From contig NZ_JAFFHZ010000001.1 in assembly GCF_017052585.1 (NCBI RefSeq), positions 5,704,001 to 5,768,000 of the forward strand: 64,000 bases of DNA, read 5' to 3'. The stretch comes from Paenibacillus apiarius (GTDB lineage Bacteria; Bacillota; Bacilli; Paenibacillales; Paenibacillaceae). The first letter of the stretch is position 1, and every line of letters starts with the position of its first letter. A program made the translations under genes and the position numbers. The notes beneath the pieces are model-generated. The model was given only the letters and a program-made list of their open reading frames with translations. It was not told the origin of the DNA and ran no database searches. Below are positions 1 to 64,000 of this stretch, piece by piece.

Positions 1-3000
1 TCTGCCCCTGGCCAGACAACAGCATAACCCCGGCACGGCACGCTTCCGGCGCCGCTTTCTTCGACTGGACCCACTTGCCTGGGAGGGGCTTAAACAACAA
101 GCCCAAAAACGAGGGTTGACACCAACCGCTGTCGTGATGACGGCTTATGCCGCCGTTATCGAGAGATGGAGCCGGAATAAACAGTTTTGTCTCAATCTGA
201 CGTTGCTGAATCGGCTGCCGCTGCATGCCCAGGTCCATGATATTGTCGGTGATTTCACGTCCGTTAACTTGCTCGCTGTAGATGGGGGAGTCGGGCAAGC
301 CTTTCATGAACGCGCCAGGACTTTGCAAAAACAGTTGTTTGAAGATTTGGACCATCGCCTGTATTCCGGCGTGGAAGTGCTGCGTGAAGTTGCGCGCAGG
401 CGGGGACGGGAAGCCGCTTTAATGCCAGTGGTGTTTACAAGCGCAATCGGTCTGGTTGAGCCGGCTCAAGGCAACCCGCTAATAGGCACAATCGGGGGCT
501 ACGGAATCAGCCAGACGCCGCAGGTGTTCATCGATTGTCAGGCCATGGACAGCTTGGACGGGCTCCAGGTCAATTGGGATGTGCGCGAAGGCATCTTCCC
601 TGAAGGGATGATTGACGATATGTTTGCTGCCTTTGAGCAATTGCTGCGTTCATTGGCCCAGTCGAATCCAATCTGGGACACGGGCGAAGCCGTGCCATTG
701 CCTGCCTGGCAGTTAACGGAACGACATCACTCCAACGCCGCAACAGCACCCGTGCCGAATCAACCCTTGCATGAGCGGGTGCTGGCACAGGCAATGGCAA
801 CTCCGGATCTCCCTGCCGTCATTGACGGCGAAGGACAAGTCACTTACGGAGAGCTAGTCAAACGGGCCGCAGCAGTGGCTGAAAAATTACGAGCGCTGGG
901 TTGCGCAGCCCAAGACCGGGTGGCCGTCGTTATGGATAAATGCGCGCATCAAGTGGCCGCAGTATTGGGAGCATTGTCGGCTGGAGCGGTCTACCTTCCC
1001 ATTGATACGAAGCAACCGGAATTGCGGCGCTTGGCGATGCTGGAGCAAGCAGATGTCCGCTTTGTTTTGACGTGTTCGACAACTCCGCTCGAATGGCCGG
1101 GCCGATTCGTAACCATTGCAGTGGATCAATTAGAGCCCGCGACGAACAATATGCTTGCATCGGGTGGGGATCCGGACGTGCCTGCTTACATCATTTACAC
1201 CTCAGGTTCCACCGGACAGCCTAAGGGAGTTGTCATCAGCCACCGTGCAGCTGCCAACACCATTGCCGATCTGAACCGCCGCTTCAACATCAACCAAGGC
1301 GACAGGGTGCTGGGGCTTGCGCAACTGAGCTTTGATCTGTCCGTCTACGATATGTTTGGCCCCCTATCGGCGGGTGGCGCTTTAGTGTATCCACGTGCCG
1401 ATCGGCTCACCGATCCGTCTCACTGGGCTGAGCTAATAAGCAAACATGAAGTTACCGTGTGGAATTCTGTGCCGGCCTTGATGCAAATGCTGATCGCATA
1501 TGTAAACTCCGAGCCAAATATAACCTTGCCCAAATTGCGTTTGGCCCTGCTTTCCGGAGACTGGATTCCGCTGACTTTGCCTGATATGATTGCCAAGCGG
1601 TTGCCCGCTTTGCAGGTCGTCTGTCTGGGCGGAGCCACCGAAGCATCCATCTGGTCGATTTACCACATCTATCAAGGTCTTGAGGCGGATTGGCACAGCA
1701 TTCCTTACGGGCGTCCGCTCGCCAACCAAGGATTCCGGGTGCTGGACTCCCGGATGCGTGATTGTCCGGTATGGGTATCCGGGGAGTTGTATATTTCCGG
1801 GCATGGTTTATCCGACGGTTATTTGGCCGATCAAGCAACGACTCGTGAGCGGTTTGTGTTGCACCCGGCGGACGGGCAGCGCCTGTACCGCACCGGTGAC
1901 TTGGGCCGGTACACTCCCGGCGGCGAAATTGAGTTTCTTGGCCGCGAAGATCATCAGGTTAAAATCAAGGGGCACCGGATCGAACTCGGAGAAATTGAAT
2001 CGACCCTGCTCCAGCACCCTGCCGTTGCCGCAGCCGGAGTGGTGGTCGACGGTGCGGGCGATGATAGAGCGCTGCTGGCTGCCGTGGAAACAGCCCGCAA
2101 GAAAAAGCGGAATATAGATGAAGAAACATTTGAATTTGACAGCCTGGTTAACGGCATCGATGAACAGGCATGTGAAGCGTCTGATGAGATCGGCAGGGCG
2201 GAGATCGAGTCGGCGACTGCGGCCCTCGATCAAGCGGTTCTCAACTCGATGTTGGTTGCGCTGCAGAAGTTAGGGCTGTTCGCCAATGGCGGAACCTGTT
2301 CCATGGAAGATATTCTGCAACGCGGCGGAATCGTTCCTCGCTTCCATTGGTTAGTTCGGCGATGGATCGCAAGGCTAACGGAGGCAGGGCTGCTGGCGGA
2401 ACATCCCGCTCAACATTTTAGCTGTCCTCGGCAACCGGACGGGACCCAATTAAACGAGTATTGGAAACTGGCGGAGGCATTCTGGACGAAAAAGCTTGGT
2501 TCATCGGGATTTACTACTTACGTGCGCAGCAATGCCGAACAATTGTCAGAACTGCTGAGCGGACAGCAGGATGCCGTGTCCCTGCTGTTCCCGGAGGGCA
2601 AGCTCGACCATGTCCGAGCCTTGTACGTCGATCATCTCATGGCCAACTATCTCAATCATTGCATTTGCACACTCTTGACACGTATTGCCAAGACTCATCC
2701 AGGCCAAACGCTGCGGATTTTAGAGGTGGGTGCGGGCACGGGGGCAACGACGGAAAAAGTGCTGCAATCCCTGAACGGCTTTGAAGTGGAGTATGTTTTT
2801 ACAGATGCTACTCCCTTTTTTATCCCAGGTGCCAAATCCCGGTTCACGCAATTCCCGGGGGTTCGCTTCGGTATTTTTGATGTCGATCAGGACTATCGAG
2901 CGCAGGGGCTGGCCCCGAACAGCTTTGATGTCGTGCTGGCCGCCGGTGTACTGGAAAATGCCCGGGACATTCCGTCAAGCCTGAACAGGTTAACCGAACT

Positions 3001-4699
3001 CATCAGTCCCGGAGGGTGGCTCGTATTTACGGAACCGACAGAGGAACACTTATGGATACTGGCTTCGCAGGCGTTTATGATGACGGAACCGGGTGACCGC
3101 TTGCGAGAAGATACTTCCTACTTGGACCGGGGGGAATGGATACGGCTACTAAAAGAATACGGGGATGAGCCGGTACTATCTCTGCCTGCGGAGGAGCACA
3201 ACCTTTCCGCTCTCGGCTTTCACCTGTTTGCCAAGCGCTTGAAACAGGACCGGCTGCCGGTAAGCGTGTCAGAGTTGGAACGCTTTCTCTCATCCCGTCT
3301 CCCCGCACATATGCTTCCTTCGCACCTGCAGGTTGCCGATGCGCTGCCGCTGACGGGAAATGGCAAGATCGATCGGCGCGAGTTGGCCACATGGCGGCCT
3401 AGACCGGCCATAGACCATTCCAACATGGAATCGGATGAGGGAAGTGCAGACACGCTGGAGGCGCAGCTTGCCCAGTTATGGGCCGAAGCATTGGGGATCC
3501 CCGGTATAGGAAGGTTGCAAAGCTTCTACGAACATGGCGCCGATTCGCTCATTATGGCGCAGGTGGCAGGGAAGCTGCGCGACCAATTGGCTGCAGATCC
3601 CTCGCAAGGAGATATTCCCTATGATGCATTGCTCAGGCAAATGCTCAACTATCCTACTGTCGCTGCATTGGCGGAATTTATGCGTTCTCACCTTCAAGAG
3701 CCAGAACGCACGGCTGACGGCCCTTTGCCAGATTTGCAAGGGAACTCGTCATCCTCAAGCAATGCCGTGCTCACTCCTTACGGAGGAGGGGAGACGGGAC
3801 CGCTTCGAGTGGTGTTCCACGCCGGCCTCGGGACAATGAACTGTTTCCGTTTGCTCTTGGAGCGTATGAAAGAGCAGAACTTAGGGCCTGTCGTTGGAAT
3901 TACAGTAGCGGACATGGAGAAGTATTGCGAGGTTGAACCTTCCGAACTTATCGAGCGGCTTGCAGATGATTATGCCGGGCGCCTATTGGACAGCGGCCAC
4001 AAGCAAATGCAGCTTATCGGTTATTGCTTAGGCGGATTGATTGCGCTTGAAGTTGCAAGGCGGCTGGTTGAGAAGGGGATACATTTATTAGACCTGGTGT
4101 TGGTTGACAGTCACCCGGTGCTGTTTGATATTGACGATGATCTCGTCATTGAGACCTTGTTTGTTCCCAATCTGAATATTACCCTTGAACAAGCAGGGTT
4201 TGGCGATGCCAATTCCGATGATTTGGCACGGGGGCTGTTACATCTCTTCGAAAGCAACAACCATAGCGTGCCGCAAGGATCTTCATGCGCCATCGGTGGG
4301 GATGAAGGGCTGGAAAGAGTGGGCGGCCTATTCCGCACAATGGCAGCCCTGCATATGAAAGATCGCTTTGCGGCTTATGTCCATGCCATTGCAGCAGCTT
4401 CCGGTGGTCAAATGCCGGCCGAGATGGCAGAGGGGCTATTTAAGGTATATCGCCAAAGCTTTAAAGCTGCCCGCTTCACACCTCCCCCTTATATGGGAGA
4501 TATCCGGTTCTTGCTGGCAGATGAGCCCTTTAGTTTTTTACCCGGCACTGATGAAATGACTCTTGAGTTCTGGAGGGAAGTCTGTCTTGGCGAATTCGAA
4601 GTGACCGGAATTGAGGGGAATCACTTTAGCTGTATCGAAGAAGAAGCACATGCAATCAAGCTTGCCGAGTTGATATCGGCGCCGCTCATCAAGAAATGA
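1..4699 (+). CDS. Terminal NRPS module (Cy-A-MT-PCP-TE), 5' end outside the window
   Basis: The reading frame is open from base 2, so the gene starts upstream; 1565 residues are visible. In order: the C-terminal part of a heterocyclization domain (DFT at 251, PVVFTS at 424, SQTPQV then NWD near 508-580), an adenylation domain (YTSGSTGQPKG near 1195, YRTGDL near 1888), a methyltransferase inserted between adenylation cores A8 and A10 (LEVGAGTG near 2720), a carrier protein (GADSL, Ser codon 3545-3547) and a thioesterase (GYCLGG). By alignment from memory the specificity residues read DLYNLSLIW, the known cysteine code. The architecture matches PchF, which cyclizes Cys to a thiazoline and N-methylates the reduced ring. 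I infer the last module of a thiazoline/thiazolidine siderophore or similar peptide. The thioesterase nucleophile is Cys (codon 4025-4027) instead of Ser, with Asp near 4105 and His near 4620. Confidence 0.9.
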   Translation, partial: LPLARQQHNPGTARFRRRFLRLDPLAWEGLKQQAQKRGLTPTAVVMTAYAAVIERWSRNKQFCLNLTLLNRLPLHAQVHDIVGDFTSVNLLAVDGGVGQAFHERARTLQKQLFEDLDHRLYSGVEVLREVARRRGREAALMPVVFTSAIGLVEPAQGNPLIGTIGGYGISQTPQVFIDCQAMDSLDGLQVNWDVREGIFPEGMIDDMFAAFEQLLRSLAQSNPIWDTGEAVPLPAWQLTERHHSNAATAPVPNQPLHERVLAQAMATPDLPAVIDGEGQVTYGELVKRAAAVAEKLRALGCAAQDRVAVVMDKCAHQVAAVLGALSAGAVYLPIDTKQPELRRLAMLEQADVRFVLTCSTTPLEWPGRFVTIAVDQLEPATNNMLASGGDPDVPAYIIYTSGSTGQPKGVVISHRAAANTIADLNRRFNINQGDRVLGLAQLSFDLSVYDMFGPLSAGGALVYPRADRLTDPSHWAELISKHEVTVWNSVPALMQMLIAYVNSEPNITLPKLRLALLSGDWIPLTLPDMIAKRLPALQVVCLGGATEASIWSIYHIYQGLEADWHSIPYGRPLANQGFRVLDSRMRDCPVWVSGELYISGHGLSDGYLADQATTRERFVLHPADGQRLYRTGDLGRYTPGGEIEFLGREDHQVKIKGHRIELGEIESTLLQHPAVAAAGVVVDGAGDDRALLAAVETARKKKRNIDEETFEFDSLVNGIDEQACEASDEIGRAEIESATAALDQAVLNSMLVALQKLGLFANGGTCSMEDILQRGGIVPRFHWLVRRWIARLTEAGLLAEHPAQHFSCPRQPDGTQLNEYWKLAEAFWTKKLGSSGFTTYVRSNAEQLSELLSGQQDAVSLLFPEGKLDHVRALYVDHLMANYLNHCICTLLTRIAKTHPGQTLRILEVGAGTGATTEKVLQSLNGFEVEYVFTDATPFFIPGAKSRFTQFPGVRFGIFDVDQDYRAQGLAPNSFDVVLAAGVLENARDIPSSLNRLTELISPGGWLVFTEPTEEHLWILASQAFMMTEPGDRLREDTSYLDRGEWIRLLKEYGDEPVLSLPAEEHNLSALGFHLFAKRLKQDRLPVSVSELERFLSSRLPAHMLPSHLQVADALPLTGNGKIDRRELATWRPRPAIDHSNMESDEGSADTLEAQLAQLWAEALGIPGIGRLQSFYEHGADSLIMAQVAGKLRDQLAADPSQGDIPYDALLRQMLNYPTVAALAEFMRSHLQEPERTADGPLPDLQGNSSSSSNAVLTPYGGGETGPLRVVFHAGLGTMNCFRLLLERMKEQNLGPVVGITVADMEKYCEVEPSELIERLADDYAGRLLDSGHKQMQLIGYCLGGLIALEVARRLVEKGIHLLDLVLVDSHPVLFDIDDDLVIETLFVPNLNITLEQAGFGDANSDDLARGLLHLFESNNHSVPQGSSCAIGGDEGLERVGGLFRTMAALHMKDRFAAYVHAIAAASGGQMPAEMAEGLFKVYRQSFKAARFTPPPYMGDIRFLLADEPFSFLPGTDEMTLEFWREVCLGEFEVTGIEGNHFSCIEEEAHAIKLAELISAPLIKK

Positions 4700-4813
4700 A
4701 CGCGTTCCCGAGGATTGGATCGGGGATTTAAAGTTAAAGTGGAGGCCACTCCCATAATTCCATTTGGGGTTTGAACTACTCGGGAAGAACTCGATTTGAA
4801 TCGTCAAGGGAAG

Positions 4814-4842
4814 TTGCAGCAAAGGTTGAATTTATTTATAAT
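4814..4842 (+). promoter_or_regulatory. Sigma-A promoter of the leader/FusB-like transcript
   Basis: TTGCAG, a 17-bp spacer and a perfect TATAAT. The predicted transcript starts near 4849, directly before the Shine-Dalgarno of the 15-codon leader ORF at 4869. Confidence 0.6.
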
Positions 4843-4868
4843 GATCAGTAAAAGGGAGGTGGCAGGAG

Positions 4869-4916
4869 ATGGCAATTCACTTTGCCGGAATCAGCAACGA
4901 CTCATGCAAAGCCTGA
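4869..4916 (+). CDS. Putative 15-aa leader peptide upstream of the FusB-like gene
   Basis: ATG with the strong site AGGGAGGT eight bases upstream, encoding MAIHFAGISNDSCKA then TGA. Its last codons (4906-4913) are complementary to 4999-5006, and a second hairpin masks the ribosome-binding site of the FusB-like gene at 5048. This is the layout of a translational attenuation leader, a mode reported for staphylococcal fusB. I do not recognise the peptide; that it is a regulatory leader is inference. Confidence 0.5.
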   Translation: MAIHFAGISNDSCKA

Positions 4917-5035
4917 TATTGGGGCGATACTTTGCGTGGGGCCGGACAGTTATCGTTAATATTGTCGCCCGAGAGAGCTTATATCGTTTCTAATAATGGG
5001 CTTTGCACCTTATTTTCCTTTCATAATAAATAAGG
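4906..5035 (+). promoter_or_regulatory. Candidate translational attenuator of the FusB-like gene
   Basis: Arms GCAAAGCC (4906-4913) and GGCTTTGC (4999-5006) can pair. A second hairpin pairs CCTTATTT (5008-5015) with AAATAAGG (5028-5035), covering part of the AAGGGG site that precedes the ATG at 5048. A ribosome held on the leader ORF would occupy the first arm and could change the fold. Confidence 0.5.
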
Positions 5036-5047
5036 GGCTGAAAAGCA

Positions 5048-5701
5048 ATGGTCAAACCATTTATTAGAAACCATCAATATAACTTGATTAAGAAGCAGGC
5101 AGGTCTGCTGCAGCATACCTGCAACACCGTTTCCGATCCGAAAGTGGTGGAATCGGTAAAATACAGCGCACAATGCAAAATTATAGAAGCGTTCCCGGAA
5201 GCAATGGAGCTGGAAAGGCAGACGTTGGAGCAGATTTCGACGTTTAATGCGTCGGCAGAATTTCATCATTATTTGCTTTCGTTGGAGCCTTATTTGATAG
5301 AATTTGCGCACGTGACGGATAAGCAGCTTAAGAAGCTGTTCCCCAAGAACAAAAAGCTGAAGATTCCTGGTTTAGCCGCTATCGATTACCGCTATGTCAC
5401 TTATCTTGGCTGGACCGACATCGGAACGAATAGAATGTACCTTGTTTATCAGCTGAACGGGCAGCTCGTCGGCGTCGAAGGAAGATATACCCCGGCGAAT
5501 AAGAAAAGCATATGCTTTTTGTGCAATCGGCATGAAGAGGTTGCGTTATTTACGGCGATCACGAAATCGAAACCGGCTAACGCATCGCCTGACTACTATA
5601 AGGCGATCGGCAACTATATGTGTGTGAATAGCGACACCTGCAACAAGAACATGACGGATGTCACCGCATTGGAAAAATTCATTCATGACGTTGTAGGATA
5701 A
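5048..5701 (+). CDS. FusB/FusC-family EF-G-binding protein
   Basis: 217 residues, the usual FusB length. FusB-type proteins bind elongation factor G and release it from fusidic-acid-stalled ribosomes. Family marks are the N-terminal HQYN helix region, the KKLKIP and GWTDIGTNR segments in the middle, and a C-terminal four-cysteine zinc finger (CFLC near residue 157, then MCVNSDTCN and TDV near 197-207). The ATG at 5048 has AAGGGG ten bases upstream. The gene stands alone with its own promoter, leader and terminator, as expected of an inducible resistance or housekeeping ribosome-rescue factor. Whether it gives fusidic acid resistance cannot be told from sequence. Confidence 0.85.
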   Translation: MVKPFIRNHQYNLIKKQAGLLQHTCNTVSDPKVVESVKYSAQCKIIEAFPEAMELERQTLEQISTFNASAEFHHYLLSLEPYLIEFAHVTDKQLKKLFPKNKKLKIPGLAAIDYRYVTYLGWTDIGTNRMYLVYQLNGQLVGVEGRYTPANKKSICFLCNRHEEVALFTAITKSKPANASPDYYKAIGNYMCVNSDTCNKNMTDVTALEKFIHDVVG

Positions 5702-5716
5702 TGTATGGAATAGATC

Positions 5717-5757
5717 GAGAAGAGGCTGTCGAAGCATTTCGGCGGCCTTCTTCTTTG
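5717..5757 (+). terminator. Rho-independent terminator after the FusB-like gene
   Basis: Stem of about 15 bp from GAAGAGGC to GGCCTTCTTC around the loop GCAT, followed by a T-rich stretch. Confidence 0.75.
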
Positions 5758-5785
5758 TTCAACATCTATATTTTGGAGGCACAAC

Positions 5786-5917
5786 ATGCACATAGAATTA
5801 AAAGATATACCGGAATTTCAAAGCCTTAAAGCAATTATCCGAAAAAGAGCACCGGACATGCTAGCAGCTCCATCAGATCGATGGGGCTATGCTAGTGTTA
5901 ACCGAAGAGTGTGCTAA
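5786..5917 (+). CDS. Small ORF of 43 aa, unrecognised
   Basis: ATG preceded by TGGAGG at 5774-5779, encoding a 43-residue basic peptide that begins MHIELKDIPEFQ and ends at TAA. It sits alone between a terminator and the siderophore-type promoter at 6061. No family is recognised. The good ribosome-binding site supports translation, but it could be the truncated head of a lost gene, because nothing coherent continues in frame. A weak inverted repeat (GCCCTATCA and TGATAAGGGC, 5940-5965) follows. Confidence 0.35.
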   Translation: MHIELKDIPEFQSLKAIIRKRAPDMLAAPSDRWGYASVNRRVC

Positions 5918-6060
5918 GAGCAATCCGAAGGCAAAACGGCCCTATCAAAACAAATGATAAGGGCATATCGTACAGAGCTAAATCATAATAAAGTAGAGGG
6001 AATCCAGATGGTGTGGCGTTTGTTGCCGATATTAATTTTGTCGAGTAACGTGTTGCGACG

Positions 6061-6122
6061 AAACTTTTTCCTCGGGGAAAAAGTTTTTTACATTTACAAC
6101 ATATGTTTACTTAGGATAAAAT
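6061..6122 (+). promoter_or_regulatory. Promoter with 11-bp inverted repeat, twin of the one at 17081
   Basis: A perfect inverted repeat (AAACTTTTTCC at 6061-6071, GGAAAAAGTTT at 6076-6086, 4-base loop) lies just upstream of TTTACA (6093-6098), an 18-bp spacer and TAAAAT (6117-6122). The same repeat, promoter and flanks recur before the AraC-family gene at 17182, with similarity running to about 6145. Likely the binding site of that regulator; the assignment is inference. Confidence 0.65.
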
Positions 6123-6185
6123 TAACTTACCTAGATGGAACTAATATACATCTCATGATTAAAGTTTCGAACAAAGGAGCTGCCA

Positions 6186-6905
6186 ATGAAAAAATATATG
6201 ATCTTCGGAGCAAGTAAAGGTTTAGGAGACGCTTTTGCGAAAGGATTGCCTCAGCAGGGAGATCAGGTGTGGGTAGTATCCAGAAATCGACCAAACAGCT
6301 TTGATTTGCAGGATGGAGTTAAGCGCATCTGGATTCAGGCAGACCTGTCGAAGCAGGAAGCTGCTGCTGACATTGCAAAGTCTCTTACAGCAGAAACAAT
6401 TGATGTGCTTATCTATAACGTAGGGATTTGGGAAAAAGACGGGTTTGAAGATCACTATAATTTTGACAAGGATGAGCCAGCCGAAGTTGCCAACATCATT
6501 CAGGTAAATATAACGTCGACAATCACTTGCATTCAATCGTTGCTCCCGAATTTACGAAAATCTGGAGCGGGGAAAATTATTTTCATCGGATCAACGGCTG
6601 GACTGGAGCACACAAACAATGCTCAGGTGTCCTTTGTCGCTTCCAAATTCGGTCTGCGCGGGATAACGAATGCTGTGCGGGAACATGTTCGCAAGGACAA
6701 TATAGCCGTTACGTGCATTAATCCGGGTGAGCTTGCAGCGGAAATCCCCTATGAAGCTGGGGCTGAAAAAGCACTCTCTGAATATGGGGGCACCCGAATT
6801 CCTGTGCAAGATATTATTTCGCTCGTTAAATGCGTGATCAGCTTGTCAAAAGCAGCTTGTGTCAAAGAAATCCATGTGCCCGCTATGCAGGATGTAAATG
6901 CTTAG
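6186..6905 (+). CDS. Short-chain dehydrogenase/reductase-like protein with Phe at the catalytic Tyr site
   Basis: 239 residues, classical SDR fold. The N-terminal nucleotide-binding motif GASKGLG begins near residue 8, YNVG replaces the NNAG motif near 76, and the catalytic Ser lies in IGSTAG near 138. The expected YxxxK is FVASK: the codon at the Tyr position is TTT. Loss of the Tyr usually cripples reduction, so it may be a non-catalytic or altered SDR. AAAGGAG precedes the ATG by six bases. Its promoter is a near copy of the one before the siderophore-type AraC gene, so it may belong to the same regulon as the NRPS upstream and the transporter cassette downstream. Confidence 0.8.
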   Translation: MKKYMIFGASKGLGDAFAKGLPQQGDQVWVVSRNRPNSFDLQDGVKRIWIQADLSKQEAAADIAKSLTAETIDVLIYNVGIWEKDGFEDHYNFDKDEPAEVANIIQVNITSTITCIQSLLPNLRKSGAGKIIFIGSTAGLEHTNNAQVSFVASKFGLRGITNAVREHVRKDNIAVTCINPGELAAEIPYEAGAEKALSEYGGTRIPVQDIISLVKCVISLSKAACVKEIHVPAMQDVNA

Positions 6906-7344
6906 GCGTTCTACGGAGTAAGCGCCAAATATAAGGTGACACCGCATATAAGAGATGTCCAATTACATAACTTCGTCGCGAGAAGAGCTTGTTAAATCAG
7001 ACTTTTCTCTTTTTTTATGTAGGAACATTTGTGTTCATCATGCTTGTACCGAGCTTCTTCATTGCAACTTCACCGCGTCATGACCTATTTGAATGAGTAA
7101 TGCTTGCTATCGGCAACTTGATTCCGATAGTGAATAGTTTATAGGAATGGTGAAACTGCAATGAAGCGGGATGGGGCCGACGCTGGGGGAAATTGAAATT
7201 TGAGTATTAAAATCAGCACTTAATATGGAAAGTTTACACAAATAAATACCAATATTTATTACATTTAGTAACTCGCTTAATATATAATGGACCATTAAAG
7301 GGCAGTTACAGTCTCTTAATAATTTTTAAAATGGAGGATAGTAA
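6906..7344. other. Intergenic region with terminator, no gene seen
   Basis: Contains the terminator at 6980-7017 and a 7-bp inverted repeat (CTATCGG and CCGATAG, near 7105-7130). The right half turns AT-rich towards the secreted-protein gene. No convincing coding sequence on either strand. Confidence 0.5.
6980..7017 (+). terminator. Terminator after the SDR gene
   Basis: GAGAAGAG (6980-6987) pairs with CTTTTCTC (7002-7009), with one G-U pair, and a run of T follows. Confidence 0.6.
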
Positions 7345-8133
7345 ATGAAATCGAAGAAACTAAGAAAATCTTTTCTGGGTATCGTGTTAGCCGTCTCTTT
7401 ATTTCCAACATCAGTTTTTGCTAGTAATACTACTATTGTACCCGCTCATGACACTCCAAACCAAACTATCAATTCGTACCTAACTGCTTTAAAAGAACAA
7501 AATATTTCAGAAGTAATTGAACTTGTGATTGACGAGAGATATGAAACTTCCAATGAATTGAAAGAGAGCTACGAAAATATGGCTCAATACAAGAGAAATC
7601 AAATAACAGATTATAATGTCCTAGAAGAAACTCCCCTTTCTTCTGAAGAAGTTAAATATGTCGTTTCCTTATCTGCCGCAGATGGCAGTCAAGAGAATAC
7701 ACCTTTTCACTTAAAAAAAATAAATGATGATTGGAAAGTAATAATTCAAGATGGCGATATTACAGAAGATCCATCTTACATGGAAACAAAACCAGCAACG
7801 GAAGAAGAAACGGTTAAAGCTAATATTCAATTATCACAAGAAAATGTTACAGGAGAATCACTCCAGATTATGGCAAACCAATTGATGGATTACAACTGGT
7901 GGAATAGAATAGAAGGAAAGACTTTCTATTCGAACCAATCTTTCGATTTTTCAAAAAATCAATTGATGCTGAATTTCAGACAATGGTGGGAAGACAATGG
8001 TGTTAATAAAGTAGAAGCAAATGTCACATTGAGAAATGGAGTGGCGATACTACATGGGGGTCTGTACAAGAAACAGGCAACAACCCCGATAATGGCAAAC
8101 AAAAATATATCTCGGGAGATTCAAAAGGACTAA
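7345..8133 (+). CDS. Secreted protein of unknown function, frameshifted near its C-terminus
   Basis: 262 residues with a type I signal peptide (KSKKLRKS, a hydrophobic core, cleavage near VFA-S around residue 27). Residues 35-150 look like a small NTF2/DUF4878-like alpha-beta domain (TINSYLTALKEQN near 40, then WKVIIQDG near 135), but the family is not certain. The expected protein continues in the -1 frame from about 8037 to a TGA at 8222 (WSGDTTWGSVQETGNN and onward, ending AGFGELY), so one base appears lost and the last 30 residues here are out of frame. GGAGG precedes the ATG. The gene is much more AT-rich than its neighbours, suggesting transfer. Confidence 0.6.
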   Translation: MKSKKLRKSFLGIVLAVSLFPTSVFASNTTIVPAHDTPNQTINSYLTALKEQNISEVIELVIDERYETSNELKESYENMAQYKRNQITDYNVLEETPLSSEEVKYVVSLSAADGSQENTPFHLKKINDDWKVIIQDGDITEDPSYMETKPATEEETVKANIQLSQENVTGESLQIMANQLMDYNWWNRIEGKTFYSNQSFDFSKNQLMLNFRQWWEDNGVNKVEANVTLRNGVAILHGGLYKKQATTPIMANKNISREIQKD

Positions 8134-8241
8134 AAGGCGCAAAATTAAAGTTCAGAATCCCTGCCTATAATCGCCCGGATGACGGGAAATATTCTTTTGC
8201 TGGCTTTGGAGAACTTTATTGATCTAAGCTAATACTTAACT

Positions 8242-8283
8242 AAAGGATTTATTCTGATTAAATCAGAATAAATCCTTTTTTTA
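8242..8283 (+). terminator. Strong bidirectional terminator
   Basis: A perfect stem of about 16 bp (AAGGATTTATTCTGAT and its complement) with a 3-base loop and T-runs on both sides, between two convergent genes. Confidence 0.9.
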
Positions 8284-8302
8284 GAGTAATCTCAGAAGTC
8301 GA

Positions 8303-9091
8303 TTATATGTTGTTCCGGTTTCGCTCATTCAGATAAAAATAGATCATCCCCATAAAGACGCTCCCCCCGATAATATTGCCGAAAGTGACAGGAATCAGAT
8401 TATGCAAGGCGCCGTACAGCGAGATGCCGGCCGGATGCGGATGCTCCATGAACAATGCGATAGAGAAAGAGGTCATGTTTGCGATGCTGTGCTCGAAGCC
8501 GGATATGAAGAAGCAGTAGACAAACAGAATCATCGCAAATATTTTAGGCCCGTCACCCTTCAGGGTCATCGGAATAAAGAATGCCATGCAGACAAGCCAA
8601 TTGCATAAGATCGCCCGGAAAAATAATTGAAACGTCGATGCCTCCATCTTATGCGCTACTACATCATAAAAAAATACGTTGCTGTTATATCCGCGGAACA
8701 ATCCAGTGCCCCATAAGAGGGCTGCAAATAAGAGTGCGCCTATAAAGTTGCCGAGATAGCTGGTACCCCAAATTTTAAACGTATCACTCCAAGTCGTCGA
8801 TCCGCGCAGAGTGGAGAAGGTGAAGTAGAACGTATTCCCCGTGAACAGATCTCCGCCCGCGTAGCCGATCAATATGATAGCCGCTCCAAACGTGACGGCA
8901 GCCGTCGTATAGGCGAACGGTGAAGCGCCTTCGTCGAATAGATTGCCCGTCTTAAACGCGACAACCACGCCGAACCCGATGAACATGCTTGCCATGATGG
9001 AACGAAGCAGGTACTGGAACTTGTTGGAGTCCCACGCCGCTTTCTTTTTTAATGCTAATGTCTCCACCTGATCTAACGGATGCTGTTCCAT
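8303..9091 (-). CDS. Formate/nitrite transporter (FNT) family channel
   Basis: 262 residues from the start chosen here. FNT proteins are pentameric channels for formate, nitrite or related anions in the cytoplasmic membrane. Six membrane helices are visible; the family loops appear as GGDLFTGN near residue 79 and as the C-terminal HNLIPVTFGNIIGG segment, which carries the Asn-Pro-like break of the sixth helix. I chose the internal ATG at 9091 because AAGGAG lies six bases upstream; the earlier ATG at 9127 has no such site. A stand-alone gene convergent with the secreted-protein gene. The substrate cannot be decided; NirC-like nitrite transport is the main alternative to formate. Confidence 0.88.
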   Translation of the reverse strand: MEQHPLDQVETLALKKKAAWDSNKFQYLLRSIMASMFIGFGVVVAFKTGNLFDEGASPFAYTTAAVTFGAAIILIGYAGGDLFTGNTFYFTFSTLRGSTTWSDTFKIWGTSYLGNFIGALLFAALLWGTGLFRGYNSNVFFYDVVAHKMEASTFQLFFRAILCNWLVCMAFFIPMTLKGDGPKIFAMILFVYCFFISGFEHSIANMTSFSIALFMEHPHPAGISLYGALHNLIPVTFGNIIGGSVFMGMIYFYLNERNRNNI

Positions 9092-9257
9092 GACCTGCTC
9101 CTTGTTTCTTTTCTCTTCGTTTAGCACACCCTTAATTGGATAAGATACCCTATAGCGTACGTATCCATGCGTATCGATTGATTATCTGTGCATAGCCTAT
9201 TACGAGGGTTATTGGTTATAATGGATATGCGAAAAAGAAAAGTAAGGATGGAGTAGC

Positions 9258-10175
9258 ATGCATAACCTCTTAGAACGTTATTACCAATTACGCGAATTGA
9301 TCTCGGAAGATTCCATAAGACATGATGAATTATTGAAACAGCACACCTATACCCGCATGGGCGGCAAGGCCGATCTGTATGTGACGCCTGACCGTCACGA
9401 GGAATTGCAAGTTATCATTAACTTTGCGCGTCAGCATCAACTGCCGCTTACCATTCTCGGCTTTGGCTCCAATCTGATCGTTAAGGACGGCGGGATTCGG
9501 GGCATCGTAGTCAACTTGAACAGGCTGAACCAGATTGTCCGCAATGAGCATAAGATTATCGCGCAAAGCGGCGCAGCCATCATCGACGTGTCACGCGCCG
9601 CGCTTGAACACCGGCTGTCCGGACTTGAATTCGCCTGCGGCATTCCGGGATCGGTAGGCGGAGCGCTCTACATGAACGCCGGTGCGTACGGAGGCGAGAT
9701 TGCGGATGTGCTGGAAAGCGCATTGCTGCTAACGCCTGAAGGCGAGCTTGTCCGTCTGACGAAGGAACAGCTCGAATTAGGTTACCGCCGGAGCAATATC
9801 GGACCGAACCGGTATATTGTGCTGGAAGCGACTTTCTCGCTTGTGTCAGGCGAATACGATGTGGTTAAGGCCAAGATGGATGAGCTGACACACTTGCGCG
9901 AATCCAAGCAGCCGCTTGAATACCCTTCATGCGGCAGCGTCTTTAAGCGTCCTCCGGGCCGCTTTGCCGGCCAGCTGATTCAGGAATCCGGGCTGCAGGG
10001 TACGCGGATCGGCGGGGCCGAGGTGTCCACGAAGCATGCCGGGTTTATAGTTAACGTAGACGATGCGACGGCAAGCGAATATATATCGCTTATCCGCCAC
10101 GTGCAGCAGACGGTCAACGAACGGTTCGGCGTGGAGCTCGAAACCGAAGTGCGTATTATCGGCGAAGACAAGTAG
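9258..10175 (+). CDS. murB: UDP-N-acetylenolpyruvoylglucosamine reductase
   Basis: 305 residues. Reduces UDP-GlcNAc-enolpyruvate to UDP-MurNAc with NADPH and FAD in peptidoglycan precursor synthesis in the cytosol. FAD-domain motifs are YTRMGGKAD near residue 31, GFGSNLIV near 70 and GIPGSVGGALYMNAGAYGG near 125. The C-terminal substrate domain has YRRSN near 176, YPSCGSVFKRP with the catalytic Ser near 226, GGAEVS near 253 and the KHAGFIVN loop. It is a MurB of the Bacillus length without the extra loop of the E. coli type. The ATG at 9258 has AAGGATGGAG upstream. It is not in an operon with other wall genes. Confidence 0.95.
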   Translation: MHNLLERYYQLRELISEDSIRHDELLKQHTYTRMGGKADLYVTPDRHEELQVIINFARQHQLPLTILGFGSNLIVKDGGIRGIVVNLNRLNQIVRNEHKIIAQSGAAIIDVSRAALEHRLSGLEFACGIPGSVGGALYMNAGAYGGEIADVLESALLLTPEGELVRLTKEQLELGYRRSNIGPNRYIVLEATFSLVSGEYDVVKAKMDELTHLRESKQPLEYPSCGSVFKRPPGRFAGQLIQESGLQGTRIGGAEVSTKHAGFIVNVDDATASEYISLIRHVQQTVNERFGVELETEVRIIGEDK

Positions 10176-10233
10176 AATCAAGCGGAATAAGATACAGATG
10201 CGTTAATGATACCAAGTGAAAGGATGGCTTCAC

Positions 10234-10353
10234 ATGAAAGGCTTGGAAACTGTTGAACGTTATCCGAAACGCTGCTCCGAACAGATGGATAAAACCGATG
10301 AAACGATGTCCGGAGCAGTTTCTTTGCTGAAGAATGTATTGCGGTACAGCTAG
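10234..10353 (+). CDS. Small ORF of 39 aa, doubtful
   Basis: ATG with AAAGGATGG upstream, 39 codons starting MKGLETVERYPKRCSEQ. The same stretch can fold through CTGCTCCG and CGGAGCAG followed by TTTCTTTG, so it may instead be a terminator region of murB. No family recognised. Confidence 0.25.
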   Translation: MKGLETVERYPKRCSEQMDKTDETMSGAVSLLKNVLRYS

Positions 10354-10474
10354 ACGTCCGCTTGGTATGGTTCTATTTGGTCCGTAAGGGAATCGTACAG
10401 GTCGAGAGTGATTGATTCGGTAATAACCGGCAGAATGCAGAGTTAAGGAATGCCTTGCAAGATTAATCTTCATA

Positions 10475-10511
10475 CAAAAAAAGCAGCACTATCATAAATG
10501 CTGCTTTTTTG
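10475..10511. terminator. Bidirectional terminator between murB and the MFS gene
   Basis: AAAAAAGCAGCA and TGCTGCTTTTTT arms around a short loop, suited to both strands. Confidence 0.85.
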
Positions 10512-10565
10512 TTATTTCTAAGCCCCGTTTTAATTCTCCTTTTACAGGTTACTTCTCAAAACAAA

Positions 10566-11747
10566 TTATTCTGTTTTAATAACATACTTACCAAGAAGCC
10601 ACATTCCACAACTTATGACAAGGAAATATACGGGCATCGTCACCAGTGAACCATTATGAAGAACACTCATTCCCCATGTCATTAAGCTAACCAACAAATA
10701 ATAACCTAAACTAAATATCGCCCCCGCGGTGCCAACAACATCATGAAAACCGACTAGTGCGAGACTTAGGCAATTGGGCAATGCAATGCCGGCTCCCATT
10801 AGCATCATAAACATGGTAAATAAAATACTTGCGATGGCCATGATCTTCGGCATCGTGTCACAAGCACTTGCAACTGTAAGAGCCAATGCTCCAACAGACA
10901 TAACTAGCAGGCCAATATGAATGATCTTCTCAGGTGCATAAATGGCCAATAATCGTTTGGAGAACATTGCGCCAATAATCGACGCAAGAGCTACAATGAT
11001 GCCAAAGAAACCATAAACCCCAGGTGACACATGAAAGTGCTCAATAAATAAAAATGGAGCTTCGGCATAGTAACTGAAAATGACCCCATTGATTCCGCCA
11101 ATCAATGTTCCAAAGACGATTACACGGGGTGACAACAGCATTCTCTTTGCGGTCGATGCAACGGCAACCTTTTTTCTCTTCGTAACATCTGCTGTTTCCG
11201 GCAGCCTTAATAGAGCATAGACAAACAAGAATACACTCAAAATAACAAGTGTAAAGAAGACAGCCCGGAAGCCAAGGGCTTGATCAACCCAGCCCCCGAT
11301 GAGCGGCCCGACTGCGGGAGTAAATGCGATGACTGCAGATATTTGTGCAAACATAGCATGCCGTTGATTACCTGATACACTTTCTCGCAGAATCGTTTGT
11401 GTAATGATCGATCCTGTCGCGGCACCAAATGCTTGAACAAAACGGCTTAACAGAAGCATTTCAATAGATGCGGAGAAATAGCACATTAAACTGCCAAGTC
11501 CGTATAGAACGAGTCCTCCCAGCATAGCTGGTCTCCGCCCGGTATAATCGGATAACCATCCCCAACAGAAAACACCCAAAGCAAAACCGATAAAGTAAAT
11601 GCTTAATGTTAACTGTACAGAACTATTTGAGACACCAAGCGCCATAGAAATATCAGGTAATGAAGGTGTGTAAATGGTCTCGCTGATTTGCGGAAAAGCC
11701 ACAAGCACGATCATTAACAGCAAAGATGGAACTACCTTTTTTTTCAC
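10566..11747 (-). CDS. Bcr/CflA-type MFS multidrug exporter
   Basis: 393 residues with 12 predicted membrane helices, a proton-coupled drug efflux protein of the DHA1 family. Family marks are the N-terminal ETIYTPSLPDI segment after the first helix (near residue 23), motif A GWLSDYTGRRPAMLGG near 63, RFVQAFGAATG near 102 and motif C AVGPLIGGWV near 145. Such proteins export bicyclomycin, sulfonamides or peptides; the substrate here is unknown. The start is GTG with TAGGAGGG eleven bases upstream. Monocistronic, transcribed away from the YbtX-like gene with a shared 350-bp intergenic region that holds a 10-bp inverted repeat. Confidence 0.88.
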   Translation of the reverse strand: MKKKVVPSLLLMIVLVAFPQISETIYTPSLPDISMALGVSNSSVQLTLSIYFIGFALGVFCWGWLSDYTGRRPAMLGGLVLYGLGSLMCYFSASIEMLLLSRFVQAFGAATGSIITQTILRESVSGNQRHAMFAQISAVIAFTPAVGPLIGGWVDQALGFRAVFFTLVILSVFLFVYALLRLPETADVTKRKKVAVASTAKRMLLSPRVIVFGTLIGGINGVIFSYYAEAPFLFIEHFHVSPGVYGFFGIIVALASIIGAMFSKRLLAIYAPEKIIHIGLLVMSVGALALTVASACDTMPKIMAIASILFTMFMMLMGAGIALPNCLSLALVGFHDVVGTAGAIFSLGYYLLVSLMTWGMSVLHNGSLVTMPVYFLVISCGMWLLGKYVIKTE

Positions 11748-11766
11748 TTTATTTTCGCCCTCCTAC

Positions 11767-11797
11767 AAGCTTATATGACTCCGAACAATATAAGCTT
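11767..11797. promoter_or_regulatory. 10-bp inverted repeat in the divergent MFS intergenic region
   Basis: AAGCTTATAT (11767-11776) and ATATAAGCTT (11788-11797) are perfect complements 11 bases apart, 20-50 bases upstream of the exporter start. Could be a repressor operator or an mRNA hairpin. Confidence 0.4.
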
Positions 11798-11983
11798 AGC
11801 TAGGGAAACGGGGGCTTCATTATCGCAATTCGATTATAGGTCATCACTTTTTTTATAATTCCTTTGAAAGTTTTATAGGAGGGCTTAACAAGACCGCTAA
11901 TAGGCCGGTTAAACGTAATGTACATTATATCTTCTCAAATCGACTAGTCCAAGTCAATATTTGGAGAATTCCGTTAACGTCAA

Positions 11984-12013
11984 AATCCGTTTTTCCGTAA
12001 GAACAATCCGTTT
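11984..12013 (+). promoter_or_regulatory. 21-bp-spaced direct repeat upstream of the YbtX-like gene
   Basis: AATCCGTTT occurs at 11984-11992 and again at 12005-12013, exactly 21 bp apart (two helical turns). This is the spacing of half-sites bound by AraC-family regulators. No Fur box was seen in this intergenic region. Confidence 0.35.
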
Positions 12014-12098
12014 CAAGGTAGCAATGCTTAACGTTTTTCACTTAACATTCAAAAGTGAAGCGTCAATAATAGATGCTGCGAAAGGGGAAAATGTGAAG

Positions 12099-13295
12099 AT
12101 GGCTAGAATTCGATTCAGTATATTTTTTAGTGTATTTGTTGCGATGGTTGCATTGATGATTATTGCTCCTATCATGCCTCCGCTCATCCGCGAATTGGGG
12201 TTAAGCGAAACCCACTCGGGCTTGATCATATCATTAGGCTCCATTGCGATGACCTTGATGGCTCCGGTGTGGGGACGGCTAAGTGATATCAAAGGAAGAA
12301 AGCCCGTCATTTTGCTTGGCTTCCTGGGCATGTTTGTGAGCTACGTCTTGTTTACGGCGACGATGTATGCTGGACTGTCCGGGCTCATTAAAGGCGGACT
12401 GTTAGTCGCATTGCTGATAGCAGCGCGCGCTATGGTTGGTCTGTTTATTCCAGCCGTCCCGTCATCGGCACAGGCGTATATGGCGGATGTCACAGATGAA
12501 AAAGACCGTTCTGCAGGCATGGCATTCATTGGCGCCGCAAATGGACTGGGCCTCGTGCTTGGACCTGCGATAGCTGGCGTATTTGCCCTTATCGGACTAA
12601 TTTGGCCCCTTTATATCGGAGCTTTGCTGCCGATTATAGCATTTGTCGTTGTGCTGCTGTTGATCCCGGCCCATAAACCGATGATCCAAGATAAACCGCC
12701 AAAGGTCAACCCGTTTCAAAAAGGCGTTCGCCTTTATTTGTTTGCCGGGCTGGTAACGATGCTCAGTATTGTAACCCTGCAAGTCGTCGGAGGCTTCTAT
12801 TTCCAGGACCAATTATCTTTGACTACCCAAGAAACTGCGCGCATGCTGTCGATGGGGTTGATGTTTACCGGGGTAGCGATGATCATTACGCAAGGGATTC
12901 AAATGAAAAATCAAAGATGGCAGCCCAAACAGCTGCTTCTGGTTGGATCGCTGCTGCTTGTTATCAGTATGGCGCTCTTTTTGTTCCTTATTAGCTTGAT
13001 CAGCTATTACCTGGCATTCTTTTTGTTTGGGGTAGGAGCGGGCCTTATGATGCCAGGCTTTATGGCGGGTTCATCGCTCGCCGTTTCCCGCGAGCAACAG
13101 GGAGGCATAGCGGGTCTTTTGGCATCAGTCCAAGGGATTTCGGCTGTGATTGCGCCAATTCTTAGCACAAGCCTTTACCAAGTAGATAGACATCTTCCGT
13201 TTGCGATCATCGCTGCCTTGGTTCTCGTGATGGCCATAACCATGTTTACCGTGACAAATAAGCCTGCCGCAAACAGATCGGTAACCGGACAATAG
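12099..13295 (+). CDS. YbtX-like MFS transporter of the siderophore cassette
   Basis: 398 residues, 12 membrane helices. Motif A is GRLSDIKGRKPVILLG near residue 67; LGLVLGPAIAG near 150 corresponds to motif C. The gene is first in a co-directional MFS, ABC, ABC, AraC series, the order of ybtX-ybtQ-ybtP-ybtA in the yersiniabactin island. That context suggests handling or export of the siderophore or its precursor; YbtX itself has no firmly known substrate. I chose ATG 12099; GTG 12093 with AAAGGGG five bases upstream is equally possible. The frame is open further upstream to 11961, but that part does not resemble the family. Confidence 0.8.
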   Translation: MARIRFSIFFSVFVAMVALMIIAPIMPPLIRELGLSETHSGLIISLGSIAMTLMAPVWGRLSDIKGRKPVILLGFLGMFVSYVLFTATMYAGLSGLIKGGLLVALLIAARAMVGLFIPAVPSSAQAYMADVTDEKDRSAGMAFIGAANGLGLVLGPAIAGVFALIGLIWPLYIGALLPIIAFVVVLLLIPAHKPMIQDKPPKVNPFQKGVRLYLFAGLVTMLSIVTLQVVGGFYFQDQLSLTTQETARMLSMGLMFTGVAMIITQGIQMKNQRWQPKQLLLVGSLLLVISMALFLFLISLISYYLAFFLFGVGAGLMMPGFMAGSSLAVSREQQGGIAGLLASVQGISAVIAPILSTSLYQVDRHLPFAIIAALVLVMAITMFTVTNKPAANRSVTGQ

Positions 13296-13333
13296 CAATC
13301 ATCCATATTAGATGGTTCATTTTTTTATATTCA

Positions 13334-13362
13334 TTGATAATGATTATCTTTATCGTTAATAT
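13334..13362 (+). promoter_or_regulatory. Fur box overlapping a sigma-A promoter
   Basis: TGATAATGATTATCT at 13335-13349 matches 14 of 15 positions of the Bacillus Fur 7-1-7 box. It overlaps TTGATA (13334-13339), which is followed by 17 bp and TAATAT (13357-13362). Predicted iron-repressed promoter of the two ABC genes. Confidence 0.85.
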
Positions 13363-13478
13363 AGTATTATGATTATAGTCATGTAATCCTTAATCTCATG
13401 TTGACTAGACAACAATATATCACCTTATATTACTAAGCACTTGCTGCTAAGCAGACTTATAAGAAGGATGGGATAGAC

Positions 13479-15317
13479 ATGAGTGCCAAATCTGAAATGT
13501 CAGGCTTGATAAAAATAGCCGGTGAAAAAAAGGGGTTATTAACAGCGGCCAGCTTGTTCTCTATCCTTTCAAGCCTGCTGCAAATCGCACCTTTTATCGC
13601 GGTATATAACATTATCGAGGAATTGTTGCGACATGCGCTACAGCCTGCAAGCATAGACAAGGAATATATCCTATATTGGGGTATCTTTGCTCTCATCGCT
13701 TTGATTGCCGCGTTACTTACTTTATATATCGGTGTAATGTGTTCTCATATCGCAGCTTTCAACATCCTCTATAAGCTAAGGGTGCGACTGGCTGAGCATG
13801 TTGCAAAAGTTCCAATGGGCTATCATACGAAAACGGCAACAGGGGAACTCAAAAAAATAATCGAGGTCAGTGTTGAAAAAATAGAAAAATTTATCGCTCA
13901 CCAATTGCCTGATACCGTCTGTGCGGTGATTATGCCGATTCTATTGATCAGCTATTTATTTTGGCTCGACTGGCGGCTGGCTCTCGTGCTGCTCATTCCG
14001 ATCGGCATCGGTTTTTGGCTGCAGTTCCGTATGTTCGGCAACGTAATGGGACAAACGGCCTACAGAGACTTTCAACATGCGGTGGAAGAAATGAATGCAA
14101 CAGGCGTGGAATATGTCAAGGGTATGCCGGCAGTAAAAGTATTCGGGATCAATGCGGAGTCATTTCTCACTTTCAAGCAAGCAGTGACCAGATACCGCGA
14201 TATTTCTTTACATATTACCGATTTATTCAAAACACCGTACAGTCTCTTTTTTGTCATTGTAAGCTCTTTGTTTACTTTCATTATCCCCATCGGAATTCTG
14301 CTGTTGAGTGGTAATTCCGGCAATCTATCGTTTGCGATTACGTTTATTTTGTTTCTCATTATTGCGCCAAGCTTATCCACGCCGTTGTTGAATTTGATGT
14401 ATCTGGGCAGCGGGCTGAGAGAAATTGTGGAAGGAAACAAGCGGATTGAAGCGGTGTTTGCGGAACCGGTTGTAACGGAGCCTGCTGTGGCCCAAGTTCC
14501 TGTCAGTTACGATATCGCCTTCCAGCATGTTTCATTCGCATATGAACGGAAAGAAAGCAAAGATTTCAAATCGGTATTACAGGACATTCATTTTGTGGCA
14601 AAAGCAGGGGAAATGACAGCATTAGTCGGTCCTTCAGGCGGCGGAAAATCGACCATTGCCAATCTATTGCTGCGTTTCTGGGATGTTCAGGAGGGCGAGA
14701 TCTCGATTGGCGGCGTTCCGATTCGAGAGATGGGAACGAATACGCTGATGGATACCGTCTCCTTTGTATTTCAGGACGTTCATCTTTTTTACGATACGAT
14801 TGAAGCGAATATTCGAATGGGCAATACAACCGTCTCCAAAGAAGCTGTCATAGCGGCTTCCAAGACAGCCTGCTGCCATGAATTCATCGAGAACCTCGAG
14901 CAAGGATACGATACCAAAATCGGCGAAGGCGGCACCTATTTATCCGGGGGAGAGGCGCAACGAATTGCCATCGCTCGGGCGCTGCTTAAAAATGCGCCAA
15001 TTCTGGTGCTGGACGAAGCGACGGCTTATGCGGACGCTGAAAACGAAAAGAAGATCCAGCAAGGGCTCATTGAGCTTGTGAAAGGGAAGACCGTCCTTAT
15101 CATTGCTCATCGCCTGTCCACGATTCGTGCGGCAGAACAAATTCTTGTCGTCAAGCAGGGGGAAATCGTCGAACGCGGAAGGCACGACGAACTGCGGGCA
15201 GACAACGGGTTGTACGAGCAAATGTGGCAAGCACATCAAAATGCCTCCTCTTGGAGACTGGGTGCGGAGAATATAATATCGCCACAAGCAATTCCTGCAG
15301 GGGAGGCTTCCCGATGA
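13479..15317 (+). CDS. ABC half-transporter (membrane plus ATPase), YbtP/YbtQ-like
   Basis: 612 residues: an N-terminal exporter-fold membrane domain with six helices (about 20-320) and a C-terminal ATPase. Walker A is GPSGGGKST near 384, followed by LSGGEAQR near 488 and Walker B ILVLDEATAYAD near 508. The DEATAYADAENE wording is typical of the YbtP/YbtQ and IrtA/IrtB proteins, which use an exporter fold to import ferric siderophores, though the related PchH/PchI are less well understood. It should pair with the next gene, whose start overlaps its stop (ATGA). Preceded by a Fur box, so probably iron repressed. The C-terminal tail of about 25 residues after the ATPase is not conserved in the family. 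Confidence 0.88.
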   Translation: MSAKSEMSGLIKIAGEKKGLLTAASLFSILSSLLQIAPFIAVYNIIEELLRHALQPASIDKEYILYWGIFALIALIAALLTLYIGVMCSHIAAFNILYKLRVRLAEHVAKVPMGYHTKTATGELKKIIEVSVEKIEKFIAHQLPDTVCAVIMPILLISYLFWLDWRLALVLLIPIGIGFWLQFRMFGNVMGQTAYRDFQHAVEEMNATGVEYVKGMPAVKVFGINAESFLTFKQAVTRYRDISLHITDLFKTPYSLFFVIVSSLFTFIIPIGILLLSGNSGNLSFAITFILFLIIAPSLSTPLLNLMYLGSGLREIVEGNKRIEAVFAEPVVTEPAVAQVPVSYDIAFQHVSFAYERKESKDFKSVLQDIHFVAKAGEMTALVGPSGGGKSTIANLLLRFWDVQEGEISIGGVPIREMGTNTLMDTVSFVFQDVHLFYDTIEANIRMGNTTVSKEAVIAASKTACCHEFIENLEQGYDTKIGEGGTYLSGGEAQRIAIARALLKNAPILVLDEATAYADAENEKKIQQGLIELVKGKTVLIIAHRLSTIRAAEQILVVKQGEIVERGRHDELRADNGLYEQMWQAHQNASSWRLGAENIISPQAIPAGEASR

Positions 15318-17056
15318 ATCAATACTTTTACAACATTTCGGCAGGCAACATCAAAAATTTATGGCCTTCCGCTTTTGCGGCCATATTGGACGGCATAACC
15401 AAAATCATTCCGGCAGCTTTGCTCGTCGATATTTTCAATACCATTTATGAAGCTTTTGCGTATCCGGAAAAGGGTTTGAACACCGGGCGGATGTGGATCG
15501 TATGCATCATTCTGATCGTCTGGCTGATGGTGTCCTATGCCGCTGCTTCTTTTCTTTATGACAAATCCTTTAAAGCCGCCTACAGCTTGGCAGCATCCGG
15601 TCGCTTAAAAATGGCCGAGCACCTGCGACATCTATCGTTAGGTTATTTCGGACAGCGCGATCCAGGTGATATGACGAACTTATTGCTGAGCGACTACGGA
15701 CAAGTCGAACATACGATATCTCACAATGTGCCGCAATTGATTAGCGCGATTATGCTGCCCGTACTGGCATTCGCGGGGCTCGTATTTCTGGACTGGAGAA
15801 TGGCATTGTCCATGTTCATAGCGGTCCCAATAGGGGGATTGCTGCTGTGGCTGACGGACTCGATTCAAGCGCGCTTAAGTGAACGTCATGTCAAAGCCAA
15901 AAACGAGGCTGCCAGTCGACTGCAGGAGTATTTAGCCGGTATACGCGAGATCAAGGCCCACAATATGGGCGGGGATCGGTTTGAACGTTTACGCCTTTCA
16001 TTTGACCAATTGAAGCACGCTTCGATTCGGCTGGAAGGTCTCGTAGGTCCTCTGATTATGGGAGCGATGCTGCTGATCCGCTCCGGGATGACCATCATGA
16101 TTTATGCCGGAAGCTATCTGCTTGTTGGCGGAACGTTGACTCTTCCCATCTTTCTTTTGTTCTTGCTGCTTGGGACTCGAATCTTTGAACCGTTAACCGT
16201 CGTGTTAATGAACTATGGCGGAATGCGGTATTCTGCTTATAGCGCACAGCGGATCATGGACGTGCAGCAGCATGCACCGATGCAGGGCACGGCAAGCATC
16301 GAGTCTTCCGGGCCGATCGTGTTCGACCGGGTCACATTTGGTTATGACGCCGCTACGCCTGTCCTGAAGGACTTGTCTTTTACGATCCAACCGAATACGA
16401 TCACGGCTTTGGTAGGACCGTCCGGAAGCGGGAAGAGCACCGTAACACGCTTGATTGCGCGCTTCTGGGAAGTTCAACAGGGAGAAATCAGGATTGGGGG
16501 ACAATCCATTCGAGATGTCAATCCGGAAAACCTGCTGCAGCATATGTCCATGGTATTCCAGGATGTGTATCTATTCCAAGATACGATCGGCAACAACATC
16601 CGCATTGGCAACCTAAACGCAACCCAAGCAGAGATTGAAGAAGCGGCCAAGCGCGCTTGTTGTCATGACTTCATCTCCCAATTGCCGCAAGGATATGATA
16701 CGCCGGTGGGAGAAGGCGGCTCGACATTGTCAGGAGGTGAAAAGCAGCGGATTTCGATTGCCCGAGCATTGTTGAAGAATGCGTCGATTGTGCTGCTGGA
16801 TGAAGCAACCGCTTCTTTGGATCCGGAGAACGAGCTTGCTGTGCAGCAGGCCATCAATGAACTGGTTGCCAATAAAACGGTTATTCTGATTGCGCATCGC
16901 TTCAAAACGATTCAGAACGCAGACCAGATCCTTGTCCTTGAACATGGGCAGCTCGTTGAAGAAGGTACTCATCAGACACTGCTGGACCAAGAAGGATTAT
17001 ATGCCAATTTGTGGAGTCTGCAGCAGGATTCCGATGGCTGGCAAGTGAAATCTTGA
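15314..17056 (+). CDS. ABC half-transporter (membrane plus ATPase), partner of the preceding gene
   Basis: 580 residues from the ATG at 15314, which overlaps the previous stop by four bases and has GGGGAGG upstream; an earlier in-frame start at 15224 would lie inside the previous gene. Six membrane helices, then Walker A GPSGSGKST near 368, LSGGEKQR near 471 and Walker B IVLLDEATASLDPENE near 492. This half has the canonical ASLD where the partner has AYAD, the kind of asymmetry seen in heterodimeric siderophore importers. Predicted role: ATP-driven ferric siderophore uptake, with export as the alternative. Confidence 0.88.
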   Translation: MNQYFYNISAGNIKNLWPSAFAAILDGITKIIPAALLVDIFNTIYEAFAYPEKGLNTGRMWIVCIILIVWLMVSYAAASFLYDKSFKAAYSLAASGRLKMAEHLRHLSLGYFGQRDPGDMTNLLLSDYGQVEHTISHNVPQLISAIMLPVLAFAGLVFLDWRMALSMFIAVPIGGLLLWLTDSIQARLSERHVKAKNEAASRLQEYLAGIREIKAHNMGGDRFERLRLSFDQLKHASIRLEGLVGPLIMGAMLLIRSGMTIMIYAGSYLLVGGTLTLPIFLLFLLLGTRIFEPLTVVLMNYGGMRYSAYSAQRIMDVQQHAPMQGTASIESSGPIVFDRVTFGYDAATPVLKDLSFTIQPNTITALVGPSGSGKSTVTRLIARFWEVQQGEIRIGGQSIRDVNPENLLQHMSMVFQDVYLFQDTIGNNIRIGNLNATQAEIEEAAKRACCHDFISQLPQGYDTPVGEGGSTLSGGEKQRISIARALLKNASIVLLDEATASLDPENELAVQQAINELVANKTVILIAHRFKTIQNADQILVLEHGQLVEEGTHQTLLDQEGLYANLWSLQQDSDGWQVKS

Positions 17057-17080
17057 ATCGACATAAGGATGTTCACAACG

Positions 17081-17141
17081 AAACTTTTTCCTACGGGAAA
17101 AAGTTTTTCGTATTTACAACATATTTTTATTAGGATAAAAT
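17081..17141 (+). promoter_or_regulatory. Promoter with 11-bp inverted repeat, twin of the one at 6061
   Basis: AAACTTTTTCC (17081-17091) and GGAAAAAGTTT (17096-17106) with loop TACG, then TTTACA (17113-17118), 17 bp and TAAAAT (17136-17141). The flanks to about 17160 also match the copy before the SDR gene. The repeat directly upstream of the -35 box suits activation by an AraC-family protein, perhaps the gene's own product. Confidence 0.7.
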
Positions 17142-17181
17142 GAACTCATCTTGATGGCACTTAGAGTGGAGGAGAATAGCT

Positions 17182-18210
17182 TTGAAACTGCAAATTGACA
17201 CCTGGGATTTGAGCGGCGCTTACGGGGACTGGCAAGATGTCACTCCATCCCCCCCACAGAAGCAGCACCATCAAATCTATTCCATTCCGACTGTGAGCGG
17301 AACAGGGCATTTACAACGGATTTTCTTAAGACAAGGCTTGGAGATCAATTGGTTCGACGCCGAATTGCACGAGCCGGTTACGATGGATGTCGGGGTTCAT
17401 TATCCTCACTTGGAAATCTCTTATACGATGTCTGGCACAGGCTGCTGGGAGACATCGACCCAAGCCTTCAACTTATCCGCAGGCGTCTCGTCGCTGATAT
17501 ATATGAGGGAGGCGAGGCTTCATGCCGAGCTCTCCCCAAAAGAGCCTTTGCAGCATATGGAGCTTCGCATCGATTTGCGGCATTTCGATGCCAATCTTCC
17601 CGAGCTGGAGCGATTGACAGCCAATCCGGTCTACTGCAGACAAACGGCAGGTTCTCCGCTAATTCCGCTCATCGTGGAGCAAATGAAGCATTGTCCGTAT
17701 AACGGATCACTTCAGAAGCTTTACTTGGAAGGGAAAGCACTCGAACTGCTGGCCTTTCATTTAGATGGAACGGATAAGGAAGAGATGGGACAGCAAGTCA
17801 AATCCAAGCTGACAGCCGAAGATATCCAATGCCTTCATGAAGCGAAGGATATATTATCCCGTACTTGGAAGCAGCCTCCGAGCTTGCTTGGACTTGCAAG
17901 ATTAACCGGGCTTAATGATTACAAGCTGAAGCTCGGCTTCAAAGAGTTGTTCGGCACGACTGTATTCGGTTATGTGCGAAGCCTGCGAATGAATGAAGCG
18001 CGATATATATTAGAGCAAGGAAAAGCCAATGTCAGCGAAACGGCCATCATGGTTGGGTATCACAATGTAAGCCACTTTGCATCGCTCTTTCGCAAAACCT
18101 TTGGTTACAACCCTAGTGAATTCGGAAAACTCACCTCCAGAGCGGACCTTGCGCGACAAATGAATCCGCATATTGTTAAGGATCATCCATTTACAGGTGG
18201 CAAAGCGTGA
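17182..18210 (+). CDS. AraC-family regulator, YbtA/PchR-like
   Basis: 342 residues starting with TTG; GGAGGAG lies seven bases upstream. The N-terminal 200 residues form a cupin-like ligand-binding part (LEISYTMSGTGCWET near residue 74). The last 100 carry two helix-turn-helix motifs (LLGLARLTGLNDYKLKLGF near 235, then VSETAIMVGYHNVSHFASLF). NDYKLKLGFKELFGTTVFGY is the characteristic wording of the YbtA/PchR group, which activates siderophore genes when it binds the ferric siderophore. Its place at the end of the MFS-ABC-ABC series repeats the ybtXQPA order, transcribed the same way here. It likely binds the inverted repeat at 17081 and 6061. Confidence 0.88.
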   Translation: MKLQIDTWDLSGAYGDWQDVTPSPPQKQHHQIYSIPTVSGTGHLQRIFLRQGLEINWFDAELHEPVTMDVGVHYPHLEISYTMSGTGCWETSTQAFNLSAGVSSLIYMREARLHAELSPKEPLQHMELRIDLRHFDANLPELERLTANPVYCRQTAGSPLIPLIVEQMKHCPYNGSLQKLYLEGKALELLAFHLDGTDKEEMGQQVKSKLTAEDIQCLHEAKDILSRTWKQPPSLLGLARLTGLNDYKLKLGFKELFGTTVFGYVRSLRMNEARYILEQGKANVSETAIMVGYHNVSHFASLFRKTFGYNPSEFGKLTSRADLARQMNPHIVKDHPFTGGKA

Positions 18211-18241
18211 AAAACACGGATCATGCATATGTACGATAGTT

Positions 18242-18281
18242 CAAAGATCATTCAGCCCATGTGCGCTAAATGATCTTTTTG
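18242..18281 (+). terminator. Terminator after the AraC gene
   Basis: AAAGATCATT and AATGATCTTT arms followed by T residues. Confidence 0.75.
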
Positions 18282-18430
18282 CATTGTTGTTTGATTCATC
18301 ATAGTAGTACCGTCCCTGTTTATTTGCATCTATTGGGTTCCTCTATGGCCTCATTGAATAAGGGATATTTCAACTGTTTTAGGGAAATCTACAATACAGC
18401 TATCATCGCATGACACAAGGAGGTAGGGTT

Positions 18431-19963
18431 GTGGGCTTATTAAAAAAAATGTTCAAAAACAATCAGAGAAAGAGCAGACCAATGTCAAAAAAGTCTGTGC
18501 TAACACCCCAACCGGTATTTCCCACAGTGGAGGAGAACATTCATTATTTGAAAGAAGCGCTGTTTCATACGGACGACCTCGTACGCCAAAAGGTATCGAT
18601 CCCCGGGCACACGAGCGAGTTTCTCTTTATGCACAGCATGTGCGACCAGAGTAAAATTCGTGAGGAAATATTAAAACCAATTTTGCAACAAAAAGATGGG
18701 GATTTAGAAGAACTTTTAATCGCGATGCGCGCGAACAAGCATGGTGATCTTGAGCAAGTGATTGATTTGTTAGTTAAGGGAAATGCCGTGCTCTTTATCG
18801 AGGGGATGGAAGATTGCTTTGTTATTGAGGTGAAAGCGAGTCATGTTCGAAATGTTGCCGAACCGAACAATGAGAAAATTGTGGAGGGCTCGCACGAAGG
18901 TTTTGTGGAGAGTATCAGTATTAATCTACAACTCGTGCGCAAACATATCGAGAATCGAAATTTGGTTGTGAAACGGTATAAACTCGGAAATGAAACAAAA
19001 ATTGAAGCGGTGATCGTCTATTTACAGAACTTGGCGAATCCCAAGCTTATCGAAGAAGTCGATCTCAGGATACAAAATATCGACGCTGATAATATCACAT
19101 CCTCCGAATTTATCGAAGAATATATCGAGGATACATCTTTCTCACCCTTTCCGCAGCTGCTGCATACGGAGAGACCGGATCGGGTCATAGGGAATCTGCT
19201 GGAAGGCAGAGTCGCGCTGTTGGCCGAAGGCAGTCCTACGGCCTTAATCATGCCCGTAACCTTCTTTGCCTTTTATCAATCGCCGGACGACTATAGTTTT
19301 CGCTCTGTGCAAGGGTCGTTTATCCGATTCATCCGGCTATTCAGTTTTGCCATCGCCATCGGTCTTCCGGCTTATTATATTGCGGTGGTGTCATTTCATT
19401 ACGAAGTGATCCCACAGGATTTGCTGCTGCCGATCAAAAGCAGTATTGAGCACATTCCGTACCCACCCATCCTTGAGGCCCTGTTTATGGAGCTGACGAT
19501 TGAATTGCTTCGCGAAGCCGGCATTCGCCTTCCTGGGCCGGTGGGACAAACGATTGGGATCGTCGGCGGCCTCGTTATCGGAGATGCGGTTGTCAAAGCA
19601 GGTCTGGTATCGAACGCCATGATCATTGTCGTCGCCTTAACGGCGATTGCTTCTTTCGTGGTGCCTTCTCATGAAATGAGTGCTTCCGTCCGAATACTGC
19701 GCTTCCCTGTCATGATAGCCGCATCGCTATTCGGATTCTTCGGGATTGTCTACAGCGTAATGATCATTCTAATCCATTTATGTATATTAGAATCGTTTGG
19801 AACGCCCTATTTTGCCCCTGCAGCACCTTTTCGATGGAAGGATTGGAAGGATACGATCATCCGGTTTCCTCAATGGGCATTGAAGCAGCGTTCGAATGAT
19901 CCAGCTCCACAAAAACTAGATCAACAGGGATCTTCAGGGGAGGAGCAGCAGAACGATGACTAA
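18431..19963 (+). CDS. Spore germination protein, GerA/GerKA family (A subunit)
   Basis: 510 residues. The A subunit of a nutrient germinant receptor in the spore inner membrane, working with B and C subunits. The N-terminal cytosolic domain spans about residues 30-240; the C-terminal half has about five membrane helices, with the conserved LAEGSPTALIMPVTFFAFYQSPDDY segment near 265 (a family hallmark) and the RLPGPVGQTIGIVGGLVIGDA region near 370. GTG 18431 is chosen because AAGGAGG stands seven bases upstream; the ATG at 18410 precedes that site. The stop overlaps the next gene by eight bases. Expected forespore (sigma-G) expression; no convincing sigma-G promoter was found. Confidence 0.92.
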   Translation: MGLLKKMFKNNQRKSRPMSKKSVLTPQPVFPTVEENIHYLKEALFHTDDLVRQKVSIPGHTSEFLFMHSMCDQSKIREEILKPILQQKDGDLEELLIAMRANKHGDLEQVIDLLVKGNAVLFIEGMEDCFVIEVKASHVRNVAEPNNEKIVEGSHEGFVESISINLQLVRKHIENRNLVVKRYKLGNETKIEAVIVYLQNLANPKLIEEVDLRIQNIDADNITSSEFIEEYIEDTSFSPFPQLLHTERPDRVIGNLLEGRVALLAEGSPTALIMPVTFFAFYQSPDDYSFRSVQGSFIRFIRLFSFAIAIGLPAYYIAVVSFHYEVIPQDLLLPIKSSIEHIPYPPILEALFMELTIELLREAGIRLPGPVGQTIGIVGGLVIGDAVVKAGLVSNAMIIVVALTAIASFVVPSHEMSASVRILRFPVMIAASLFGFFGIVYSVMIILIHLCILESFGTPYFAPAAPFRWKDWKDTIIRFPQWALKQRSNDPAPQKLDQQGSSGEEQQNDD

Positions 19964-21059
19964 TGCCAAGGATCAAGTTACGCCGGGGCAGCTTGTATTT
20001 TTGATTATCCAGACTCAAATTGGCGTCGGGCTGTTAGGGCTGACAAGCAAGGTGCATAGCGCAGCGCGAGGGGATGCATGGATATCCGTGCTGCTGGCGG
20101 GTATGCTGGCTCAATTGTTTATTGTCATGATGTGGCGTTTAAGCAGAAGGTTTCCTTCGCTTACGCTGTATGATTATTTGCCTGCTGTATTAGGAAAATA
20201 TATGGGTAAATTCATCCAATTCGTATATGCAGCTTATTTTATTTTGGTGTCCAGCTTCATCATTATGCAGTTTAGCAGGACGGTACAAGACTGGGTATTA
20301 ATCGATACGCCCAGATGGATCGTCATGGGCATGATGACGGGCATATGTCTTTATTTGGTTCGAGAGAGCCTGCAAACGATTGCCCGTTTTTTTGTTCTCG
20401 TCTTCTTCTGCAACATTGCGGTGATCATCATTTCATCGTATGCGTATATCCATGTTCACTTTCTATATGTATTACCAGTGGGACAGGCAGGCATATGGAA
20501 TATAACGAAGGGCGCGCACGAAGCCATGACCTCTTTTTCAGGGTACGAGCTTCTGTTGATTTGTTATCCTTTCGTGGAAGGAGGCAGCGCTTGGAAATTC
20601 AAGGCAGCAACCTTAGCGAATATCTACACCACCGTATTGTATACCTTTGCCGTCTTTACCAGTCTTATCGTATTCAGTCCAGCGGAGATGGAACTGCTTC
20701 CTCAACCCTTGCTTTACATGGTTAAGGCGTTAGCCTTCAGTTTGCTCGAGCGGCCTGACCTCTATTTCATCTCCCTATGGGCGGTCGTGGCGGCCACTTC
20801 ATTGATGGGTTATACGTTCATGGCATCCAGGGGGATCGCTAATCTCTTTCAGGCGCAAAGCAATCATCGGAAAGCCGTTCCTTACGCGGTGACCCTTGTA
20901 TTTGTCATTGCCCTGATCTTTCAAGATCCGCTCTTGATTGATATAGTGGGTAAATTTTTAGCCATCGTAAATTATGTGTTTGTATTTGGGATCCCATTCG
21001 TTCTATTCATGATTTCCGTTCTGTTCAATGTAAAGGAAGCTAGGGGGAGTACGGGGTGA
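19956..21059 (+). CDS. Spore germination protein, GerAB/GerKB family (B subunit)
   Basis: 367 residues with ten membrane helices, of the APC superfamily. The B subunit binds the germinant (an amino acid or sugar). It starts QVTPGQLVFLIIQTQIGVG, the usual opening of the family, and GGSAWKFKA in the middle is also typical. Overlaps the A-subunit gene by eight bases and the C-subunit gene by four (GTGA), so the three are translationally coupled. Confidence 0.92.
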   Translation: MTNAKDQVTPGQLVFLIIQTQIGVGLLGLTSKVHSAARGDAWISVLLAGMLAQLFIVMMWRLSRRFPSLTLYDYLPAVLGKYMGKFIQFVYAAYFILVSSFIIMQFSRTVQDWVLIDTPRWIVMGMMTGICLYLVRESLQTIARFFVLVFFCNIAVIIISSYAYIHVHFLYVLPVGQAGIWNITKGAHEAMTSFSGYELLLICYPFVEGGSAWKFKAATLANIYTTVLYTFAVFTSLIVFSPAEMELLPQPLLYMVKALAFSLLERPDLYFISLWAVVAATSLMGYTFMASRGIANLFQAQSNHRKAVPYAVTLVFVIALIFQDPLLIDIVGKFLAIVNYVFVFGIPFVLFMISVLFNVKEARGSTG

Positions 21060-22171
21060 GATTGGGTATCATCTTATTCGCAGCCTGCTTCATGGCAACG
21101 CTGACATCGGGTTGCTGGGATGTGCAAATGCTGAAGGACGATAGAATTGTATACATTGTGGGCTTGGATTTGAGTTCGGATGGGCAGCTTCAGTCGACCA
21201 TTTCGATACTTGATGTGAGCGGTTCGGACACCGTAAAGAGGGCGAATAGCGAAATCCTTACGGCAAGCGGATATACAAGCAGACATACCCGGGATATTAT
21301 TGACCGTGAAGTATCCGGTAGATTATCGGCTTCCAAGCTCCGTGTCATTCTAATCGGAGAGTCTTTGGCGAGACAAGGTATTTATCCGGTTCTCGATGTA
21401 TTATACCGTGATCCTAGAAGCGCTCTGAATGCAAGGATTGCTGTCGTTGCAGGCAAAGCTCATGATGTCATCAATAAGAAAATAACAGGCTCAAAACTAA
21501 TCGGCGAGCATTTCAACCAGCTGATCCGAAGTGCGGAACGCAGAACGGTTGTTCCAGCAGTTAACATTCAACTGATATGTCCTCCCATGCTGGATCCAGG
21601 GGATGATTTTGCTGTCCCGTATATTTCTAATAAAGAGACGAATCCTACGGTTTACGGGATAGCCTTATTTAATGGGGATAAAATAACAAGCACGTTTAAC
21701 TCAGAAGATTCATTATTGTACTTGCTGATGGCCGATAAATTAGCCAAGAACGCTAGCTTGACGCTTCAAGTAAATCAGGAGGAAAATCAGAACCTGGAAA
21801 AATATTTAGCGATGGACATTCAAAAATTAAACCGGAAGATGAAAGTAAACGTCCAAGGAAATCGGAGTATTAAAGTGACGCTGGATTTGAATTTAAAAGT
21901 AACTGCAACTGAATACCCGAAGGATCATTTAAATGATAGGCGAACTTTGGGACAGTTGAATAAGAAACTTTCGGAAGAACTGACGAGAAGAGCGCAGGCC
22001 ATTACGCAGAAAATGCTGCAGGCCAATCATGACGGGTTTGGGATCGGTCGAAGAATAATGGCATACTATCCGAATACATGGAACAATCTGAATTGGATAG
22101 AGGATTACCCAAAGGTAGAGTTTGATCCTAAAGTGACGGTAGAGATTGTTAGACATGGAATAATAAACTAA
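21056..22171 (+). CDS. Spore germination lipoprotein, GerAC/GerKC family (C subunit)
   Basis: 371 residues beginning with GTG inside the previous stop. A short signal sequence leads to the lipobox LTSGC at residues 16-20, so the mature protein is a diacylglyceryl-anchored lipoprotein facing outward from the spore inner membrane. GCWD directly after the lipobox is a hallmark of the Ger(x)C family, as is the C-terminal domain with QKMLQANHDGFGIGRR. Completes the receptor operon; a weak hairpin (ATACGC and GCGTAT) near 22175-22195 may end it. Confidence 0.92.
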   Translation: MRLGIILFAACFMATLTSGCWDVQMLKDDRIVYIVGLDLSSDGQLQSTISILDVSGSDTVKRANSEILTASGYTSRHTRDIIDREVSGRLSASKLRVILIGESLARQGIYPVLDVLYRDPRSALNARIAVVAGKAHDVINKKITGSKLIGEHFNQLIRSAERRTVVPAVNIQLICPPMLDPGDDFAVPYISNKETNPTVYGIALFNGDKITSTFNSEDSLLYLLMADKLAKNASLTLQVNQEENQNLEKYLAMDIQKLNRKMKVNVQGNRSIKVTLDLNLKVTATEYPKDHLNDRRTLGQLNKKLSEELTRRAQAITQKMLQANHDGFGIGRRIMAYYPNTWNNLNWIEDYPKVEFDPKVTVEIVRHGIIN

Positions 22172-22280
22172 ATATACGCGTACGAGCATGCGTATTTTGC
22201 AAAAGTAGTGGTGGATTAAATTACTGTGGACCTCACCTGCTTCAGACTTGAATTATCACCCGCAATGGTATATTATGTTA

Positions 22281-22300
22281 GGGAATGAACGTTCATTCTG
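22281..22300. promoter_or_regulatory. Bm3R1/FatR-type operator upstream of the tetR gene
   Basis: Perfect palindrome GAATGAACGTTCATTC at 22283-22298, 20 bases before the GTG start of the TetR gene. It matches the core of the operator known for Bm3R1 of Bacillus megaterium, so autoregulation is expected. Confidence 0.85.
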
Positions 22301-22318
22301 CATGAAAGGTGAGATCTA

Positions 22319-22885
22319 GTGACGACGAATAAGAGAGAAGATATTTTGCTAGCAGCATTGAATCTTTTTACCGCACGTGGTTTCGATGCGACGACCGTAC
22401 CGATGATAGCAGACACCGCAAAAGTAGGCGCCGGTACCATTTATCGATATTTCGACAATAAAGAGGTTCTGCTGAATTCCTTGTTTCAAGAATGCGTAGA
22501 GCAATTTTTCCAGGCGATAACGCAAGGTTTTCCTGAATCCGGAACCATTCGCCAGCAGTTTCATCACATTTTTTTTCAAACAATCCACTTCGCAAAAGGG
22601 AACAGGGAAGCTTTTTCGTTCATCGACTCGCACTTGAATCCTCGATTACTGGACGATAAAAGCCTGAAATCATTCGAAATAGGCATGGATTTTATTCGTC
22701 ACTTTTTAGTCCAAGGACAGCAGCAAGGCATTATCTCCTTGTTACCGCCTAATGCGTTGATCTCCATTTTCTATGGTGCTCTCGTCAAATTATTTGAAAC
22801 GATAAGAGCGGAGGTACTGGAGGAAACGGATGAACTTCTTGCAGGCGTGGAGGAATGCTGCTGGAATGCGATCCGGGTCCATTGA
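22319..22885 (+). CDS. TetR-family repressor of CYP102A (FatR/Bm3R1-like)
   Basis: 188 residues starting with GTG (AAAGGTGAG upstream). The N-terminal helix-turn-helix is clear: IADTAKVGAGTIYRYFDNKEVL at about residues 27-48. The rest is a ligand-binding helical domain. In bacilli FatR and Bm3R1 sit next to the cytochrome P450 CYP102A gene, repress it and are released by long-chain fatty acids. Here the gene is followed 148 bp later by CYP102A in the same direction, and palindromic operators precede both genes. Confidence 0.9.
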   Translation: MTTNKREDILLAALNLFTARGFDATTVPMIADTAKVGAGTIYRYFDNKEVLLNSLFQECVEQFFQAITQGFPESGTIRQQFHHIFFQTIHFAKGNREAFSFIDSHLNPRLLDDKSLKSFEIGMDFIRHFLVQGQQQGIISLLPPNALISIFYGALVKLFETIRAEVLEETDELLAGVEECCWNAIRVH

Positions 22886-22908
22886 CTCGGTCGTCTTCAT
22901 AACGCAAG

Positions 22909-22928
22909 CGGAATGAACATTCATTCCT
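22909..22928. promoter_or_regulatory. Second Bm3R1/FatR-type operator, upstream of CYP102A
   Basis: CGGAATGAACATTCATTCCT, a near-perfect palindrome (arms GAATGAA and TTCATTC), 105 bases upstream of the P450 start. Differs from the first copy at one core position. Confidence 0.82.
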
Positions 22929-23033
22929 ATTTTAGTCCGCGTTCACTAAGGTCGGTTTTCAGCACCAATAGCAGGCTCCTATTGAACTACCTCTTGCCAA
23001 AAAGAAGTATGAAATTTAAGGAGGCGAAGTAAC

Positions 23034-26000
23034 ATGTCCATTGCGATTCCACAACCCAAATCGTACGGTCCACTCGGAAATGTGCCCCAAATTAATCCTG
23101 ACACACCCGTTATGTCATTCATGAAGCTTGCGGAAGAATTCGGTGAAATTTATCGAATGAAGCTGCCGTTCGGAACCTTGCATGTTATTTCGGGATATGA
23201 ATTGGCGAAAGAATTGAGTGATACATCACGCTTCGGCAAGGTCGTGGATAAAACGATTTTAGACAACGTGCGAGCTTTCGCAGGGGACGGCTTGTTCACG
23301 TCCGAAACCGATGATCTGAATTGGAAGAAGGCCCACAATATTTTGCTCCCAAGCTTCAGCCGTACGGCTATGCGCGGATATTTTGACATGATGCTGGATC
23401 TGGCCACGCAGCTGATTCAAAAGTGGTCGCGCCTGAATCCCGACGAATGCGTAGAGGTTCCGGAGGACATGACCAGGCTGGCGATGGATACGATCGGATT
23501 ATGCGGCTTCAATTATCGATTCAACAGCTTCTATCGCGATCAACCCCATCCGTTCGTCACCAGTATGGTCCGGGCATTGGATGAAGCCATGAATCAAGCC
23601 CAGCGTCTTGGCATTCAGGATAAGCTCATGATTAAGACGAGGCGCCAGTTTATGCAGGACATCGATGTTATGTTCTCATTGGTGGATAAAATCATCGCCG
23701 AACGCAAAGCCCGCGGCCATCAGGAGACGGATGACTTGTTAGCCCATATGCTGCAGGGCAAAGATCCGGATACGGGAGAAGCTTTGGACGATGCGAATAT
23801 TCGCTATCAGATCATTACGTTTTTGGTAGCTGGTCACGAGACAACTAGCGGTTTATTATCTTTTGCGTTGTATTTTCTGTTGAATAATCGCGATAAGCTG
23901 CAAAAGGGATATGAGGAAGTGGATCGTGTATTAACGGCTCCTGTTCCGACCTACGCACAGGTAAAGAACTTGAAATATATCCGGATGATTCTCGATGAGT
24001 CGCTGCGTCTATGGCCTACAGCGCCAGCCTTTAATTTGCAAGTAAAAAAAGATACGATGCTGGCGGGGAAATACGCGATGAAACAAGGGGATCGCTTGCT
24101 TCTGTTGCTCCCTCAATTGCATCGTGACGTCGCCGTATGGGGAGACGATGCGAAGGAATTCCGTCCGGAGAGGTTCGAGGATCCGAGCCGGATTCCTCAC
24201 GATGCCTACAAACCATTCGGTATCGGTCAACGGGCTTGCATCGGTCAGCAATTTGCTCTGCAAGAGGCGACGCTTGTGCTGGGTCTGATTCTCAAACATT
24301 TCGAACTCATCGATCATACTCATTATCAATTGAAGTTAATGGAATCGCTGACATTGAAACCCGAAGGGTTCACCATGCAAGTCCGTGCCCGCAACAAACA
24401 GGCAGGCTATGTCCCTGCAGACGGCGGGAGCAGTACGCAATCGGCAATGAAAATAGCAGTTAATCAAGGCGATCGGGATCAGGCGGAGCGCCATGATACT
24501 CCGTTGCTGGTGCTTTACGGATCCGATCTTGGCACAGCCGAGGGTATTGCTCGGGAATTAGCGGATACGGCACGTTATCAAGGCTTCCGAAGCAAGGTTG
24601 CGCCTCTGAACGATTATACAGGTAAACTGCCTACAGACGGCGTAATTTATATTGTAACGGCTTCTTATAATGGCCAACCGCCCAATAATGCGCGTCACTT
24701 CGTTCAGTGGCTGCAAGAAGCGAAGCCTGGTGAATTGGAAGGGATTCGTTATTGCGTCTTTGGCTGCGGTGATCGTAATTGGGCAAGCACTTATCAGAGT
24801 GTTCCGAAATATGTTGACGAGCAGCTTGCATCCAAAGGGGGAACAAGACTACTCTCTCTCGGAGATGGCGACGTTAGCGGCGATTTCGAAACAGAGGTAG
24901 AGAGCTGGCGTGATCAGCTATGGCCTGCAGTCATGGGCTCATTGGGATTGAGCGTCAAAGAAAAGGAAAAACGCGTAACGCCTGCTCTGTCAATAGAGGT
25001 TGTCAGTGGAACGGTAGATGCACCGCTTGCCGACACGTACAATGCCCATTACGCAACGATACTGGACAACCACGAACTGCAAAAAGGAGGGGACGGGCGC
25101 AGTACGCGTCATATTGAAATCGAACTGCCGGAAGGAGTGTCGTATCAAGAGGGAGATCATGTGGGCGTTTTTCCTCTGAATCGGAAAGAACTCATCGAGC
25201 GTGTGTTAAGCCGATTTGGATTGGATGGCAACGACCATGTTATTCTGCATACGACCGGATTGAGCGTGGCGCACCTGCCGCTGGATCGCCCCGTAAAGCT
25301 ATACGACCTGCTGAGCCGCAGCGTGGAATTGCAGGAGGCTGCAACTCGAGCGCAGATTCGGGAGCTTGCCGCATTGACCGTATGCCCGCCGCATAAGCTA
25401 GAGCTGGAAGCTATGATGGAGGAAGAAGCATACAAATTGAACGTCCTTCAGAAACGGATTTCGATGCTTGACCTGTTGGAAAAATACGAGGCATGCGAAA
25501 TGTCGTTCGAACGCTTTTTGGAGCTGTTGCCTCCTCTTAAAGTTAGATACTATTCGATTTCCAGTTCTCCTCGCGTGCAGCCGCAGGAGATCAGCATTAC
25601 GGTCAGCGTCGTGCGGGGTCCCGCATGGAGCGGCCGACATGAATATAGGGGAGTTGCTTCCAATTATCTTGCCGACATGCAGCCGGGAGATTCGATCATG
25701 ATGTTCGTTCGTACGCCGCAGTCGGGCTTCCAGCTTCCTGAAGATCCAGGGACTCCGATTATTATGGTAGGACCGGGGGTTGGGGTCGCGCCGTTCCGCG
25801 GGTTTCTGCAGGCACGTCGCGCACTCAAGCGAGATGGAGTTCAGCTCGGCACAGCACATCTCTATTTCGGCTGCCGCGACGAAATGGATCATATATACCA
25901 TGAGGAATTGGAACAGTTCCAACAAGAGGGGCTTGTTGCCGTACACACAGCATTCTCGCGGATAAAAGGGCAGTCCAAGACTTATGTTCAACATCTGATG

Positions 26001-26252
26001 CAACAGCAGGAGCAGGAGTTAATCGGAATCCTGGATCAGGGAGGACGATTCTATGTATGCGGTGACGGAAGCAAGATGGCCCCGGATGTAGAGGCAGCCC
26101 TGCAAAAGTCTTATCAAGTTGTTCGCGGCGTCAGCGAAACAGAAGCAAAAAAATGGCTGGATCGTCTCGCGGTCGAGGGACAGTATGTCAAAGACGTGTG
26201 GGCAGGCGGAAAAGTTTCAAATCATCAATCACCATTTATAGGATACAATTGA
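23034..26252 (+). CDS. Self-sufficient cytochrome P450 / NADPH-P450 reductase, CYP102A family
   Basis: 1072 residues, a fusion of P450 and diflavin reductase as in P450-BM3; hydroxylates long-chain fatty acids at subterminal positions in the cytosol. The heme domain has Phe88 (the BM3 Phe87 position), AGHETT at 266-271, ESLR at 322-325 and [10 protein letters not shown] with the heme-ligand Cys402. The FMN domain begins near 490 ([11 protein letters not shown]), the FAD/NADPH domain follows (RYYSISSSP near 840, [11 protein letters not shown] near 1010) and the FAD-stacking Trp lies in DVWAG near the end. The BM3 substrate-anchoring Arg47/Tyr51 positions are Gly and Val here, as in CYP102A2/A3. 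TAAGGAGG precedes the ATG. Controlled by the adjacent TetR. Confidence 0.97.
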
Positions 26253-26345
26253 TTCAGATTTTGCAGATAGCGAGTGATTAATGATGATGATAAAAACGGA
26301 ATTTGGAAAGGGTGAAAATCTTATTTAAGTAGGGGAGGCTAACAT

Positions 26346-27023
26346 TTGGAAAACGATTTAGAACTAATGAACATACAAGCAGGGGTGCTATATGTTCACG
26401 ATCATGCTCGGCGTTTAACGATAATCAATGAGCCGATAAGTCAGCCTGCACCCCGATTTTTTTGGGGCCAAACAAAAATGGGCCAGGTGCTAAGGTTCCG
26501 TAGCGATGTACCGGATATTATTGTTGAAGAGATCTTGCACATCATGGATCAGGATGATACAACCGCCAAGATCGCAAATGTTATTCATGCTCTAGGTAGA
26601 GACAAGCCAATTAACCGCGTATGGTTAGGTCCCGCATATGTATGTCATATAATCGAGGCCGGCCTCACTGATGCGGTCTTGGTCACGGAACACAATAAAT
26701 ACTGCCTGGAAGCCGGGTTTCCCAAACTAGCATCTGAACTGACATTTCGGGAACCGTGTTTTATGGTGATTGAGAACGACATGGCGGTATCTGTCTGCTT
26801 CAGTGCGAGAAGTACCGCTAGAGCCGCAGAAGCTGGCGTTGAAACGTTGGAAGGTTATCGGGGGAAAGGATATGCAAGGAGCGTGACATCTTCCTGGAGC
26901 AGAGCCATACACGAATCAGGAAGGATCCCTTTATACAGTACCTCCTGGGATAATTATGCTTCGCAGTCAATTGCAAGACGACTTAATCTATATCTCTATG
27001 GAACAGATGTCTCTTTTTACTAA
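26346..27023 (+). CDS. GNAT family N-acetyltransferase
   Basis: 225 residues from a TTG start with GGGGAGG ten bases upstream. The acetyl-CoA binding loop is ETLEGYRGKGYARSV at about 171-185, followed by the C-terminal SWDNYASQSIARRLNLYLYG, a standard GNAT ending where an Asn-Ala-Ser segment and a hydrophobic strand close the fold. The first 140 residues are a poorly conserved N-terminal extension. Substrate unknown. It follows CYP102A by 93 bp but has its own ribosome-binding site; no shared role is evident. Confidence 0.8.
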   Translation: MENDLELMNIQAGVLYVHDHARRLTIINEPISQPAPRFFWGQTKMGQVLRFRSDVPDIIVEEILHIMDQDDTTAKIANVIHALGRDKPINRVWLGPAYVCHIIEAGLTDAVLVTEHNKYCLEAGFPKLASELTFREPCFMVIENDMAVSVCFSARSTARAAEAGVETLEGYRGKGYARSVTSSWSRAIHESGRIPLYSTSWDNYASQSIARRLNLYLYGTDVSFY

Positions 27024-27559
27024 GGTGTATGAACAACTATATGTCGGTTGACAAGAATATGTAGACATTATAGACCGCTGTTGGGTGTGAATTGTCTTGG
27101 CAACAACCTGATTAAGGAGACAGGAGTATCTTTACGCTAAAGGTTCATGCAGGCCGGACGCAGACGGCAGTGCGGCATTCAGCGGACAGATGCTCCTTCA
27201 TTATTTCATCGGATGTAGCGATCATCGCTTGCCTGCGGCACGCTTATTAACGGTTATTTCCGCAGGGCGAAGGAATCGTAACGGTGGATGAACTTGAACG
27301 ATGATTAGAAATGAGCTTTTTTTCATCCCCAGAGGTCCCGAAAGTAACGTAGTATTTTAGTGGAAAGTAGGATAAAATCATACGTAGAAAATTTTATCAA
27401 TTGTTAATATCGTACTCATAAACCACAAAACGAGTTATTATTTAATCCCGGCCGACGCCAGAACTTATTTCAAAAATTTGCAACTTATTGTAAAAATGTT
27501 TGGTTCAGCTCGAACTGGGACGCTTTGCAGTAACTGAGCGATTCGAGAGGATGAAGACC
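27024..27559. other. Intergenic region without a convincing gene
   Basis: Short stretches read coherently near 27130-27305 (for example GEGIVTVDELER before a TGA at 27301-27303), suggesting a worn-out coding fragment, but no family can be named. A T-rich stretch near 27318 may be a terminator. Confidence 0.4.
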
Positions 27560-28033
27560 ATGTTATCGTTTCAGAAATCATCGGCGGAGCTAGTGGATGC
27601 CGAAGAAGCAATTATCAATTCCAATCCCTTATTTAATTTGATATCCAGAAATAAGGAGATGATTTCAACGGAAGAAGTACTTGATGATATTCAGCAGGCC
27701 CATCGCATCGGGGCTCAACGGCTGCTATTGAAAGAGAATCAGGACTATATTGGCATCCTGGAGTACTTGCCTGTCAATCCGTCCGATCAATGTACATGGC
27801 TGGGGGTTCTGCTGATTAGCGGAGAACTCCAGTCGAAGGGATACGGTTCGCAGGCAGTGCTTTTATTTGAAGAAGATATGAGGAACCAGGGAATTAGCAA
27901 GTACAGGATCGGAGTCATTACGAAAAATACGCGGGCCCATCTGTTCTGGATGCGGCAAGGATTTAAAAGGATCAATTCGAAAACAAACAGCAACAGCAAA
28001 GAGATATTAATCTATGAAAAGAACCTATCATGA
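27560..28033 (+). CDS. GNAT family N-acetyltransferase
   Basis: 157 residues from the ATG at 27560 (AGAGGA eight bases upstream); a TTG at 27500 and ATG at 27551 are longer alternatives. The fold is visible from the central WLGVLLISGELQSKGYGSQAV, where QSKGYGS is the acetyl-CoA pyrophosphate loop, and from the late strand with NTRAHLFWMRQGFKRI. Sequence resembles small aminoglycoside- or peptide-type acetyltransferases of bacilli; the substrate is unknown. Monocistronic. Confidence 0.78.
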   Translation: MLSFQKSSAELVDAEEAIINSNPLFNLISRNKEMISTEEVLDDIQQAHRIGAQRLLLKENQDYIGILEYLPVNPSDQCTWLGVLLISGELQSKGYGSQAVLLFEEDMRNQGISKYRIGVITKNTRAHLFWMRQGFKRINSKTNSNSKEILIYEKNLS

Positions 28034-28425
28034 AGGCGAAAGGCAAGACGCCTCCCTCCCGGCAGCTGTTTCGTCTTTAAAAGACACCAAAGACTAAATC
28101 CACATCAAAAAGCAACATTGGGGTTTGATTTTTAATACGACGCAGATGAAGCATCAATCACGATGTTATCGAAATCATAATTGTAACAATATTTCCCAAA
28201 CTCAAACAGCGCGCCAATTGAGTATCGGAACGCGCTGCCTCTGCATAGCTTTTTTCATCTGTCTACTTGACAGGGGTATAGCCAGTGGTTTAGTCCAGCT
28301 TATAGTAAAAAATCACCTTATGCCTATTCGTTATAATAGAGTTGTTCAAGCAACTATTGTATAAGACCTTGGAGAACAAAGAAACAGCGCTGCAAGCTTT
28401 GTTCCTAATCCCGGTTTGCCCCTTT
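28034..28425. other. Intergenic region with inverted repeats, no gene
   Basis: Holds an inverted repeat CAGCGCG and CGCGCTG around 28207-28238 followed by T residues near 28250, and GAACAAAG with CTTTGTTC at about 28373-28405 just beyond the end of the minus-strand gene, possibly its terminator. No coding sequence is supported. Confidence 0.45.
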
Positions 28426-29307
28426 CTACAAAGACATGATAAGTTCAAGCACTTGACGGGCTCGATGTTCATACGTATGATAACGGACGGCATGTCGTTG
28501 CCCTTCTGCTGCGATCTTTGCGGCTTGGTCCGGATGGCTTAAATAATACCGCAGCTTCTCAAGCATATCTTCCTTCGAATCATAGATAACATAATGGAGT
28601 CCGTTCTCAAACAATTCAGATTGTTCGGGAGTATTATCCGTTAGGACCATTGCGCCGCACCCCATCCCTTCGAAGATTCTCATGTTAAAAGTTTTAAATT
28701 TATCGGCGGTTTGGTTGAAGACGATTTTCGAATTTCCATAATGCGCACCAAGATCTTCCAGATATATATTTTTCCGGAGCGACAGATTCGCCTGCCCTTG
28801 AAAGTTCGTTTCAATGAAGCGAAGACTTTCATCCCGACTTTTATAAATTTCATGTCCGCGCGTACCTACGAAAGAAACGTCGAAACGGCGCATCGAATAA
28901 GGGATGTCCGAATGAAACAAATGGGGATCTACCCCGAATGGGAAGAATCGGATCGGTATCGGGAAGCGAGATGCAAGATGCAAAGAATGAGACATTAGCA
29001 GGATATCGGGACGATATATTTCGCACATATCCAGGTTGTCCGCGAGACGATTTTCTCCGTGATGGAACCAGAAGAGAACGGGCGCTTGGACCTGCTCCCT
29101 GTGTTTAATGTCAATCCGAGGGCGAGAAGGGCTCTCAACGAACAGAACCGCTGCGTACTTTTTTGTATCTAGGGCGGAGAAATCGGCGACATCTTGGATC
29201 ACATCGACGCCGACACCAATATTAACAAATGCTCTTTCCAAATAGCTGCCCGGTGTGTATGGGGTTTTTCCGTAACACATCAATATGCGCTCCGGTTGAA
29301 TACTCAA
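28426..29307 (-). CDS. CgeB-like glycosyltransferase
   Basis: 293 residues starting with TTG (AAGGAGG ten bases upstream), overlapping the upstream stop as TTGA. Two Rossmann-type halves; the C-terminal half has FVGTRG near 141, FKTFNMRIFEGMGCGAMVLTD near 203-223 and the helix YHTYEHRARQVLE. This is the Glyco_trans_1_2 / CgeB wording, seen in spore-crust and surface-polysaccharide glycosylation genes. Coupled to a polysaccharide pyruvyl transferase, so likely modifies a spore or cell-surface glycan. Confidence 0.8.
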   Translation of the reverse strand: MSIQPERILMCYGKTPYTPGSYLERAFVNIGVGVDVIQDVADFSALDTKKYAAVLFVESPSRPRIDIKHREQVQAPVLFWFHHGENRLADNLDMCEIYRPDILLMSHSLHLASRFPIPIRFFPFGVDPHLFHSDIPYSMRRFDVSFVGTRGHEIYKSRDESLRFIETNFQGQANLSLRKNIYLEDLGAHYGNSKIVFNQTADKFKTFNMRIFEGMGCGAMVLTDNTPEQSELFENGLHYVIYDSKEDMLEKLRYYLSHPDQAAKIAAEGQRHAVRYHTYEHRARQVLELIMSL

Positions 29308-30386
29308 TTTGTTCCAACCTCCTTTTGTAGCCTGCCGAAGAAAGGTTCAGCTAACATATTCATTTTTTGATATTGGATGACTTGTTTATCGATTGAGGTG
29401 ACCGTATCAGTATGGTTCTCTTCGATGCGGTTTGATAAATGCAATAGCTCATGGCTGAGGGTCGGGCTATCGGTCGAGATTACGTAAGGGATGGCATCGA
29501 TTGAAGCGGCGAAATCGAACACCTTGAAACGGTATCCAAGAGCGATAAAAGGTACCCGCATGACGGCCGAGAGCACAGCGGCGTGTAATTTGAAATCAAC
29601 CGTAAATTTACATTGGCCTATAATGCTCATCAATTCGTACGGATTTACTGTTTCAAACAAACGCACGCGATTCTCATATCCTATTTTGTGCATCAGTCTT
29701 CGGCTGGCGGGGATATCGCGAGGCCACATGACGAACATAATAATGGAATAGCCTTGCCGGATCCATTCCTTGGCGGCCGTGACCAACTTGTCCTCAACGG
29801 AAGCCTCGTCATTGCCGAAGACTTGATTCATCGCTGTGCCCCAGTTGATTCCAATAAAGGGCCTGTCCCCTAGAAGGGGCGGCTCGTACGAGACGGGCTT
29901 CGCTTCCTCGGGCGTGAGGAGTAAAGCGGGGTCGCCACTCACCGCAATGTTTTCCGCATCGACTCCCGCTATTTGGAGAAATGCTTGACTGAGAGGACCT
30001 CGGACTGCCGCGAAGCGGGCGCCTCGGAATAAATCGCATTGGATACCTTGAGCTATGAGATCGGCAGGCAACGGGCTGCCGCCAAGCATTGCGTCCAGAC
30101 CTTTTTTAGGTATGAGTTTATCCACGCCGGAACCCCAAATATAATACGGTTTGTTGCCTTTACGCGCCTTTTCAAGCATCGCAAGATAGGTGGGGGCGAT
30201 TAAAGATCCCCCTCCAAGCACAACGGCATCGAATGCCAAGGGGTCAGCGTTATCGGCTATTGATCCGACGACGTGGAAACGGTCGGCTTCGAGGTTCTTG
30301 TTGAAGTGATGCCGAAAGATATCCCACATTACTTGGTCCCCTGCGTTTTTGTAACCAATCTCTGCCAAATATAATATACTAGACAT
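29304..30386 (-). CDS. Polysaccharide pyruvyl transferase family protein
   Basis: 360 residues. The N-terminal GYKNAGDQ near 11 and VLGGGSLI near 56 and the C-terminal CKFTVDFKLHAAVLSAVMRVPFIALGY (about 258-284) match the CsaB/PS_pyruv_trans family, which adds ketal pyruvate from PEP to surface sugars. Pyruvylated wall polymer is what S-layer-homology domains bind, but CsaB proper is usually found in another context, so the acceptor here is open. First gene of a two-gene unit with the CgeB-like gene. The ribosome-binding site is weak. Confidence 0.85.
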   Translation of the reverse strand: MSSILYLAEIGYKNAGDQVMWDIFRHHFNKNLEADRFHVVGSIADNADPLAFDAVVLGGGSLIAPTYLAMLEKARKGNKPYYIWGSGVDKLIPKKGLDAMLGGSPLPADLIAQGIQCDLFRGARFAAVRGPLSQAFLQIAGVDAENIAVSGDPALLLTPEEAKPVSYEPPLLGDRPFIGINWGTAMNQVFGNDEASVEDKLVTAAKEWIRQGYSIIMFVMWPRDIPASRRLMHKIGYENRVRLFETVNPYELMSIIGQCKFTVDFKLHAAVLSAVMRVPFIALGYRFKVFDFAASIDAIPYVISTDSPTLSHELLHLSNRIEENHTDTVTSIDKQVIQYQKMNMLAEPFFGRLQKEVGTN

Positions 30387-30477
30387 TTTTTAGCGTGCAA
30401 CGCTGCTCAGTCTACTCTATATTGATATGATATTCATTGCCGATATGTTATGGACAGCCGCTGAAAATGGTAGAATG

Positions 30478-30618
30478 GAGGCAGCATGTTGATTGAACGC
30501 CTTGAACATGGGAAGAATCAATGGATTTTCAGGGGTTAAACTGTTATCCCACCCAAGTCGAATACATGCTCATAATTTCTACGAAAGACGCGGCTATAAC
30601 GTTAATATTGGCATGATA
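30478..30618 (+). pseudogene. GNAT acetyltransferase C-terminal fragment
   Basis: The frame GVKLLSHPSRIHAHNFYERRGY is the typical end of a GNAT protein (Ala-His-xx-Phe-Tyr-Glu-Arg). The upstream half IERLEHG lies in another frame and there is no proper start, so this is a remnant. Confidence 0.5.
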
Positions 30619-30691
30619 ACATTTCTTTTCATAGCAGACCTCCTTATACTAAGAGCAAATAAAAATGCGTTTGAGTTAGCGGCAGGCTGCT

Positions 30692-32080
30692 TCAAATGCT
30701 TGTTACCAAAAGCTTTTTAAGCAGCCTAAGTCCCTGATGTAATTCTTCCGTATCCTTGACAGAGGTTAGCGAAATTCGAATAAACTGCTCTTCGGCATCC
30801 TTTCGGGTGAGGAATCGGAGAGAATGATAAATATGGATTCCCTCTGCCAAAGCGCTTTGCTCAAACTCCTGCAACTGATATTGCCCGGATAGCGGGAGCC
30901 ACCGAAAAAAACTGAGTGGATTCTCATTCGGGTTTTCGATTTGAAAGTAAGATCGATAAAGCAAATTGCGCTCTTCTGAAATAGCCCTTTTTTTGCGAAT
31001 GATCTGATGCGCCACTCCAGTATGAATACATTCCGTAATAACTTCCGCGTTCAAGGCAGAGGTTTTGATATTGATGTTAAAGATTCCGTACGTCATTTTC
31101 TCGACAAATGGATTGGCATAAGCGATGAATGCTACTCTCATACCGGAGCTGAGCGATTTGGACGTACTCAGGATGTACACAAACCGATCAGGCACAAAAT
31201 GAGAAACGGGCAGATAGCCCGGCGGCGCGAGAAACGAATAGATGTCGTCTTCTAATAAGATTAGTTTGTGTTTATTGATGATCTGGGATATATCTTTTCT
31301 CCGCTTGACATCCATTAGGATTGCGGTCGGATTATTGCAGGATGGAACGAGATATATTCCCTGCAATGTGTTCATTGTGCATGCTGCATCCAAACTTTCC
31401 GGAAGCATGCCTGCTTCGTCTCCTGCAACAGGAATGAGTTGAATATGGAGTATATTCGCTAATTCAATGAAATTCGGATACGTATATTCATCCACGGCAA
31501 TTTTATCTCCAGGATGGAAAAGAGACATTAAGGTTAGTGTGAGAGCATTCTGCGCTCCAGACGTTATTGCAATATTCTCGACTGGTACATCCATCGCAAA
31601 CTGCTGCATCCACGTTCTGGCCGCCATTCTATGATATGGCATTCCTAGCGGATGCCTATAATCCAACAACGTTTCAAGATGATTTTTTCCCGCTATTTGT
31701 TGAACGATTTCTGCAACCTGTGTATTGCACTCATCAAGCGGTTGAATAATTCCCATTTCGATACAACCATTTTCATCATCATTTTCCGCTTTGAAAATAG
31801 CATTTCTCACATTAGGAGCAACAAAGGTGCCTCGACCCGTAACCGCATAAATTAAGCCCTTAACTTCACATATTTTAAAAGCACGTGTCACGGTACTCAA
31901 ATTAATATCCAGATAATCTGCCAGTTCCCGCTGAGGCGGAAGCTTCGTATTTGGAGCTAAAAAGCCATTCAAAATATCGTACTCCAACAGACTGGCGATA
32001 GAACGATAAATAGGGGGGAACAATTTTTTTCGAGCTGGCGCCCAGGACATTGGATAGTTTTCAAATGAATTAAAAGGCAT
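30692..32080 (-). CDS. MocR/PdxR-family regulator (GntR domain fused to aminotransferase)
   Basis: 462 residues from the ATG at 32080, which has GGGAGG upstream; the frame is open further but upstream residues are non-homologous. The N-terminal winged helix (LPPQRELADYLDINLSTVTRAFKICEVKGLI near 45-75) is followed by an inactive-type aminotransferase fold. PLP-site residues are visible: ITSGAQNAL near 167, SCNNPTA near 243, DDIYSFL near 276 and the Schiff-base Lys in STSKSLSSGMRV near 304. MocR proteins sense PLP or an amino compound. Divergent from a PhzF-family gene with repeats in between, so it likely controls that gene and itself. Confidence 0.9.
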   Translation of the reverse strand: MPFNSFENYPMSWAPARKKLFPPIYRSIASLLEYDILNGFLAPNTKLPPQRELADYLDINLSTVTRAFKICEVKGLIYAVTGRGTFVAPNVRNAIFKAENDDENGCIEMGIIQPLDECNTQVAEIVQQIAGKNHLETLLDYRHPLGMPYHRMAARTWMQQFAMDVPVENIAITSGAQNALTLTLMSLFHPGDKIAVDEYTYPNFIELANILHIQLIPVAGDEAGMLPESLDAACTMNTLQGIYLVPSCNNPTAILMDVKRRKDISQIINKHKLILLEDDIYSFLAPPGYLPVSHFVPDRFVYILSTSKSLSSGMRVAFIAYANPFVEKMTYGIFNINIKTSALNAEVITECIHTGVAHQIIRKKRAISEERNLLYRSYFQIENPNENPLSFFRWLPLSGQYQLQEFEQSALAEGIHIYHSLRFLTRKDAEEQFIRISLTSVKDTEELHQGLRLLKKLLVTSI

Positions 32081-32095
32081 CGTAATCCTCCCAAT

Positions 32096-32163
32096 ATTGT
32101 ATTGCATACAATTATACCATTGAAACCATACAATGCTGATGCTAGAGTAATGGATACCATTCC
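32096..32163. promoter_or_regulatory. Repeats in the mocR/phzF-like divergent region
   Basis: ATTGTAT and ATACAAT form an inverted repeat (32096-32112). TACCATT appears twice (near 32115 and 32156), the second inside the palindrome AATGGATACCATT. Repeated direct and inverted half-sites are typical for MocR operators. Confidence 0.5.
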
Positions 32164-32190
32164 AAGTCATCTCGGTAGGAGGAGGAGAAG

Positions 32191-32973
32191 ATGAAGTATT
32201 ATGTAGTAGACGCATTTGCAGAGCACATATTTGAAGGGAATCCCGCCGGTGTCTGCATAATGGAGAAATGGATTGCAGATGAGCTGATGCAAAAAATTGC
32301 TTCCGAGAATAACCTTTCTGAAACGGCCTTTGCTGTAAAGGAGGGGGACGATTACCGATTAAGATGGTTTACCCCTGCAAAAGAAATCGATCTTTGCGGG
32401 CATGCCACTCTGGCCACAGCGTATGTCATCGCCAATCACTATGAAAAAGATGTAGAGCGGTTAACATTTCAGACAATGAGTGGGGAACTGGTAGTTCTTA
32501 AAAAAGGAGAACGGTACGAGATGGATTTCCCGAGCAGAATGCCTAAGCCATTTACACTGACCGAACAAATGGTGGAAGCTCTTGGGGTCACTCCAGTTGA
32601 AACTTATCTAGACAGGGATTTCATGTTCGTGCTGGAGAAAGAGGAAGATGTGCAGAACACAGATCCGGATTTTTCAAAACTAAAACATTTGCCTGACGGA
32701 TTGGGTGTCTCGATCACGGCACGGGGGACGAAATACGATTTCGTGTCCAGAAGCTTCTTTCCAAAATTAAATGTCAATGAAGATCCCGTATGCGGTTCTG
32801 CCCATTGCAATTTCATTCCTTACTGGGCAGGGCGCCTGGGTAAGGAGAGCATGATAGCAAGGCAGCTCTCCAGCCGAGGCGGAACATTATATTGCCAGTA
32901 CGTTGGAGATCGGGTCAAAATTAGCGGAACTGCCGTTTTGTATGCGGTGGCAGAGCTGCAAATCAATCCATAA
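32191..32973 (+). CDS. PhzF-family isomerase/epimerase
   Basis: 260 residues. The diaminopimelate-epimerase-like fold is recognisable from YYVVDAFAEHIFEGNPAGVC at the N-terminus, the catalytic Glu in NLSETAF near 48, LRWFTPAKEIDLCGHATLATAY near 58 and the second-half DPVCGSAHC near 203. PhzF proteins catalyse 1,3-hydrogen shifts or epimerisations on small molecules; only one member makes phenazines, so no substrate is claimed. Strong AGGAGGAGG site before the ATG. Divergent from a MocR regulator, suggesting an amino-acid or pyridoxal-linked signal. Confidence 0.9.
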   Translation: MKYYVVDAFAEHIFEGNPAGVCIMEKWIADELMQKIASENNLSETAFAVKEGDDYRLRWFTPAKEIDLCGHATLATAYVIANHYEKDVERLTFQTMSGELVVLKKGERYEMDFPSRMPKPFTLTEQMVEALGVTPVETYLDRDFMFVLEKEEDVQNTDPDFSKLKHLPDGLGVSITARGTKYDFVSRSFFPKLNVNEDPVCGSAHCNFIPYWAGRLGKESMIARQLSSRGGTLYCQYVGDRVKISGTAVLYAVAELQINP

Positions 32974-33306
32974 ACATGAAGAAGTAACAGCGATCAGTAA
33001 GTTAGTCCCTCTCTTGCTAAAATAAAACTGGTTAGGTGCCATACTATAATTCGTAATGAAGGAGTTCTCAAAAAGTCCCTCGTTAATCCCGAGGTCCTCC
33101 ATTCATGTGTTTGTGTCAACACTAGATGTCCCATATTGACGAGAAGGCCCTGCTTCTTAGCGGGGCTTTCTTTCTTTTTATTGACGAAGCTGTGATATTC
33201 CTATAGCTTTATATATGGAGTCACATTACATAAGGGACACTCATTCTATTGTCTTAACTATTCTAAATAGAATTGTGGCTCTGAAGGCGAAGTAGGAGGG
33301 AAAACC
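32974..33306. other. Intergenic region with a folded element and a terminator
   Basis: A nested hairpin spans about 33053-33107 (outer arms AATGAAGGA and TCCTCCATT, inner CCTCG and CGAGG). A terminator lies at 33143-33180. TTGACG at 33181 may be the -35 box of the following ABC-F transcript, but no clear -10 box stands at the right distance. Confidence 0.45.
33143..33180 (+). terminator. Terminator before the ABC-F leader region
   Basis: GCCCTGC (33147-33153) pairs with GCGGGGC (33160-33166), then a T-rich tract. Confidence 0.7.
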
Positions 33307-33330
33307 GTGCACTTCTTATTATTCTTTTAA
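33307..33330 (+). CDS. Putative 7-aa leader peptide MHFLLFF of the ABC-F gene
   Basis: GTG with AGGAGGG six bases upstream, seven sense codons and TAA, directly followed by overlapping hairpins. Short hydrophobic leader peptides that stall ribosomes under macrolide, lincosamide or related drugs regulate msr- and vml-type genes. Translation and stalling are inferred from the layout. Confidence 0.5.
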   Translation: MHFLLFF

Positions 33331-33381
33331 TACGAGCTTCTTGACATAGAAGCTCGTATCGATCCTATGGCTATCGATACG
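33331..33381 (+). promoter_or_regulatory. Mutually exclusive hairpins (attenuator) upstream of the ABC-F gene
   Basis: Hairpin 1 has perfect 11-bp arms TACGAGCTTCT (33331-33341) and AGAAGCTCGTA (33348-33358). Hairpin 2 has perfect 9-bp arms CGTATCGAT (33355-33363) and ATCGATACG (33373-33381). They share CGTA at 33355-33358, so only one can form. Neither has a T-run, so control would be translational or through a pause. Confidence 0.55.
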
Positions 33382-33409
33382 AAATCACAACATTTCGGAG
33401 GTAGCATAG

Positions 33410-34864
33410 ATGGAACATATATGTTTTGAATTAGAAAATGTCGAAGTGACTTATTTAGATAAAGAGGTATTAAAGATTGACCGATTAGCTGTCCATCAAT
33501 TTGACCGCATCGGTATCGTCGGAAAAAATGGTGCCGGGAAAAGTACATTACTCAAGTTGCTCGCCGGTATTGTTCAACCATCAAGCGGGAAAGTGCATCG
33601 TCACATAGAGTATGGTTATTTTGAGCAAATGGAAGCTCCTACAGCCGAAGAAGCTGATCCAGTGATACTCGGAAGATTAGCTGTTCCACAAAATTCAGAT
33701 CAGTTGAGTGGCGGGGAGCAAACAAGGCTGAAGCTTGCACAAATGTTTACCCATTACTACGAAGCGTTACTAATTGATGAGCCGACAACACACTTGGATC
33801 AAGATGGTATTTCGTTTTTACTTGATGAACTGCGATATTACTATGGAGCGCTTGTGTTAATTAATCATGACCGTGCTGTACTAGACGAACTCGTCACAAC
33901 CATTTGGGAAGTACATGAAGGCAAGGTACAAGTATATTCGGGAAATTACAGCGATTATATAGAACAGAAACAGTTGGAACGTGAACAACAGAGTCAAGCT
34001 CATGAACAATTCATCAAAGAAAAGAGTCGGCTTGAAAAAGCAGCGCAAGAGAAAATGAAGAAGGCCGAAAAAATCGCACAAGCTGGAAGCATGTCAAAAA
34101 AAGAGTCAAAGGCAAAACCGAACCGTATGTTTGAGTCGAAATCGAAAGGAACGAGCCAAAAAGCAGTATATCGCGCCGCAAAAGCGATTGAACAGCGAAT
34201 GGAAAAACTTCAGGAAGTTGAAGCTGTACAAGAAGAAAGACAAATCGTGTTCCGCCAAGCAAAAGCATTGGAATTGCATAATAAGTTTCCAATTATCGCT
34301 GATAGACTTACTCTCCAGTTGGAGGATAACGTATTATTGGATGAGGTGAGTTTCCAGCTTCCTCTTGGAAATAAAATAGCGATTACCGGTGCAAATGGTA
34401 GTGGTAAAAGTACATTGCTACTGCATATTGCGAATAATGGTGGAGGTTTAACCATTTCTCCAAAAGCGAAAATGGGTTACTTCCGTCAAATGAGCTATCA
34501 ATTTACAAGCGATGAAACGGTACTGCAATTTGTAAAAAATCGCTCAGAGTATGATGAACGATTTTTACGAAGCGTGTTACATTCGATGCAGTTTGTTGGT
34601 ACAGATATACGAAAAAGTGTGAAGTCATTAAGCGGTGGAGAAGCGATTCGCCTCCAACTTTGTCAGCTGTTCTTGGGGAAATATAACATTTTATTGTTAG
34701 ACGAACCGACCAATTTTTTAGATATCCATGCCATTGAAGCATTAGAACGGTTTATATCTGCATATGAAGGAACCATCATATTTGTATCACATGATAAGAA
34801 GTTCATAAAAAATGTAGCAGATTTGCATTTTCATATTTGTGAACAAAAATTGAATCAAAAGTGA
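33410..34864 (+). CDS. ABC-F ribosomal protection protein, Msr-like
   Basis: 484 residues, the length of Msr(A). Two ATPase domains without membrane segments. Domain 1: Walker A GKNGAGKST near 39, LSGGEQTR near 102 and LIDEPTTHLD near 121. Domain 2: GANGSGKST near 328, LSGGEAIR near 408 and LLLDEPTNFLD near 428. A charged, lysine-rich linker of about 80 residues (near 190-275) would form the antibiotic-resistance arm that reaches the ribosomal exit site. ABC-F proteins of this size free ribosomes from macrolides, streptogramin B or lincosamides. The short leader ORF with paired hairpins upstream supports drug-inducible expression. AT-rich relative to the next gene. Which drugs are affected cannot be told from sequence. 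Confidence 0.85.
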   Translation: MEHICFELENVEVTYLDKEVLKIDRLAVHQFDRIGIVGKNGAGKSTLLKLLAGIVQPSSGKVHRHIEYGYFEQMEAPTAEEADPVILGRLAVPQNSDQLSGGEQTRLKLAQMFTHYYEALLIDEPTTHLDQDGISFLLDELRYYYGALVLINHDRAVLDELVTTIWEVHEGKVQVYSGNYSDYIEQKQLEREQQSQAHEQFIKEKSRLEKAAQEKMKKAEKIAQAGSMSKKESKAKPNRMFESKSKGTSQKAVYRAAKAIEQRMEKLQEVEAVQEERQIVFRQAKALELHNKFPIIADRLTLQLEDNVLLDEVSFQLPLGNKIAITGANGSGKSTLLLHIANNGGGLTISPKAKMGYFRQMSYQFTSDETVLQFVKNRSEYDERFLRSVLHSMQFVGTDIRKSVKSLSGGEAIRLQLCQLFLGKYNILLLDEPTNFLDIHAIEALERFISAYEGTIIFVSHDKKFIKNVADLHFHICEQKLNQK

Positions 34865-34882
34865 TTTCAAGTTAGTCTCGGA

Positions 34883-34925
34883 TGAGCCGCCAAGAACCTT
34901 TTGGCGGCTTATTCTTCTATTTTTT
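34883..34925 (+). terminator. Terminator after the Msr-like ABC-F gene
   Basis: AGCCGCCAA and TTGGCGGCT arms with a 7-base loop and a T-rich tail. Confidence 0.85.
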
Positions 34926-35081
34926 CTGTAATCATTTCAGCATTTTTTAGTCACCATAATATGAAAAATTGCACTTAAAATATCTCATTCATAATACGGG
35001 CAGTCTATTTTACTCTTACTTTTAGGCCCGATAACGTTTATAATATTTCAAGTACAAAGTATATAAGAAAAGGTGTCATGG

Positions 35082-36638
35082 ATGAGCATACTAAACGTAG
35101 AACGACTAAGCCACGGCTTTGGAGACCGTGCGATCTTCAAGGACGTATCCTTCCGCCTGCTCAAAGGCGAGCACATTGGTCTGATCGGTGCCAACGGAGA
35201 AGGCAAGTCCACATTTATGAATATTATTACAGGCAAGCTTCAACCAGATGAAGGCAAGGTTGAATGGTCCAAGCGTGTACGTGTCGGCTATCTCGATCAG
35301 CATGCCGTACTTAGCAAGGGCTCAACGATCCGTGATGTCTTGAGGGGAGCCTTCCAATATTTATTTGACCTGGAACAAGAAATGAACGATATGTATGGCA
35401 AGATGGGGGACGTAACTCCAGAAGAACTGGAGAAGCTTCTTGAGGATGTCGGTACGATCCAGGACATGTTGACGAATCAAGATTTCTATATGATTGATGC
35501 CAAGGTCGAAGAGACCGCTCGTGGACTTGGTCTGAATGATATCGGTCTGGATAAGGACGTAAACGATTTGAGCGGTGGTCAGCGTACTAAGGTGTTGCTG
35601 GCGAAGCTATTACTCGAGAAGCCGGACATCCTGCTATTGGACGAGCCGACGAACTATCTGGATGAACAGCATATCGAATGGTTGAAGCGATATCTGCAAG
35701 CCTATGAGAATGCATTTATTCTCATATCACACGATATTCCGTTCCTGAACAGCGTTATTAACCTGATCTACCATATGGAGAACCAAGAGCTGACCCGCTA
35801 TGTCGGTGACTATGACAAGTTCCAACAAGTCTATGAAATGAAGAAGCAGCAGCTGGAATCCGCTTATAAGCGTCAGCAGCAGGAGATTGCCGACCTGAAG
35901 GACTTCGTCGCACGCAACAAGGCGAGTGTAGCTACACGCAACATGGCGATGTCGAGGCAGAAGAAGCTGGATAAGATGGAGATTATCGAGCTGGCGAAGG
36001 AAAAGCCGAAACCGCAATTCAACTTCAAAGATTCCCGGGCTTCCAGCAAGCTGATGTTTGAGACAAAGGATCTGGTCATCGGTTACGATGAGCCGTTGTC
36101 CCGTCCATTGAACCTCCGTATGGAGCGCGGTCAGAAGATCGCATTTGTCGGTGCGAACGGTATCGGTAAGACGACGCTGCTGCGCAGTATTCTGGGTGAG
36201 ATTCCAGCGATATCTGGTTCTGTTGAACGGGGAGACAATCTGGATATCGGCTATTTCGAACAGGAAGTAAAAGATGTGAACTATAATACGTGCATCGAAG
36301 AAATCTGGAACGAGTTCCCTTCATTTTCACAATTCGAGGTTCGTGCGGCACTGGCGAAGTGTGGACTGACTACGAAGCATATCGAGAGTAAGATCGCTGT
36401 ACTTAGCGGTGGCGAGAAGGCGAAGGTTCGCCTCTGTAAGCTCGTTAACATTGAGACAAACCTGCTCGTGCTCGATGAGCCGACGAACCATCTGGATGTA
36501 GATGCGAAGGAGGAGCTGAAGCGTGCACTCAAGGCATACAAAGGCAGCATCCTGCTAATTTCCCACGAGCCTGAATTCTATCGTGATGTCGTGACGGAGA
36601 CATGGAACTGTGAATCCTGGACGACGAAAGTATTTTAA
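35082..36638 (+). CDS. ABC-F family ATPase, YkpA/YbiT-like
   Basis: 518 residues from the ATG at 35082 (AAAGGTG eight bases upstream; a GTG lies three codons earlier). Twin ATPase domains: GANGEGKST near 36, LSGGQRTK near 163 and LLLDEPTNYLDEQH near 184, then GANGIGKTT near 353, LSGGEKAK near 440 and LVLDEPTNHLDVD near 461. The long P-site-reaching linker and the final WNCESWTTKVF match the YkpA/YbiT subgroup, thought to act as translation factors rather than transporters. It is GC-richer than the neighbouring Msr-like gene and unlikely to be its duplicate. Confidence 0.88.
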   Translation: MSILNVERLSHGFGDRAIFKDVSFRLLKGEHIGLIGANGEGKSTFMNIITGKLQPDEGKVEWSKRVRVGYLDQHAVLSKGSTIRDVLRGAFQYLFDLEQEMNDMYGKMGDVTPEELEKLLEDVGTIQDMLTNQDFYMIDAKVEETARGLGLNDIGLDKDVNDLSGGQRTKVLLAKLLLEKPDILLLDEPTNYLDEQHIEWLKRYLQAYENAFILISHDIPFLNSVINLIYHMENQELTRYVGDYDKFQQVYEMKKQQLESAYKRQQQEIADLKDFVARNKASVATRNMAMSRQKKLDKMEIIELAKEKPKPQFNFKDSRASSKLMFETKDLVIGYDEPLSRPLNLRMERGQKIAFVGANGIGKTTLLRSILGEIPAISGSVERGDNLDIGYFEQEVKDVNYNTCIEEIWNEFPSFSQFEVRAALAKCGLTTKHIESKIAVLSGGEKAKVRLCKLVNIETNLLVLDEPTNHLDVDAKEELKRALKAYKGSILLISHEPEFYRDVVTETWNCESWTTKVF

Positions 36639-36649
36639 TTCAGAAGCGT

Positions 36650-36694
36650 AAAGCCGACTCTGTCGCATTTGATGCGATAAAGTCGGCTTTTATA
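36650..36694. terminator. Bidirectional terminator
   Basis: AAAGCCGACT and AGTCGGCTTT arms with an inner hairpin TCGCA/TGCGA, between convergent genes. Confidence 0.85.
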
Positions 36695-36713
36695 CTCTTT
36701 GGATAGGCGATAA

Positions 36714-37367
36714 CTATGCCGGTTTCTGTGCGCGGTATGAGCGCAATGTCCCAAAAATGGTCGCAAACTGGCCGGTTTGTTGAACCTCTTCAAAACCACT
36801 TTCACGAAATAATTGTGGAAGTATTCCCTTAGCATGATCTTTGGTGGTTTCAAATCCATCAAGTAATTGAATAGGCAAAAACGCGATCCGCATCCAGAGA
36901 TTATGCGGTTTATCAAAATCAATAATATTGATTTGTCCTCCGGGACGTAAGGTGCGAAGCAGCTCCTCTAAGGTTTTCCGCTTCATTTCCAAGGTTAAAT
37001 GATGAAAAAAAAGACTTGAAAAAATATGATCCAGATGCGCATCCGGAAAGGGCAGATCAAGTGACATTCCTTTTTGAAAAGAAATATCCAACTGGTTCTG
37101 TTCTGCTTTCGTTTTAGCAATGGCTAAAACTTCGGGATCTGCATCGAGTCCGATAATTTCCGCTTCCAATTGCGCTTGCTTTATCATCAGCGTTAATGTT
37201 CCTGTTCCGCAGGCTAAGTCCAAAACCCGCTGCCCAGGTCTCAGGTCAGCTTGATGAATCAAATGGCTTTTAAACTTCGCTTCCTTCATTCCCCGTTTTA
37301 GCAAAGGATCGTATATGGGGGTCAACCAATGGAATTTCATCGCCGGAATATACTCTTTTTGCGACAT
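36714..37367 (-). CDS. Class I SAM-dependent methyltransferase, UbiE/MenG-like
   Basis: 217 residues. Motif I VLDLACGTGTLTL near 48-60, motif II with IIGLDADPEVL near 74, motif post-II LPFPDAHLDHIFSSLFFHHL near 108 and TLRPGGQINIIDF near 141 are all present. A cytosolic methyltransferase; the acceptor is unknown. It is close to the menaquinone/ubiquinone methyltransferase shape but shorter and stands alone. Confidence 0.85.
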   Translation of the reverse strand: MSQKEYIPAMKFHWLTPIYDPLLKRGMKEAKFKSHLIHQADLRPGQRVLDLACGTGTLTLMIKQAQLEAEIIGLDADPEVLAIAKTKAEQNQLDISFQKGMSLDLPFPDAHLDHIFSSLFFHHLTLEMKRKTLEELLRTLRPGGQINIIDFDKPHNLWMRIAFLPIQLLDGFETTKDHAKGILPQLFRESGFEEVQQTGQFATIFGTLRSYRAQKPA

Positions 37368-37628
37368 TATTGAACTACCCCTTTACCGCGTAATCGGGAT
37401 GTTATAAAATGCCTTAGCTGTTTTTCTCTTTCTTCATACGCCTCTTTAGTTTTTTAGTTAATTTTATCATAAAAAGGGAATTATGTCCGATTATTTTTAT
37501 AGTGTATTGAAAGCCTAGACCGGTGAAAAGAGTGGGAAGGAGCAGCTTGCTAGAGAACCGGACATCTGCTATATTCTACAATAAATCGTTGTAAAACATA
37601 TGATTCACAATACAAGGAGATGAATGAT

Positions 37629-38219
37629 ATGAAAAAAGTTTGTTTGCTATTACCGAATGGTTTTGAAGCCGTTGAAGCAAGCGTATTTACAGATGTGTTC
37701 GGATGGAATAAAGCTGAAGGCGATGGATCCACAGAGCTCGTTACCGTTGGAACTCGTTCAGAATTAACATGCACCTGGAATTTTACCGTAATACCCGAAA
37801 AGGTCATTTCAGAGGTGACCGTCCAAGAATACGACGCGCTAGCATTACCAGGCGGCTTTGAAGAGGCAGGATTTTACGAGGATGCCTTTCGCCCCGATGT
37901 GCTTGAATTTATCCGAGAATTCGATAGACATGGGAAGAACATTGCATCGATTTGTGTAGGGGCTTTACCGCTTGGCAAAAGCGGCATTCTGCAAGGAAGA
38001 AATGCGACAACCTATAATCTAAATAATCGCCAGCGACAATTACAACTAGAAGCAATGGGAGCCAACGTGATTCCAGATCAGCCCATTGTAATTGACAACA
38101 ATATCATTACTTCTTTTAACCCATCCACCGCTTTCGCTGTAGCCTTTACCCTTCTTGAATCACTTACTTCCACAGAAAATGCAAACCATGTTAAAAAGCT
38201 CATGGGATTCCTCACATAA
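37629..38219 (+). CDS. DJ-1/PfpI family protein
   Basis: 196 residues from ATG 37629 (AAGGAG nine bases upstream; the ATG at 37620 is too close to it). The fold is marked by VCLLLPNGFEAVEASV near the N-terminus, the conserved Glu there, ALPGGFEEAGF near 72 and the nucleophile elbow ASICVGALPLG with Cys near 104. Homologues act as deglycases, chaperones or ThiJ-like proteins; the exact activity is unknown. Monocistronic. Confidence 0.88.
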   Translation: MKKVCLLLPNGFEAVEASVFTDVFGWNKAEGDGSTELVTVGTRSELTCTWNFTVIPEKVISEVTVQEYDALALPGGFEEAGFYEDAFRPDVLEFIREFDRHGKNIASICVGALPLGKSGILQGRNATTYNLNNRQRQLQLEAMGANVIPDQPIVIDNNIITSFNPSTAFAVAFTLLESLTSTENANHVKKLMGFLT

Positions 38220-38325
38220 CTTCAGATGCATGAGAGGACGCATATCGCGGGTGATTTGTGAGAGCGCCATTCGCCATAGCAATCTTTATTATTTGTGAAA
38301 ATCTCCAAACTCAATACTTTTGCAT

Positions 38326-38356
38326 TTGACTTTTCCCTTAGGGGAAGGTGTACAGT
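38326..38356 (+). promoter_or_regulatory. MerR-type promoter with 19-bp spacer
   Basis: TTGACT, a 19-bp spacer holding the dyad TTCCCTTAGGGGAA, and TACAGT. A spacer lengthened to 19 bp with a central dyad is the signature of promoters that MerR-family activators untwist, so autoregulation of the gene at 38426 is likely. Confidence 0.75.
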
Positions 38357-38425
38357 GAAATGGAACAAAGATTGATATGTAAAGCATGTAGTCCGTGTAA
38401 AACTACGAAGAATGGAGGTGACCTC

Positions 38426-39250
38426 TTGCTATCGATTGGAGAATTCTCAAAGATATGCGGAGTATCTACAAAAACGCTTCGATATTATGATGAAATTGGA
38501 TTAATTCATCCTGATGAGATTAATCCTGAAAGCGGTTATCGGTATTATTCCATCCGGCAACTAAAAAAGATGCTCTTTATTAACCGGTTGAAATCTTATC
38601 ATTTTTCTCTGGAAGAAATTAAATCCATTCTGGAATGGGAAGAGGATCAATCCGAAGAGAAGCTTTGTTCCGCCCTGAATCGCAAGAGAAGGGAAATACA
38701 GCAAAAGCTGAATGCTCTTGAACATACTCTCAAACAAATGACTCATGATATTTTAACTTTAGAGAAGGGCATTCCGATGATGTCATACCTCAACAATATA
38801 GAAGTACAACTTGTTGAAACCCAGCCAATGAATATCCTTTATATGCGCCGGATGATGAGTAGCGATGACTATGCTGCAGGATATGGAACGCATTTCAGCA
38901 GGCTGTATGAAAAGATTGCTATTGAAAAACTCACCTTGCTAGGTACGCCAATGACGATTTATCACAGCCCTGAATACAATCCTGCCGGCAATGATACAGA
39001 GTTTGCTATCCCGATAGAGGAGGCTGTAAAGGGAACGAGGGATTTGCCTGGAGGCCTATGTGCGAAGTCTGTTGTAAAGGGTTCATATGCAGAATTGACA
39101 TCGGTATATGCCAAGCTGAGGGAATGGGTAGAACATGAAGGCTATGAATTGGTGAAATCACCATATGAAGTATATGTAACCGACCCTAATCAAGCCACTA
39201 TTCCTGAGGATATGGTTACCGAGGTGTATTTTCCTGTAAAGAAAAAATAG
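38426..39250 (+). CDS. MerR-family regulator with GyrI-like effector domain (BmrR type)
   Basis: 274 residues from TTG 38426, which has TGGAGGTG just upstream; a GTG at 38348 would add 26 non-homologous residues. The N-terminal winged helix reads LSIGEFSKICGVSTKTLRYYDE and YRYYS (residues 2-45), followed by a dimerisation coiled coil (about 75-115). The C-terminal half (125-273) is a GyrI/SOUL-like drug-binding domain ending TEVYFPVKK. BmrR-type proteins activate genes when they bind lipophilic cations. The beta-lactamase-like gene 61 bp downstream is the likely partner. Confidence 0.9.
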   Translation: MLSIGEFSKICGVSTKTLRYYDEIGLIHPDEINPESGYRYYSIRQLKKMLFINRLKSYHFSLEEIKSILEWEEDQSEEKLCSALNRKRREIQQKLNALEHTLKQMTHDILTLEKGIPMMSYLNNIEVQLVETQPMNILYMRRMMSSDDYAAGYGTHFSRLYEKIAIEKLTLLGTPMTIYHSPEYNPAGNDTEFAIPIEEAVKGTRDLPGGLCAKSVVKGSYAELTSVYAKLREWVEHEGYELVKSPYEVYVTDPNQATIPEDMVTEVYFPVKKK

Positions 39251-39311
39251 AAGCAAGACCTGACATTTTCAGTAACGCTCGCTTAAAATACTCTTTTAAA
39301 GAGGTAGCTAT

Positions 39312-40334
39312 ATGAAAAGAAACCACTGGCCAACGACAGAATGGCAAGCCGTAGACCCGGCAACCTTGCGAATAGACTCTGAAAAGCTTTCAGAGCTTGA
39401 ACCTTTGATAAAAGCCGAGTATAGCAATATAAACGGTATTGTTGTTGTGAGAAATGGAGCTATTACCTATGAAAGATATTATAATGGCTATGGCCCGGAT
39501 GATGCGCACCATGTGGCATCTGTAACGAAAAGCATCATATCCGCCCTTATTGGCATTGCCATAGATGCTGGATATATTAAAAATGTAGATCAGAAGGTGC
39601 TGGATTTTTTCCCCGAATATGTACCCGATGCTGCTGATAAGCAGAAACGAGAAATCACCATACGCCATCTTCTCACGATGACGGCTCCTTATCCATTTGA
39701 GGACTGGCACGAACCGCTGGACAAGATCTGTATGCAGCCTGACTGGGTAACGTATACGCTGGATATGCTAGGCCAAAAAGGAAGTATTGGATCTTTTAAG
39801 TATTCCACCGCAGGGGCGCATCTGCTTTCAGCTATCATCACTCGCAGCACAGGACAAAGTGCCCGAGAGTTTGCCAACGAACGCTTATTTAAACCGATCG
39901 GCATGAAAGAAATCCCGGATTATGAAATGAAATCATTTGGGTTTGAGGATTTATTCGGGAAGAATGTGAAAGGGTGGGTAAAAGACCCGAACCGTAACTC
40001 CACAGGCGGATGGGGACTTACGCTAAGTCCTCGTGATATGGCACGTTTTGGTTTGCTATATCTGAATCATGGCATTTGGGACAATAATCAAATTATTTCG
40101 GGGACATGGATTGACGAATCAACAACGATGAACCCCAATAATTACGGTTATCTATGGTGGCTACGCGAAGAGGACGGGGTTTTTGCATACTTAGCACTAG
40201 GCGATGGCGGTAATGTCATTTGTTGCATTCCAGACAAAGACCTGGTCGTAGCCATTGCATCCGAATACATCATGAATCCTCGCGATAGATGGACATTAAT
40301 TAAGGAATGTATTATCCCGGCTGTAATAGACTAA
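39312..40334 (+). CDS. Serine hydrolase, class C beta-lactamase/EstB-like
   Basis: 340 residues with no signal peptide, so cytosolic. The SxxK active site is SVTKS near 72, inside HHVASVTKSIISALIG. The Tyr motif is YSTAGAHLL near 162 (Tyr-Ser-Thr where penicillin-binding relatives have Tyr-x-Asn), and the late GGWGLTLSPRDMARFGLLYLNHG near 235 is typical of the family. Members are esterases, D-aminopeptidases or transpeptidase relatives more often than true beta-lactamases. GAGGTAG precedes the ATG. In an apparent operon with the MerR gene, so induction by a small lipophilic molecule is possible. Its last 29 bases recur at 43569. Confidence 0.85.
   Translation: MKRNHWPTTEWQAVDPATLRIDSEKLSELEPLIKAEYSNINGIVVVRNGAITYERYYNGYGPDDAHHVASVTKSIISALIGIAIDAGYIKNVDQKVLDFFPEYVPDAADKQKREITIRHLLTMTAPYPFEDWHEPLDKICMQPDWVTYTLDMLGQKGSIGSFKYSTAGAHLLSAIITRSTGQSAREFANERLFKPIGMKEIPDYEMKSFGFEDLFGKNVKGWVKDPNRNSTGGWGLTLSPRDMARFGLLYLNHGIWDNNQIISGTWIDESTTMNPNNYGYLWWLREEDGVFAYLALGDGGNVICCIPDKDLVVAIASEYIMNPRDRWTLIKECIIPAVID
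40299..40327 (+). repeat. 29-bp direct repeat, copy 1
   Basis: Identical to 43569-43597. This copy is the 3' end of the serine hydrolase gene, so it is the parent copy. Confidence 0.9.
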
Positions 40335-40424
40335 ACTTAAAAAGCGCACCCGCCCAACGGAAAATAAAAAAACCGTTGCTTTGGCGGTAAAGTATTTGTG
40401 CGCAAAAACAAAATAGAGTAAGCC

Positions 40425-40472
40425 AAACGGCGGTTTTGAATAATCATCAAAGCCGCCGTTTTCTTTTTTTGA
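40425..40472 (+). terminator. Terminator after the MerR/hydrolase unit
   Basis: AAACGGCGG (40425-40433) and CCGCCGTTT (40453-40461) arms, then a T-run. Confidence 0.85.
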
Positions 40473-40498
40473 AAAAGGATTTACGGAGGGTGTATTAA

Positions 40499-40760
40499 GT
40501 GCGCCCCTTTTTAGACGTAAGCGTCAAATAGCCCTCATCTTGAGAACAAGGTGTGGACTATTTGACACTTACATTGAAAGGCAGTCTGAAAGGGCAGAGT
40601 GTGTCGGATAAGGTTAAGTGGCGCTTAGGCGATCCTCGTTTCGTGCGAAGTTTGCGCAGGCCAAGCCGAGAAACCGCTCGGGGCGGTCCCAATGCAAAAA
40701 ACCGGCAGATGCTGGCTTAGTCAGTACTATTTTTCGTATATTGCCTTAAGTACGGTTCGA
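40499..40760 (+). ncRNA. Probable truncated group II intron fragment
   Basis: It opens with GTGCGCC, a usual bacterial group II intron 5' end. The next 200 bases resemble domain I as I remember it (for example GTGTCGGATAAGG near 40600 and CCGCTCGGGGCGGTCCC near 40673). It ends near GTACGGTTC (40750-40758), the 3' strand of domain V. The reverse-transcriptase ORF and most of domains II-V are missing. It lies 27 bases beyond a terminator hairpin, the favoured target of class C introns. Confidence 0.5.
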
Positions 40761-41021
40761 ATCCATGACATGTTTCTAAATAACCCATATTTGCCCGATT
40801 ACACAAAAGAAGCCAGAAGTTCTTTTTAAGTAATTTTCTTCGGAGTTTCTAATCACTATTACTCATACCATGTTAAGTTCAGTTAACGGTATCTATTTAA
40901 TTGGTTTATTTAGTTTTTTCACAACCATTTGACAATGAAGATTAGTGAGCTTAAAATAAACTTAAAATATTTTAATTAAATTTATTTAAGTTTATTTCTC
41001 AAAAAAAAGGGGAAGGGAAAC

Positions 41022-41447
41022 ATGCTAAATAATCTATTAGAAGATTTTTATATGAAACTTACCATGAGTTTTTATAAAAATGCATCTCAAAACGAAACTT
41101 TAGACATAGGAAATATAAGTACTGTAGAAATGTCATGTCTCGAAGTTGTATATTTTCTGAAAAATCCTACCTATAGCGAGCTTGCAGAGTTTCTTAATAT
41201 TTCACAGCCAAACGCAACCTATAGAATAAACAAGTTGATTAAGAAAGGATATCTTACAAAAGTAAACGACAAAAAGGACAGACGTATATATTATCTTCAA
41301 GTAACAGATAAATTTATGGACTACTATTGCCTTAATGATAATTATATGAATAACGTAATAGCAGAATTAGAAAAAAGATGTACTGCAAATGAGATACAAC
41401 AATTTGAAAAGATGCTGAACATTATAACGAAAGACATAATGGAGTGA
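41022..41447 (+). CDS. MarR-family transcriptional regulator
   Basis: 141 residues. A winged helix is visible in TYSELAEFLNISQPNATYRINKLIKKGYLTKVNDKKDRRIYYLQVT (about 53-98), the MarR recognition helix plus wing with its conserved Asp-Arg-Arg. AAGGGGAAGGG precedes the ATG. It overlaps no gene but is followed after six bases by an acetyltransferase, so the two form an operon; the enzyme may be its regulated partner. The pair is clearly AT-rich compared with the flanks and lies between a group II intron fragment and an IS256 element, suggesting horizontal arrival. Confidence 0.85.
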   Translation: MLNNLLEDFYMKLTMSFYKNASQNETLDIGNISTVEMSCLEVVYFLKNPTYSELAEFLNISQPNATYRINKLIKKGYLTKVNDKKDRRIYYLQVTDKFMDYYCLNDNYMNNVIAELEKRCTANEIQQFEKMLNIITKDIME

Positions 41448-41453
41448 TGAGCA

Positions 41454-42101
41454 ATGGAATTGAAATTTAAAAAATATAATAAAAAATATTTAGAGAGTTG
41501 CGCAAATTTAATACGTAGTACATGGCCATTTGAGAAAGAGTTTAATCAACCCAAAAATCCAGAAATCATATATCAATCGTATGTATTATCTTGCGAAATG
41601 TATTCGGAGCACCTTGACTTGATTGTGGATGAACATGATAACGTAAAAGGAATACTATTTGGTAGTATAGAAAATGCAAGTTTCTTTAGCCAAATGAAAT
41701 ATAGAATCAAAGGATTAAAAAACAATTTGAGAATGATGTATTATCTATCATGCGGAGGCTTTGGAAATCGTAGAACAGCCTGGAGAATAAGAAATAAGCA
41801 CAATGAAATAGATACTTTAGGAGAAACGACTGATATACAATTTGACAGCGAAATTAACTTATTTATGGTTAGTCCGGAACTTCGCGGCATGGGGTATGGA
41901 AAAAAATTGATGGACCGCTATTTAGAATTTTGTAAATACAATGAACTTCGTAGTGCGTTCTTATGGACAGATCTTGGATGTTCTTATCATTTTTATGAAA
42001 TATACGGATTCAAACTGTACAAACGATTTTTCCATGGAAGTTTGAGCGAAAGTGATAAAAAACAACCAAATGGGATGATATATTATATAGATATTCAATA
42101 A
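41454..42101 (+). CDS. GNAT family N-acetyltransferase, in operon with marR-like gene
   Basis: 215 residues. The acetyl-CoA loop SPELRGMGYGKKLMDRY (about 142-158) is preceded by the strand INLFMV and followed by FLWTDLGCSYHFYEIYGFKLYKRF, all standard for GNAT enzymes. The middle (80-130) carries a basic insertion not assigned to a subfamily. The substrate is unknown. Very AT-rich. Six bases separate it from the MarR gene, whose GGAGTGATGAG end serves as its ribosome-binding site. Confidence 0.82.
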   Translation: MELKFKKYNKKYLESCANLIRSTWPFEKEFNQPKNPEIIYQSYVLSCEMYSEHLDLIVDEHDNVKGILFGSIENASFFSQMKYRIKGLKNNLRMMYYLSCGGFGNRRTAWRIRNKHNEIDTLGETTDIQFDSEINLFMVSPELRGMGYGKKLMDRYLEFCKYNELRSAFLWTDLGCSYHFYEIYGFKLYKRFFHGSLSESDKKQPNGMIYYIDIQ

Positions 42102-42139
42102 AAATAACAAGTAAAGGCTATGATATCACGAAGATCCCC

Positions 42140-43516
42140 TGGAATAGGAGTCTGTAAAATAGATTGTGTAAACTCCAAAACCTACTAAAATGGAAGTAGA
42201 AGAAAGGTTGTGGAGAACACATGGGACTGTGGACGAAAGAGCAACTGCGAGCATTTATCAAAGAGAATAATCTGGTCACCGCTCAGGATGCGCAAAATGC
42301 CCTGAAAGACCTCTTTGCCGAAACGATCCAGGAAATGCTGGAGGCTGAGATGGACACGCATCTGGGATACGAAAAGCATCAGACCAAGAATAAGGCAACG
42401 ACAAATAGCCGGAATGGCAAAAGCCGTAAAACCATCACGAGCGAATACGGTGAGCAGGAAATCATCGTTCCACGCGATCGTCATAGCGATTTCGATCCGC
42501 TCGTTGTCAAGAAGCACCAATCCAACGTGACGGGGATTGAAGAACAGATTATTGCGCTCTACGCCAAAGGAGTAAGTACGCGAGATATCCAAGACCACCT
42601 AAACAACCTGTACGGAATCGACGTCTCACCGACGCTCATTTCCAACGTGACTAACAAAATCATGCCACTCATTAAGGAGTGGCAGAATCGGCCGCTTCAG
42701 AGCGTGTATGCCGTTGTCTTTCTTGATGCCATTCACTTTAAGGTGAAGCAAGATGGCGCTATTGTCAACAAGGCTGCGTACATGGTCATCGGCATCGATC
42801 TTGACGGTAACAAGGACGTGCTGGGCATGTGGATCGGCGAGAATGAGTCCGCCAAGTTTTGGCTCAGCGTGCTCAATGAGTTGAAGAATCGTGGTGTACA
42901 AGACATTCTGATCACCTGTGTGGACAACCTGACCGGCTTCTCTCAGGCCATCACGGCTTGCTATCCACAGACCGAAATTCAGAAGTGCATCATCCACCAA
43001 ATCCGTAATTCCACGCGCTACGTTTCCTATAAAGACCTCAAGAAGGTAACGGCGGATCTTAAACCGATCTACAAGGCCACAACGGAAGAAGCTGCTCTTG
43101 TTGAGCTCGATCGCTTCGAAGAAATCTGGGGAACAAAGTATCCACTCATCGTTCGTTCCTGGCGTAACAATTGGGCGGAGTTAGCAACCTTCTTCAAGTA
43201 TCCTCCGGAAATTCGAAAGCTTATCTATACCACGAATATGATCGAAAGCTATCATCGTCAGCTGCGCAAAGTAACAAAGGGCAAGAGTATTTTTCCGTCG
43301 GACGAAGCTTTGCTCAAAATGCTCTATCTCTCGACGATGGATGTTGTTCGCAAATGGACGGGGCGTGTACAGAATTGGGGGCAAATGCTGCTCCAGTTCT
43401 CTGTATTCTTTCCAGATCGGGTCGGTCAACATTTACGCTAAGGAGTTAATCCCCCCTCCGAAGGGGAGTTTCTTATAAATGAGTTTACACATATTTCTTG
43501 ACAGACCCTGGAATAG
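42140..43516 (+). mobile_element. Intact IS256-family insertion sequence with 8-bp target duplication
   Basis: The element proper is 42148-43508 (1361 bp). Its ends GAGTCTGT (left) and ACAGACCC (right) are inverted, with similarity over about 26 bp to GTGTAAACTC. The flanking TGGAATAG at 42140-42147 and 43509-43516 is an exact 8-bp target duplication. The transposase is full length, so the insertion looks recent. Confidence 0.93.
42221..43441 (+). CDS. IS256-family transposase (mutator type)
   Basis: 406 residues, full length for the family. DDE catalytic residues: Asp in VVFLDAIHFKV near 167, Asp in CVDNLTGFSQAI near 233, and the Glu of TTNMIESYHRQLRK near 341. The N-terminal EEQIIALYAKGVSTRDIQ and the middle GMWIGENESAKFW are family hallmarks. 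The ATG lies 73 bp inside the left end of the element with AGAAAGG-like sequence upstream. Confidence 0.96.
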   Translation: MGLWTKEQLRAFIKENNLVTAQDAQNALKDLFAETIQEMLEAEMDTHLGYEKHQTKNKATTNSRNGKSRKTITSEYGEQEIIVPRDRHSDFDPLVVKKHQSNVTGIEEQIIALYAKGVSTRDIQDHLNNLYGIDVSPTLISNVTNKIMPLIKEWQNRPLQSVYAVVFLDAIHFKVKQDGAIVNKAAYMVIGIDLDGNKDVLGMWIGENESAKFWLSVLNELKNRGVQDILITCVDNLTGFSQAITACYPQTEIQKCIIHQIRNSTRYVSYKDLKKVTADLKPIYKATTEEAALVELDRFEEIWGTKYPLIVRSWRNNWAELATFFKYPPEIRKLIYTTNMIESYHRQLRKVTKGKSIFPSDEALLKMLYLSTMDVVRKWTGRVQNWGQMLLQFSVFFPDRVGQHLR

Positions 43517-43568
43517 GGGCACGGCAAGAATTTCTTCTTTTTTGAGCCACTCTCTAGATGATAGTTAT

Positions 43569-43597
43569 ATTAAGGAATGTATTATCCCGGCTGTAAT
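43569..43597. repeat. 29-bp direct repeat, copy 2
   Basis: Exact copy of 40299-40327 (the 3' end of the serine hydrolase gene), here fused to the 3' side of a broken XRE-type gene on the other strand. Confidence 0.9.
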
Positions 43598-43953
43598 TTC
43601 ATACCTCGCTGATAACTCTTTAAGATAGTTTTGGTCAAATAGTAGAGCCTCTTTCTTCAGTATTTTATATCGATTATCTTCTTCTATCGATAACGCCGTC
43701 ACAATAGTTCCCATTCCGAGCAGAGCAATGATAAGGATAAGGAATGTATAAATTGCTGGATCCTGTTTAAAAATTAAGTATGGTACAGTGGCTAATATAA
43801 GCAGGCTAAATCCTAAAGCAACATATTTAGATGTTTTACGTTCATGCTTCCTATTTACTAACAGCTTGCCTTGTGGTGTTTAATTTTTAAGCCAAAGCTT
43901 CTTGAGAAAGGCCTTTTTTTTCTTAATTTTAAAAGTTTTTCACTAAATGCCAT
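43598..43953 (-). pseudogene. XRE-family regulator with membrane tail, broken
   Basis: From the ATG at 43953 (AAGGAGGT upstream) the frame starts MAFSEKLLKLRKK, then must shift one base to read KGLSQEALA, stop, KLNTTRQAVSK, stop: the standard helix-turn-helix of an XRE regulator with two nonsense codons. The C-terminal part reads as two membrane helices (KYVALGFSLLILATVPYLIF, then FLILIIALLGMGTIVTA) and a charged tail up to ELSARYEI, where it runs into the 29-bp repeat. Not functional as it stands. Confidence 0.8.
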
Positions 43954-44193
43954 ATGTATGACCTCCTTTGTTTTTTATAACTAAATTGTATGATAACATT
44001 GCTCTCTATACCATCTTATGACACATGCATTTTGTCAAGCATAGGCAGCCAAAATTGTGTCGTAGTCTAGTTTTTAGATAAACGATGATTTGATAATTGC
44101 TTTAACAGAAATTAATTGAATTAAATTGTTCATGTTATGCTTTCATGCAGGTTCGCTATAATGGATACAGAGAGTTAGGAAAGGAATGTAATC

Positions 44194-45321
44194 ATGAAGA
44201 AAGTCATCGTAGTCGGAGCAGGAATTCTTGGGGCATCGACAGCATACCAGTTAGCCAAAATGGGGGCAGATGTCCTTATTGTAGACCGCAAAGATCAAGG
44301 ACAGGCTACGGATGCCGCTGCCGGCATTATCTGCCCTTGGCTATCACAGCGACGCAACCAAGCCTGGTACCAGTTAGCAAAGGCCGGCGCACACTTTTAT
44401 CCTGGGTTAATTCATGAACTCAAAAGCGAGGGTGAAGCAGAAACAGGCTATGCTCAAGTCGGGGCTCTATGTATTCATAATGATTTGGAGAAAATCAGAA
44501 AGATGGAGGAGCGAGCACACGTACGAAAAGCGGATGCACCGGAAATCGGTGAGATTACCCAGCTTAATGAAACGGAAACCCATGAGCGGTTTCCTCTGCT
44601 AGCAGAAGGTTATCATTCCGTTCATATCAGCGGTGCCGCTCGGGTAGATGGTCGTGCGCTGCGTGATGCGTTGCTCCGATCAGCACAAAGAAACGGGGCT
44701 GTCTTGATCCATGGGGATGCCGCGCTTCAATATGAGTCGAACCGTGTAACCGGAGTAGCTGTCGGCGTAAAAAGCTTCTCGTCTGAACTCGTGGTTGTTT
44801 GTGCAGGGGCGTGGGCAAATCCACTCCTTCAGCCTTTAGGCCTTCACTTTAAGGTAAGCTATCAAAAAGCACAAATTATGCATTTACAGGTTCCTGATCA
44901 ACATGACATTGGCACCTGGCCTTTAATTGTGCCGCCTTCTGATCAATATATGCTCACTTTTGGTCATCAAAAGATCGTGATAGGGGCAACTCATGAAAAT
45001 GAGATCGAAGGCTACGATACGAGAGTAACAGCAGGCGGAATACAGGAAATTCTGAATAAAGGGCTAACCTTGGCACCAAAATTAGCAAACAGCACGTTAC
45101 AGGAGATCAGAGTCGGTTTCCGTCCGTTTACACCCGGTTTTATTCCAGTGATCGGCGCTCTCCCTGGCTGGGATGGTCTTATAACGGCAAATGGACTGGG
45201 ATCATCCGGATTGACGGTAGGACCCTATCTCGGCAGCCAACTGGCAAAATTGGCACTCGAAATGGAACTGGACATCGATCTAAATGATTATGATATTCAA
45301 AAAGCAATGGATGAAAGCTGA
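44194..45321 (+). CDS. FAD-dependent oxidoreductase (DAO / glycine oxidase-like)
   Basis: 375 residues. The N-terminal dinucleotide-binding motif VVGAGILGASTAYQLAK (6-22) and the acidic end of the second strand (DRKDQGQATDAAAGII) bind FAD. The C-terminal RVGFRPFTPGFIPVIGALPGWDGL and NGLGSSGLTVGP (near 308-345) close the D-amino-acid-oxidase fold. Members oxidise D-amino acids, glycine or sarcosine; the exact substrate is open. GGAAAGGAATG precedes the ATG. Its own terminator follows at 45350. Confidence 0.88.
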   Translation: MKKVIVVGAGILGASTAYQLAKMGADVLIVDRKDQGQATDAAAGIICPWLSQRRNQAWYQLAKAGAHFYPGLIHELKSEGEAETGYAQVGALCIHNDLEKIRKMEERAHVRKADAPEIGEITQLNETETHERFPLLAEGYHSVHISGAARVDGRALRDALLRSAQRNGAVLIHGDAALQYESNRVTGVAVGVKSFSSELVVVCAGAWANPLLQPLGLHFKVSYQKAQIMHLQVPDQHDIGTWPLIVPPSDQYMLTFGHQKIVIGATHENEIEGYDTRVTAGGIQEILNKGLTLAPKLANSTLQEIRVGFRPFTPGFIPVIGALPGWDGLITANGLGSSGLTVGPYLGSQLAKLALEMELDIDLNDYDIQKAMDES

Positions 45322-45349
45322 TCAAATAGGTTCATCTTTTGAACAGATT

Positions 45350-45390
45350 CGCCGCTAACTTCCTAACTTGGGAGCATAGCGGCGTTTTTG
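45350..45390 (+). terminator. Terminator after the FAD oxidoreductase gene
   Basis: CGCCGCTA and TAGCGGCG arms followed by TTTTTG. Confidence 0.85.
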
Positions 45391-45407
45391 CCGCTCTTCG
45401 GTCATGA

Positions 45408-45690
45408 TCATTTTTCACCATTAACGAGCAGCGAAATTTGCTTTGCCATGTAATGAGGGCTGTATGGCGTTTTTTCTTTTAACCACCAGGTTACAATCCC
45501 CAATGTTGATGAGGCTATGACCTCATTCAACACATGAAATGGCCGCCCCTTTGATTTTCTTTCCTCTCCCCATATCGTGATGATATCCAGCAGCATGCCG
45601 AATATCCGTTCATAGAACGCTTGATTCTTGAGCATCACCGTGTATAACCCGGCATTCTGGTAAAAGTGTTCAAGAAACGAAGTGAGATCC
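45408..45690 (-). pseudogene. TetR-family regulator, C-terminal fragment
   Basis: Reads from about 45690 leftward: SYRDLTSFLEHFYQNAGLY, then IFGMLLDII and GIVTWWLKEKTPYSPHYMAKQI. This is the C-terminal domain of DhaS/YhgD-type TetR proteins. The DNA-binding half is missing: to the right the sequence switches to an MFS gene on the opposite strand. Confidence 0.75.
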
Positions 45691-46742
45691 CGGTAACTGC
45701 CTACTTCATGAATCGATTTACTACCAGGCAGCTTTTCATCAGTTCGATGCTCTTACTGTTGGTGGGAAGCATTGTCGCAGCTAGTTCACCGGGCTTTACG
45801 CTGTTATTAACCGGACGATTGGTGCAGGCTGCAGGGGCCGGTATTATGATGCCATTACTAATGTCCGTAATTTACGAATTATTTCCCGTGAACAAACGGG
45901 GATCCGCAATGGGGATGATCGGTCTTACGATTGCATTCGCTCCGGCGATCGCTCCGTCTTTGGCCGGAATCGTGATCGAACATGTATCCTGGCGCTGGTT
46001 GTTTATAGGCATGATACCGCTGCTCGCTATCGTTATCCAATTATCTGCAAGGTATTTAACGAACGTATCCGAGACATCTAAGCCCAAAGCGGATATTCTC
46101 GGAATTGTATACTCCATCTTTGGGTTTGTAGGCATCCTATTCGGCTTTAGCAACGCAAGCAGCAGTGGATGGGGGAATACCGTCGTCTTGTCTTGTTTGA
46201 TTGGCGGGCGCGTGTTTGGCAATAGAACTTATGCAATGACGGCGATCATTAATACGTTGGTTACGATTATCATGTATGCTGACTTGATTTTACTTCCGTT
46301 ATACCTGCAAACAAGCAGGGGATACACGCCGCTTGAATCCGGATTGCTGCTGCTGCCCGGTGCGCTGTTAATGGCGATAATGTCACCGATTACCGGACGT
46401 TTATTCGATAAGCCCGGTGCTAAAGTGCTTATGTTAACGGGGCTTGTATTTGTCATTTTAGCGGTATGGGGAATCACAAATCATGGCTCGGCTGTTACGA
46501 ATACGGTTCGGCAAGTGGCCGGCGCCATCGGCACCGCGCTTGTCGTGACGGTGATGACGATGAGTGCCAGCCATCATGCAGCTGATTTGAGTCAATCTGG
46601 GGCGTCATGCTCACAAGCCCACCTTGCGAAGGAGTCATCCATCCTAGGCACGAGCGATACGTTTATGTATATTTTCACTGTGGGCATCATCGCATTCGTT
46701 CTGACTTTATTCTTGCCCAAGCGCAAATCAAACTCTGCGTAA
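45690..46742 (+). pseudogene. DHA2 (EmrB/LmrB-type) MFS exporter, truncated and internally deleted
   Basis: Coherent homology begins at IPVTAYFMNRFTTRQ, which corresponds to the second or third membrane helix of a 14-helix drug exporter, so the start is lost. RLVQAAGAGIMMPL and the motif C-like region are intact. Two in-frame gaps are visible: before RVFGNRTYAM, where a helix is missing, and before HGSAVTNTVRQVAGAIGTAL, where about 70 residues are missing. An apparent TTG/GTG-started frame from 45666 exists but the protein would lack essential helices. Confidence 0.75.
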
Positions 46743-47111
46743 GAGTTGTCTCAAGCGCAGGATCCTAACAGGGCAAACGCATAAGGCTCGTCGATTCCGA
46801 TGTTGGTTCTGTAAAATGGGACGATTGTTGAGAATGGGAAACATGACACATTGTTATTGGCGGTAATAAGAAAGCATTTTAATTTATAGCTGATTAGCTA
46901 TTATCATCTGTATACATTGACTTTGTATTCGTAGGTACTCGCAAAAAGGGCTTCGCAGTCCCGAAACCCTTTTTTATGTTCCGCGCATACTATCCAAACA
47001 GAGACAATATGTTTATTTATTGAAGTCTATTCCCCGCTATCCACTCTATCCACTACATTACACTGTATTCTATTTTCGATTTAACTAAATCATGATGCAA
47101 GGAGCGATACT
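46743..47111. other. Intergenic region, only a terminator seen
   Basis: Apart from the hairpin at 46942-46977 no gene or clear promoter was found before the ATG at 47112. Confidence 0.5.
46942..46977. terminator. Rho-independent terminator
   Basis: AAAAAGGGCTTCG and CGAAACCCTTTTT arms around a short loop. Confidence 0.8.
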
Positions 47112-48953
47112 ATGGCATATGCATGGCAGGCGCGTCACGGACTTTCGTCCGCGCAGTATCAAGCGGAATTTAATTCCCTACTCTCTCAGGGCTATCGACT
47201 CATCGACATTAACGGTTACAGTGTGGGTGGGGTCGATCGTTATGCCGCTATTTGGGAGAAGTCTCCAGGTTATGAGTGGCAAGCGCGGCACGGACTATCC
47301 TCGGCGGAACATCAAACGTTATTTGCGACCCTTACTTCCCAAGGATACCGTCCGATATGCGTTAGCGGCTATGAAGTAGCTGGTACCGATCGCTATGCAT
47401 CACTCTGGCATAAAATAAACGGCCCCGAGTGGCGCGCTCGCCATGGAATGACCCCAGCTCAATATCAAGCCGAATTTGACTCCCTGGCGTCGCAAGGATT
47501 TCGGCCAGTTGATGTGTGCGGGTATACGGTTGCCGGGCAGCCACGATTTGCAGCCATTTGGGATAAATCTCAAATTCCGAATTGGACCGCTGGCCATGGC
47601 CTGAATGCTGCCGAGTACCAGTCAGAGTTCACGCACTGGAGTAGTCAGGGATTTTTACTATGGCGCGTAAGTGGCTATGAGGTTGCTGGGCAAAACTTTT
47701 ATGCAGCAATTTGGATCAAAGGTCCCAGCCTCACTTGGTGGTCACGCCACGGATTATCTGCTGCCGATTATCAGACGGAGTTTCATTCCATGTTGGCCCG
47801 AGGGTTCCGTTTGGTTAAAGTTAACGGATACCCCTTGCATGGAGAAGCACGGTACGCAGCGATATGGCACAAGCCATATTTGTCTGACGACGATCAGTCA
47901 TTTATCCGCCAGACTGTAACAACCTTTATGAACAATCATATGGTTCCAGGAGCCTCCCTAGCTCTCACTCAATTTGGACGACTCGTCTTTGCTCAAGGAT
48001 ATGGCCTCGCCAACCAAGCTACGAATGAACCGGTCACGACTAGCACCCTATTTAGAATTGCCAGTGTTTCGAAACCGATTACTTCAGCAGCAGTATTCAA
48101 ATTAATTGAAGCTGGGTTGTTAAATCTGGGGGACAGAGTGTTTGGCACAAATGCCATCCTCGGTACCACTTACGGAACACAGCCGTATAGCGCGAATATT
48201 AATCAAATTACCGTGCAGCATCTTCTGGAACACACTAGCGGGTGGGCGCGGTCGCAAGATCCAATGTTCGGCCATTTCAATTTAAATCAACACGAGCTAA
48301 TTACATGGATGCTAGATAACTCACCGTTAACTTTTGTGCCAGGTCAGACATTCGATTATCTCAACTTCGGTTATTGTGTGCTCGGACGAGTCATTGAACG
48401 AGTTTCGGGTGCTTCCTATGCTGATTACGTCCGACAGCACGTTCTCGCTCCCTGCGGGATTTCGGATATGCACATTGCTGGCGATACTCTCGCAGACCGC
48501 CGATCCAACGAAGCTGTGTACTATACACAGAGCGGCTGGAATCCGTATGCAATCAGAGTGTCTCGCATGGATGCGCACGGAGGATGGATCGCGTCTGCAA
48601 CTGATCTGGCCCGTTTCCTCGTTCGGGTAGATCGCTTCCCTACTAAGCCGGATATTTTATCTAGCGGTTCTCTCGCAACGATGTACACACCAACGATCGC
48701 AAGTAGGGCCGATGGCAGCCCTGCTAACTATGCTAAGGGATGGAACATCCACCCTTCAGGTAATTACTGGCATGACGGTGATATACCAGGCACTGCTTCA
48801 ATTGCTGTTCGAACAAATAACGGATATTGCTGGGCCGTATTGGTCAATTCACGTAACGATGCTCAATTACAGATAATGCGAACTGATCTTGACAACCTGA
48901 TGTGGACGATTGTCGGGCGCATTAGAGATTGGCCTTCGTTTGATTTGTTTTAA
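47112..48953 (+). CDS. Five-repeat (BTRD1-like) plus class C beta-lactamase domain protein, polyglycine-hydrolase-like
   Basis: 613 residues. Residues 4-258 are five tandem 51-residue repeats, each reading roughly WxARHGLSxAxYQxEFxSLxSQGYRxxxVxGYxVxGxxRYAAIWxK. This matches the structural repeat (BTRD1) of fungal polyglycine hydrolases. Residues 265-613 are a serine beta-lactamase-fold domain with SVSK (SxxK) near 318, YLNFGY (YxN) near 418 and HDGDIPG near 556. The fungal enzymes cut polyglycine linkers of plant chitinases; the same domain pair suggests a peptidase or esterase, but the substrate here is unknown. No signal peptide is visible, which is odd for a secreted virulence-type enzyme. 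AAGGAG lies nine bases before the ATG. Confidence 0.85.
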   Translation: MAYAWQARHGLSSAQYQAEFNSLLSQGYRLIDINGYSVGGVDRYAAIWEKSPGYEWQARHGLSSAEHQTLFATLTSQGYRPICVSGYEVAGTDRYASLWHKINGPEWRARHGMTPAQYQAEFDSLASQGFRPVDVCGYTVAGQPRFAAIWDKSQIPNWTAGHGLNAAEYQSEFTHWSSQGFLLWRVSGYEVAGQNFYAAIWIKGPSLTWWSRHGLSAADYQTEFHSMLARGFRLVKVNGYPLHGEARYAAIWHKPYLSDDDQSFIRQTVTTFMNNHMVPGASLALTQFGRLVFAQGYGLANQATNEPVTTSTLFRIASVSKPITSAAVFKLIEAGLLNLGDRVFGTNAILGTTYGTQPYSANINQITVQHLLEHTSGWARSQDPMFGHFNLNQHELITWMLDNSPLTFVPGQTFDYLNFGYCVLGRVIERVSGASYADYVRQHVLAPCGISDMHIAGDTLADRRSNEAVYYTQSGWNPYAIRVSRMDAHGGWIASATDLARFLVRVDRFPTKPDILSSGSLATMYTPTIASRADGSPANYAKGWNIHPSGNYWHDGDIPGTASIAVRTNNGYCWAVLVNSRNDAQLQIMRTDLDNLMWTIVGRIRDWPSFDLF

Positions 48954-49140
48954 AGCTCCAATTTATAAATCAACTAGCAAGAAAACTGTACGGTGAACTA
49001 ATATTGGTTCATCGTATAGAAGATATACGTGTGCTTTTCAAGAAGGGTGTAAGAGAGGAATGTAATTTGCCTATCCTTTACCTGTTATTGTTCAATGACA
49101 CAAAGTTACCCTCAACAGATTTATTTAGACCCTAAACGGG

Positions 49141-49182
49141 AAGTACCAGTACCTCTGTAGAGATGCTGGTGCTTTTTTGTTT
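49141..49182 (+). terminator. Terminator downstream of the repeat/beta-lactamase gene
   Basis: AGTACCAG and CTGGTGCT arms (one G-T pair) followed by a T-run. Confidence 0.75.
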
Positions 49183-49216
49183 TTTAAAATAGGAGAACAA
49201 CGACACAAACAATATA

Positions 49217-49255
49217 TTGACGCGCAAATGCAAAGTGTATATATTGTATATATAC
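49217..49255 (+). promoter_or_regulatory. Promoter and palindromic operator of the broken GntR/ABC operon
   Basis: TTGACG (49217-49222), 17 bp and TATATT (49240-49245). The -10 box lies within the palindrome GTATATAT and ATATATAC (49237-49255, 3-base centre), resembling YtrA-type operators. Confidence 0.6.
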
Positions 49256-49292
49256 GGTAGTCACTTGATTTACAGAAGTGAGGTGATGGAAC

Positions 49293-49466
49293 ATAAAAAT
49301 TATAACATCCAACGCATCGAGCGACCCGATTTACATTCAGATAATGAACCGGAATAGACGGAGCATCCTGAGTGGTGAATTACGTGCAGGGGACAGCCTC
49401 CTCTCCATTAAAAAGCTAAGGAATTGCAAGTGTTCGAGGAGGAAGAGACACCATGAATGCAATTGA
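49293..49466 (+). pseudogene. GntR (YtrA-like) regulator fragment without start codon
   Basis: Reads IKIITSNASSDPIYIQIMNR and ILSGELRAGDSLLSIKKL, the N-terminal winged helix of YtrA-type GntR proteins. A GAGGTGATGG site precedes an ATA where an ATG is expected. The frame ends after about 57 codons, so the rest of the protein is deleted. Confidence 0.7.
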
Positions 49467-50033
49467 ATTTCGCAATCTAACCAAAGTATACCCGGAATTA
49501 CAGTCGATAATATATCTTTGGACGTGAAACAAGGCTACATTACAGGTCTTATTAGTTCGAATGGCGTAAAAGCACCAAATTTAACAGCTATCTTGAACAA
49601 TTCGAGTTGTCCCCAAGAAGGAGAGCGCTGAGCTCCTATTCATGGATGAGCCGACCTCTAGACTTGATCCTGTGTTTAGAAGGGAAATGCTCGATCTGCT
49701 TGCGGAAACGATGATAGATATCAAAAACCATAACCATAATTTTCTGGTTACGCTGCCGATTAGCCGTAAACAACTTGTTCAACCCAAATACATATCAGCC
49801 ATCATTTATACACTTTTTGGAATCCTTGCTTCTTACGGGATTCACTCGATCGTTAAACTAGCAGTCCCAGAGCTTAACAAGCCAGACTATTCGGTCATGG
49901 ACATACTGGTTCCAGTAGGCATAAAGGCTTTAGCAGTAACCAAACGTTATTTATTATCCTGATCGGTATCTCGCTGTTATTCATTGCTTCCTACTTCTTA
50001 ACTGCAGCTCTGTTTACTAGAAAGGACTTATAA
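49453..50033 (+). pseudogene. ABC transporter remnant: ATPase fragments fused to the C-terminal half of an ABC-2 permease
   Basis: It begins MNAIEFRNLTKVYPE, then after a frameshift DNISLDVKQGYITGLI with a decayed Walker A (SSNGVKAPN where GPNGAGKST is expected). Next comes the Walker B piece LLFMDEPTSRLDP (near 49632), fused in frame to permease sequence IKNHNHNFLVTLPISRKQLVQ. A second shift is needed to reach the permease end LFIASYFLTAALFTRKDL at 50033. Deletions and shifts rule out function. Confidence 0.75.
49708..49754 (+). repeat. 47-bp direct repeat, copy 1 (one mismatch to 52007-52053)
   Basis: Encodes MIDIKNHNHNFLVTL of the permease remnant and repeats at 52007-52053 within a second permease fragment. 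Confidence 0.85.
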
Positions 50034-50084
50034 GAGTCACTGTTGCATGATCAAAAAATATACGAAAAGGGGAGATAGGAAAGG

Positions 50085-50375
50085 ATGCATACTCAAAAAG
50101 GTCGTCCTATTCGAATAAAAGGCTGGATGATGACCCTTGGGGGATTACTTCTTTTACAGATCTTTTTTATCGTCTGTGATATGAATTCGTGGTCACAGTA
50201 CAGAGAATTCAAACCAGGAACATTGATTGGTGAAATTGTTCATTCGACGCTATTTACAGAATGGTTCACTCCATACAATATACCGGAATTTAATGTATTT
50301 ACCGCGTTTTTTGCCGTTACTTTACTCCCGTCTGCACTAATAGGTGCTATAAAGGACATCTTTTCAAGAAAATGA
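50085..50375 (+). CDS. Small membrane protein, possibly YfzA-like
   Basis: 96 residues with two predicted membrane helices (about 15-31 and 71-87) joined by an extracytoplasmic loop rich in aromatic residues. The opening GWMMTLGGLLLLQIFFIV resembles YfzA-like proteins of bacilli from memory, a family of unknown function; the match is not certain. AAAGGGGAGATAGGAAAGG precedes the ATG. It lies inside the split ABC operon and 36 bp before a CPBP protease homologue, perhaps co-transcribed. Confidence 0.55.
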   Translation: MHTQKGRPIRIKGWMMTLGGLLLLQIFFIVCDMNSWSQYREFKPGTLIGEIVHSTLFTEWFTPYNIPEFNVFTAFFAVTLLPSALIGAIKDIFSRK

Positions 50376-50411
50376 ATCTACTCATGTTATTAATGAAAGG
50401 ACTGCGATGTA

Positions 50412-51284
50412 ATGCACTTGAGAGAAAATCAAAATATGAAATGGATACGTTTATTGCTCGCCGGATGGTCAACATTAGTTACTGCTCTGTTTCTAGCTTC
50501 ATCTTCTGGTGATGTTACGGTACAGTTGTTCGGCTCATCAAAGCATGCTCAATATTTGGTTAAGGGTCTTGTGATGAGTGGGCTGGTTGTTCCTATCATT
50601 TTGTATTTATATCCGCATGTCTATCGGATGACTGGTGTTAGACCCAAGACGCCGGTATATTCCTGGAAAAGGCTATATCACTTTATTACTGGGGTTCTCA
50701 TGGCCATTGCACTGGTTTCATTGGGTTTCATTATAGCCGGTTTTCAAGGGTGGATCGTCATTGAAAAATGGCATACCCCTGATCAGTGGTTTTTTACGCT
50801 GCTCATCAATATGTTATTTGCTTTTTTTTATGAAGCTTTGCCAGAGGAGATCGGATTGCGAGGTATGCTGTATGATGTCTTGCGTCATCGATTCGCCACT
50901 TGGTTATCCGTATTGATTCAAACTTTAATCTTTGTATCTGTCACTGTAGCAGTTGCCCAGATTCAAGCGCTCGTTGGACTTGCTCCCGGAGTATCCATTG
51001 ACATCTTTTATATTATATTAATCCTATGTTTTGGAATATGTTTGCAGTTGCTTCGTCTATGGACCGGGAGTCTCTGGGCATCGATTGGTTTTCACCTCGC
51101 CTACTTGGAAATCATGAGGTTTGTCATCTGGCCGCATCAATATGGCGCACCGCCAATTATAACCTACCACGAATCAGGGCCTGGACTCGCCTGGTTAATC
51201 TCTGCCAGTATGATTATTGTTGGGGGCATCATTGCATCACTCGTTATACTAGGTACGAAGCGTTTTATACGGAAAAGCACATAA
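50412..51284 (+). CDS. CPBP-family intramembrane metalloprotease homologue
   Basis: 290 residues with seven or eight membrane helices. The CPBP/Abi motif 1 is EALPEEIGLRG near 140 (EExxxR) and the late motif WASIGFHLAY near 221 supplies a His; the usual FxxxH motif between them is replaced by FVSVTVAVAQ, so a metal ligand may be missing. Family members cleave prenylated or bacteriocin-related membrane proteins or give immunity. AAAGGA lies nine bases before the ATG. It may be co-transcribed with the small membrane protein upstream. Confidence 0.8.
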   Translation: MHLRENQNMKWIRLLLAGWSTLVTALFLASSSGDVTVQLFGSSKHAQYLVKGLVMSGLVVPIILYLYPHVYRMTGVRPKTPVYSWKRLYHFITGVLMAIALVSLGFIIAGFQGWIVIEKWHTPDQWFFTLLINMLFAFFYEALPEEIGLRGMLYDVLRHRFATWLSVLIQTLIFVSVTVAVAQIQALVGLAPGVSIDIFYIILILCFGICLQLLRLWTGSLWASIGFHLAYLEIMRFVIWPHQYGAPPIITYHESGPGLAWLISASMIIVGGIIASLVILGTKRFIRKST

Positions 51285-51361
51285 TTCGAACCGATTCGCT
51301 TTTATAAATGAATTGAATCATTGTTCAACAATCAGGCGCGATTGTGCATAAAACAAATTTA

Positions 51362-51402
51362 TAAAAGTCGATTCCTTATCGTACTGGGAATCGACTTTTT
51401 TA
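51362..51402. terminator. Bidirectional terminator
   Basis: Perfect 13-bp stem AAAAGTCGATTCC and GGAATCGACTTTT with T-runs. Confidence 0.88.
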
Positions 51403-51479
51403 GGTGAAAATCTGCTTAGTGTATGTCTTTCGCGTTTTGTTGGTAGGACCCCTACGTATAGAATATTCATTGACCTTCT

Positions 51480-51645
51480 TTCACAAACATAACAATACGC
51501 GTTGAGCGTTACAATATAATCAGCACGGTTTAATATCTCTGGATCAATGACATCCCGAGTATGATTGCTGATATCTACGCCAGCTTCTTTCATCACTTGA
51601 AGGCTCTTGGATTTAACCCATGGGCTTCAGAACCTGCGCTTAGAG
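51480..51645 (-). pseudogene. arsC-type arsenate reductase fragment
   Basis: [13 protein letters not shown] in one frame is followed, after a one-base shift, by [30 protein letters not shown], the middle of a thioredoxin-coupled ArsC. The N-terminal catalytic loop and the C-terminus are lost; the frame continues into unrelated sequence to 51318. Confidence 0.7.
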
Positions 51646-51656
51646 ATACGCAATCG

Positions 51657-51855
51657 TGAAGGGCGACTTACAACTGCTTGATTCAGATATTCGAAATAAA
51701 TTTGTCGGGATTCGTGAGACAGCTGTTGGTTTTGAGGGCTTAGTAGATAATAGGCAGGAGGCCTAACGGTGTTTAGGAATTATGCTGTTTTGGACAAACC
51801 AACCTTAGAAGACATCATCTATTTCACCGCCAAGGGAGGACGCATTCATGCTTAA
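51657..51855 (+). pseudogene. ABC ATPase C-terminal fragment
   Basis: LLDSDIRNKFVGIRETAVGFEGLVDN, then a stop and one-frame shift, then VLDKPTLEDIIYFTAKGGRIHA and TAA. This is the C-terminal end of a YtrB-like ATPase; the front half is missing. The stop overlaps the ATG of the permease fragment, as in an intact operon. Confidence 0.7.
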
Positions 51856-52072
51856 CTTGCTTCGTAAAGACTTCATCGCTTTAAAAACCTTACTATGGAC
51901 GAGTATCTTGTATCTCGCTGTATTCAGTACCGTTTTTATACCCAAGCTTCAATCGTCTATTCACCTTGTAGGTATCTATACAGCTTTCGCCACACTTAGT
52001 CTCGGTACGATGATAGAGATCAAAAACCATAACCATAATTTTCTGGTTACGCTTCCTGTTAAGCGCAAATAA
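51848..52072 (+). pseudogene. ABC-2 type permease, N-terminal fragment
   Basis: 74 codons: MLNLLRKDFIALKTLLWTS with the first two membrane helices and then IKNHNHNFLVTLPVKRK and a stop. Intact relatives have four more helices. The end of the fragment is the second copy of the 47-bp repeat also found in the remnant at 49.7 kb. Confidence 0.7.
52007..52053 (+). repeat. 47-bp direct repeat, copy 2
   Basis: Matches 49708-49754 with one mismatch. Confidence 0.85.
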
Positions 52073-52312
52073 CTATCCTTATTTTAAGTCAAATCAGTGG
52101 TACAATGTAGTTCCTTCGCTAGATGAAAAAAGGCTGAGAAAGAAGATGTTTTAATGTGTGCTGCATTTTGGAGCAATGAGAGCGGGGAAGTTCTACCTAT
52201 TCAGAGGGGTTCAGCAAGTTGCCTCCACATTTGGATTTGTAGTACGATGATAATGAATCCAAGTAATGGAAAATATGTAGCTCGTATTTACAGAGGATAG
52301 GAGTGTTACTAC

Positions 52313-53092
52313 ATGCTGACGCCACTGAAGGATAAGACGGTCGTCGTGACCGGAGCCAGCAAAGGAATTGGCAAAGGAATTGCAAGAACCTTCGCCGCAC
52401 AGGGGGCGAAAGTCGCAGTCGTCGCACACAGCCTGACGAAAGCGGAGGAAACCGCGGTGGAAATCCGGGAGAACGGAGGCGTTGCTCATGCCTTCCAAGG
52501 CAATGTCGCCGATTTGGAGTCGATGAAGTGCGTTGCGAGCGAGACGGCCGGTACTTTCGGGGGGATCGACGTGCTGTGCGCCAATGCCGGTATTTTTCCG
52601 AATGCGCCGATTGAGGAGATGACCGGCGAGCATTGGGATCATGTGATGAACACGAATGCACGCGGGACGCTGTTTTCCCTTCAAGCCTGCCTGCCCTTTC
52701 TGAAGAAAGCGGAATACGGCCGGATCATTGTTACCTCTTCTATTACGGGGCCGGCCACCGGCTATGCCGGATGGTCGCACTACGGCGCAAGCAAAGCCGC
52801 TCAGCTTGGATTCATGCGCAGTGCGGCGCTCGAACTCGCGCGTTACAACATTACAATTAACGCCGTCATGCCCGGCAACATTATGACGGAAGGCTTGGAA
52901 GGCCTTGGAGACCATTATCTGCAGGCGATGACGGCATCCATCCCGCTCAAGCGGCTCGGAAGCGTCGAAGATATCGCTTACGCCGCTCTCTTTTTGGCTT
53001 CGAAGGAAGCAGGTTATATTACGGGCCAAACCATCATCGTTGATGGCGGTCAGATTATTCCAGAAAGTCTGGAAGCGATGGGGCAAACCTGA
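52313..53092 (+). CDS. Short-chain dehydrogenase/reductase, FabG-like
   Basis: 259 residues, classical SDR. Cofactor motif TGASKGIGKGIA near 13, NAG in LCANAGIFPN near 90, catalytic Ser in VTSSITG near 141, YxxxK as YGASKAA near 158 and the C-terminal ITGQTIIVDGGQ near 238. The layout is that of 3-oxoacyl-ACP reductase, but stand-alone copies often act on sugars or ketones, so the substrate is open. AGAGGATAGGAG precedes the ATG. GC-richer than the flanking remnants; a stable gene within a decaying stretch. Confidence 0.9.
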   Translation: MLTPLKDKTVVVTGASKGIGKGIARTFAAQGAKVAVVAHSLTKAEETAVEIRENGGVAHAFQGNVADLESMKCVASETAGTFGGIDVLCANAGIFPNAPIEEMTGEHWDHVMNTNARGTLFSLQACLPFLKKAEYGRIIVTSSITGPATGYAGWSHYGASKAAQLGFMRSAALELARYNITINAVMPGNIMTEGLEGLGDHYLQAMTASIPLKRLGSVEDIAYAALFLASKEAGYITGQTIIVDGGQIIPESLEAMGQT

Positions 53093-53390
53093 TTCGATTA
53101 CCATACGAAACATTTCATCATGAACCTCTGCTGGCCGAGCTCAATGTAATCATCATATCATATGTATATCTGGACATATCCGTTTTAGAAGAGAAGAGCT
53201 CAAATTGATAAGGGCTGAAGCCGCGATCAGGCAGCGGAAATAGAATAGAAAAAGCCTTCATACTGCCACACAAACGTAGAACCTCCAACGTCACGATTTA
53301 TCGCGATGCTGGAGGTTCTTCGATGGTTCATGCTCAATAGACGGTACTGGCGCGGCGCTGCTTCGTCTTCCACGCCGCAATGAAGAACGC
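53093..53390. other. Intergenic region with one strong hairpin
   Basis: AGAACCTCCA (53278-53287) and TGGAGGTTCT (53310-53319) form a perfect 10-bp stem with TTCG after it, possibly a terminator of the FabG-like gene or the end of a lost mobile element. No gene seen. Confidence 0.45.
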
Positions 53391-53597
53391 TACAGGGAGC
53401 AGAAAAACTCGACATTCTCCTGTGCCGACAAATCGAGATAGATGGCCAGCTCCTGCGGTACAAGGCCAATATTGGCCGACCATTAATCGATCGTTTTGCC
53501 GTCCACGAATACGATGTGTCCCTGATCGAAGTCCAGTAACCCTGTGACGGCATGGATCGTCGAGCTCTTGCCGGCACCGTTCGAACCAGTATAATCC
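53391..53597 (-). pseudogene. ABC transporter ATPase fragment
   Basis: Read on the minus strand: SNGAGKSSTIHAVTGLLDFD (Walker A), DGKTID, a stop, then ANIGLVPQELAIYLDLSAQE with the Q-loop. Start, signature motif and Walker B are gone. Confidence 0.7.
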
Positions 53598-53704
53598 ACT
53601 TAAGTTTACTTAACAACAAATTGTTTCCTTGAGCAAACATTTGATTTCCCAAAAGAAAATGGAAGGCAGCAATAAAGACTGAGGCCAAAAAACCAGGACA
53701 TATC

Positions 53705-53768
53705 TTGACAATTTGTATACAATTGTATACAATCAACATCACAATTAAGTGTATATAATTGTATACAA
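53705..53768 (+). promoter_or_regulatory. Promoter with three TTGTATACAA palindromes
   Basis: TTGACA (53705-53710), 17 bp and TACAAT (53728-53733). The 10-bp palindrome TTGTATACAA occurs at 53713-53722, 53723-53732 and 53759-53768: twice inside the promoter and once in the untranslated leader, a tight repressor arrangement. The regulator is not encoded next to it. Confidence 0.75.
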
Positions 53769-53784
53769 ATGGAGGGATCTTATA

Positions 53785-54168
53785 ATGAGAAATGAAAAAT
53801 TTAACGACTTTAAGAAAGAGGGGCATCATCGTGGCGAGCGGCACAAGGGAAGAGGCGGTTCACATCAACATGGACCAAAAACTTTCCGTCGAGGGAGGGC
53901 ACTTGCTTTTTTAGAGATGATGAATCTTAAGCGTTCAACCATTAAGCAACAGTTAGATCAACCCGAGTTTCAATCGATTCATCAAATTTTAGTCGGGGAA
54001 TTAAAAGCGATCGATATGGTAATCAACGAATTTATTGAGTTATTTGAAATTCACGAAAGTGAAGAAATGGAGATGCATAAAAATCAACACATGGAGACTT
54101 CTGTATCGGAGAATACAGACTCTATAGATAATGGTGAAAAAGGAAATGAATCCGATGAAGCAAATTAA
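53785..54168 (+). CDS. Small His/Arg-rich hypothetical protein
   Basis: 127 residues from ATG 53785, with GGAGGG eight bases upstream (an earlier in-frame ATG at 53749 lies in the operator). The N-terminal third is rich in His, Gly and Arg (GHHRGERHKGRGG then HQHG), which could bind metal or nucleic acid. The middle (45-100) is a predicted helical pair starting FRRGRALAFLEMMNLKR, and the end is acidic. I do not recognise the family. It is co-transcribed with, and overlaps by 14 bases, an O-methyltransferase gene, and is under a promoter packed with palindromes. Confidence 0.7.
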   Translation: MRNEKFNDFKKEGHHRGERHKGRGGSHQHGPKTFRRGRALAFLEMMNLKRSTIKQQLDQPEFQSIHQILVGELKAIDMVINEFIELFEIHESEEMEMHKNQHMETSVSENTDSIDNGEKGNESDEAN

Positions 54169-54793
54169 TAGTTATATCGATTCCGTATTTCATAACCAAG
54201 ATGCTCTTTTGGAAGAAGTCATTACGTCCATAAAAGAAAAGGGGATGCCTTCCATATCGGTATCTTCCTCCTCTGGAAAACTTCTAACGATGCTTGTATC
54301 CATCTCCGGGGCCAAAAACGTTCTGGAAATAGGGGCCCTGGGAGGTTATAGCGGGATTTGCCTTGCCAGAGGATTCGGTAAAGAAGGAAAATTGACTTCC
54401 CTTGAGTTAGAGGAGAGATACGCAAAGCTGGCAGATAGCAATCTATCTAAAGCTGGTTTTGGCGATCAAGTAACCTATATTACCGGGGAAGCCATGCAGA
54501 GCCTTGACAAATTAGCCAGGGACAATAAGCGATTTGATTTTTTCTTCATTGATGCCGATAAAGAGAATTATGAAAATTACCTGAGATATTGCATTAGACT
54601 GGCGGAAGCGGGTGCTTTAATCGTTACAGATAACGTACTTGCGGGCGGCAGTGTAGCAGACCAGGAAGCGAAACCTAAACGTTATACTGAACTAATGAAG
54701 AAATTCAATGAAACTGTGGCCACTCATCCTCAATTAGAATCCCTGCTTATTCCAATCGGTGACGGGATGACCATTTCAAAAGTAAAGAAATAA
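54155..54793 (+). CDS. O-methyltransferase family 3 (caffeoyl-CoA/catechol type)
   Basis: 212 residues from ATG 54155 (AAAGGA upstream); ATGs at 54131 and 54146 are alternatives. SAM-binding VLEIGALGGYSGICLARG near 56-73, the acidic loop LTSLELEERYA near 80, metal-binding Asp in FFIDADKENYENYL near 131 and TDNVLAGG near 159 match PF01596. Such enzymes methylate catechol-type or tRNA hydroxyl groups (the YrrM group). Coupled to the small His-rich protein gene. Confidence 0.88.
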   Translation: MKQINSYIDSVFHNQDALLEEVITSIKEKGMPSISVSSSSGKLLTMLVSISGAKNVLEIGALGGYSGICLARGFGKEGKLTSLELEERYAKLADSNLSKAGFGDQVTYITGEAMQSLDKLARDNKRFDFFFIDADKENYENYLRYCIRLAEAGALIVTDNVLAGGSVADQEAKPKRYTELMKKFNETVATHPQLESLLIPIGDGMTISKVKK

Positions 54794-54871
54794 ACAAGAC
54801 ATCGGGTGGTCTTCATCTCCTTACCTGATTGAATGAGGGAGCGCTGACAAAAATGCCGGCGCTTGTTGTGC

Positions 54872-55105
54872 TTAATCCACGCGAAATACCTGATATTGCT
54901 TCCGGTACTCTCCGGGCGTGAACGACGTATGGCATGTCTGTATTGCAGCGGGCTGCTTCAAACATCGCGCCAAATAATCGAAATGATAGTGCAATTCGCG
55001 CTCCATCTGTCCAGAGTCGAAGGGCGGCTCCAAGCGGTTACCCAAGTAGGAAGCCACCTTTTCGCCAAGAAAATAGGATCGAGCTTGTGGGCTGCTCTTT
55101 CTCAT
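54872..55105 (-). pseudogene. AraC-family regulator fragment
   Basis: Near the C-terminus it reads FTPGEYRKQYQVF, the usual end of an AraC DNA-binding domain, preceded by ELHYHFDYLARCLKQ from the first helix-turn-helix. The second motif between them is missing, so the domain is broken. Confidence 0.55.
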
Positions 55106-55146
55106 CCCGTTATGGACATGAAAACCATGATAAACCTCGCAGATTC

Positions 55147-55265
55147 ATATTTGAACCGAAAGACTGGAACCCTGTTCGGATGGATTTTCGCGCAATGGGC
55201 GCAGGCCGCTACATCTGCAGACATGAAATTTGCCGCACTGACGGCGAAGCATCATGAAGGATTCA
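55147..55265 (+). pseudogene. GH29 alpha-L-fucosidase fragment
   Basis: FEPKDWNPVRMDF in one frame and, after a shift, MKFAALTAKHHEGF in another: the N-terminal active-site region of GH29 enzymes (AKHHDGF motif). Adjacent to a broken AraC gene, as sugar-use operons often are. Confidence 0.65.
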
Positions 55266-55892
55266 GCTATAACCGGAAAAAGAAAAGCGCGGTTTTTGTC
55301 AAGGAAGAGAACCTGCCTGAGCAGGCGGGGATGGAGATCATCAAGGCTGCGGTCTTGAGTCGGAACGAAGAACGTGGACACATAAACCGCAGCCGGGTAT
55401 TACAGCTTCACTTTACAGCGGGCGGCCGGGATTTTGCCGTACCTGTGTTGGAGCCCTCCGGGTTTGAATACCGAATTGGGGAGAAGCCAAACCTCGCGCT
55501 GGCTCAAGGAATGGCCAGAATCTACAACTATGGAAACGATTCTGTCCAATCAACCGGAGCGGTTGCGCAAGTCGAACAGTCTCTTTGCCCCGAAAGGACT
55601 TCCCGAGAAAGCCGGTATAGTTATTCCGGTTGTCATGCGAAAAGACGATTACGAGAAGGAGCTCCGATTGCAAAAAGGAAAGCAGGGAGCTGCCGTCGTG
55701 ACCTCCATCCGTTACGCGGGTACGCTCGGAGAACGTCCACTGGGGCAGATTACGGTGGAAAGAGGCGGAAGCAGCTACCATATTCACCAGTCTATTGAGC
55801 CGTTGTACGGGGTAGAGGTCGGAGACGAGCTGTTGATCGCCTATGACGAGGCTTCGCGTGAAGCTGTCATCATAAACTACGCATCGAGGTAA
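55266..55892 (+). pseudogene. Unrecognised decayed gene
   Basis: Two frames look protein-like in succession: SAVFVKEENLPEQAGMEI through NLALAQGMARIYNYGN (to about 55540), then, after one frameshift, LPEKAGIVIPVVMRKDDYEK through YGVEVGDELLIAYDEA, ending at TAA 55892. Together they would form a protein of roughly 200 residues. I do not recognise it. Confidence 0.45.
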
Positions 55893-56013
55893 AGGTAAAC
55901 CCCGTGGGCCAATAGGGTCAACTTTAGGGAACGAAGCTGGATGAATCGGGTGACTCCAGTGATTCCGATGAACTCGATAAATCCGGTGGAATCTCGTAAA
56001 TCTGCAAATAGTG

Positions 56014-56055
56014 GTCCAAAAAAGGCCTTATGCTAACCATAAGGCCTTTTTTGGA
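56014..56055. terminator. Strong bidirectional terminator
   Basis: A perfect stem of about 18 bp including AAAAAAGGCCTTATG and its complement, 5-base loop. Confidence 0.9.
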
Positions 56056-56183
56056 CTAAATTATAATAGTGGAAATTTATGCTGCTATTAACGGGATAAA
56101 AAGCATCAATTGTACCATTAATCCCGTTGACGTAGAATAATAGACACATAAAACAACTCCAATGCGACAAGGAGAGGGTACAT

Positions 56184-56858
56184 ATGGATAAGCAGTCGTA
56201 CGCAAGATATTTACTCCATCTTATGGATGAAGAAGTAGAGTCCAATGAAGAAGTCATTGAAGAAGATGCGCTATATGGATATTTTCAAATGTATATGCCT
56301 AGCGGAGAAGGGGTGGAGGCTACCTTTGAGCCGCTTAAAGATGGAGACGCCTATTTGCAGCGGGTTAAACGGATCTATGAAATGCTGGATCCAGAGGATT
56401 TTGGCGGAGAAACGGTGCCAGGCTATTTCAACGGCAAAGCTGATGAAGTGCCTCAAGATGTGCTGAAAGGGCATGGCGAACAGCTTATTAAAGGGCTGAA
56501 GGAATTGCTGGACGAGTTTGCTGAATGGGATGGTGCAACGGAAGCGGCGGCATACCTGTCCGGAATCGAAGAAGTTCAACTCCTTCCGCATGGGAAGATA
56601 GACACCATCCGGCAATCATACGATCCCGATGTTTATGAGGCGCTGTTCGAAGTTGTGAGTGAGCACAAGGATTACGATGAACCGATTGAGATGCTGGATG
56701 AGGCCTATTACTCGATCGCCTGCGATTATTGGATCTCTTATTATTTGCAGTGGCACCGCTACGGATTTAAGGGCGACCCGCTTGCACCGTATTTCGAGCT
56801 GTATAGGCTCGGGTATTCGGCGATCTTCTCAGAGCGTAAGCTGTATATCGGCTCCTGA
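56184..56858 (+). CDS. Acidic protein of unknown function
   Basis: 224 residues, strongly acidic (EEVESNEEVIEED near 14-26), no membrane segment or signal peptide. Predicted mostly helical. No family is recognised; small acidic cytosolic proteins next to other orphan genes are often immunity proteins of polymorphic toxins, but nothing in the sequence proves this. ACAAGGAGAGGG precedes the ATG. First of three co-directional orphan genes. Confidence 0.7.
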   Translation: MDKQSYARYLLHLMDEEVESNEEVIEEDALYGYFQMYMPSGEGVEATFEPLKDGDAYLQRVKRIYEMLDPEDFGGETVPGYFNGKADEVPQDVLKGHGEQLIKGLKELLDEFAEWDGATEAAAYLSGIEEVQLLPHGKIDTIRQSYDPDVYEALFEVVSEHKDYDEPIEMLDEAYYSIACDYWISYYLQWHRYGFKGDPLAPYFELYRLGYSAIFSERKLYIGS

Positions 56859-56959
56859 CTAATAGAGTTGAAAGAGGCGAGGTTACTTTAATAACAGCGA
56901 ATGAGATCTTATCTATCATCCGTACTGACAGCTTCTTTGAAAATGTCTTCCATAAAGAA

Positions 56960-57247
56960 GTGGACTGGGACGAAGAATTAGAAGCTAGGGACTCAGCTGC
57001 ATTTGACACGGCATGGAATTCTAGCTACGAAACTTTAAATGATATAGACTCCTCTGAAAGTAAGTTGATCAGAGATATTAGGGAATTTGCATTCAAGCAA
57101 ACGTTTCGGATAACGCAAAATCCAGAGCTGGCGGGTTATACGTCTGACGACTTTGGTCTCATTTCCAAGGCGTTCGAAAGCAAGCTTGATCATGAATTTA
57201 TCAATAACCTATGGGAGTCCTATCTTAAAGGGAAATTTCCAAAATGA
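56960..57247 (+). CDS. Hypothetical protein, start uncertain
   Basis: 95 residues from GTG 56960, mostly helical and acidic. Coherent coding extends upstream in frame to about 56888 (LITANEILSIIRTDSFFENVF), where an AGAGGCGAGG site is followed by GTT ACT TTA with no standard start codon; the true start may have been lost or be non-canonical. Lies between two other orphan genes with short gaps. No family recognised. Confidence 0.5.
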   Translation: MDWDEELEARDSAAFDTAWNSSYETLNDIDSSESKLIRDIREFAFKQTFRITQNPELAGYTSDDFGLISKAFESKLDHEFINNLWESYLKGKFPK

Positions 57248-57282
57248 ATCTATAAAACGTACAACATATAGGGGGAATAGCT

Positions 57283-58458
57283 GTGACGGAACGTATTCCA
57301 TGCAAGACGGAAGGCTGCAGCGCGACGATCCTGCCGACCACGGCGGCCAAAACAGGCGGGACCTGCATGCCCTGCCATCAGGAGCAGGAACGGCAAAAAC
57401 GGCAAGCGTATATTGAGCAGCACCGCAGAACGGTGAATTTGTACGAAGGCTTGACGGATCCGGTGGACATTCTGAAGGTCATGCATGCACCAAGGAAGTA
57501 TGACCCGCTGATTCAGTATGTTCCTTACCCGTTAAGCAGAGAGCAGGTATACGTCTCCTTAACGGCTGAAGAGGCGGGAAGAATGCTGAAGTATGCGTTG
57601 GAGCTGCTCGCTGCGGGCGATGAGAGCGAAGCCGACCATATCTTATTGTCGCTAGTGTGTTACTGGAACGACAATATCGCAGAAGCCCTGCCTGAGCTTA
57701 TAGAACGCGGCATGTACCATTCCTCCATCCTATTCAAGGATGCGTCACCCGACATTCGGGACCGCCTGCTGCAGCAGGTGGAATGGGACGATGATAACCG
57801 CAATCATCTCCTGCTGATATTGAGCTGGATTGGTGATTCTGTGGTTGTGGGCCAGTTTCGGGAATGGCGGTTGCATCCACCGAAGTGGGCGGGACAGTTG
57901 TTCGTAGGCCCTGAAGTATATGCCCTAGAGGGGGGCTGGGAGCTTACATCGAACGGGGAAAAACGTAAATTGATCCATGACTTAAGCTATGCGATTAGGC
58001 CAACAGGTGAACAGCAAAATGGTGCAGTAGAAGCGTCCGCTGCCCATTTCCTGAAAACGAACGACTCCAATTGCCCATGGTGCGAGGGGAAGCTGACTGT
58101 CCTGATGGAAGCGGACACTTCTCATCCATCCTTGGCGTATCTTAATCTGCCGATGGAACGCCTGCAAGTGCTGACCTGCGAGCGCTGCGGAAGCTACAGC
58201 ACGATATACATGGAACTTGACCATCAAGGCGTGCCTGCCTGGAGCCAATTTAACCATAAACCCGATTATTTGCCTAGTTCGGATTACGAGGACATCAGTG
58301 TCGAGACCGTGCCCAGATTGACGCTGTCATCCAAGCCGCACTCTCCGTATTATGCTGCAGAGTGGGCCTTGACTCAGCAGGATTCACAGATCGGGGGTCA
58401 CCCAAGCTGGGTGCAGGATGCCGATTATCCGCTTTGTCCTTGCTGTGCATCATTATGA
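57283..58458 (+). CDS. Zinc-finger protein with DUF1963-like C-terminal motif
   Basis: 391 residues from a GTG start (AGGGGG upstream). The N-terminus has a possible zinc ribbon (CKTEGC, then CMPC, residues 7-31), and a second set of CPWC and CERC lies near 268-304. The C-terminal QIGGHPSWVQDADYPLCPCC is the hallmark ending of DUF1963/YwqG-type proteins (GGxPxWVQ). Function unknown; such proteins occur in toxin-immunity neighbourhoods. Last of the three orphan genes; just downstream begins IS-derived sequence. Confidence 0.65.
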   Translation: MTERIPCKTEGCSATILPTTAAKTGGTCMPCHQEQERQKRQAYIEQHRRTVNLYEGLTDPVDILKVMHAPRKYDPLIQYVPYPLSREQVYVSLTAEEAGRMLKYALELLAAGDESEADHILLSLVCYWNDNIAEALPELIERGMYHSSILFKDASPDIRDRLLQQVEWDDDNRNHLLLILSWIGDSVVVGQFREWRLHPPKWAGQLFVGPEVYALEGGWELTSNGEKRKLIHDLSYAIRPTGEQQNGAVEASAAHFLKTNDSNCPWCEGKLTVLMEADTSHPSLAYLNLPMERLQVLTCERCGSYSTIYMELDHQGVPAWSQFNHKPDYLPSSDYEDISVETVPRLTLSSKPHSPYYAAEWALTQQDSQIGGHPSWVQDADYPLCPCCASL

Positions 58459-58478
58459 CGGATTTGACTTGCTATGCA

Positions 58479-58503
58479 CAGGTGGGATTGGATTGACGCT
58501 TAC
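58479..58503 (-). mobile_element. Solo IS66 terminal repeat
   Basis: These 25 bases are identical to 62576-62600. On the minus strand they begin GTAAGCGTCAATCC, the IS66-family end. No other IS66 sequence is attached, so this is a scar cut into an IS1380-like gene. Confidence 0.75.
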
Positions 58504-58658
58504 TCAGCATGAGAGTGGAAGGGAAACTTTATGTCTTTTATTTTTGTTCGATTCAGGCGTTTGTTCAGTTGAGTATGATTGAGTAAAGCACCAACAGTCG
58601 CTAGACCAGCGTGTGAAGTTAGAATAAGTTCCTTAGAACGAATAAATTGGATTTTCAT
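58500..58658 (-). pseudogene. IS1380-like transposase, N-terminal fragment
   Basis: From the ATG at 58658 (GAGGTG upstream): MKIQFIRSKELILTSHAGLA and LLNHTQLNKRLNRTKI, wording of the N-terminus of IS1380-type transposases. After 52 codons it meets the solo IS66 end at 58503, whose GTAAGC supplies the stop. The IS end GGTGCAGAAAAGTATGGG (minus strand) may lie near 58713. Confidence 0.6.
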
Positions 58659-58717
58659 ATTCGCACCTCAAAGGTGAAGTTTATATTTAGATACATTCCC
58701 ATACTTTTCTGCACCAT

Positions 58718-59200
58718 TTGAGCGTTATCCTTCTTATATCTATTGTTTTCAAAGAACTACTTTCACGGATTCAGGCTCTATATACATCAGCTCAGGAGAC
58801 ATTATCAGTGAAGTCTGATGATAATCCGTTCTCGGATCATAAGGAGCTCGATTGGAAGGTTCTCGACTACATGATTAGCTCTGAGATGGCCAAGATGAAT
58901 GCACAGAGCTTCGTTTCTGTCGCGTCACTCCCTATCCGTAATGCAGATATCAACAAGGTTGGGGAATGGGGTGCGGAGCCGTTTAAGATGTTAAAGCCAG
59001 CAATGAATGCGGGTTGGTCGTTTAGTACTGTGTACAGAGCAAAGTTGTCAGAGAATATGAAAGAGGAAAGCAGCAATGCAATGATCAATGCGGTGAAGGA
59101 GATCGTGAGGGACAAGAAGTCAGTGGAGGAAGTACTCGCTTCCATGCAAAAGGAATTGCAGGAGAAATTAAATGCAGAGCGGGGGAAGAAAATTAAGTAA
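58718..59200 (+). pseudogene. C-terminal fragment of an extracellular solute-binding-like protein
   Basis: About 150 coherent codons starting at KELLSRIQALYTSAQ, including VASLPIRNADINKVGEWG and the last helix KKSVEEVLASMQKELQEKL, a common end of sugar-binding ABC lipoproteins. The front, including signal and lipobox, is missing and replaced by the IS1380 end. A TTG start at 58718 could still allow translation, but not of a whole binding protein. Family assignment is moderate. Confidence 0.5.
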
Positions 59201-59222
59201 ATATTCATAATTATAATGAAAT

Positions 59223-59268
59223 AAAAAGAGTTATCGAATTGCATGGTGCAATTCGATAACTCTTTTTG
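59223..59268. terminator. Perfect 20-bp-stem terminator
   Basis: AAAAAGAGTTATCGAATTGC and its complement with a 5-base loop. Closely related in sequence to the terminator at 60621. Confidence 0.9.
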
Positions 59269-59456
59269 TGTCCGGACAGAGAAGGGCGATGTAACAACCA
59301 ATATCAGTTCCCATCTGGCATTACTGCATGGGTTGTTCGCATTTTGATTCTGATTTTATTCTTAAATCTTATTCATTGAGTGTTAAGTTGAGTATTAGGT
59401 ATTCAATGGTAGTATAAAAAGAGGGTTCAAATATAAAACAATTAGGAGGATTTATC

Positions 59457-60545
59457 ATGAATTTGAAAAAAGCAATCGTCGCAACACTGGTCGTATCCAG
59501 CATGCTGACTACATTGGCAGGCCCGATTCCTGCGGGGGCCCAGGCGGCGCATGAACAGAAACAATCGGATCGCTGGACGATTCAAGTCGATCCGAAGTTT
59601 ACTGGAAAGCTGAACCAAGCGGTAAAATTATTTGCCGGAAAAGATGTTGAATTGCAGAAGGTGGGCAAGCTTGACTTTAATAATAAGGATTTGGCTCGTC
59701 TGGCAGAAGTTCGATCGGTAGATGGAAAATATTTTGTACAATTTTTCTATGATATTGGAATGATCTTGGTGGTAGGCGGCCAAACCGCCACGATCGACCA
59801 AATCAGCAAGCAGGATCAAGAAGAAGTCTTAAAGTGGTTGAAAGTAATAGATGCGAAGTATGCAAAGTATGCAAAGAAGACGTACGCCTTTGAACAAGAA
59901 GTTGGGGTGAGTAGCTTATTCTCTCGTAATGAAAAAATAAGTAAGGAGAAAAGGTACGAATTGAAAGGAAAAGATTTCTCCACTTCCTCAATCGATTTTG
60001 ATGATGATGGTCATATGATAATTCATTATCTCCGTATTGATTTTGATAAGAAAGAGCTTGATCCGAAATTGCTGCCAACAGTTATAGATGCTGCTAAGAC
60101 GGCGTTTCAACATAAATTTGAAATGACAAGTGCTCAGCTTGTAGTTGATGTATTCCCAATAACGGGTCAGGGGAAAAATAAAGCAGATGCAGCGTGGGTA
60201 TTTCATGACGGCAAAGTTACGGTTTATGCAGATCCCAATACAGGAAAAATAAAAGGCATGTACAATGAGCTTGGAATAAGAGTACGAGATAATAAGGGGA
60301 TTTCAGAAAAAGAGGCGAAAGAAGCGGTTGCCCCGTTAGCGAAGACATTATTTAATATCGACATGAATGGACATAGCGTGAAATGGGATGGACACGCAAA
60401 GGATTATTATTTCACCAGCAAAAATGGCACGAATGTGAGAGCAGCGCTGGATGCTAATAAAAAGGTTGTATACATACGCGCCGGGAAAGCTGCTGCTCCT
60501 ACGTTCAAAGGTTATGTAGCAGATATGGAAGTTGAAGCCCAATAA
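59457..60545 (+). CDS. Secreted protein of unknown function with possible PepSY-like repeats
   Basis: 362 residues. Signal peptide with two Lys, a hydrophobic core and likely cleavage near AQA-A around residue 30. The mature part is Lys-rich and seems to hold two alpha-beta units: FDDDGHMIIHYLRIDF near 183 and the C-terminal ISEKEAKEAVAPLAKTLF then VYADPNTGKIKGMYNEL near 260-310, a pattern like PepSY/YcdB domains (VDAxTGKV). Probably exported to wall or medium; no enzyme motif seen. AGGAGG stands nine bases before the ATG. Followed by a terminator shared with the tRNA genes. Confidence 0.7.
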   Translation: MNLKKAIVATLVVSSMLTTLAGPIPAGAQAAHEQKQSDRWTIQVDPKFTGKLNQAVKLFAGKDVELQKVGKLDFNNKDLARLAEVRSVDGKYFVQFFYDIGMILVVGGQTATIDQISKQDQEEVLKWLKVIDAKYAKYAKKTYAFEQEVGVSSLFSRNEKISKEKRYELKGKDFSTSSIDFDDDGHMIIHYLRIDFDKKELDPKLLPTVIDAAKTAFQHKFEMTSAQLVVDVFPITGQGKNKADAAWVFHDGKVTVYADPNTGKIKGMYNELGIRVRDNKGISEKEAKEAVAPLAKTLFNIDMNGHSVKWDGHAKDYYFTSKNGTNVRAALDANKKVVYIRAGKAAAPTFKGYVADMEVEAQ

Positions 60546-60620
60546 ACTTCTACCAATTCCCCCTTTAACGGGAAGATAGATTTGGGAACAAAGAAAATGA
60601 CAGCTCAAGTCCAATCAGAT

Positions 60621-60668
60621 AAAAAAGAGTTATCGAATCGCTTAACGCAATTTTGATAACTCTTTTTA
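60621..60668. terminator. Bidirectional terminator between the secreted-protein gene and the tRNAs
   Basis: AAAAAGAGTTATC and GATAACTCTTTTT arms. A close relative of the stem at 59223-59268. Confidence 0.85.
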
Positions 60669-60674
60669 GTCGTA

Positions 60675-60756
60675 TACCGATGACCGGATCCGAACCGGCA
60701 AGCCTCTCGGCACCGCATTTTGAGTGCGGCGTGTCTGCCAATTCCACCACATCGGC
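60675..60756 (-). tRNA. tRNA-Leu (anticodon CAA)
   Basis: Minus-strand cloverleaf: acceptor GCCGATG with CATCGGT, D-loop TGGAATTGGCAGA, anticodon stem CCGCA and TGCGG around CTCAAAA (anticodon CAA), long variable arm and T-arm CCGGTTCGGATCCGG. The 3' CCA is not encoded. Confidence 0.93.
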
Positions 60757-60764
60757 AAATGATA

Positions 60765-60841
60765 TGGGGCGAACGATGGGAATCGAACCCACGAATGTCG
60801 GAGCCACAATCCGATGCGTTAACCACTTCGCCACGACCGCC
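60765..60841 (-). tRNA. tRNA-His (anticodon GTG)
   Basis: Minus strand, 77 bases including an encoded CCA. Anticodon stem TCGGA and TCCGA around TTGTGGC (anticodon GTG); T-arm GTGGGTTCGATTCCCAT. The extra 5' G typical of tRNA-His is present. One U-U mismatch is seen in the acceptor stem. Confidence 0.92.
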
Positions 60842-60923
60842 ATATTGATTGCTCAACAGAATCGTGAACGTCAAATAGGCCCACCTAGCGATCAGATTAG
60901 GGCCAGTGTATGATCAATGTAGA

Positions 60924-62385
60924 TTAGTTCATGCGGCAGAAGTCCGGCAACTGCGGCGACCACGGCATAAAAGACTCTAACGCCTGTGGCTCTTGCAGAT
61001 TGGCAAGCTGCGGCAACTGCTCGAACAAGTGCGTGAGATACCGAAACGGATGCAGCCCATTTTCCTTGGCCGTCTCAATCACACTGTAGATCGCTGCGCT
61101 GGCCTTGGCTCCGCGCGGAGTATGGGCAAAGAGCCAGTTTTTGCGTCCGATCACAAACGGCTTGATTGAACGTTCCCCCCGATTGTTGTCCAGCTCTAGC
61201 CGACCGTCCTTCATAAACGCCGTCAGCTTGTCCCACTGGTTCAGGCTGTAGCCAATCGCTTGACCCAGCAAGTTCTTGGGCATCGTCCGGGATTTCTGCT
61301 GGCGCAGCCAGGCATAGTAGGCATCCAGCACCGCGGCTTTGTTCCTCGCGTGCGGCGAGCCGCTCCTCGGTCGTCGCTTCTTTGAGTTCCCGTTCGATGG
61401 CAAACAGTTGGTTGCACCAGGCAAGGCCTTGCGCCGCGCATGCGCCCAGCAGCCCGCCAGTGTCACCTCTTTGCCTTGAACCCCGCCAAAAAGTCCCGCG
61501 GATGCTCCCCGCCTCTCGTGCGCTGGTAGTCGTACAACACCACGGAGGGTGCACCTCGCCCCGTGCGGTATAGCCACATGTACGAATCCGACTGCGCCGC
61601 TTTTCCCGGTTCCTTTAACACCTGCAGCGTGGTCTCGTCCGCATGCAGCACATCCTGCTTCAGCAGATGGCGCTTCATTTCCACCACAACGGGCAGCAGC
61701 CAGCGCTCCGCACCGTAGATCATCCAGTTCGCCATCGTTTGCCGGGACAAGGGATAACCTAAACGGGTCCATTCCTGTTCCTGTCGGTAGAGCGGCTAGC
61801 TGCTCACGTATTTTTGGCACATCACATGCGCCATCGCCGATGGCGAGGCCAGGCTGCCCGGATAGACGGGCCGAGGCATTGGAGCCGTTACAATCGGCGT
61901 ATGTAGTTCATGGCGCTCACAGTGCCGGCAGGCATACACCTGCCGCACATGCTGCACCACCTTGACCTGAGGCGGCACCACCGCTATCTCGCGACGGGTC
62001 TGCGTGGTCATCTCGTGCAGCGATCCACCGCAGCAGGCGCAGATTTGCTCGCCTTCGGCAAGGGTATACGTCACCGTTTCCAGCGGCAGTTTGGAGAGAT
62101 CTGCTTCACCTTTGCCACTCGATTTGCGGCGCTCGTAAGTAATCTGTTCCTTCTCCGGGCTCTGCGTTAGGCACTGCCAGCACTTCAGCCTCATTAAACA
62201 GATTCAGTTCCAATTGATCCGGATGCGTCTTCTCGCTGGAAGCCCCGAAGCGTTTCTGCTGTGCAAGCCGGAACTGTTCCTCGTACCATTTGAGTTTGGC
62301 CGACAGTTCGGTATTTAAGTTGTTCCAGCTTGGCATTTTGCTGCTGGAGTTGTTCCAGGGTGAGGGATTCCGATTCTTTTTTCAT
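60924..62385 (-). pseudogene. IS66 TnpC transposase, multiply frameshifted
   Basis: From the ATG at 62385 (MKKESESLTLEQLQQQ) the protein can be followed through several frames: KLKWYEEQFRLAQQKRFGAS, LSKLPLETVTYTLAEGEQ with the CACCGG zinc motif, VVQHVRQVYACRHCE, LHADETTLQVLKEPGK with a catalytic Asp, and ENNRGERSIKPFVIGRKNWLF-like sequence (LDNNRGERSIKPF) with the Glu. At least four frameshifts and a stop near 61798 make it inactive. Confidence 0.85.
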
Positions 62386-62431
62386 GAAAGAGAGATTCGT
62401 CAGGAGGGCCGAAAAATCCTGCTGCCCATGT

Positions 62432-62580
62432 TTAGATCGCCACTTCCGGCGAGACCTGAGCATGCGCCTGGCGCTGGGTGAGCGACAGGCCGTCGAGCAG
62501 CCAGCGCAGCTCACGCTGCGTCAGACATATTGGAGCCGTGCCGCCATCGGGCCACTGAAACGAGCCGCGCTCGAGCAGGT
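62432..62580 (-). pseudogene. IS66 TnpB C-terminal fragment
   Basis: FQWPDGGTAPICLTQRELRW and LLDGLSLTQRQAHAQVSPEV, the end of IS66 TnpB (Orf2). Upstream sequence is deleted up to the terminal repeat. Confidence 0.75.
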
Positions 62581-62600
62581 GGGATTGGATTGACGCTTAC
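62576..62600. repeat. 25-bp IS66 end, identical to 58479-58503
   Basis: Outer end of the IS66 element; exact copy of the solo end 4.1 kb to the left, in the same orientation. Confidence 0.85.
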
Positions 62601-62647
62601 GGTCAATCCTGATCTAATGAAGCAGAAATGTAGAAGAGATCGATCCT

Positions 62648-63721
62648 TTGATCCGTCGCCTCTCCGATAAGCTGAATACGAACCAAGAGCGCAAAACCTA
62701 TTGGATCGGTCGATATACTTCGGCCTTCAAACGTTGGGCGCAGGATCGATTTTTACCGCAGCATTTTAACCAAACCGGTTATTATGGAAACGAATGGGTG
62801 TTGAAGGAGGAAGCGATTCATTCTTCCGCAGATGCTGGAGAAATGGATTTCTTCCTTTATGCAGCCGTACAGATTGGCTTCACCGAGCCGGATACTCGGT
62901 TGAAGTACCTGGAACTTGCGGTGCAATTGGGTTCAAAGCGAGCAGCGGATTATTTGAAAATAGGCAGCGGAAAATTTGCGAGTACCTATCGGGGAGAGAG
63001 AGTAGAGGCCCGCAACAATGATGTGACGCAGACGATCGACATCCGGATTCTTTCTGAAGAGGAGGCGGCTTATGGAGAAGCGCTCGATTATATCATCGAT
63101 CTGTTGCGTCAAGGCTTCCCCAAAGGCTACAATTTAAAGCTGAAAAGCAGTCAAAAGCATGTGCTTCCGTTTAAAAAGCTGGCGAAGTCCAAGCTGCATC
63201 GTTTTTTTGCCAATGCACTCAGCTATCCGGCGTTGTACCCAAAGGTTGCAGAATATGCGGATACGGCAATGGAGGAGTTCGAGTGGTACAGCGATGTGGA
63301 GCCGAGCGAGAAATCGGCTATGCCGGGCACTTATGCCGTACTAGGACTCGGCTTATACAGCGAGGATTATTTTCCCTTGGTATGCCGTTATATGGGCCTG
63401 GTGGATACAGAGCACCAAATGGTGCAGGACGGATATCCGCAGGCATTTATCGAGGCGCATGGCGTAAAAGCAGAGCATATGCCGGTGATCGTATCCATTT
63501 TGCTGGCAGGCATTGACGAAGGGACAAAGGTAAAAAATCTGACCATCGACCGCCCTGAGCTTGCCGAGGCGCTTATCGAGGCGTTGAAAGACAAAGAGAG
63601 TTATCAATGTGAGATGGTAGTGTGCCGAGCCTTTGGAAGCTTGAAGAAGCTGGAGGGAGCGGCACGAAAAGCAGATTCGCCGCTAAAAGAAAGACTGGAG
63701 CAACTGCTGGCGCTCTGTTAA
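62648..63721 (+). CDS. DUF6138-like protein, N-terminus probably replaced at the IS66 junction
   Basis: 357 residues from a TTG. The family assignment is from memory of large orphan Paenibacillus/Bacillus proteins and is tentative. Helical and basic in the first half (YTSAFKRWAQDRFLPQHF near 23-40), with YLELAVQLGSKRAADYLKIGSG near 80-101, then a second domain with PVIVSILLAGIDEGTKVKNL near 280. In-frame sequence continues upstream as RNVEEIDP to a stop at 62618, 18 bases inside the IS66 end, so the native start was probably lost in the insertion. Function unknown; it resembles the orphan genes at 56-58 kb in kind. Confidence 0.6.
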   Translation: MIRRLSDKLNTNQERKTYWIGRYTSAFKRWAQDRFLPQHFNQTGYYGNEWVLKEEAIHSSADAGEMDFFLYAAVQIGFTEPDTRLKYLELAVQLGSKRAADYLKIGSGKFASTYRGERVEARNNDVTQTIDIRILSEEEAAYGEALDYIIDLLRQGFPKGYNLKLKSSQKHVLPFKKLAKSKLHRFFANALSYPALYPKVAEYADTAMEEFEWYSDVEPSEKSAMPGTYAVLGLGLYSEDYFPLVCRYMGLVDTEHQMVQDGYPQAFIEAHGVKAEHMPVIVSILLAGIDEGTKVKNLTIDRPELAEALIEALKDKESYQCEMVVCRAFGSLKKLEGAARKADSPLKERLEQLLALC

Positions 63722-63849
63722 GCTTTTGAAAATACCAAAGTTGGACTGATAATATTATCGCTTTTGTGCAAATAAAATTCTGTTCTGATTTATAAAGGCT
63801 TAAACATAAAGGGGGTAAACAAATTGGATAAGACTAATGTCTGCGACAT

Positions 63850-64000
63850 ATGGTTCGATTTTGCTATGGCCTTTGTGGAGAAAAATATGCCTGCATCGAA
63901 CATTTGTCAGAAGACAACCGCCTTACACAGCTCTGGGATATTCCAATGTTTCTTACTGAGGAAGAGATAGAAAGGCTGGATAAGCTGGATGAGAAATTTT
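63850..64000 (+). CDS. Partial hypothetical protein running off the right edge
   Basis: From ATG 63850 the frame is open to the window end: MVRFCYGLCGEKYACIEHL, then DIPMFLTEEEIERLDKLDEK, an acidic helical start. The good ribosome-binding site AAAGGGGG lies 25 bases or more upstream, before a TTG (63824) in another frame that reads MDKTNVCDIWFDFAMAF, so a frameshift or different start is possible. Not recognised. Confidence 0.45.
   Translation, partial: MVRFCYGLCGEKYACIEHLSEDNRLTQLWDIPMFLTEEEIERLDKLDEKF

Follow-up and report, generated by a model that had tools for sequence, protein, structure and literature searches.

The window, a stretch of 64,000 nucleotides of Paenibacillus apiarius DNA, opens inside the last gene of a complete salicylate plus three-cysteine thiazoline siderophore cluster. 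The product of this gene, the terminal NRPS, comprises 1865 aa in full (C1:5703102-5708699) and starts 898 bases left of the window, the C-terminal 1565 aa being encoded within it. A second group of genes, hereafter the cassette, occupies positions 11961-18210. The features of the window are as follows.

1..4699, + strand: terminal NRPS, C-terminal part, Cy-A(Cys)-PCP-TE with an MT inserted in A (Pfam domains, full frame and motifs)
11961..13295, + strand: MFS transporter, first cassette gene, TetA/BcbE-like by weak model scores and not YbtX-like
13335..13349, + strand: Fur box with a single mismatch to the 7-1-7 consensus, lying between the MFS and YbtP-like ABC genes
13479..15317, + strand: YbtP-like ABC half-transporter of the cassette, 39% to YbtP
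15224..17056, + strand: YbtQ-like ABC half-transporter of the cassette, 39% to YbtQ
17182..18210, + strand: AraC-type regulator of the cassette, 37% to YbtA over 137 aa, at the DNA-binding end only

Pfam assigns condensation-type, AMP-binding, methyltransferase, PCP, and thioesterase domains to the terminal NRPS. This agrees with the Cy-A(Cys)-MT-PCP-TE layout given by an earlier sequence-only reading, the MT lying within the A domain (AMP-binding 262-608, MT 907-1007, AMP-binding_C 1088-1122, of 1565 aa). The Cy motif of this module is EFLIADWAS (ExxxxDxxS), with E replacing the first D, whereas the two upstream Cy domains keep DxxxxDxxS (DLLVADVQS and DNLIFDGWS). The A-domain motifs, read by eye, correspond to the cysteine code DLYNLSLI; on this reading, the whole cluster holds three Cys-coded A domains along with its three Cy motifs.

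Left of the window, the cluster includes an AraC regulator, a type II thioesterase, a fused salicyl-AMP ligase/salicylate synthase, a 3034-aa synthetase of the order ArCP-Cy-A-PCP-Cy-A-PCP, a saccharopine-dehydrogenase-like protein, a thiazolinyl reductase-methyltransferase fusion, and a glyoxalase-like protein. The salicylate synthase half of the fused starter enzyme scores 437 bits with TIGR03494 (cut-off 325) and has MbtI and Irp9 as PDB neighbours. The thiazolinyl reductase scores 313 bits with TIGR01761 (cut-off 189), with YbtU as PDB neighbour. The ligase half reaches 629 bits, below the DHB-AMP ligase cut-off of 724, and its PDB neighbours are a salicylate-AMP ligase (nearest) and PchD. 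The thiazoline siderophore pathway proposed from the window is thus borne out by a salicylate synthase, a salicyl/DHB-AMP ligase, two Cy modules, and a thiazolinyl imine reductase.

SAM motif I is degenerate in the first two MT-like domains of the synthetases. The MT-like domains may be PchE-type epimerases; the first is closer to the C-methyltransferase of CurJ (its best match, 160.9 bits) than to PchE (26.6 bits). The third also matches CurJ, and the MT domain of the reductase fusion matches AprA MT2.

Two perfect Fur boxes lie in the cluster (L013:1716 and 2623), and the cluster stretch contains 10 Fur sites, some overlapping, against 0.9 expected. From these boxes, the cluster is predicted to be iron-regulated. 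Within the window, sites at three mismatches or fewer number 8 against 5.8 expected, so only the near-perfect, promoter-placed site at 13335-13349 was counted. This cassette Fur box, already pointed out in the sequence-only reading, is kept in the sister genome G010.

The cassette, as first described, brings together one MFS gene, two genes for fused ABC half-transporters, and one AraC gene, which share the + strand; the MFS gene looks, by eye, likelier to start at 12093 or 12099 than at 11961. Its order is MFS, YbtP-like, YbtQ-like, AraC, and not the ybtX-Q-P-A order originally assigned; in the E. coli reference, the strand that carries ybtA is opposite to that of ybtX-Q-P. Compared by blastp, the MFS protein did not match YbtX at E<=0.01. 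The likeness to ybtXQPA therefore stands for the ABC pair and falls for the MFS gene.

Support for the ABC pair comes from a tree in which both pairs of P. apiarius, that of the cassette and a second one in the cluster, fall into a clade with YbtP and YbtQ (support 100/98), whereas 18 other exporters encoded in that genome lie outside it. Own-genome ORFs of less than 500 aa were excluded from the tree, as were two duplicates and an ORF that was unrelated, and the YbtP and YbtQ references are long rows with an odd letter make-up. This grouping rules out the ABC pairs as drug exporters, consistent with their original assignment. P-glycoproteins top the raw PDB rankings of the ABC proteins; among half-size transporters only, YbtP or YbtQ comes first in all four lists. 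The 7 kb between the NRPS and the cassette encode FBP, SDR, DUF4878, a formate/nitrite transporter, MurB, and a Bcr/CflA MFS protein, which look unrelated to a siderophore, as had been supposed.

The cluster has an uptake operon of its own, in which an ECF transporter with a Trep_Strep S component accompanies the second YbtPQ-like ABC pair. The ECF transporter is complete, with S, T (CbiQ), and a double ABC ATPase (two A ATPase domains), and the S component (206 aa) scores 108 bits with Trep_Strep/TIGR02185 (cut-off 76). The operon adjoins the synthetase genes in all five family genomes with the fused starter enzyme. The same cluster, together with the transport operon, recurs in Paenibacillus sp. 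ACRRX and P. popilliae, in B. laterosporus and A. aneurinilyticus, and also in genomes G235 and G264. In the B. laterosporus genome, biosynthetic proteins are 66-76% and transport proteins 61-81% identical to those of the cluster, and the stretch compared gave no AraC or glyoxalase match.

Family-wide, with two to three candidates scored per genome in the protein searches, a cluster-type ABC protein (at least 64% identity, a threshold chosen after a gap from 64 to 60% was visible) occurs in 6 of 394 genomes, including all five with the fused enzyme (p=8e-11). Another 35 genomes, all lacking the fused enzyme, have relatives at 55-60% identity, and the three such loci examined (L247-L249) showed no ECF gene within 20 kb. 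Synteny was followed at nine named loci whose fused enzyme matches at 63% or more, L019 being left out of the run. The cluster-type ABC pair lies nearby in five of them (L015, L017, L018, L024, and L021, the last through L167/L168). L022 shows only the S gene before its contig ends, and L016, L020, and L023 show neither a cluster-type ABC pair nor an S gene in the stretch examined.

This linkage bears on an alternative in which the ECF/ABC operon would transport heme or some other nutrient and would stand beside the synthetases incidentally. A heme ECF transporter is known in S. lugdunensis, and genome G337 has the ECF/ABC operon with the biosynthetic proteins of the cluster unmatched in the 40 kb examined. 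However, the operon adjoins the synthetases in every fused-enzyme genome of the family and also in A. aneurinilyticus and B. laterosporus, and in S. equi equibactin-dependent iron uptake is reported to require eqbHIJ (PMC3672683), making a nutrient role quite improbable. A literature search of partial coverage returned nothing on Trep_Strep with ECF, nor on SiaFGH with heme.

In the same account, loss of eqbKL did not stop uptake and gave a hint of efflux (PMC3672683). Going by the papers, the eqbHIJ genes would correspond to the ECF genes of the cluster (PMC3672683; PMC6814731), and an ECF link to such siderophores already appears in work on staphylococci.

The expectation that a Paenibacillus system of this kind would be largely uncharted goes too far, as published accounts already describe equibactin and a cluster from C. 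difficile RT023, and ulbactin-type calls have been reported for both P. thiaminolyticus and B. laterosporus. By sequence, the cluster thus belongs to a kind already known. The equibactin cluster eqbA-N (S. equi) and the clusters of C. kluyveri and C. difficile RT023 share with it a salicylate starter, three Cy domains, a saccharopine-DH-like protein, importer genes, and YbtPQ-like ABC proteins beside the synthetases (PMC3672683), and the RT023 cluster likewise has an ECF entry alongside (PMC6814731). Equibactin differs in having one A domain, whereas P. apiarius has three, each with an inserted MT-like domain; in needing added salicylate, whereas P. apiarius has the fused salicylate synthase; and in its DtxR-like regulator EqbA in place of AraC.

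The ulbactin-type calls were made by antiSMASH, and the B. laterosporus genome holds the same cluster as P. apiarius. Ulbactins F/G are reportedly from Brevibacillus (Igarashi, in 2016). Indirectly, by way of B. laterosporus and the literature, the P. apiarius cluster may be called ulbactin-like. The sorangibactin (SrbE), mupirochelin (mchE), and coelibactin clusters also encode a saccharopine-DH-like protein; a glyoxalase/VOC protein is shared with sorangibactin (SrbJ) and mupirochelin (mchJ) but absent in coelibactin, and a thiazolinyl reductase is common to mupirochelin and P. apiarius. These three systems belong to other phyla, however, and their products differ in containing oxazole or oxazoline rings or a homocysteine thiolactone.

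The cassette has a different distribution. It occurs in 49 of 394 family genomes (rows at 67% identity or more; this count and the 6 and 35 above were made by hand). One of the five genomes that encode the fused starter enzyme has it, as do 48 of the 389 others (p=0.49). That the NRPS and the cassette form one pathway, as was initially inferred, finds little support in view of this distribution and of the cluster's own ECF and YbtPQ-like genes. Nevertheless, the cassette could act with the synthetase 7 kb away as importer (or exporter) of the cluster's siderophore, given its YbtPQ-like ABC pair and its Fur box. It is present in four of eight genomes with the thiazolinyl reductase and 45 of 386 without (p=0.010 family-wide), an association that counts somewhat against a separate cassette and in favour of a shared transporter. 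Moreover, a Trep_Strep-like S gene is adjacent to the cassette-type ABC in G012 and at half of the six loci sampled from other genera, which gives the two transporter types a common context.

Against this, no association is seen inside the genus (3/5 vs 5/14, p=0.60; outside the genus, p=0.29), and four of the five genomes with the same cluster lack the cassette. Three thiazoline-type clusters without the fused enzyme (G004, G012, and G048) are in genomes that carry the cassette elsewhere, on another contig or 740 kb away, with another YbtPQ-like pair beside the cluster; such a pair of its own accompanies the cluster in all eight reductase genomes. Only in the P. apiarius genome studied does the cassette neighbour the cluster, and sister G010 has the cassette and no cluster. 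Since linkage and the sister genome both separate the two, the cassette is improbable as the pathway's own transporter. G010 differs from the P. apiarius region at other places too, so the cluster block is not a clean single insertion.

It is a serious candidate, at slightly less than an even chance, that the cassette takes up the siderophores of others or another endogenous iron chelate and may carry the cluster's siderophore as well. This accords with the 45 cassette genomes lacking the reductase, with a Peripla_BP_2 binding protein two genes from the cassette in B. parabrevis, and with the finding that, of 15 cassette genomes examined, 10 have a Fur-like site (two mismatches or fewer) ahead of the ABC or S gene, a count without shuffle control. 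The remaining five have no such site, however, and the neighbours of the cassette vary between genomes (decarboxylase, GMC oxidoreductase, AraC, or S gene). An ECF/ABC unit occurs without biosynthesis genes in the 40 kb examined of G337, and cassette-type pairs occur with an S gene.

Taken together, the locus is likely an iron-regulated ulbactin/equibactin-type salicylate plus three-cysteine cluster with its own ECF/ABC uptake operon, the 12-18 kb cassette being separate. From the observed gene content, domains, motifs, Fur boxes, linkage, and distribution, we infer its chemistry, substrates, transport direction, and acquisition. The cluster was probably gained as one block. First, the fused enzyme would convert chorismate to salicylate and activate it, and the 3034-aa synthetase would receive the activated salicylate on its N-terminal carrier domain. 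Three cysteines would then be added and cyclised, first by two Cy modules and finally by the terminal one encoded in the window. The reductase would turn at least one thiazoline into a thiazolidine, the product may be methylated by the MT domain of the last module and by that of the reductase fusion, and the TE would release it. The ferric complex would most likely be imported by the cluster operon through its ECF transporter and YbtPQ-like pair, the ferric siderophore being suggested as ECF substrate by linkage and the eqbHIJ genetics. The cassette, a YbtPQ-like unit with its own Fur box, would stand apart from this operon and probably serve another iron chelate or others' siderophores, perhaps also carrying the cluster's own. 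More tentatively, and on balance doubtfully, thiazoline siderophore import in monoderms may be composite, with a Trep_Strep ECF transporter capturing the ferric siderophore and a YbtPQ/IrtAB-type pair moving or stripping it; such a unit would be exchangeable and, when free of biosynthesis, would act as a siderophore-piracy importer.

The five family genomes, together with Aneurinibacillus and Brevibacillus, allow Gram-positive thiazoline siderophore clusters that encode a fused starter enzyme to be compared with one another, and they reveal which uptake genes adjoin such clusters. The monoderm import route, whether through the ECF transporter, the YbtPQ-type pair, or both, thereby becomes directly testable in soil bacteria.

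The non-ribosomal peptide synthetase (NRPS) cut by the left edge of the window is the last gene of a cluster for a predicted thiazoline siderophore pathway, whose remaining genes lie to the left on contig NZ_JAFFHZ010000001.1 (C1), where the window occupies C1:5704001-5768000. A sequence-only reading had given this module the layout Cy-A-MT-PCP-TE, and the same domains were found in the window part of the gene, with the methyltransferase (MT) inserted in the A domain. The partners it proposed further left, namely a salicylate synthase, a ligase, further Cy modules and a thiazolinyl reductase, are all present.

Genes of the cluster, its transport operon, and the other YbtPQ-like loci of P. apiarius
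C1:5678163-5684445, - strand: two ABC half-transporters, double ECF ATPase, CbiQ-type T component, Trep_Strep S component
C1:5684547-5685581, + strand: AraC regulator
C1:5685755-5686576, + strand: type II thioesterase
C1:5686705-5689707, + strand: DHB/salicyl-AMP ligase-salicylate synthase fusion, 1000 aa
C1:5689728-5698832, + strand: synthetase, 3034 aa
C1:5699011-5700132, + strand: saccharopine-dehydrogenase-like protein
C1:5700136-5702445, + strand: thiazolinyl imine reductase-methyltransferase fusion
C1:5702417-5703166, + strand: glyoxalase-like protein
C1:5703102-5708699 (window 1-4699; start 898 bases left of the window), + strand: terminal NRPS, 1865 aa
Window 11961-18210, + strand: the cassette (MFS protein, two fused ABC half-transporters, AraC regulator)
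C1:5312481-5316006 (L177:7481-11006): third YbtPQ-like ABC pair, near a Peripla_BP_2 binding protein

The salicylate synthase half (437 bits against an NCBIfam cut-off of 325) and the thiazolinyl imine reductase (313 against 189) score above threshold; the ligase half falls under the DHB-AMP ligase cut-off (629 against 724 bits), and its top PDB match is a salicylate-AMP ligase. The 3034-aa synthetase contains three carrier sites, two A domains, and two Cy motifs (DLLVADVQS and DNLIFDGWS). The terminal NRPS supplies the third, EFLIADWAS, with E replacing the first D, a position occupied by E in four of six orthologues read and by D in two. The A-domain motifs are DLYNLSMI, DLYNLSLI, and DLYNLSLI, which we take to be the cysteine code. 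Both the third MT and the reductase-fusion MT have an intact SAM motif I; the motif is degenerate in the first two MT-like domains, likewise in the orthologues read. The first and third MT-like domains, the two of the three compared, score highest against the CurJ C-methyltransferase. From the Cy, A, and MT motifs, the predicted product joins salicylate to three cysteines in cyclised form and carries some methylation and one or more reduced rings.

In S. equi, the equibactin locus comprises these kinds of genes as well; uptake there needed eqbHIJ and not eqbKL, in a text that uses neither the term ECF nor energy coupling (PMC3672683). Other sources describe a C. difficile RT023 island with a similar gene set, ECF included (PMC6814731), an equibactin-like cluster accompanied by an ECF importer, apparently in S. 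lugdunensis (2025 survey; PMC12709192), and an uncharacterised three-cysteine cluster in Brevibacillus (PMC9867215). For B. laterosporus and P. thiaminolyticus, antiSMASH calls ulbactin clusters.

In P. apiarius, the transport operon is divergent to the biosynthetic genes. Counterparts of the ECF genes and ABC pair stand beside the corresponding biosynthetic genes, at 55-85% identity, in P. popilliae (G009), Paenibacillus sp. ACRRX (G013), A. aneurinilyticus, and B. laterosporus, with strand and order differing between genomes; in P. popilliae they directly precede the starter gene on the same strand. The AraC and glyoxalase proteins had no match in the A. aneurinilyticus and B. laterosporus cluster stretches. 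The transport genes also adjoin biosynthetic genes in G235 and, on the contig of the terminal synthetase, that synthetase in G264. Across the 394-genome family set, searched with few candidates scored per genome, the fused starter enzyme (ligase-salicylate synthase) occurs in five genomes and the cluster-type ABC protein (at least 64% identity) in six, including all five (Fisher p=8e-11, with genomes counted as independent and kinship ignored, as in all Fisher tests here; this threshold and the 67% used below were chosen after seeing gaps in the identity values). The sixth, G337, has a complete cluster-type ECF S-T-AA and ABC1-ABC2 operon (L245:16051-20000 and L246:1-2315), and the biosynthetic proteins had no match in the 40 kb read around it, making an orphan importer possible. 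Relatives of the ABC protein at 55-60% occur in 35 further genomes, with no ECF gene at the three loci read. The fused starter enzyme extends to Sporomusa and Pelosinus, together with parts of the cluster (L016, L021, L023). In Clostridium senegalense (L025), a cluster-type ABC pair lies beside a ligase for which no salicylate synthase half was matched, thus the starter fusion is not universal.

Perfect 7-1-7 Fur boxes lie upstream of the thioesterase and fused starter genes, and the cluster stretch (L013) holds 10 Fur sites (up to three mismatches, some overlapping) against 0.9 expected. In a scan without shuffle control, sites with 0-1 mismatch occurred in the cluster stretches of seven of eight genomes, G264 having none. 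For the cassette, the claimed Fur box was located at window 13335-13349; it has one mismatch and follows the MFS gene, ahead of the first ABC gene.

The cassette had been read as part of the same pathway. The thiazoline gene set is complete; the cassette is probably a separate unit. It does not neighbour the cluster in the other cluster genomes read and occurs in one of the five fused-enzyme genomes. Of the 394 genomes, 49 encode its first ABC protein (at least 67% identity), and one of these has the fused enzyme (p=0.49); within the genus, the cassette is present in 8/19 genomes and the fused enzyme in 3/19, with one genome holding both. A wider marker, the thiazolinyl reductase model, marks eight genomes, adding G004, G012, and G048, all with the cassette. 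This counts against a separate cassette, which is then present in 4/8 reductase genomes and 45/386 others (p=0.010 family-wide; 3/5 against 5/14, p=0.60, inside the genus; p=0.29 outside). However, the association is weak, since all eight clusters have another YbtPQ-like pair and the cassette is near the cluster only in this genome, and it may reflect kinship. The cassette lies on another contig in G004 and G048 and some 740 kb away in G012; in G004 and G012, a different pair neighbours an AraC gene, some 6 kb from the reductase, and in G048 a different pair stands at the cluster end with an ECF-ATPase-like gene.

These three genomes carry a second kind of thiazoline cluster (L258-L264), in which the reductase-MT fusion, glyoxalase (no match in G048), and terminal NRPS are 57-65% like those here, the first synthetase and saccharopine-dehydrogenase-like protein just 25-39%, and no fused starter enzyme was found. 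The P. apiarius genome is itself rich in NRPS genes: C1:5143210-5182989 holds NRPS matches within a single open frame of 13,741 aa, and C1:3460244-3461833 (L179) encodes a separate DHB-AMP-ligase-like protein, 50% identical to the fused ligase and followed by NRPS matches, perhaps a second, catechol siderophore locus.

The ybtX-Q-P-A likeness of the cassette held for the ABC pair and not for the MFS protein, whose comparison with YbtX gave nothing at E<=0.01; the similarity of the AraC protein to YbtA extends over 137 aa. A maximum-likelihood tree built from 59 half-transporters unites YbtP, YbtQ, the cassette and cluster pairs, the third pair, and relatives in a single clade (100/98), separate from 18 other exporters of this genome, as opposed to grouping with drug exporters; YbtP and YbtQ are long rows of odd letter composition, and their exact place inside the clade is unsure. 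The cassette and cluster pairs are sister subfamilies for each of the two half-transporters. A Trep_Strep-like S gene lies directly upstream of cassette-type pairs in G012 and in 3/6 loci of other genera, thus ABC pairs of this type are repeatedly coupled with ECF genes. Just before the cassette, window 10566-11747 (- strand) encodes a Bcr/CflA-type MFS protein weakly matching FslD, a siderophore importer model (101 of 500 bits). Window 5048-5701 encodes a FusB/FBP-like EF-G-binding protein that looks like a housekeeping FBP, its 104 of 450 bits falling far short of the cut-off of the resistance model.

In the sister genome G010, the cassette proteins are 94-96% identical and sit in the same MurB context, and neither the fused enzyme nor the thiazolinyl reductase had a match. 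The distance between the left flank (L012:1-10296, aligned piecewise) and the FBP gene that follows the synthetase on the right is about 3.2 kb in G010 and 33.5 kb here. A resolvase-type recombinase (L012:10726-11268) lies close to where the block missing from G010 begins on the left, and a protein with an EndoS-type endo-beta-N-acetylglucosaminidase TIM barrel (L012:7394-8371) lies left of the cluster. G+C is 0.54-0.55 in the synthetases against 0.44-0.48 around them. Further differences from G010 occur in the region, one example being the distance from FBP to the formate transporter, about 16.5 kb in G010 against 2.5 kb in P. apiarius, so gain of the cluster as one block is likely rather than certain.
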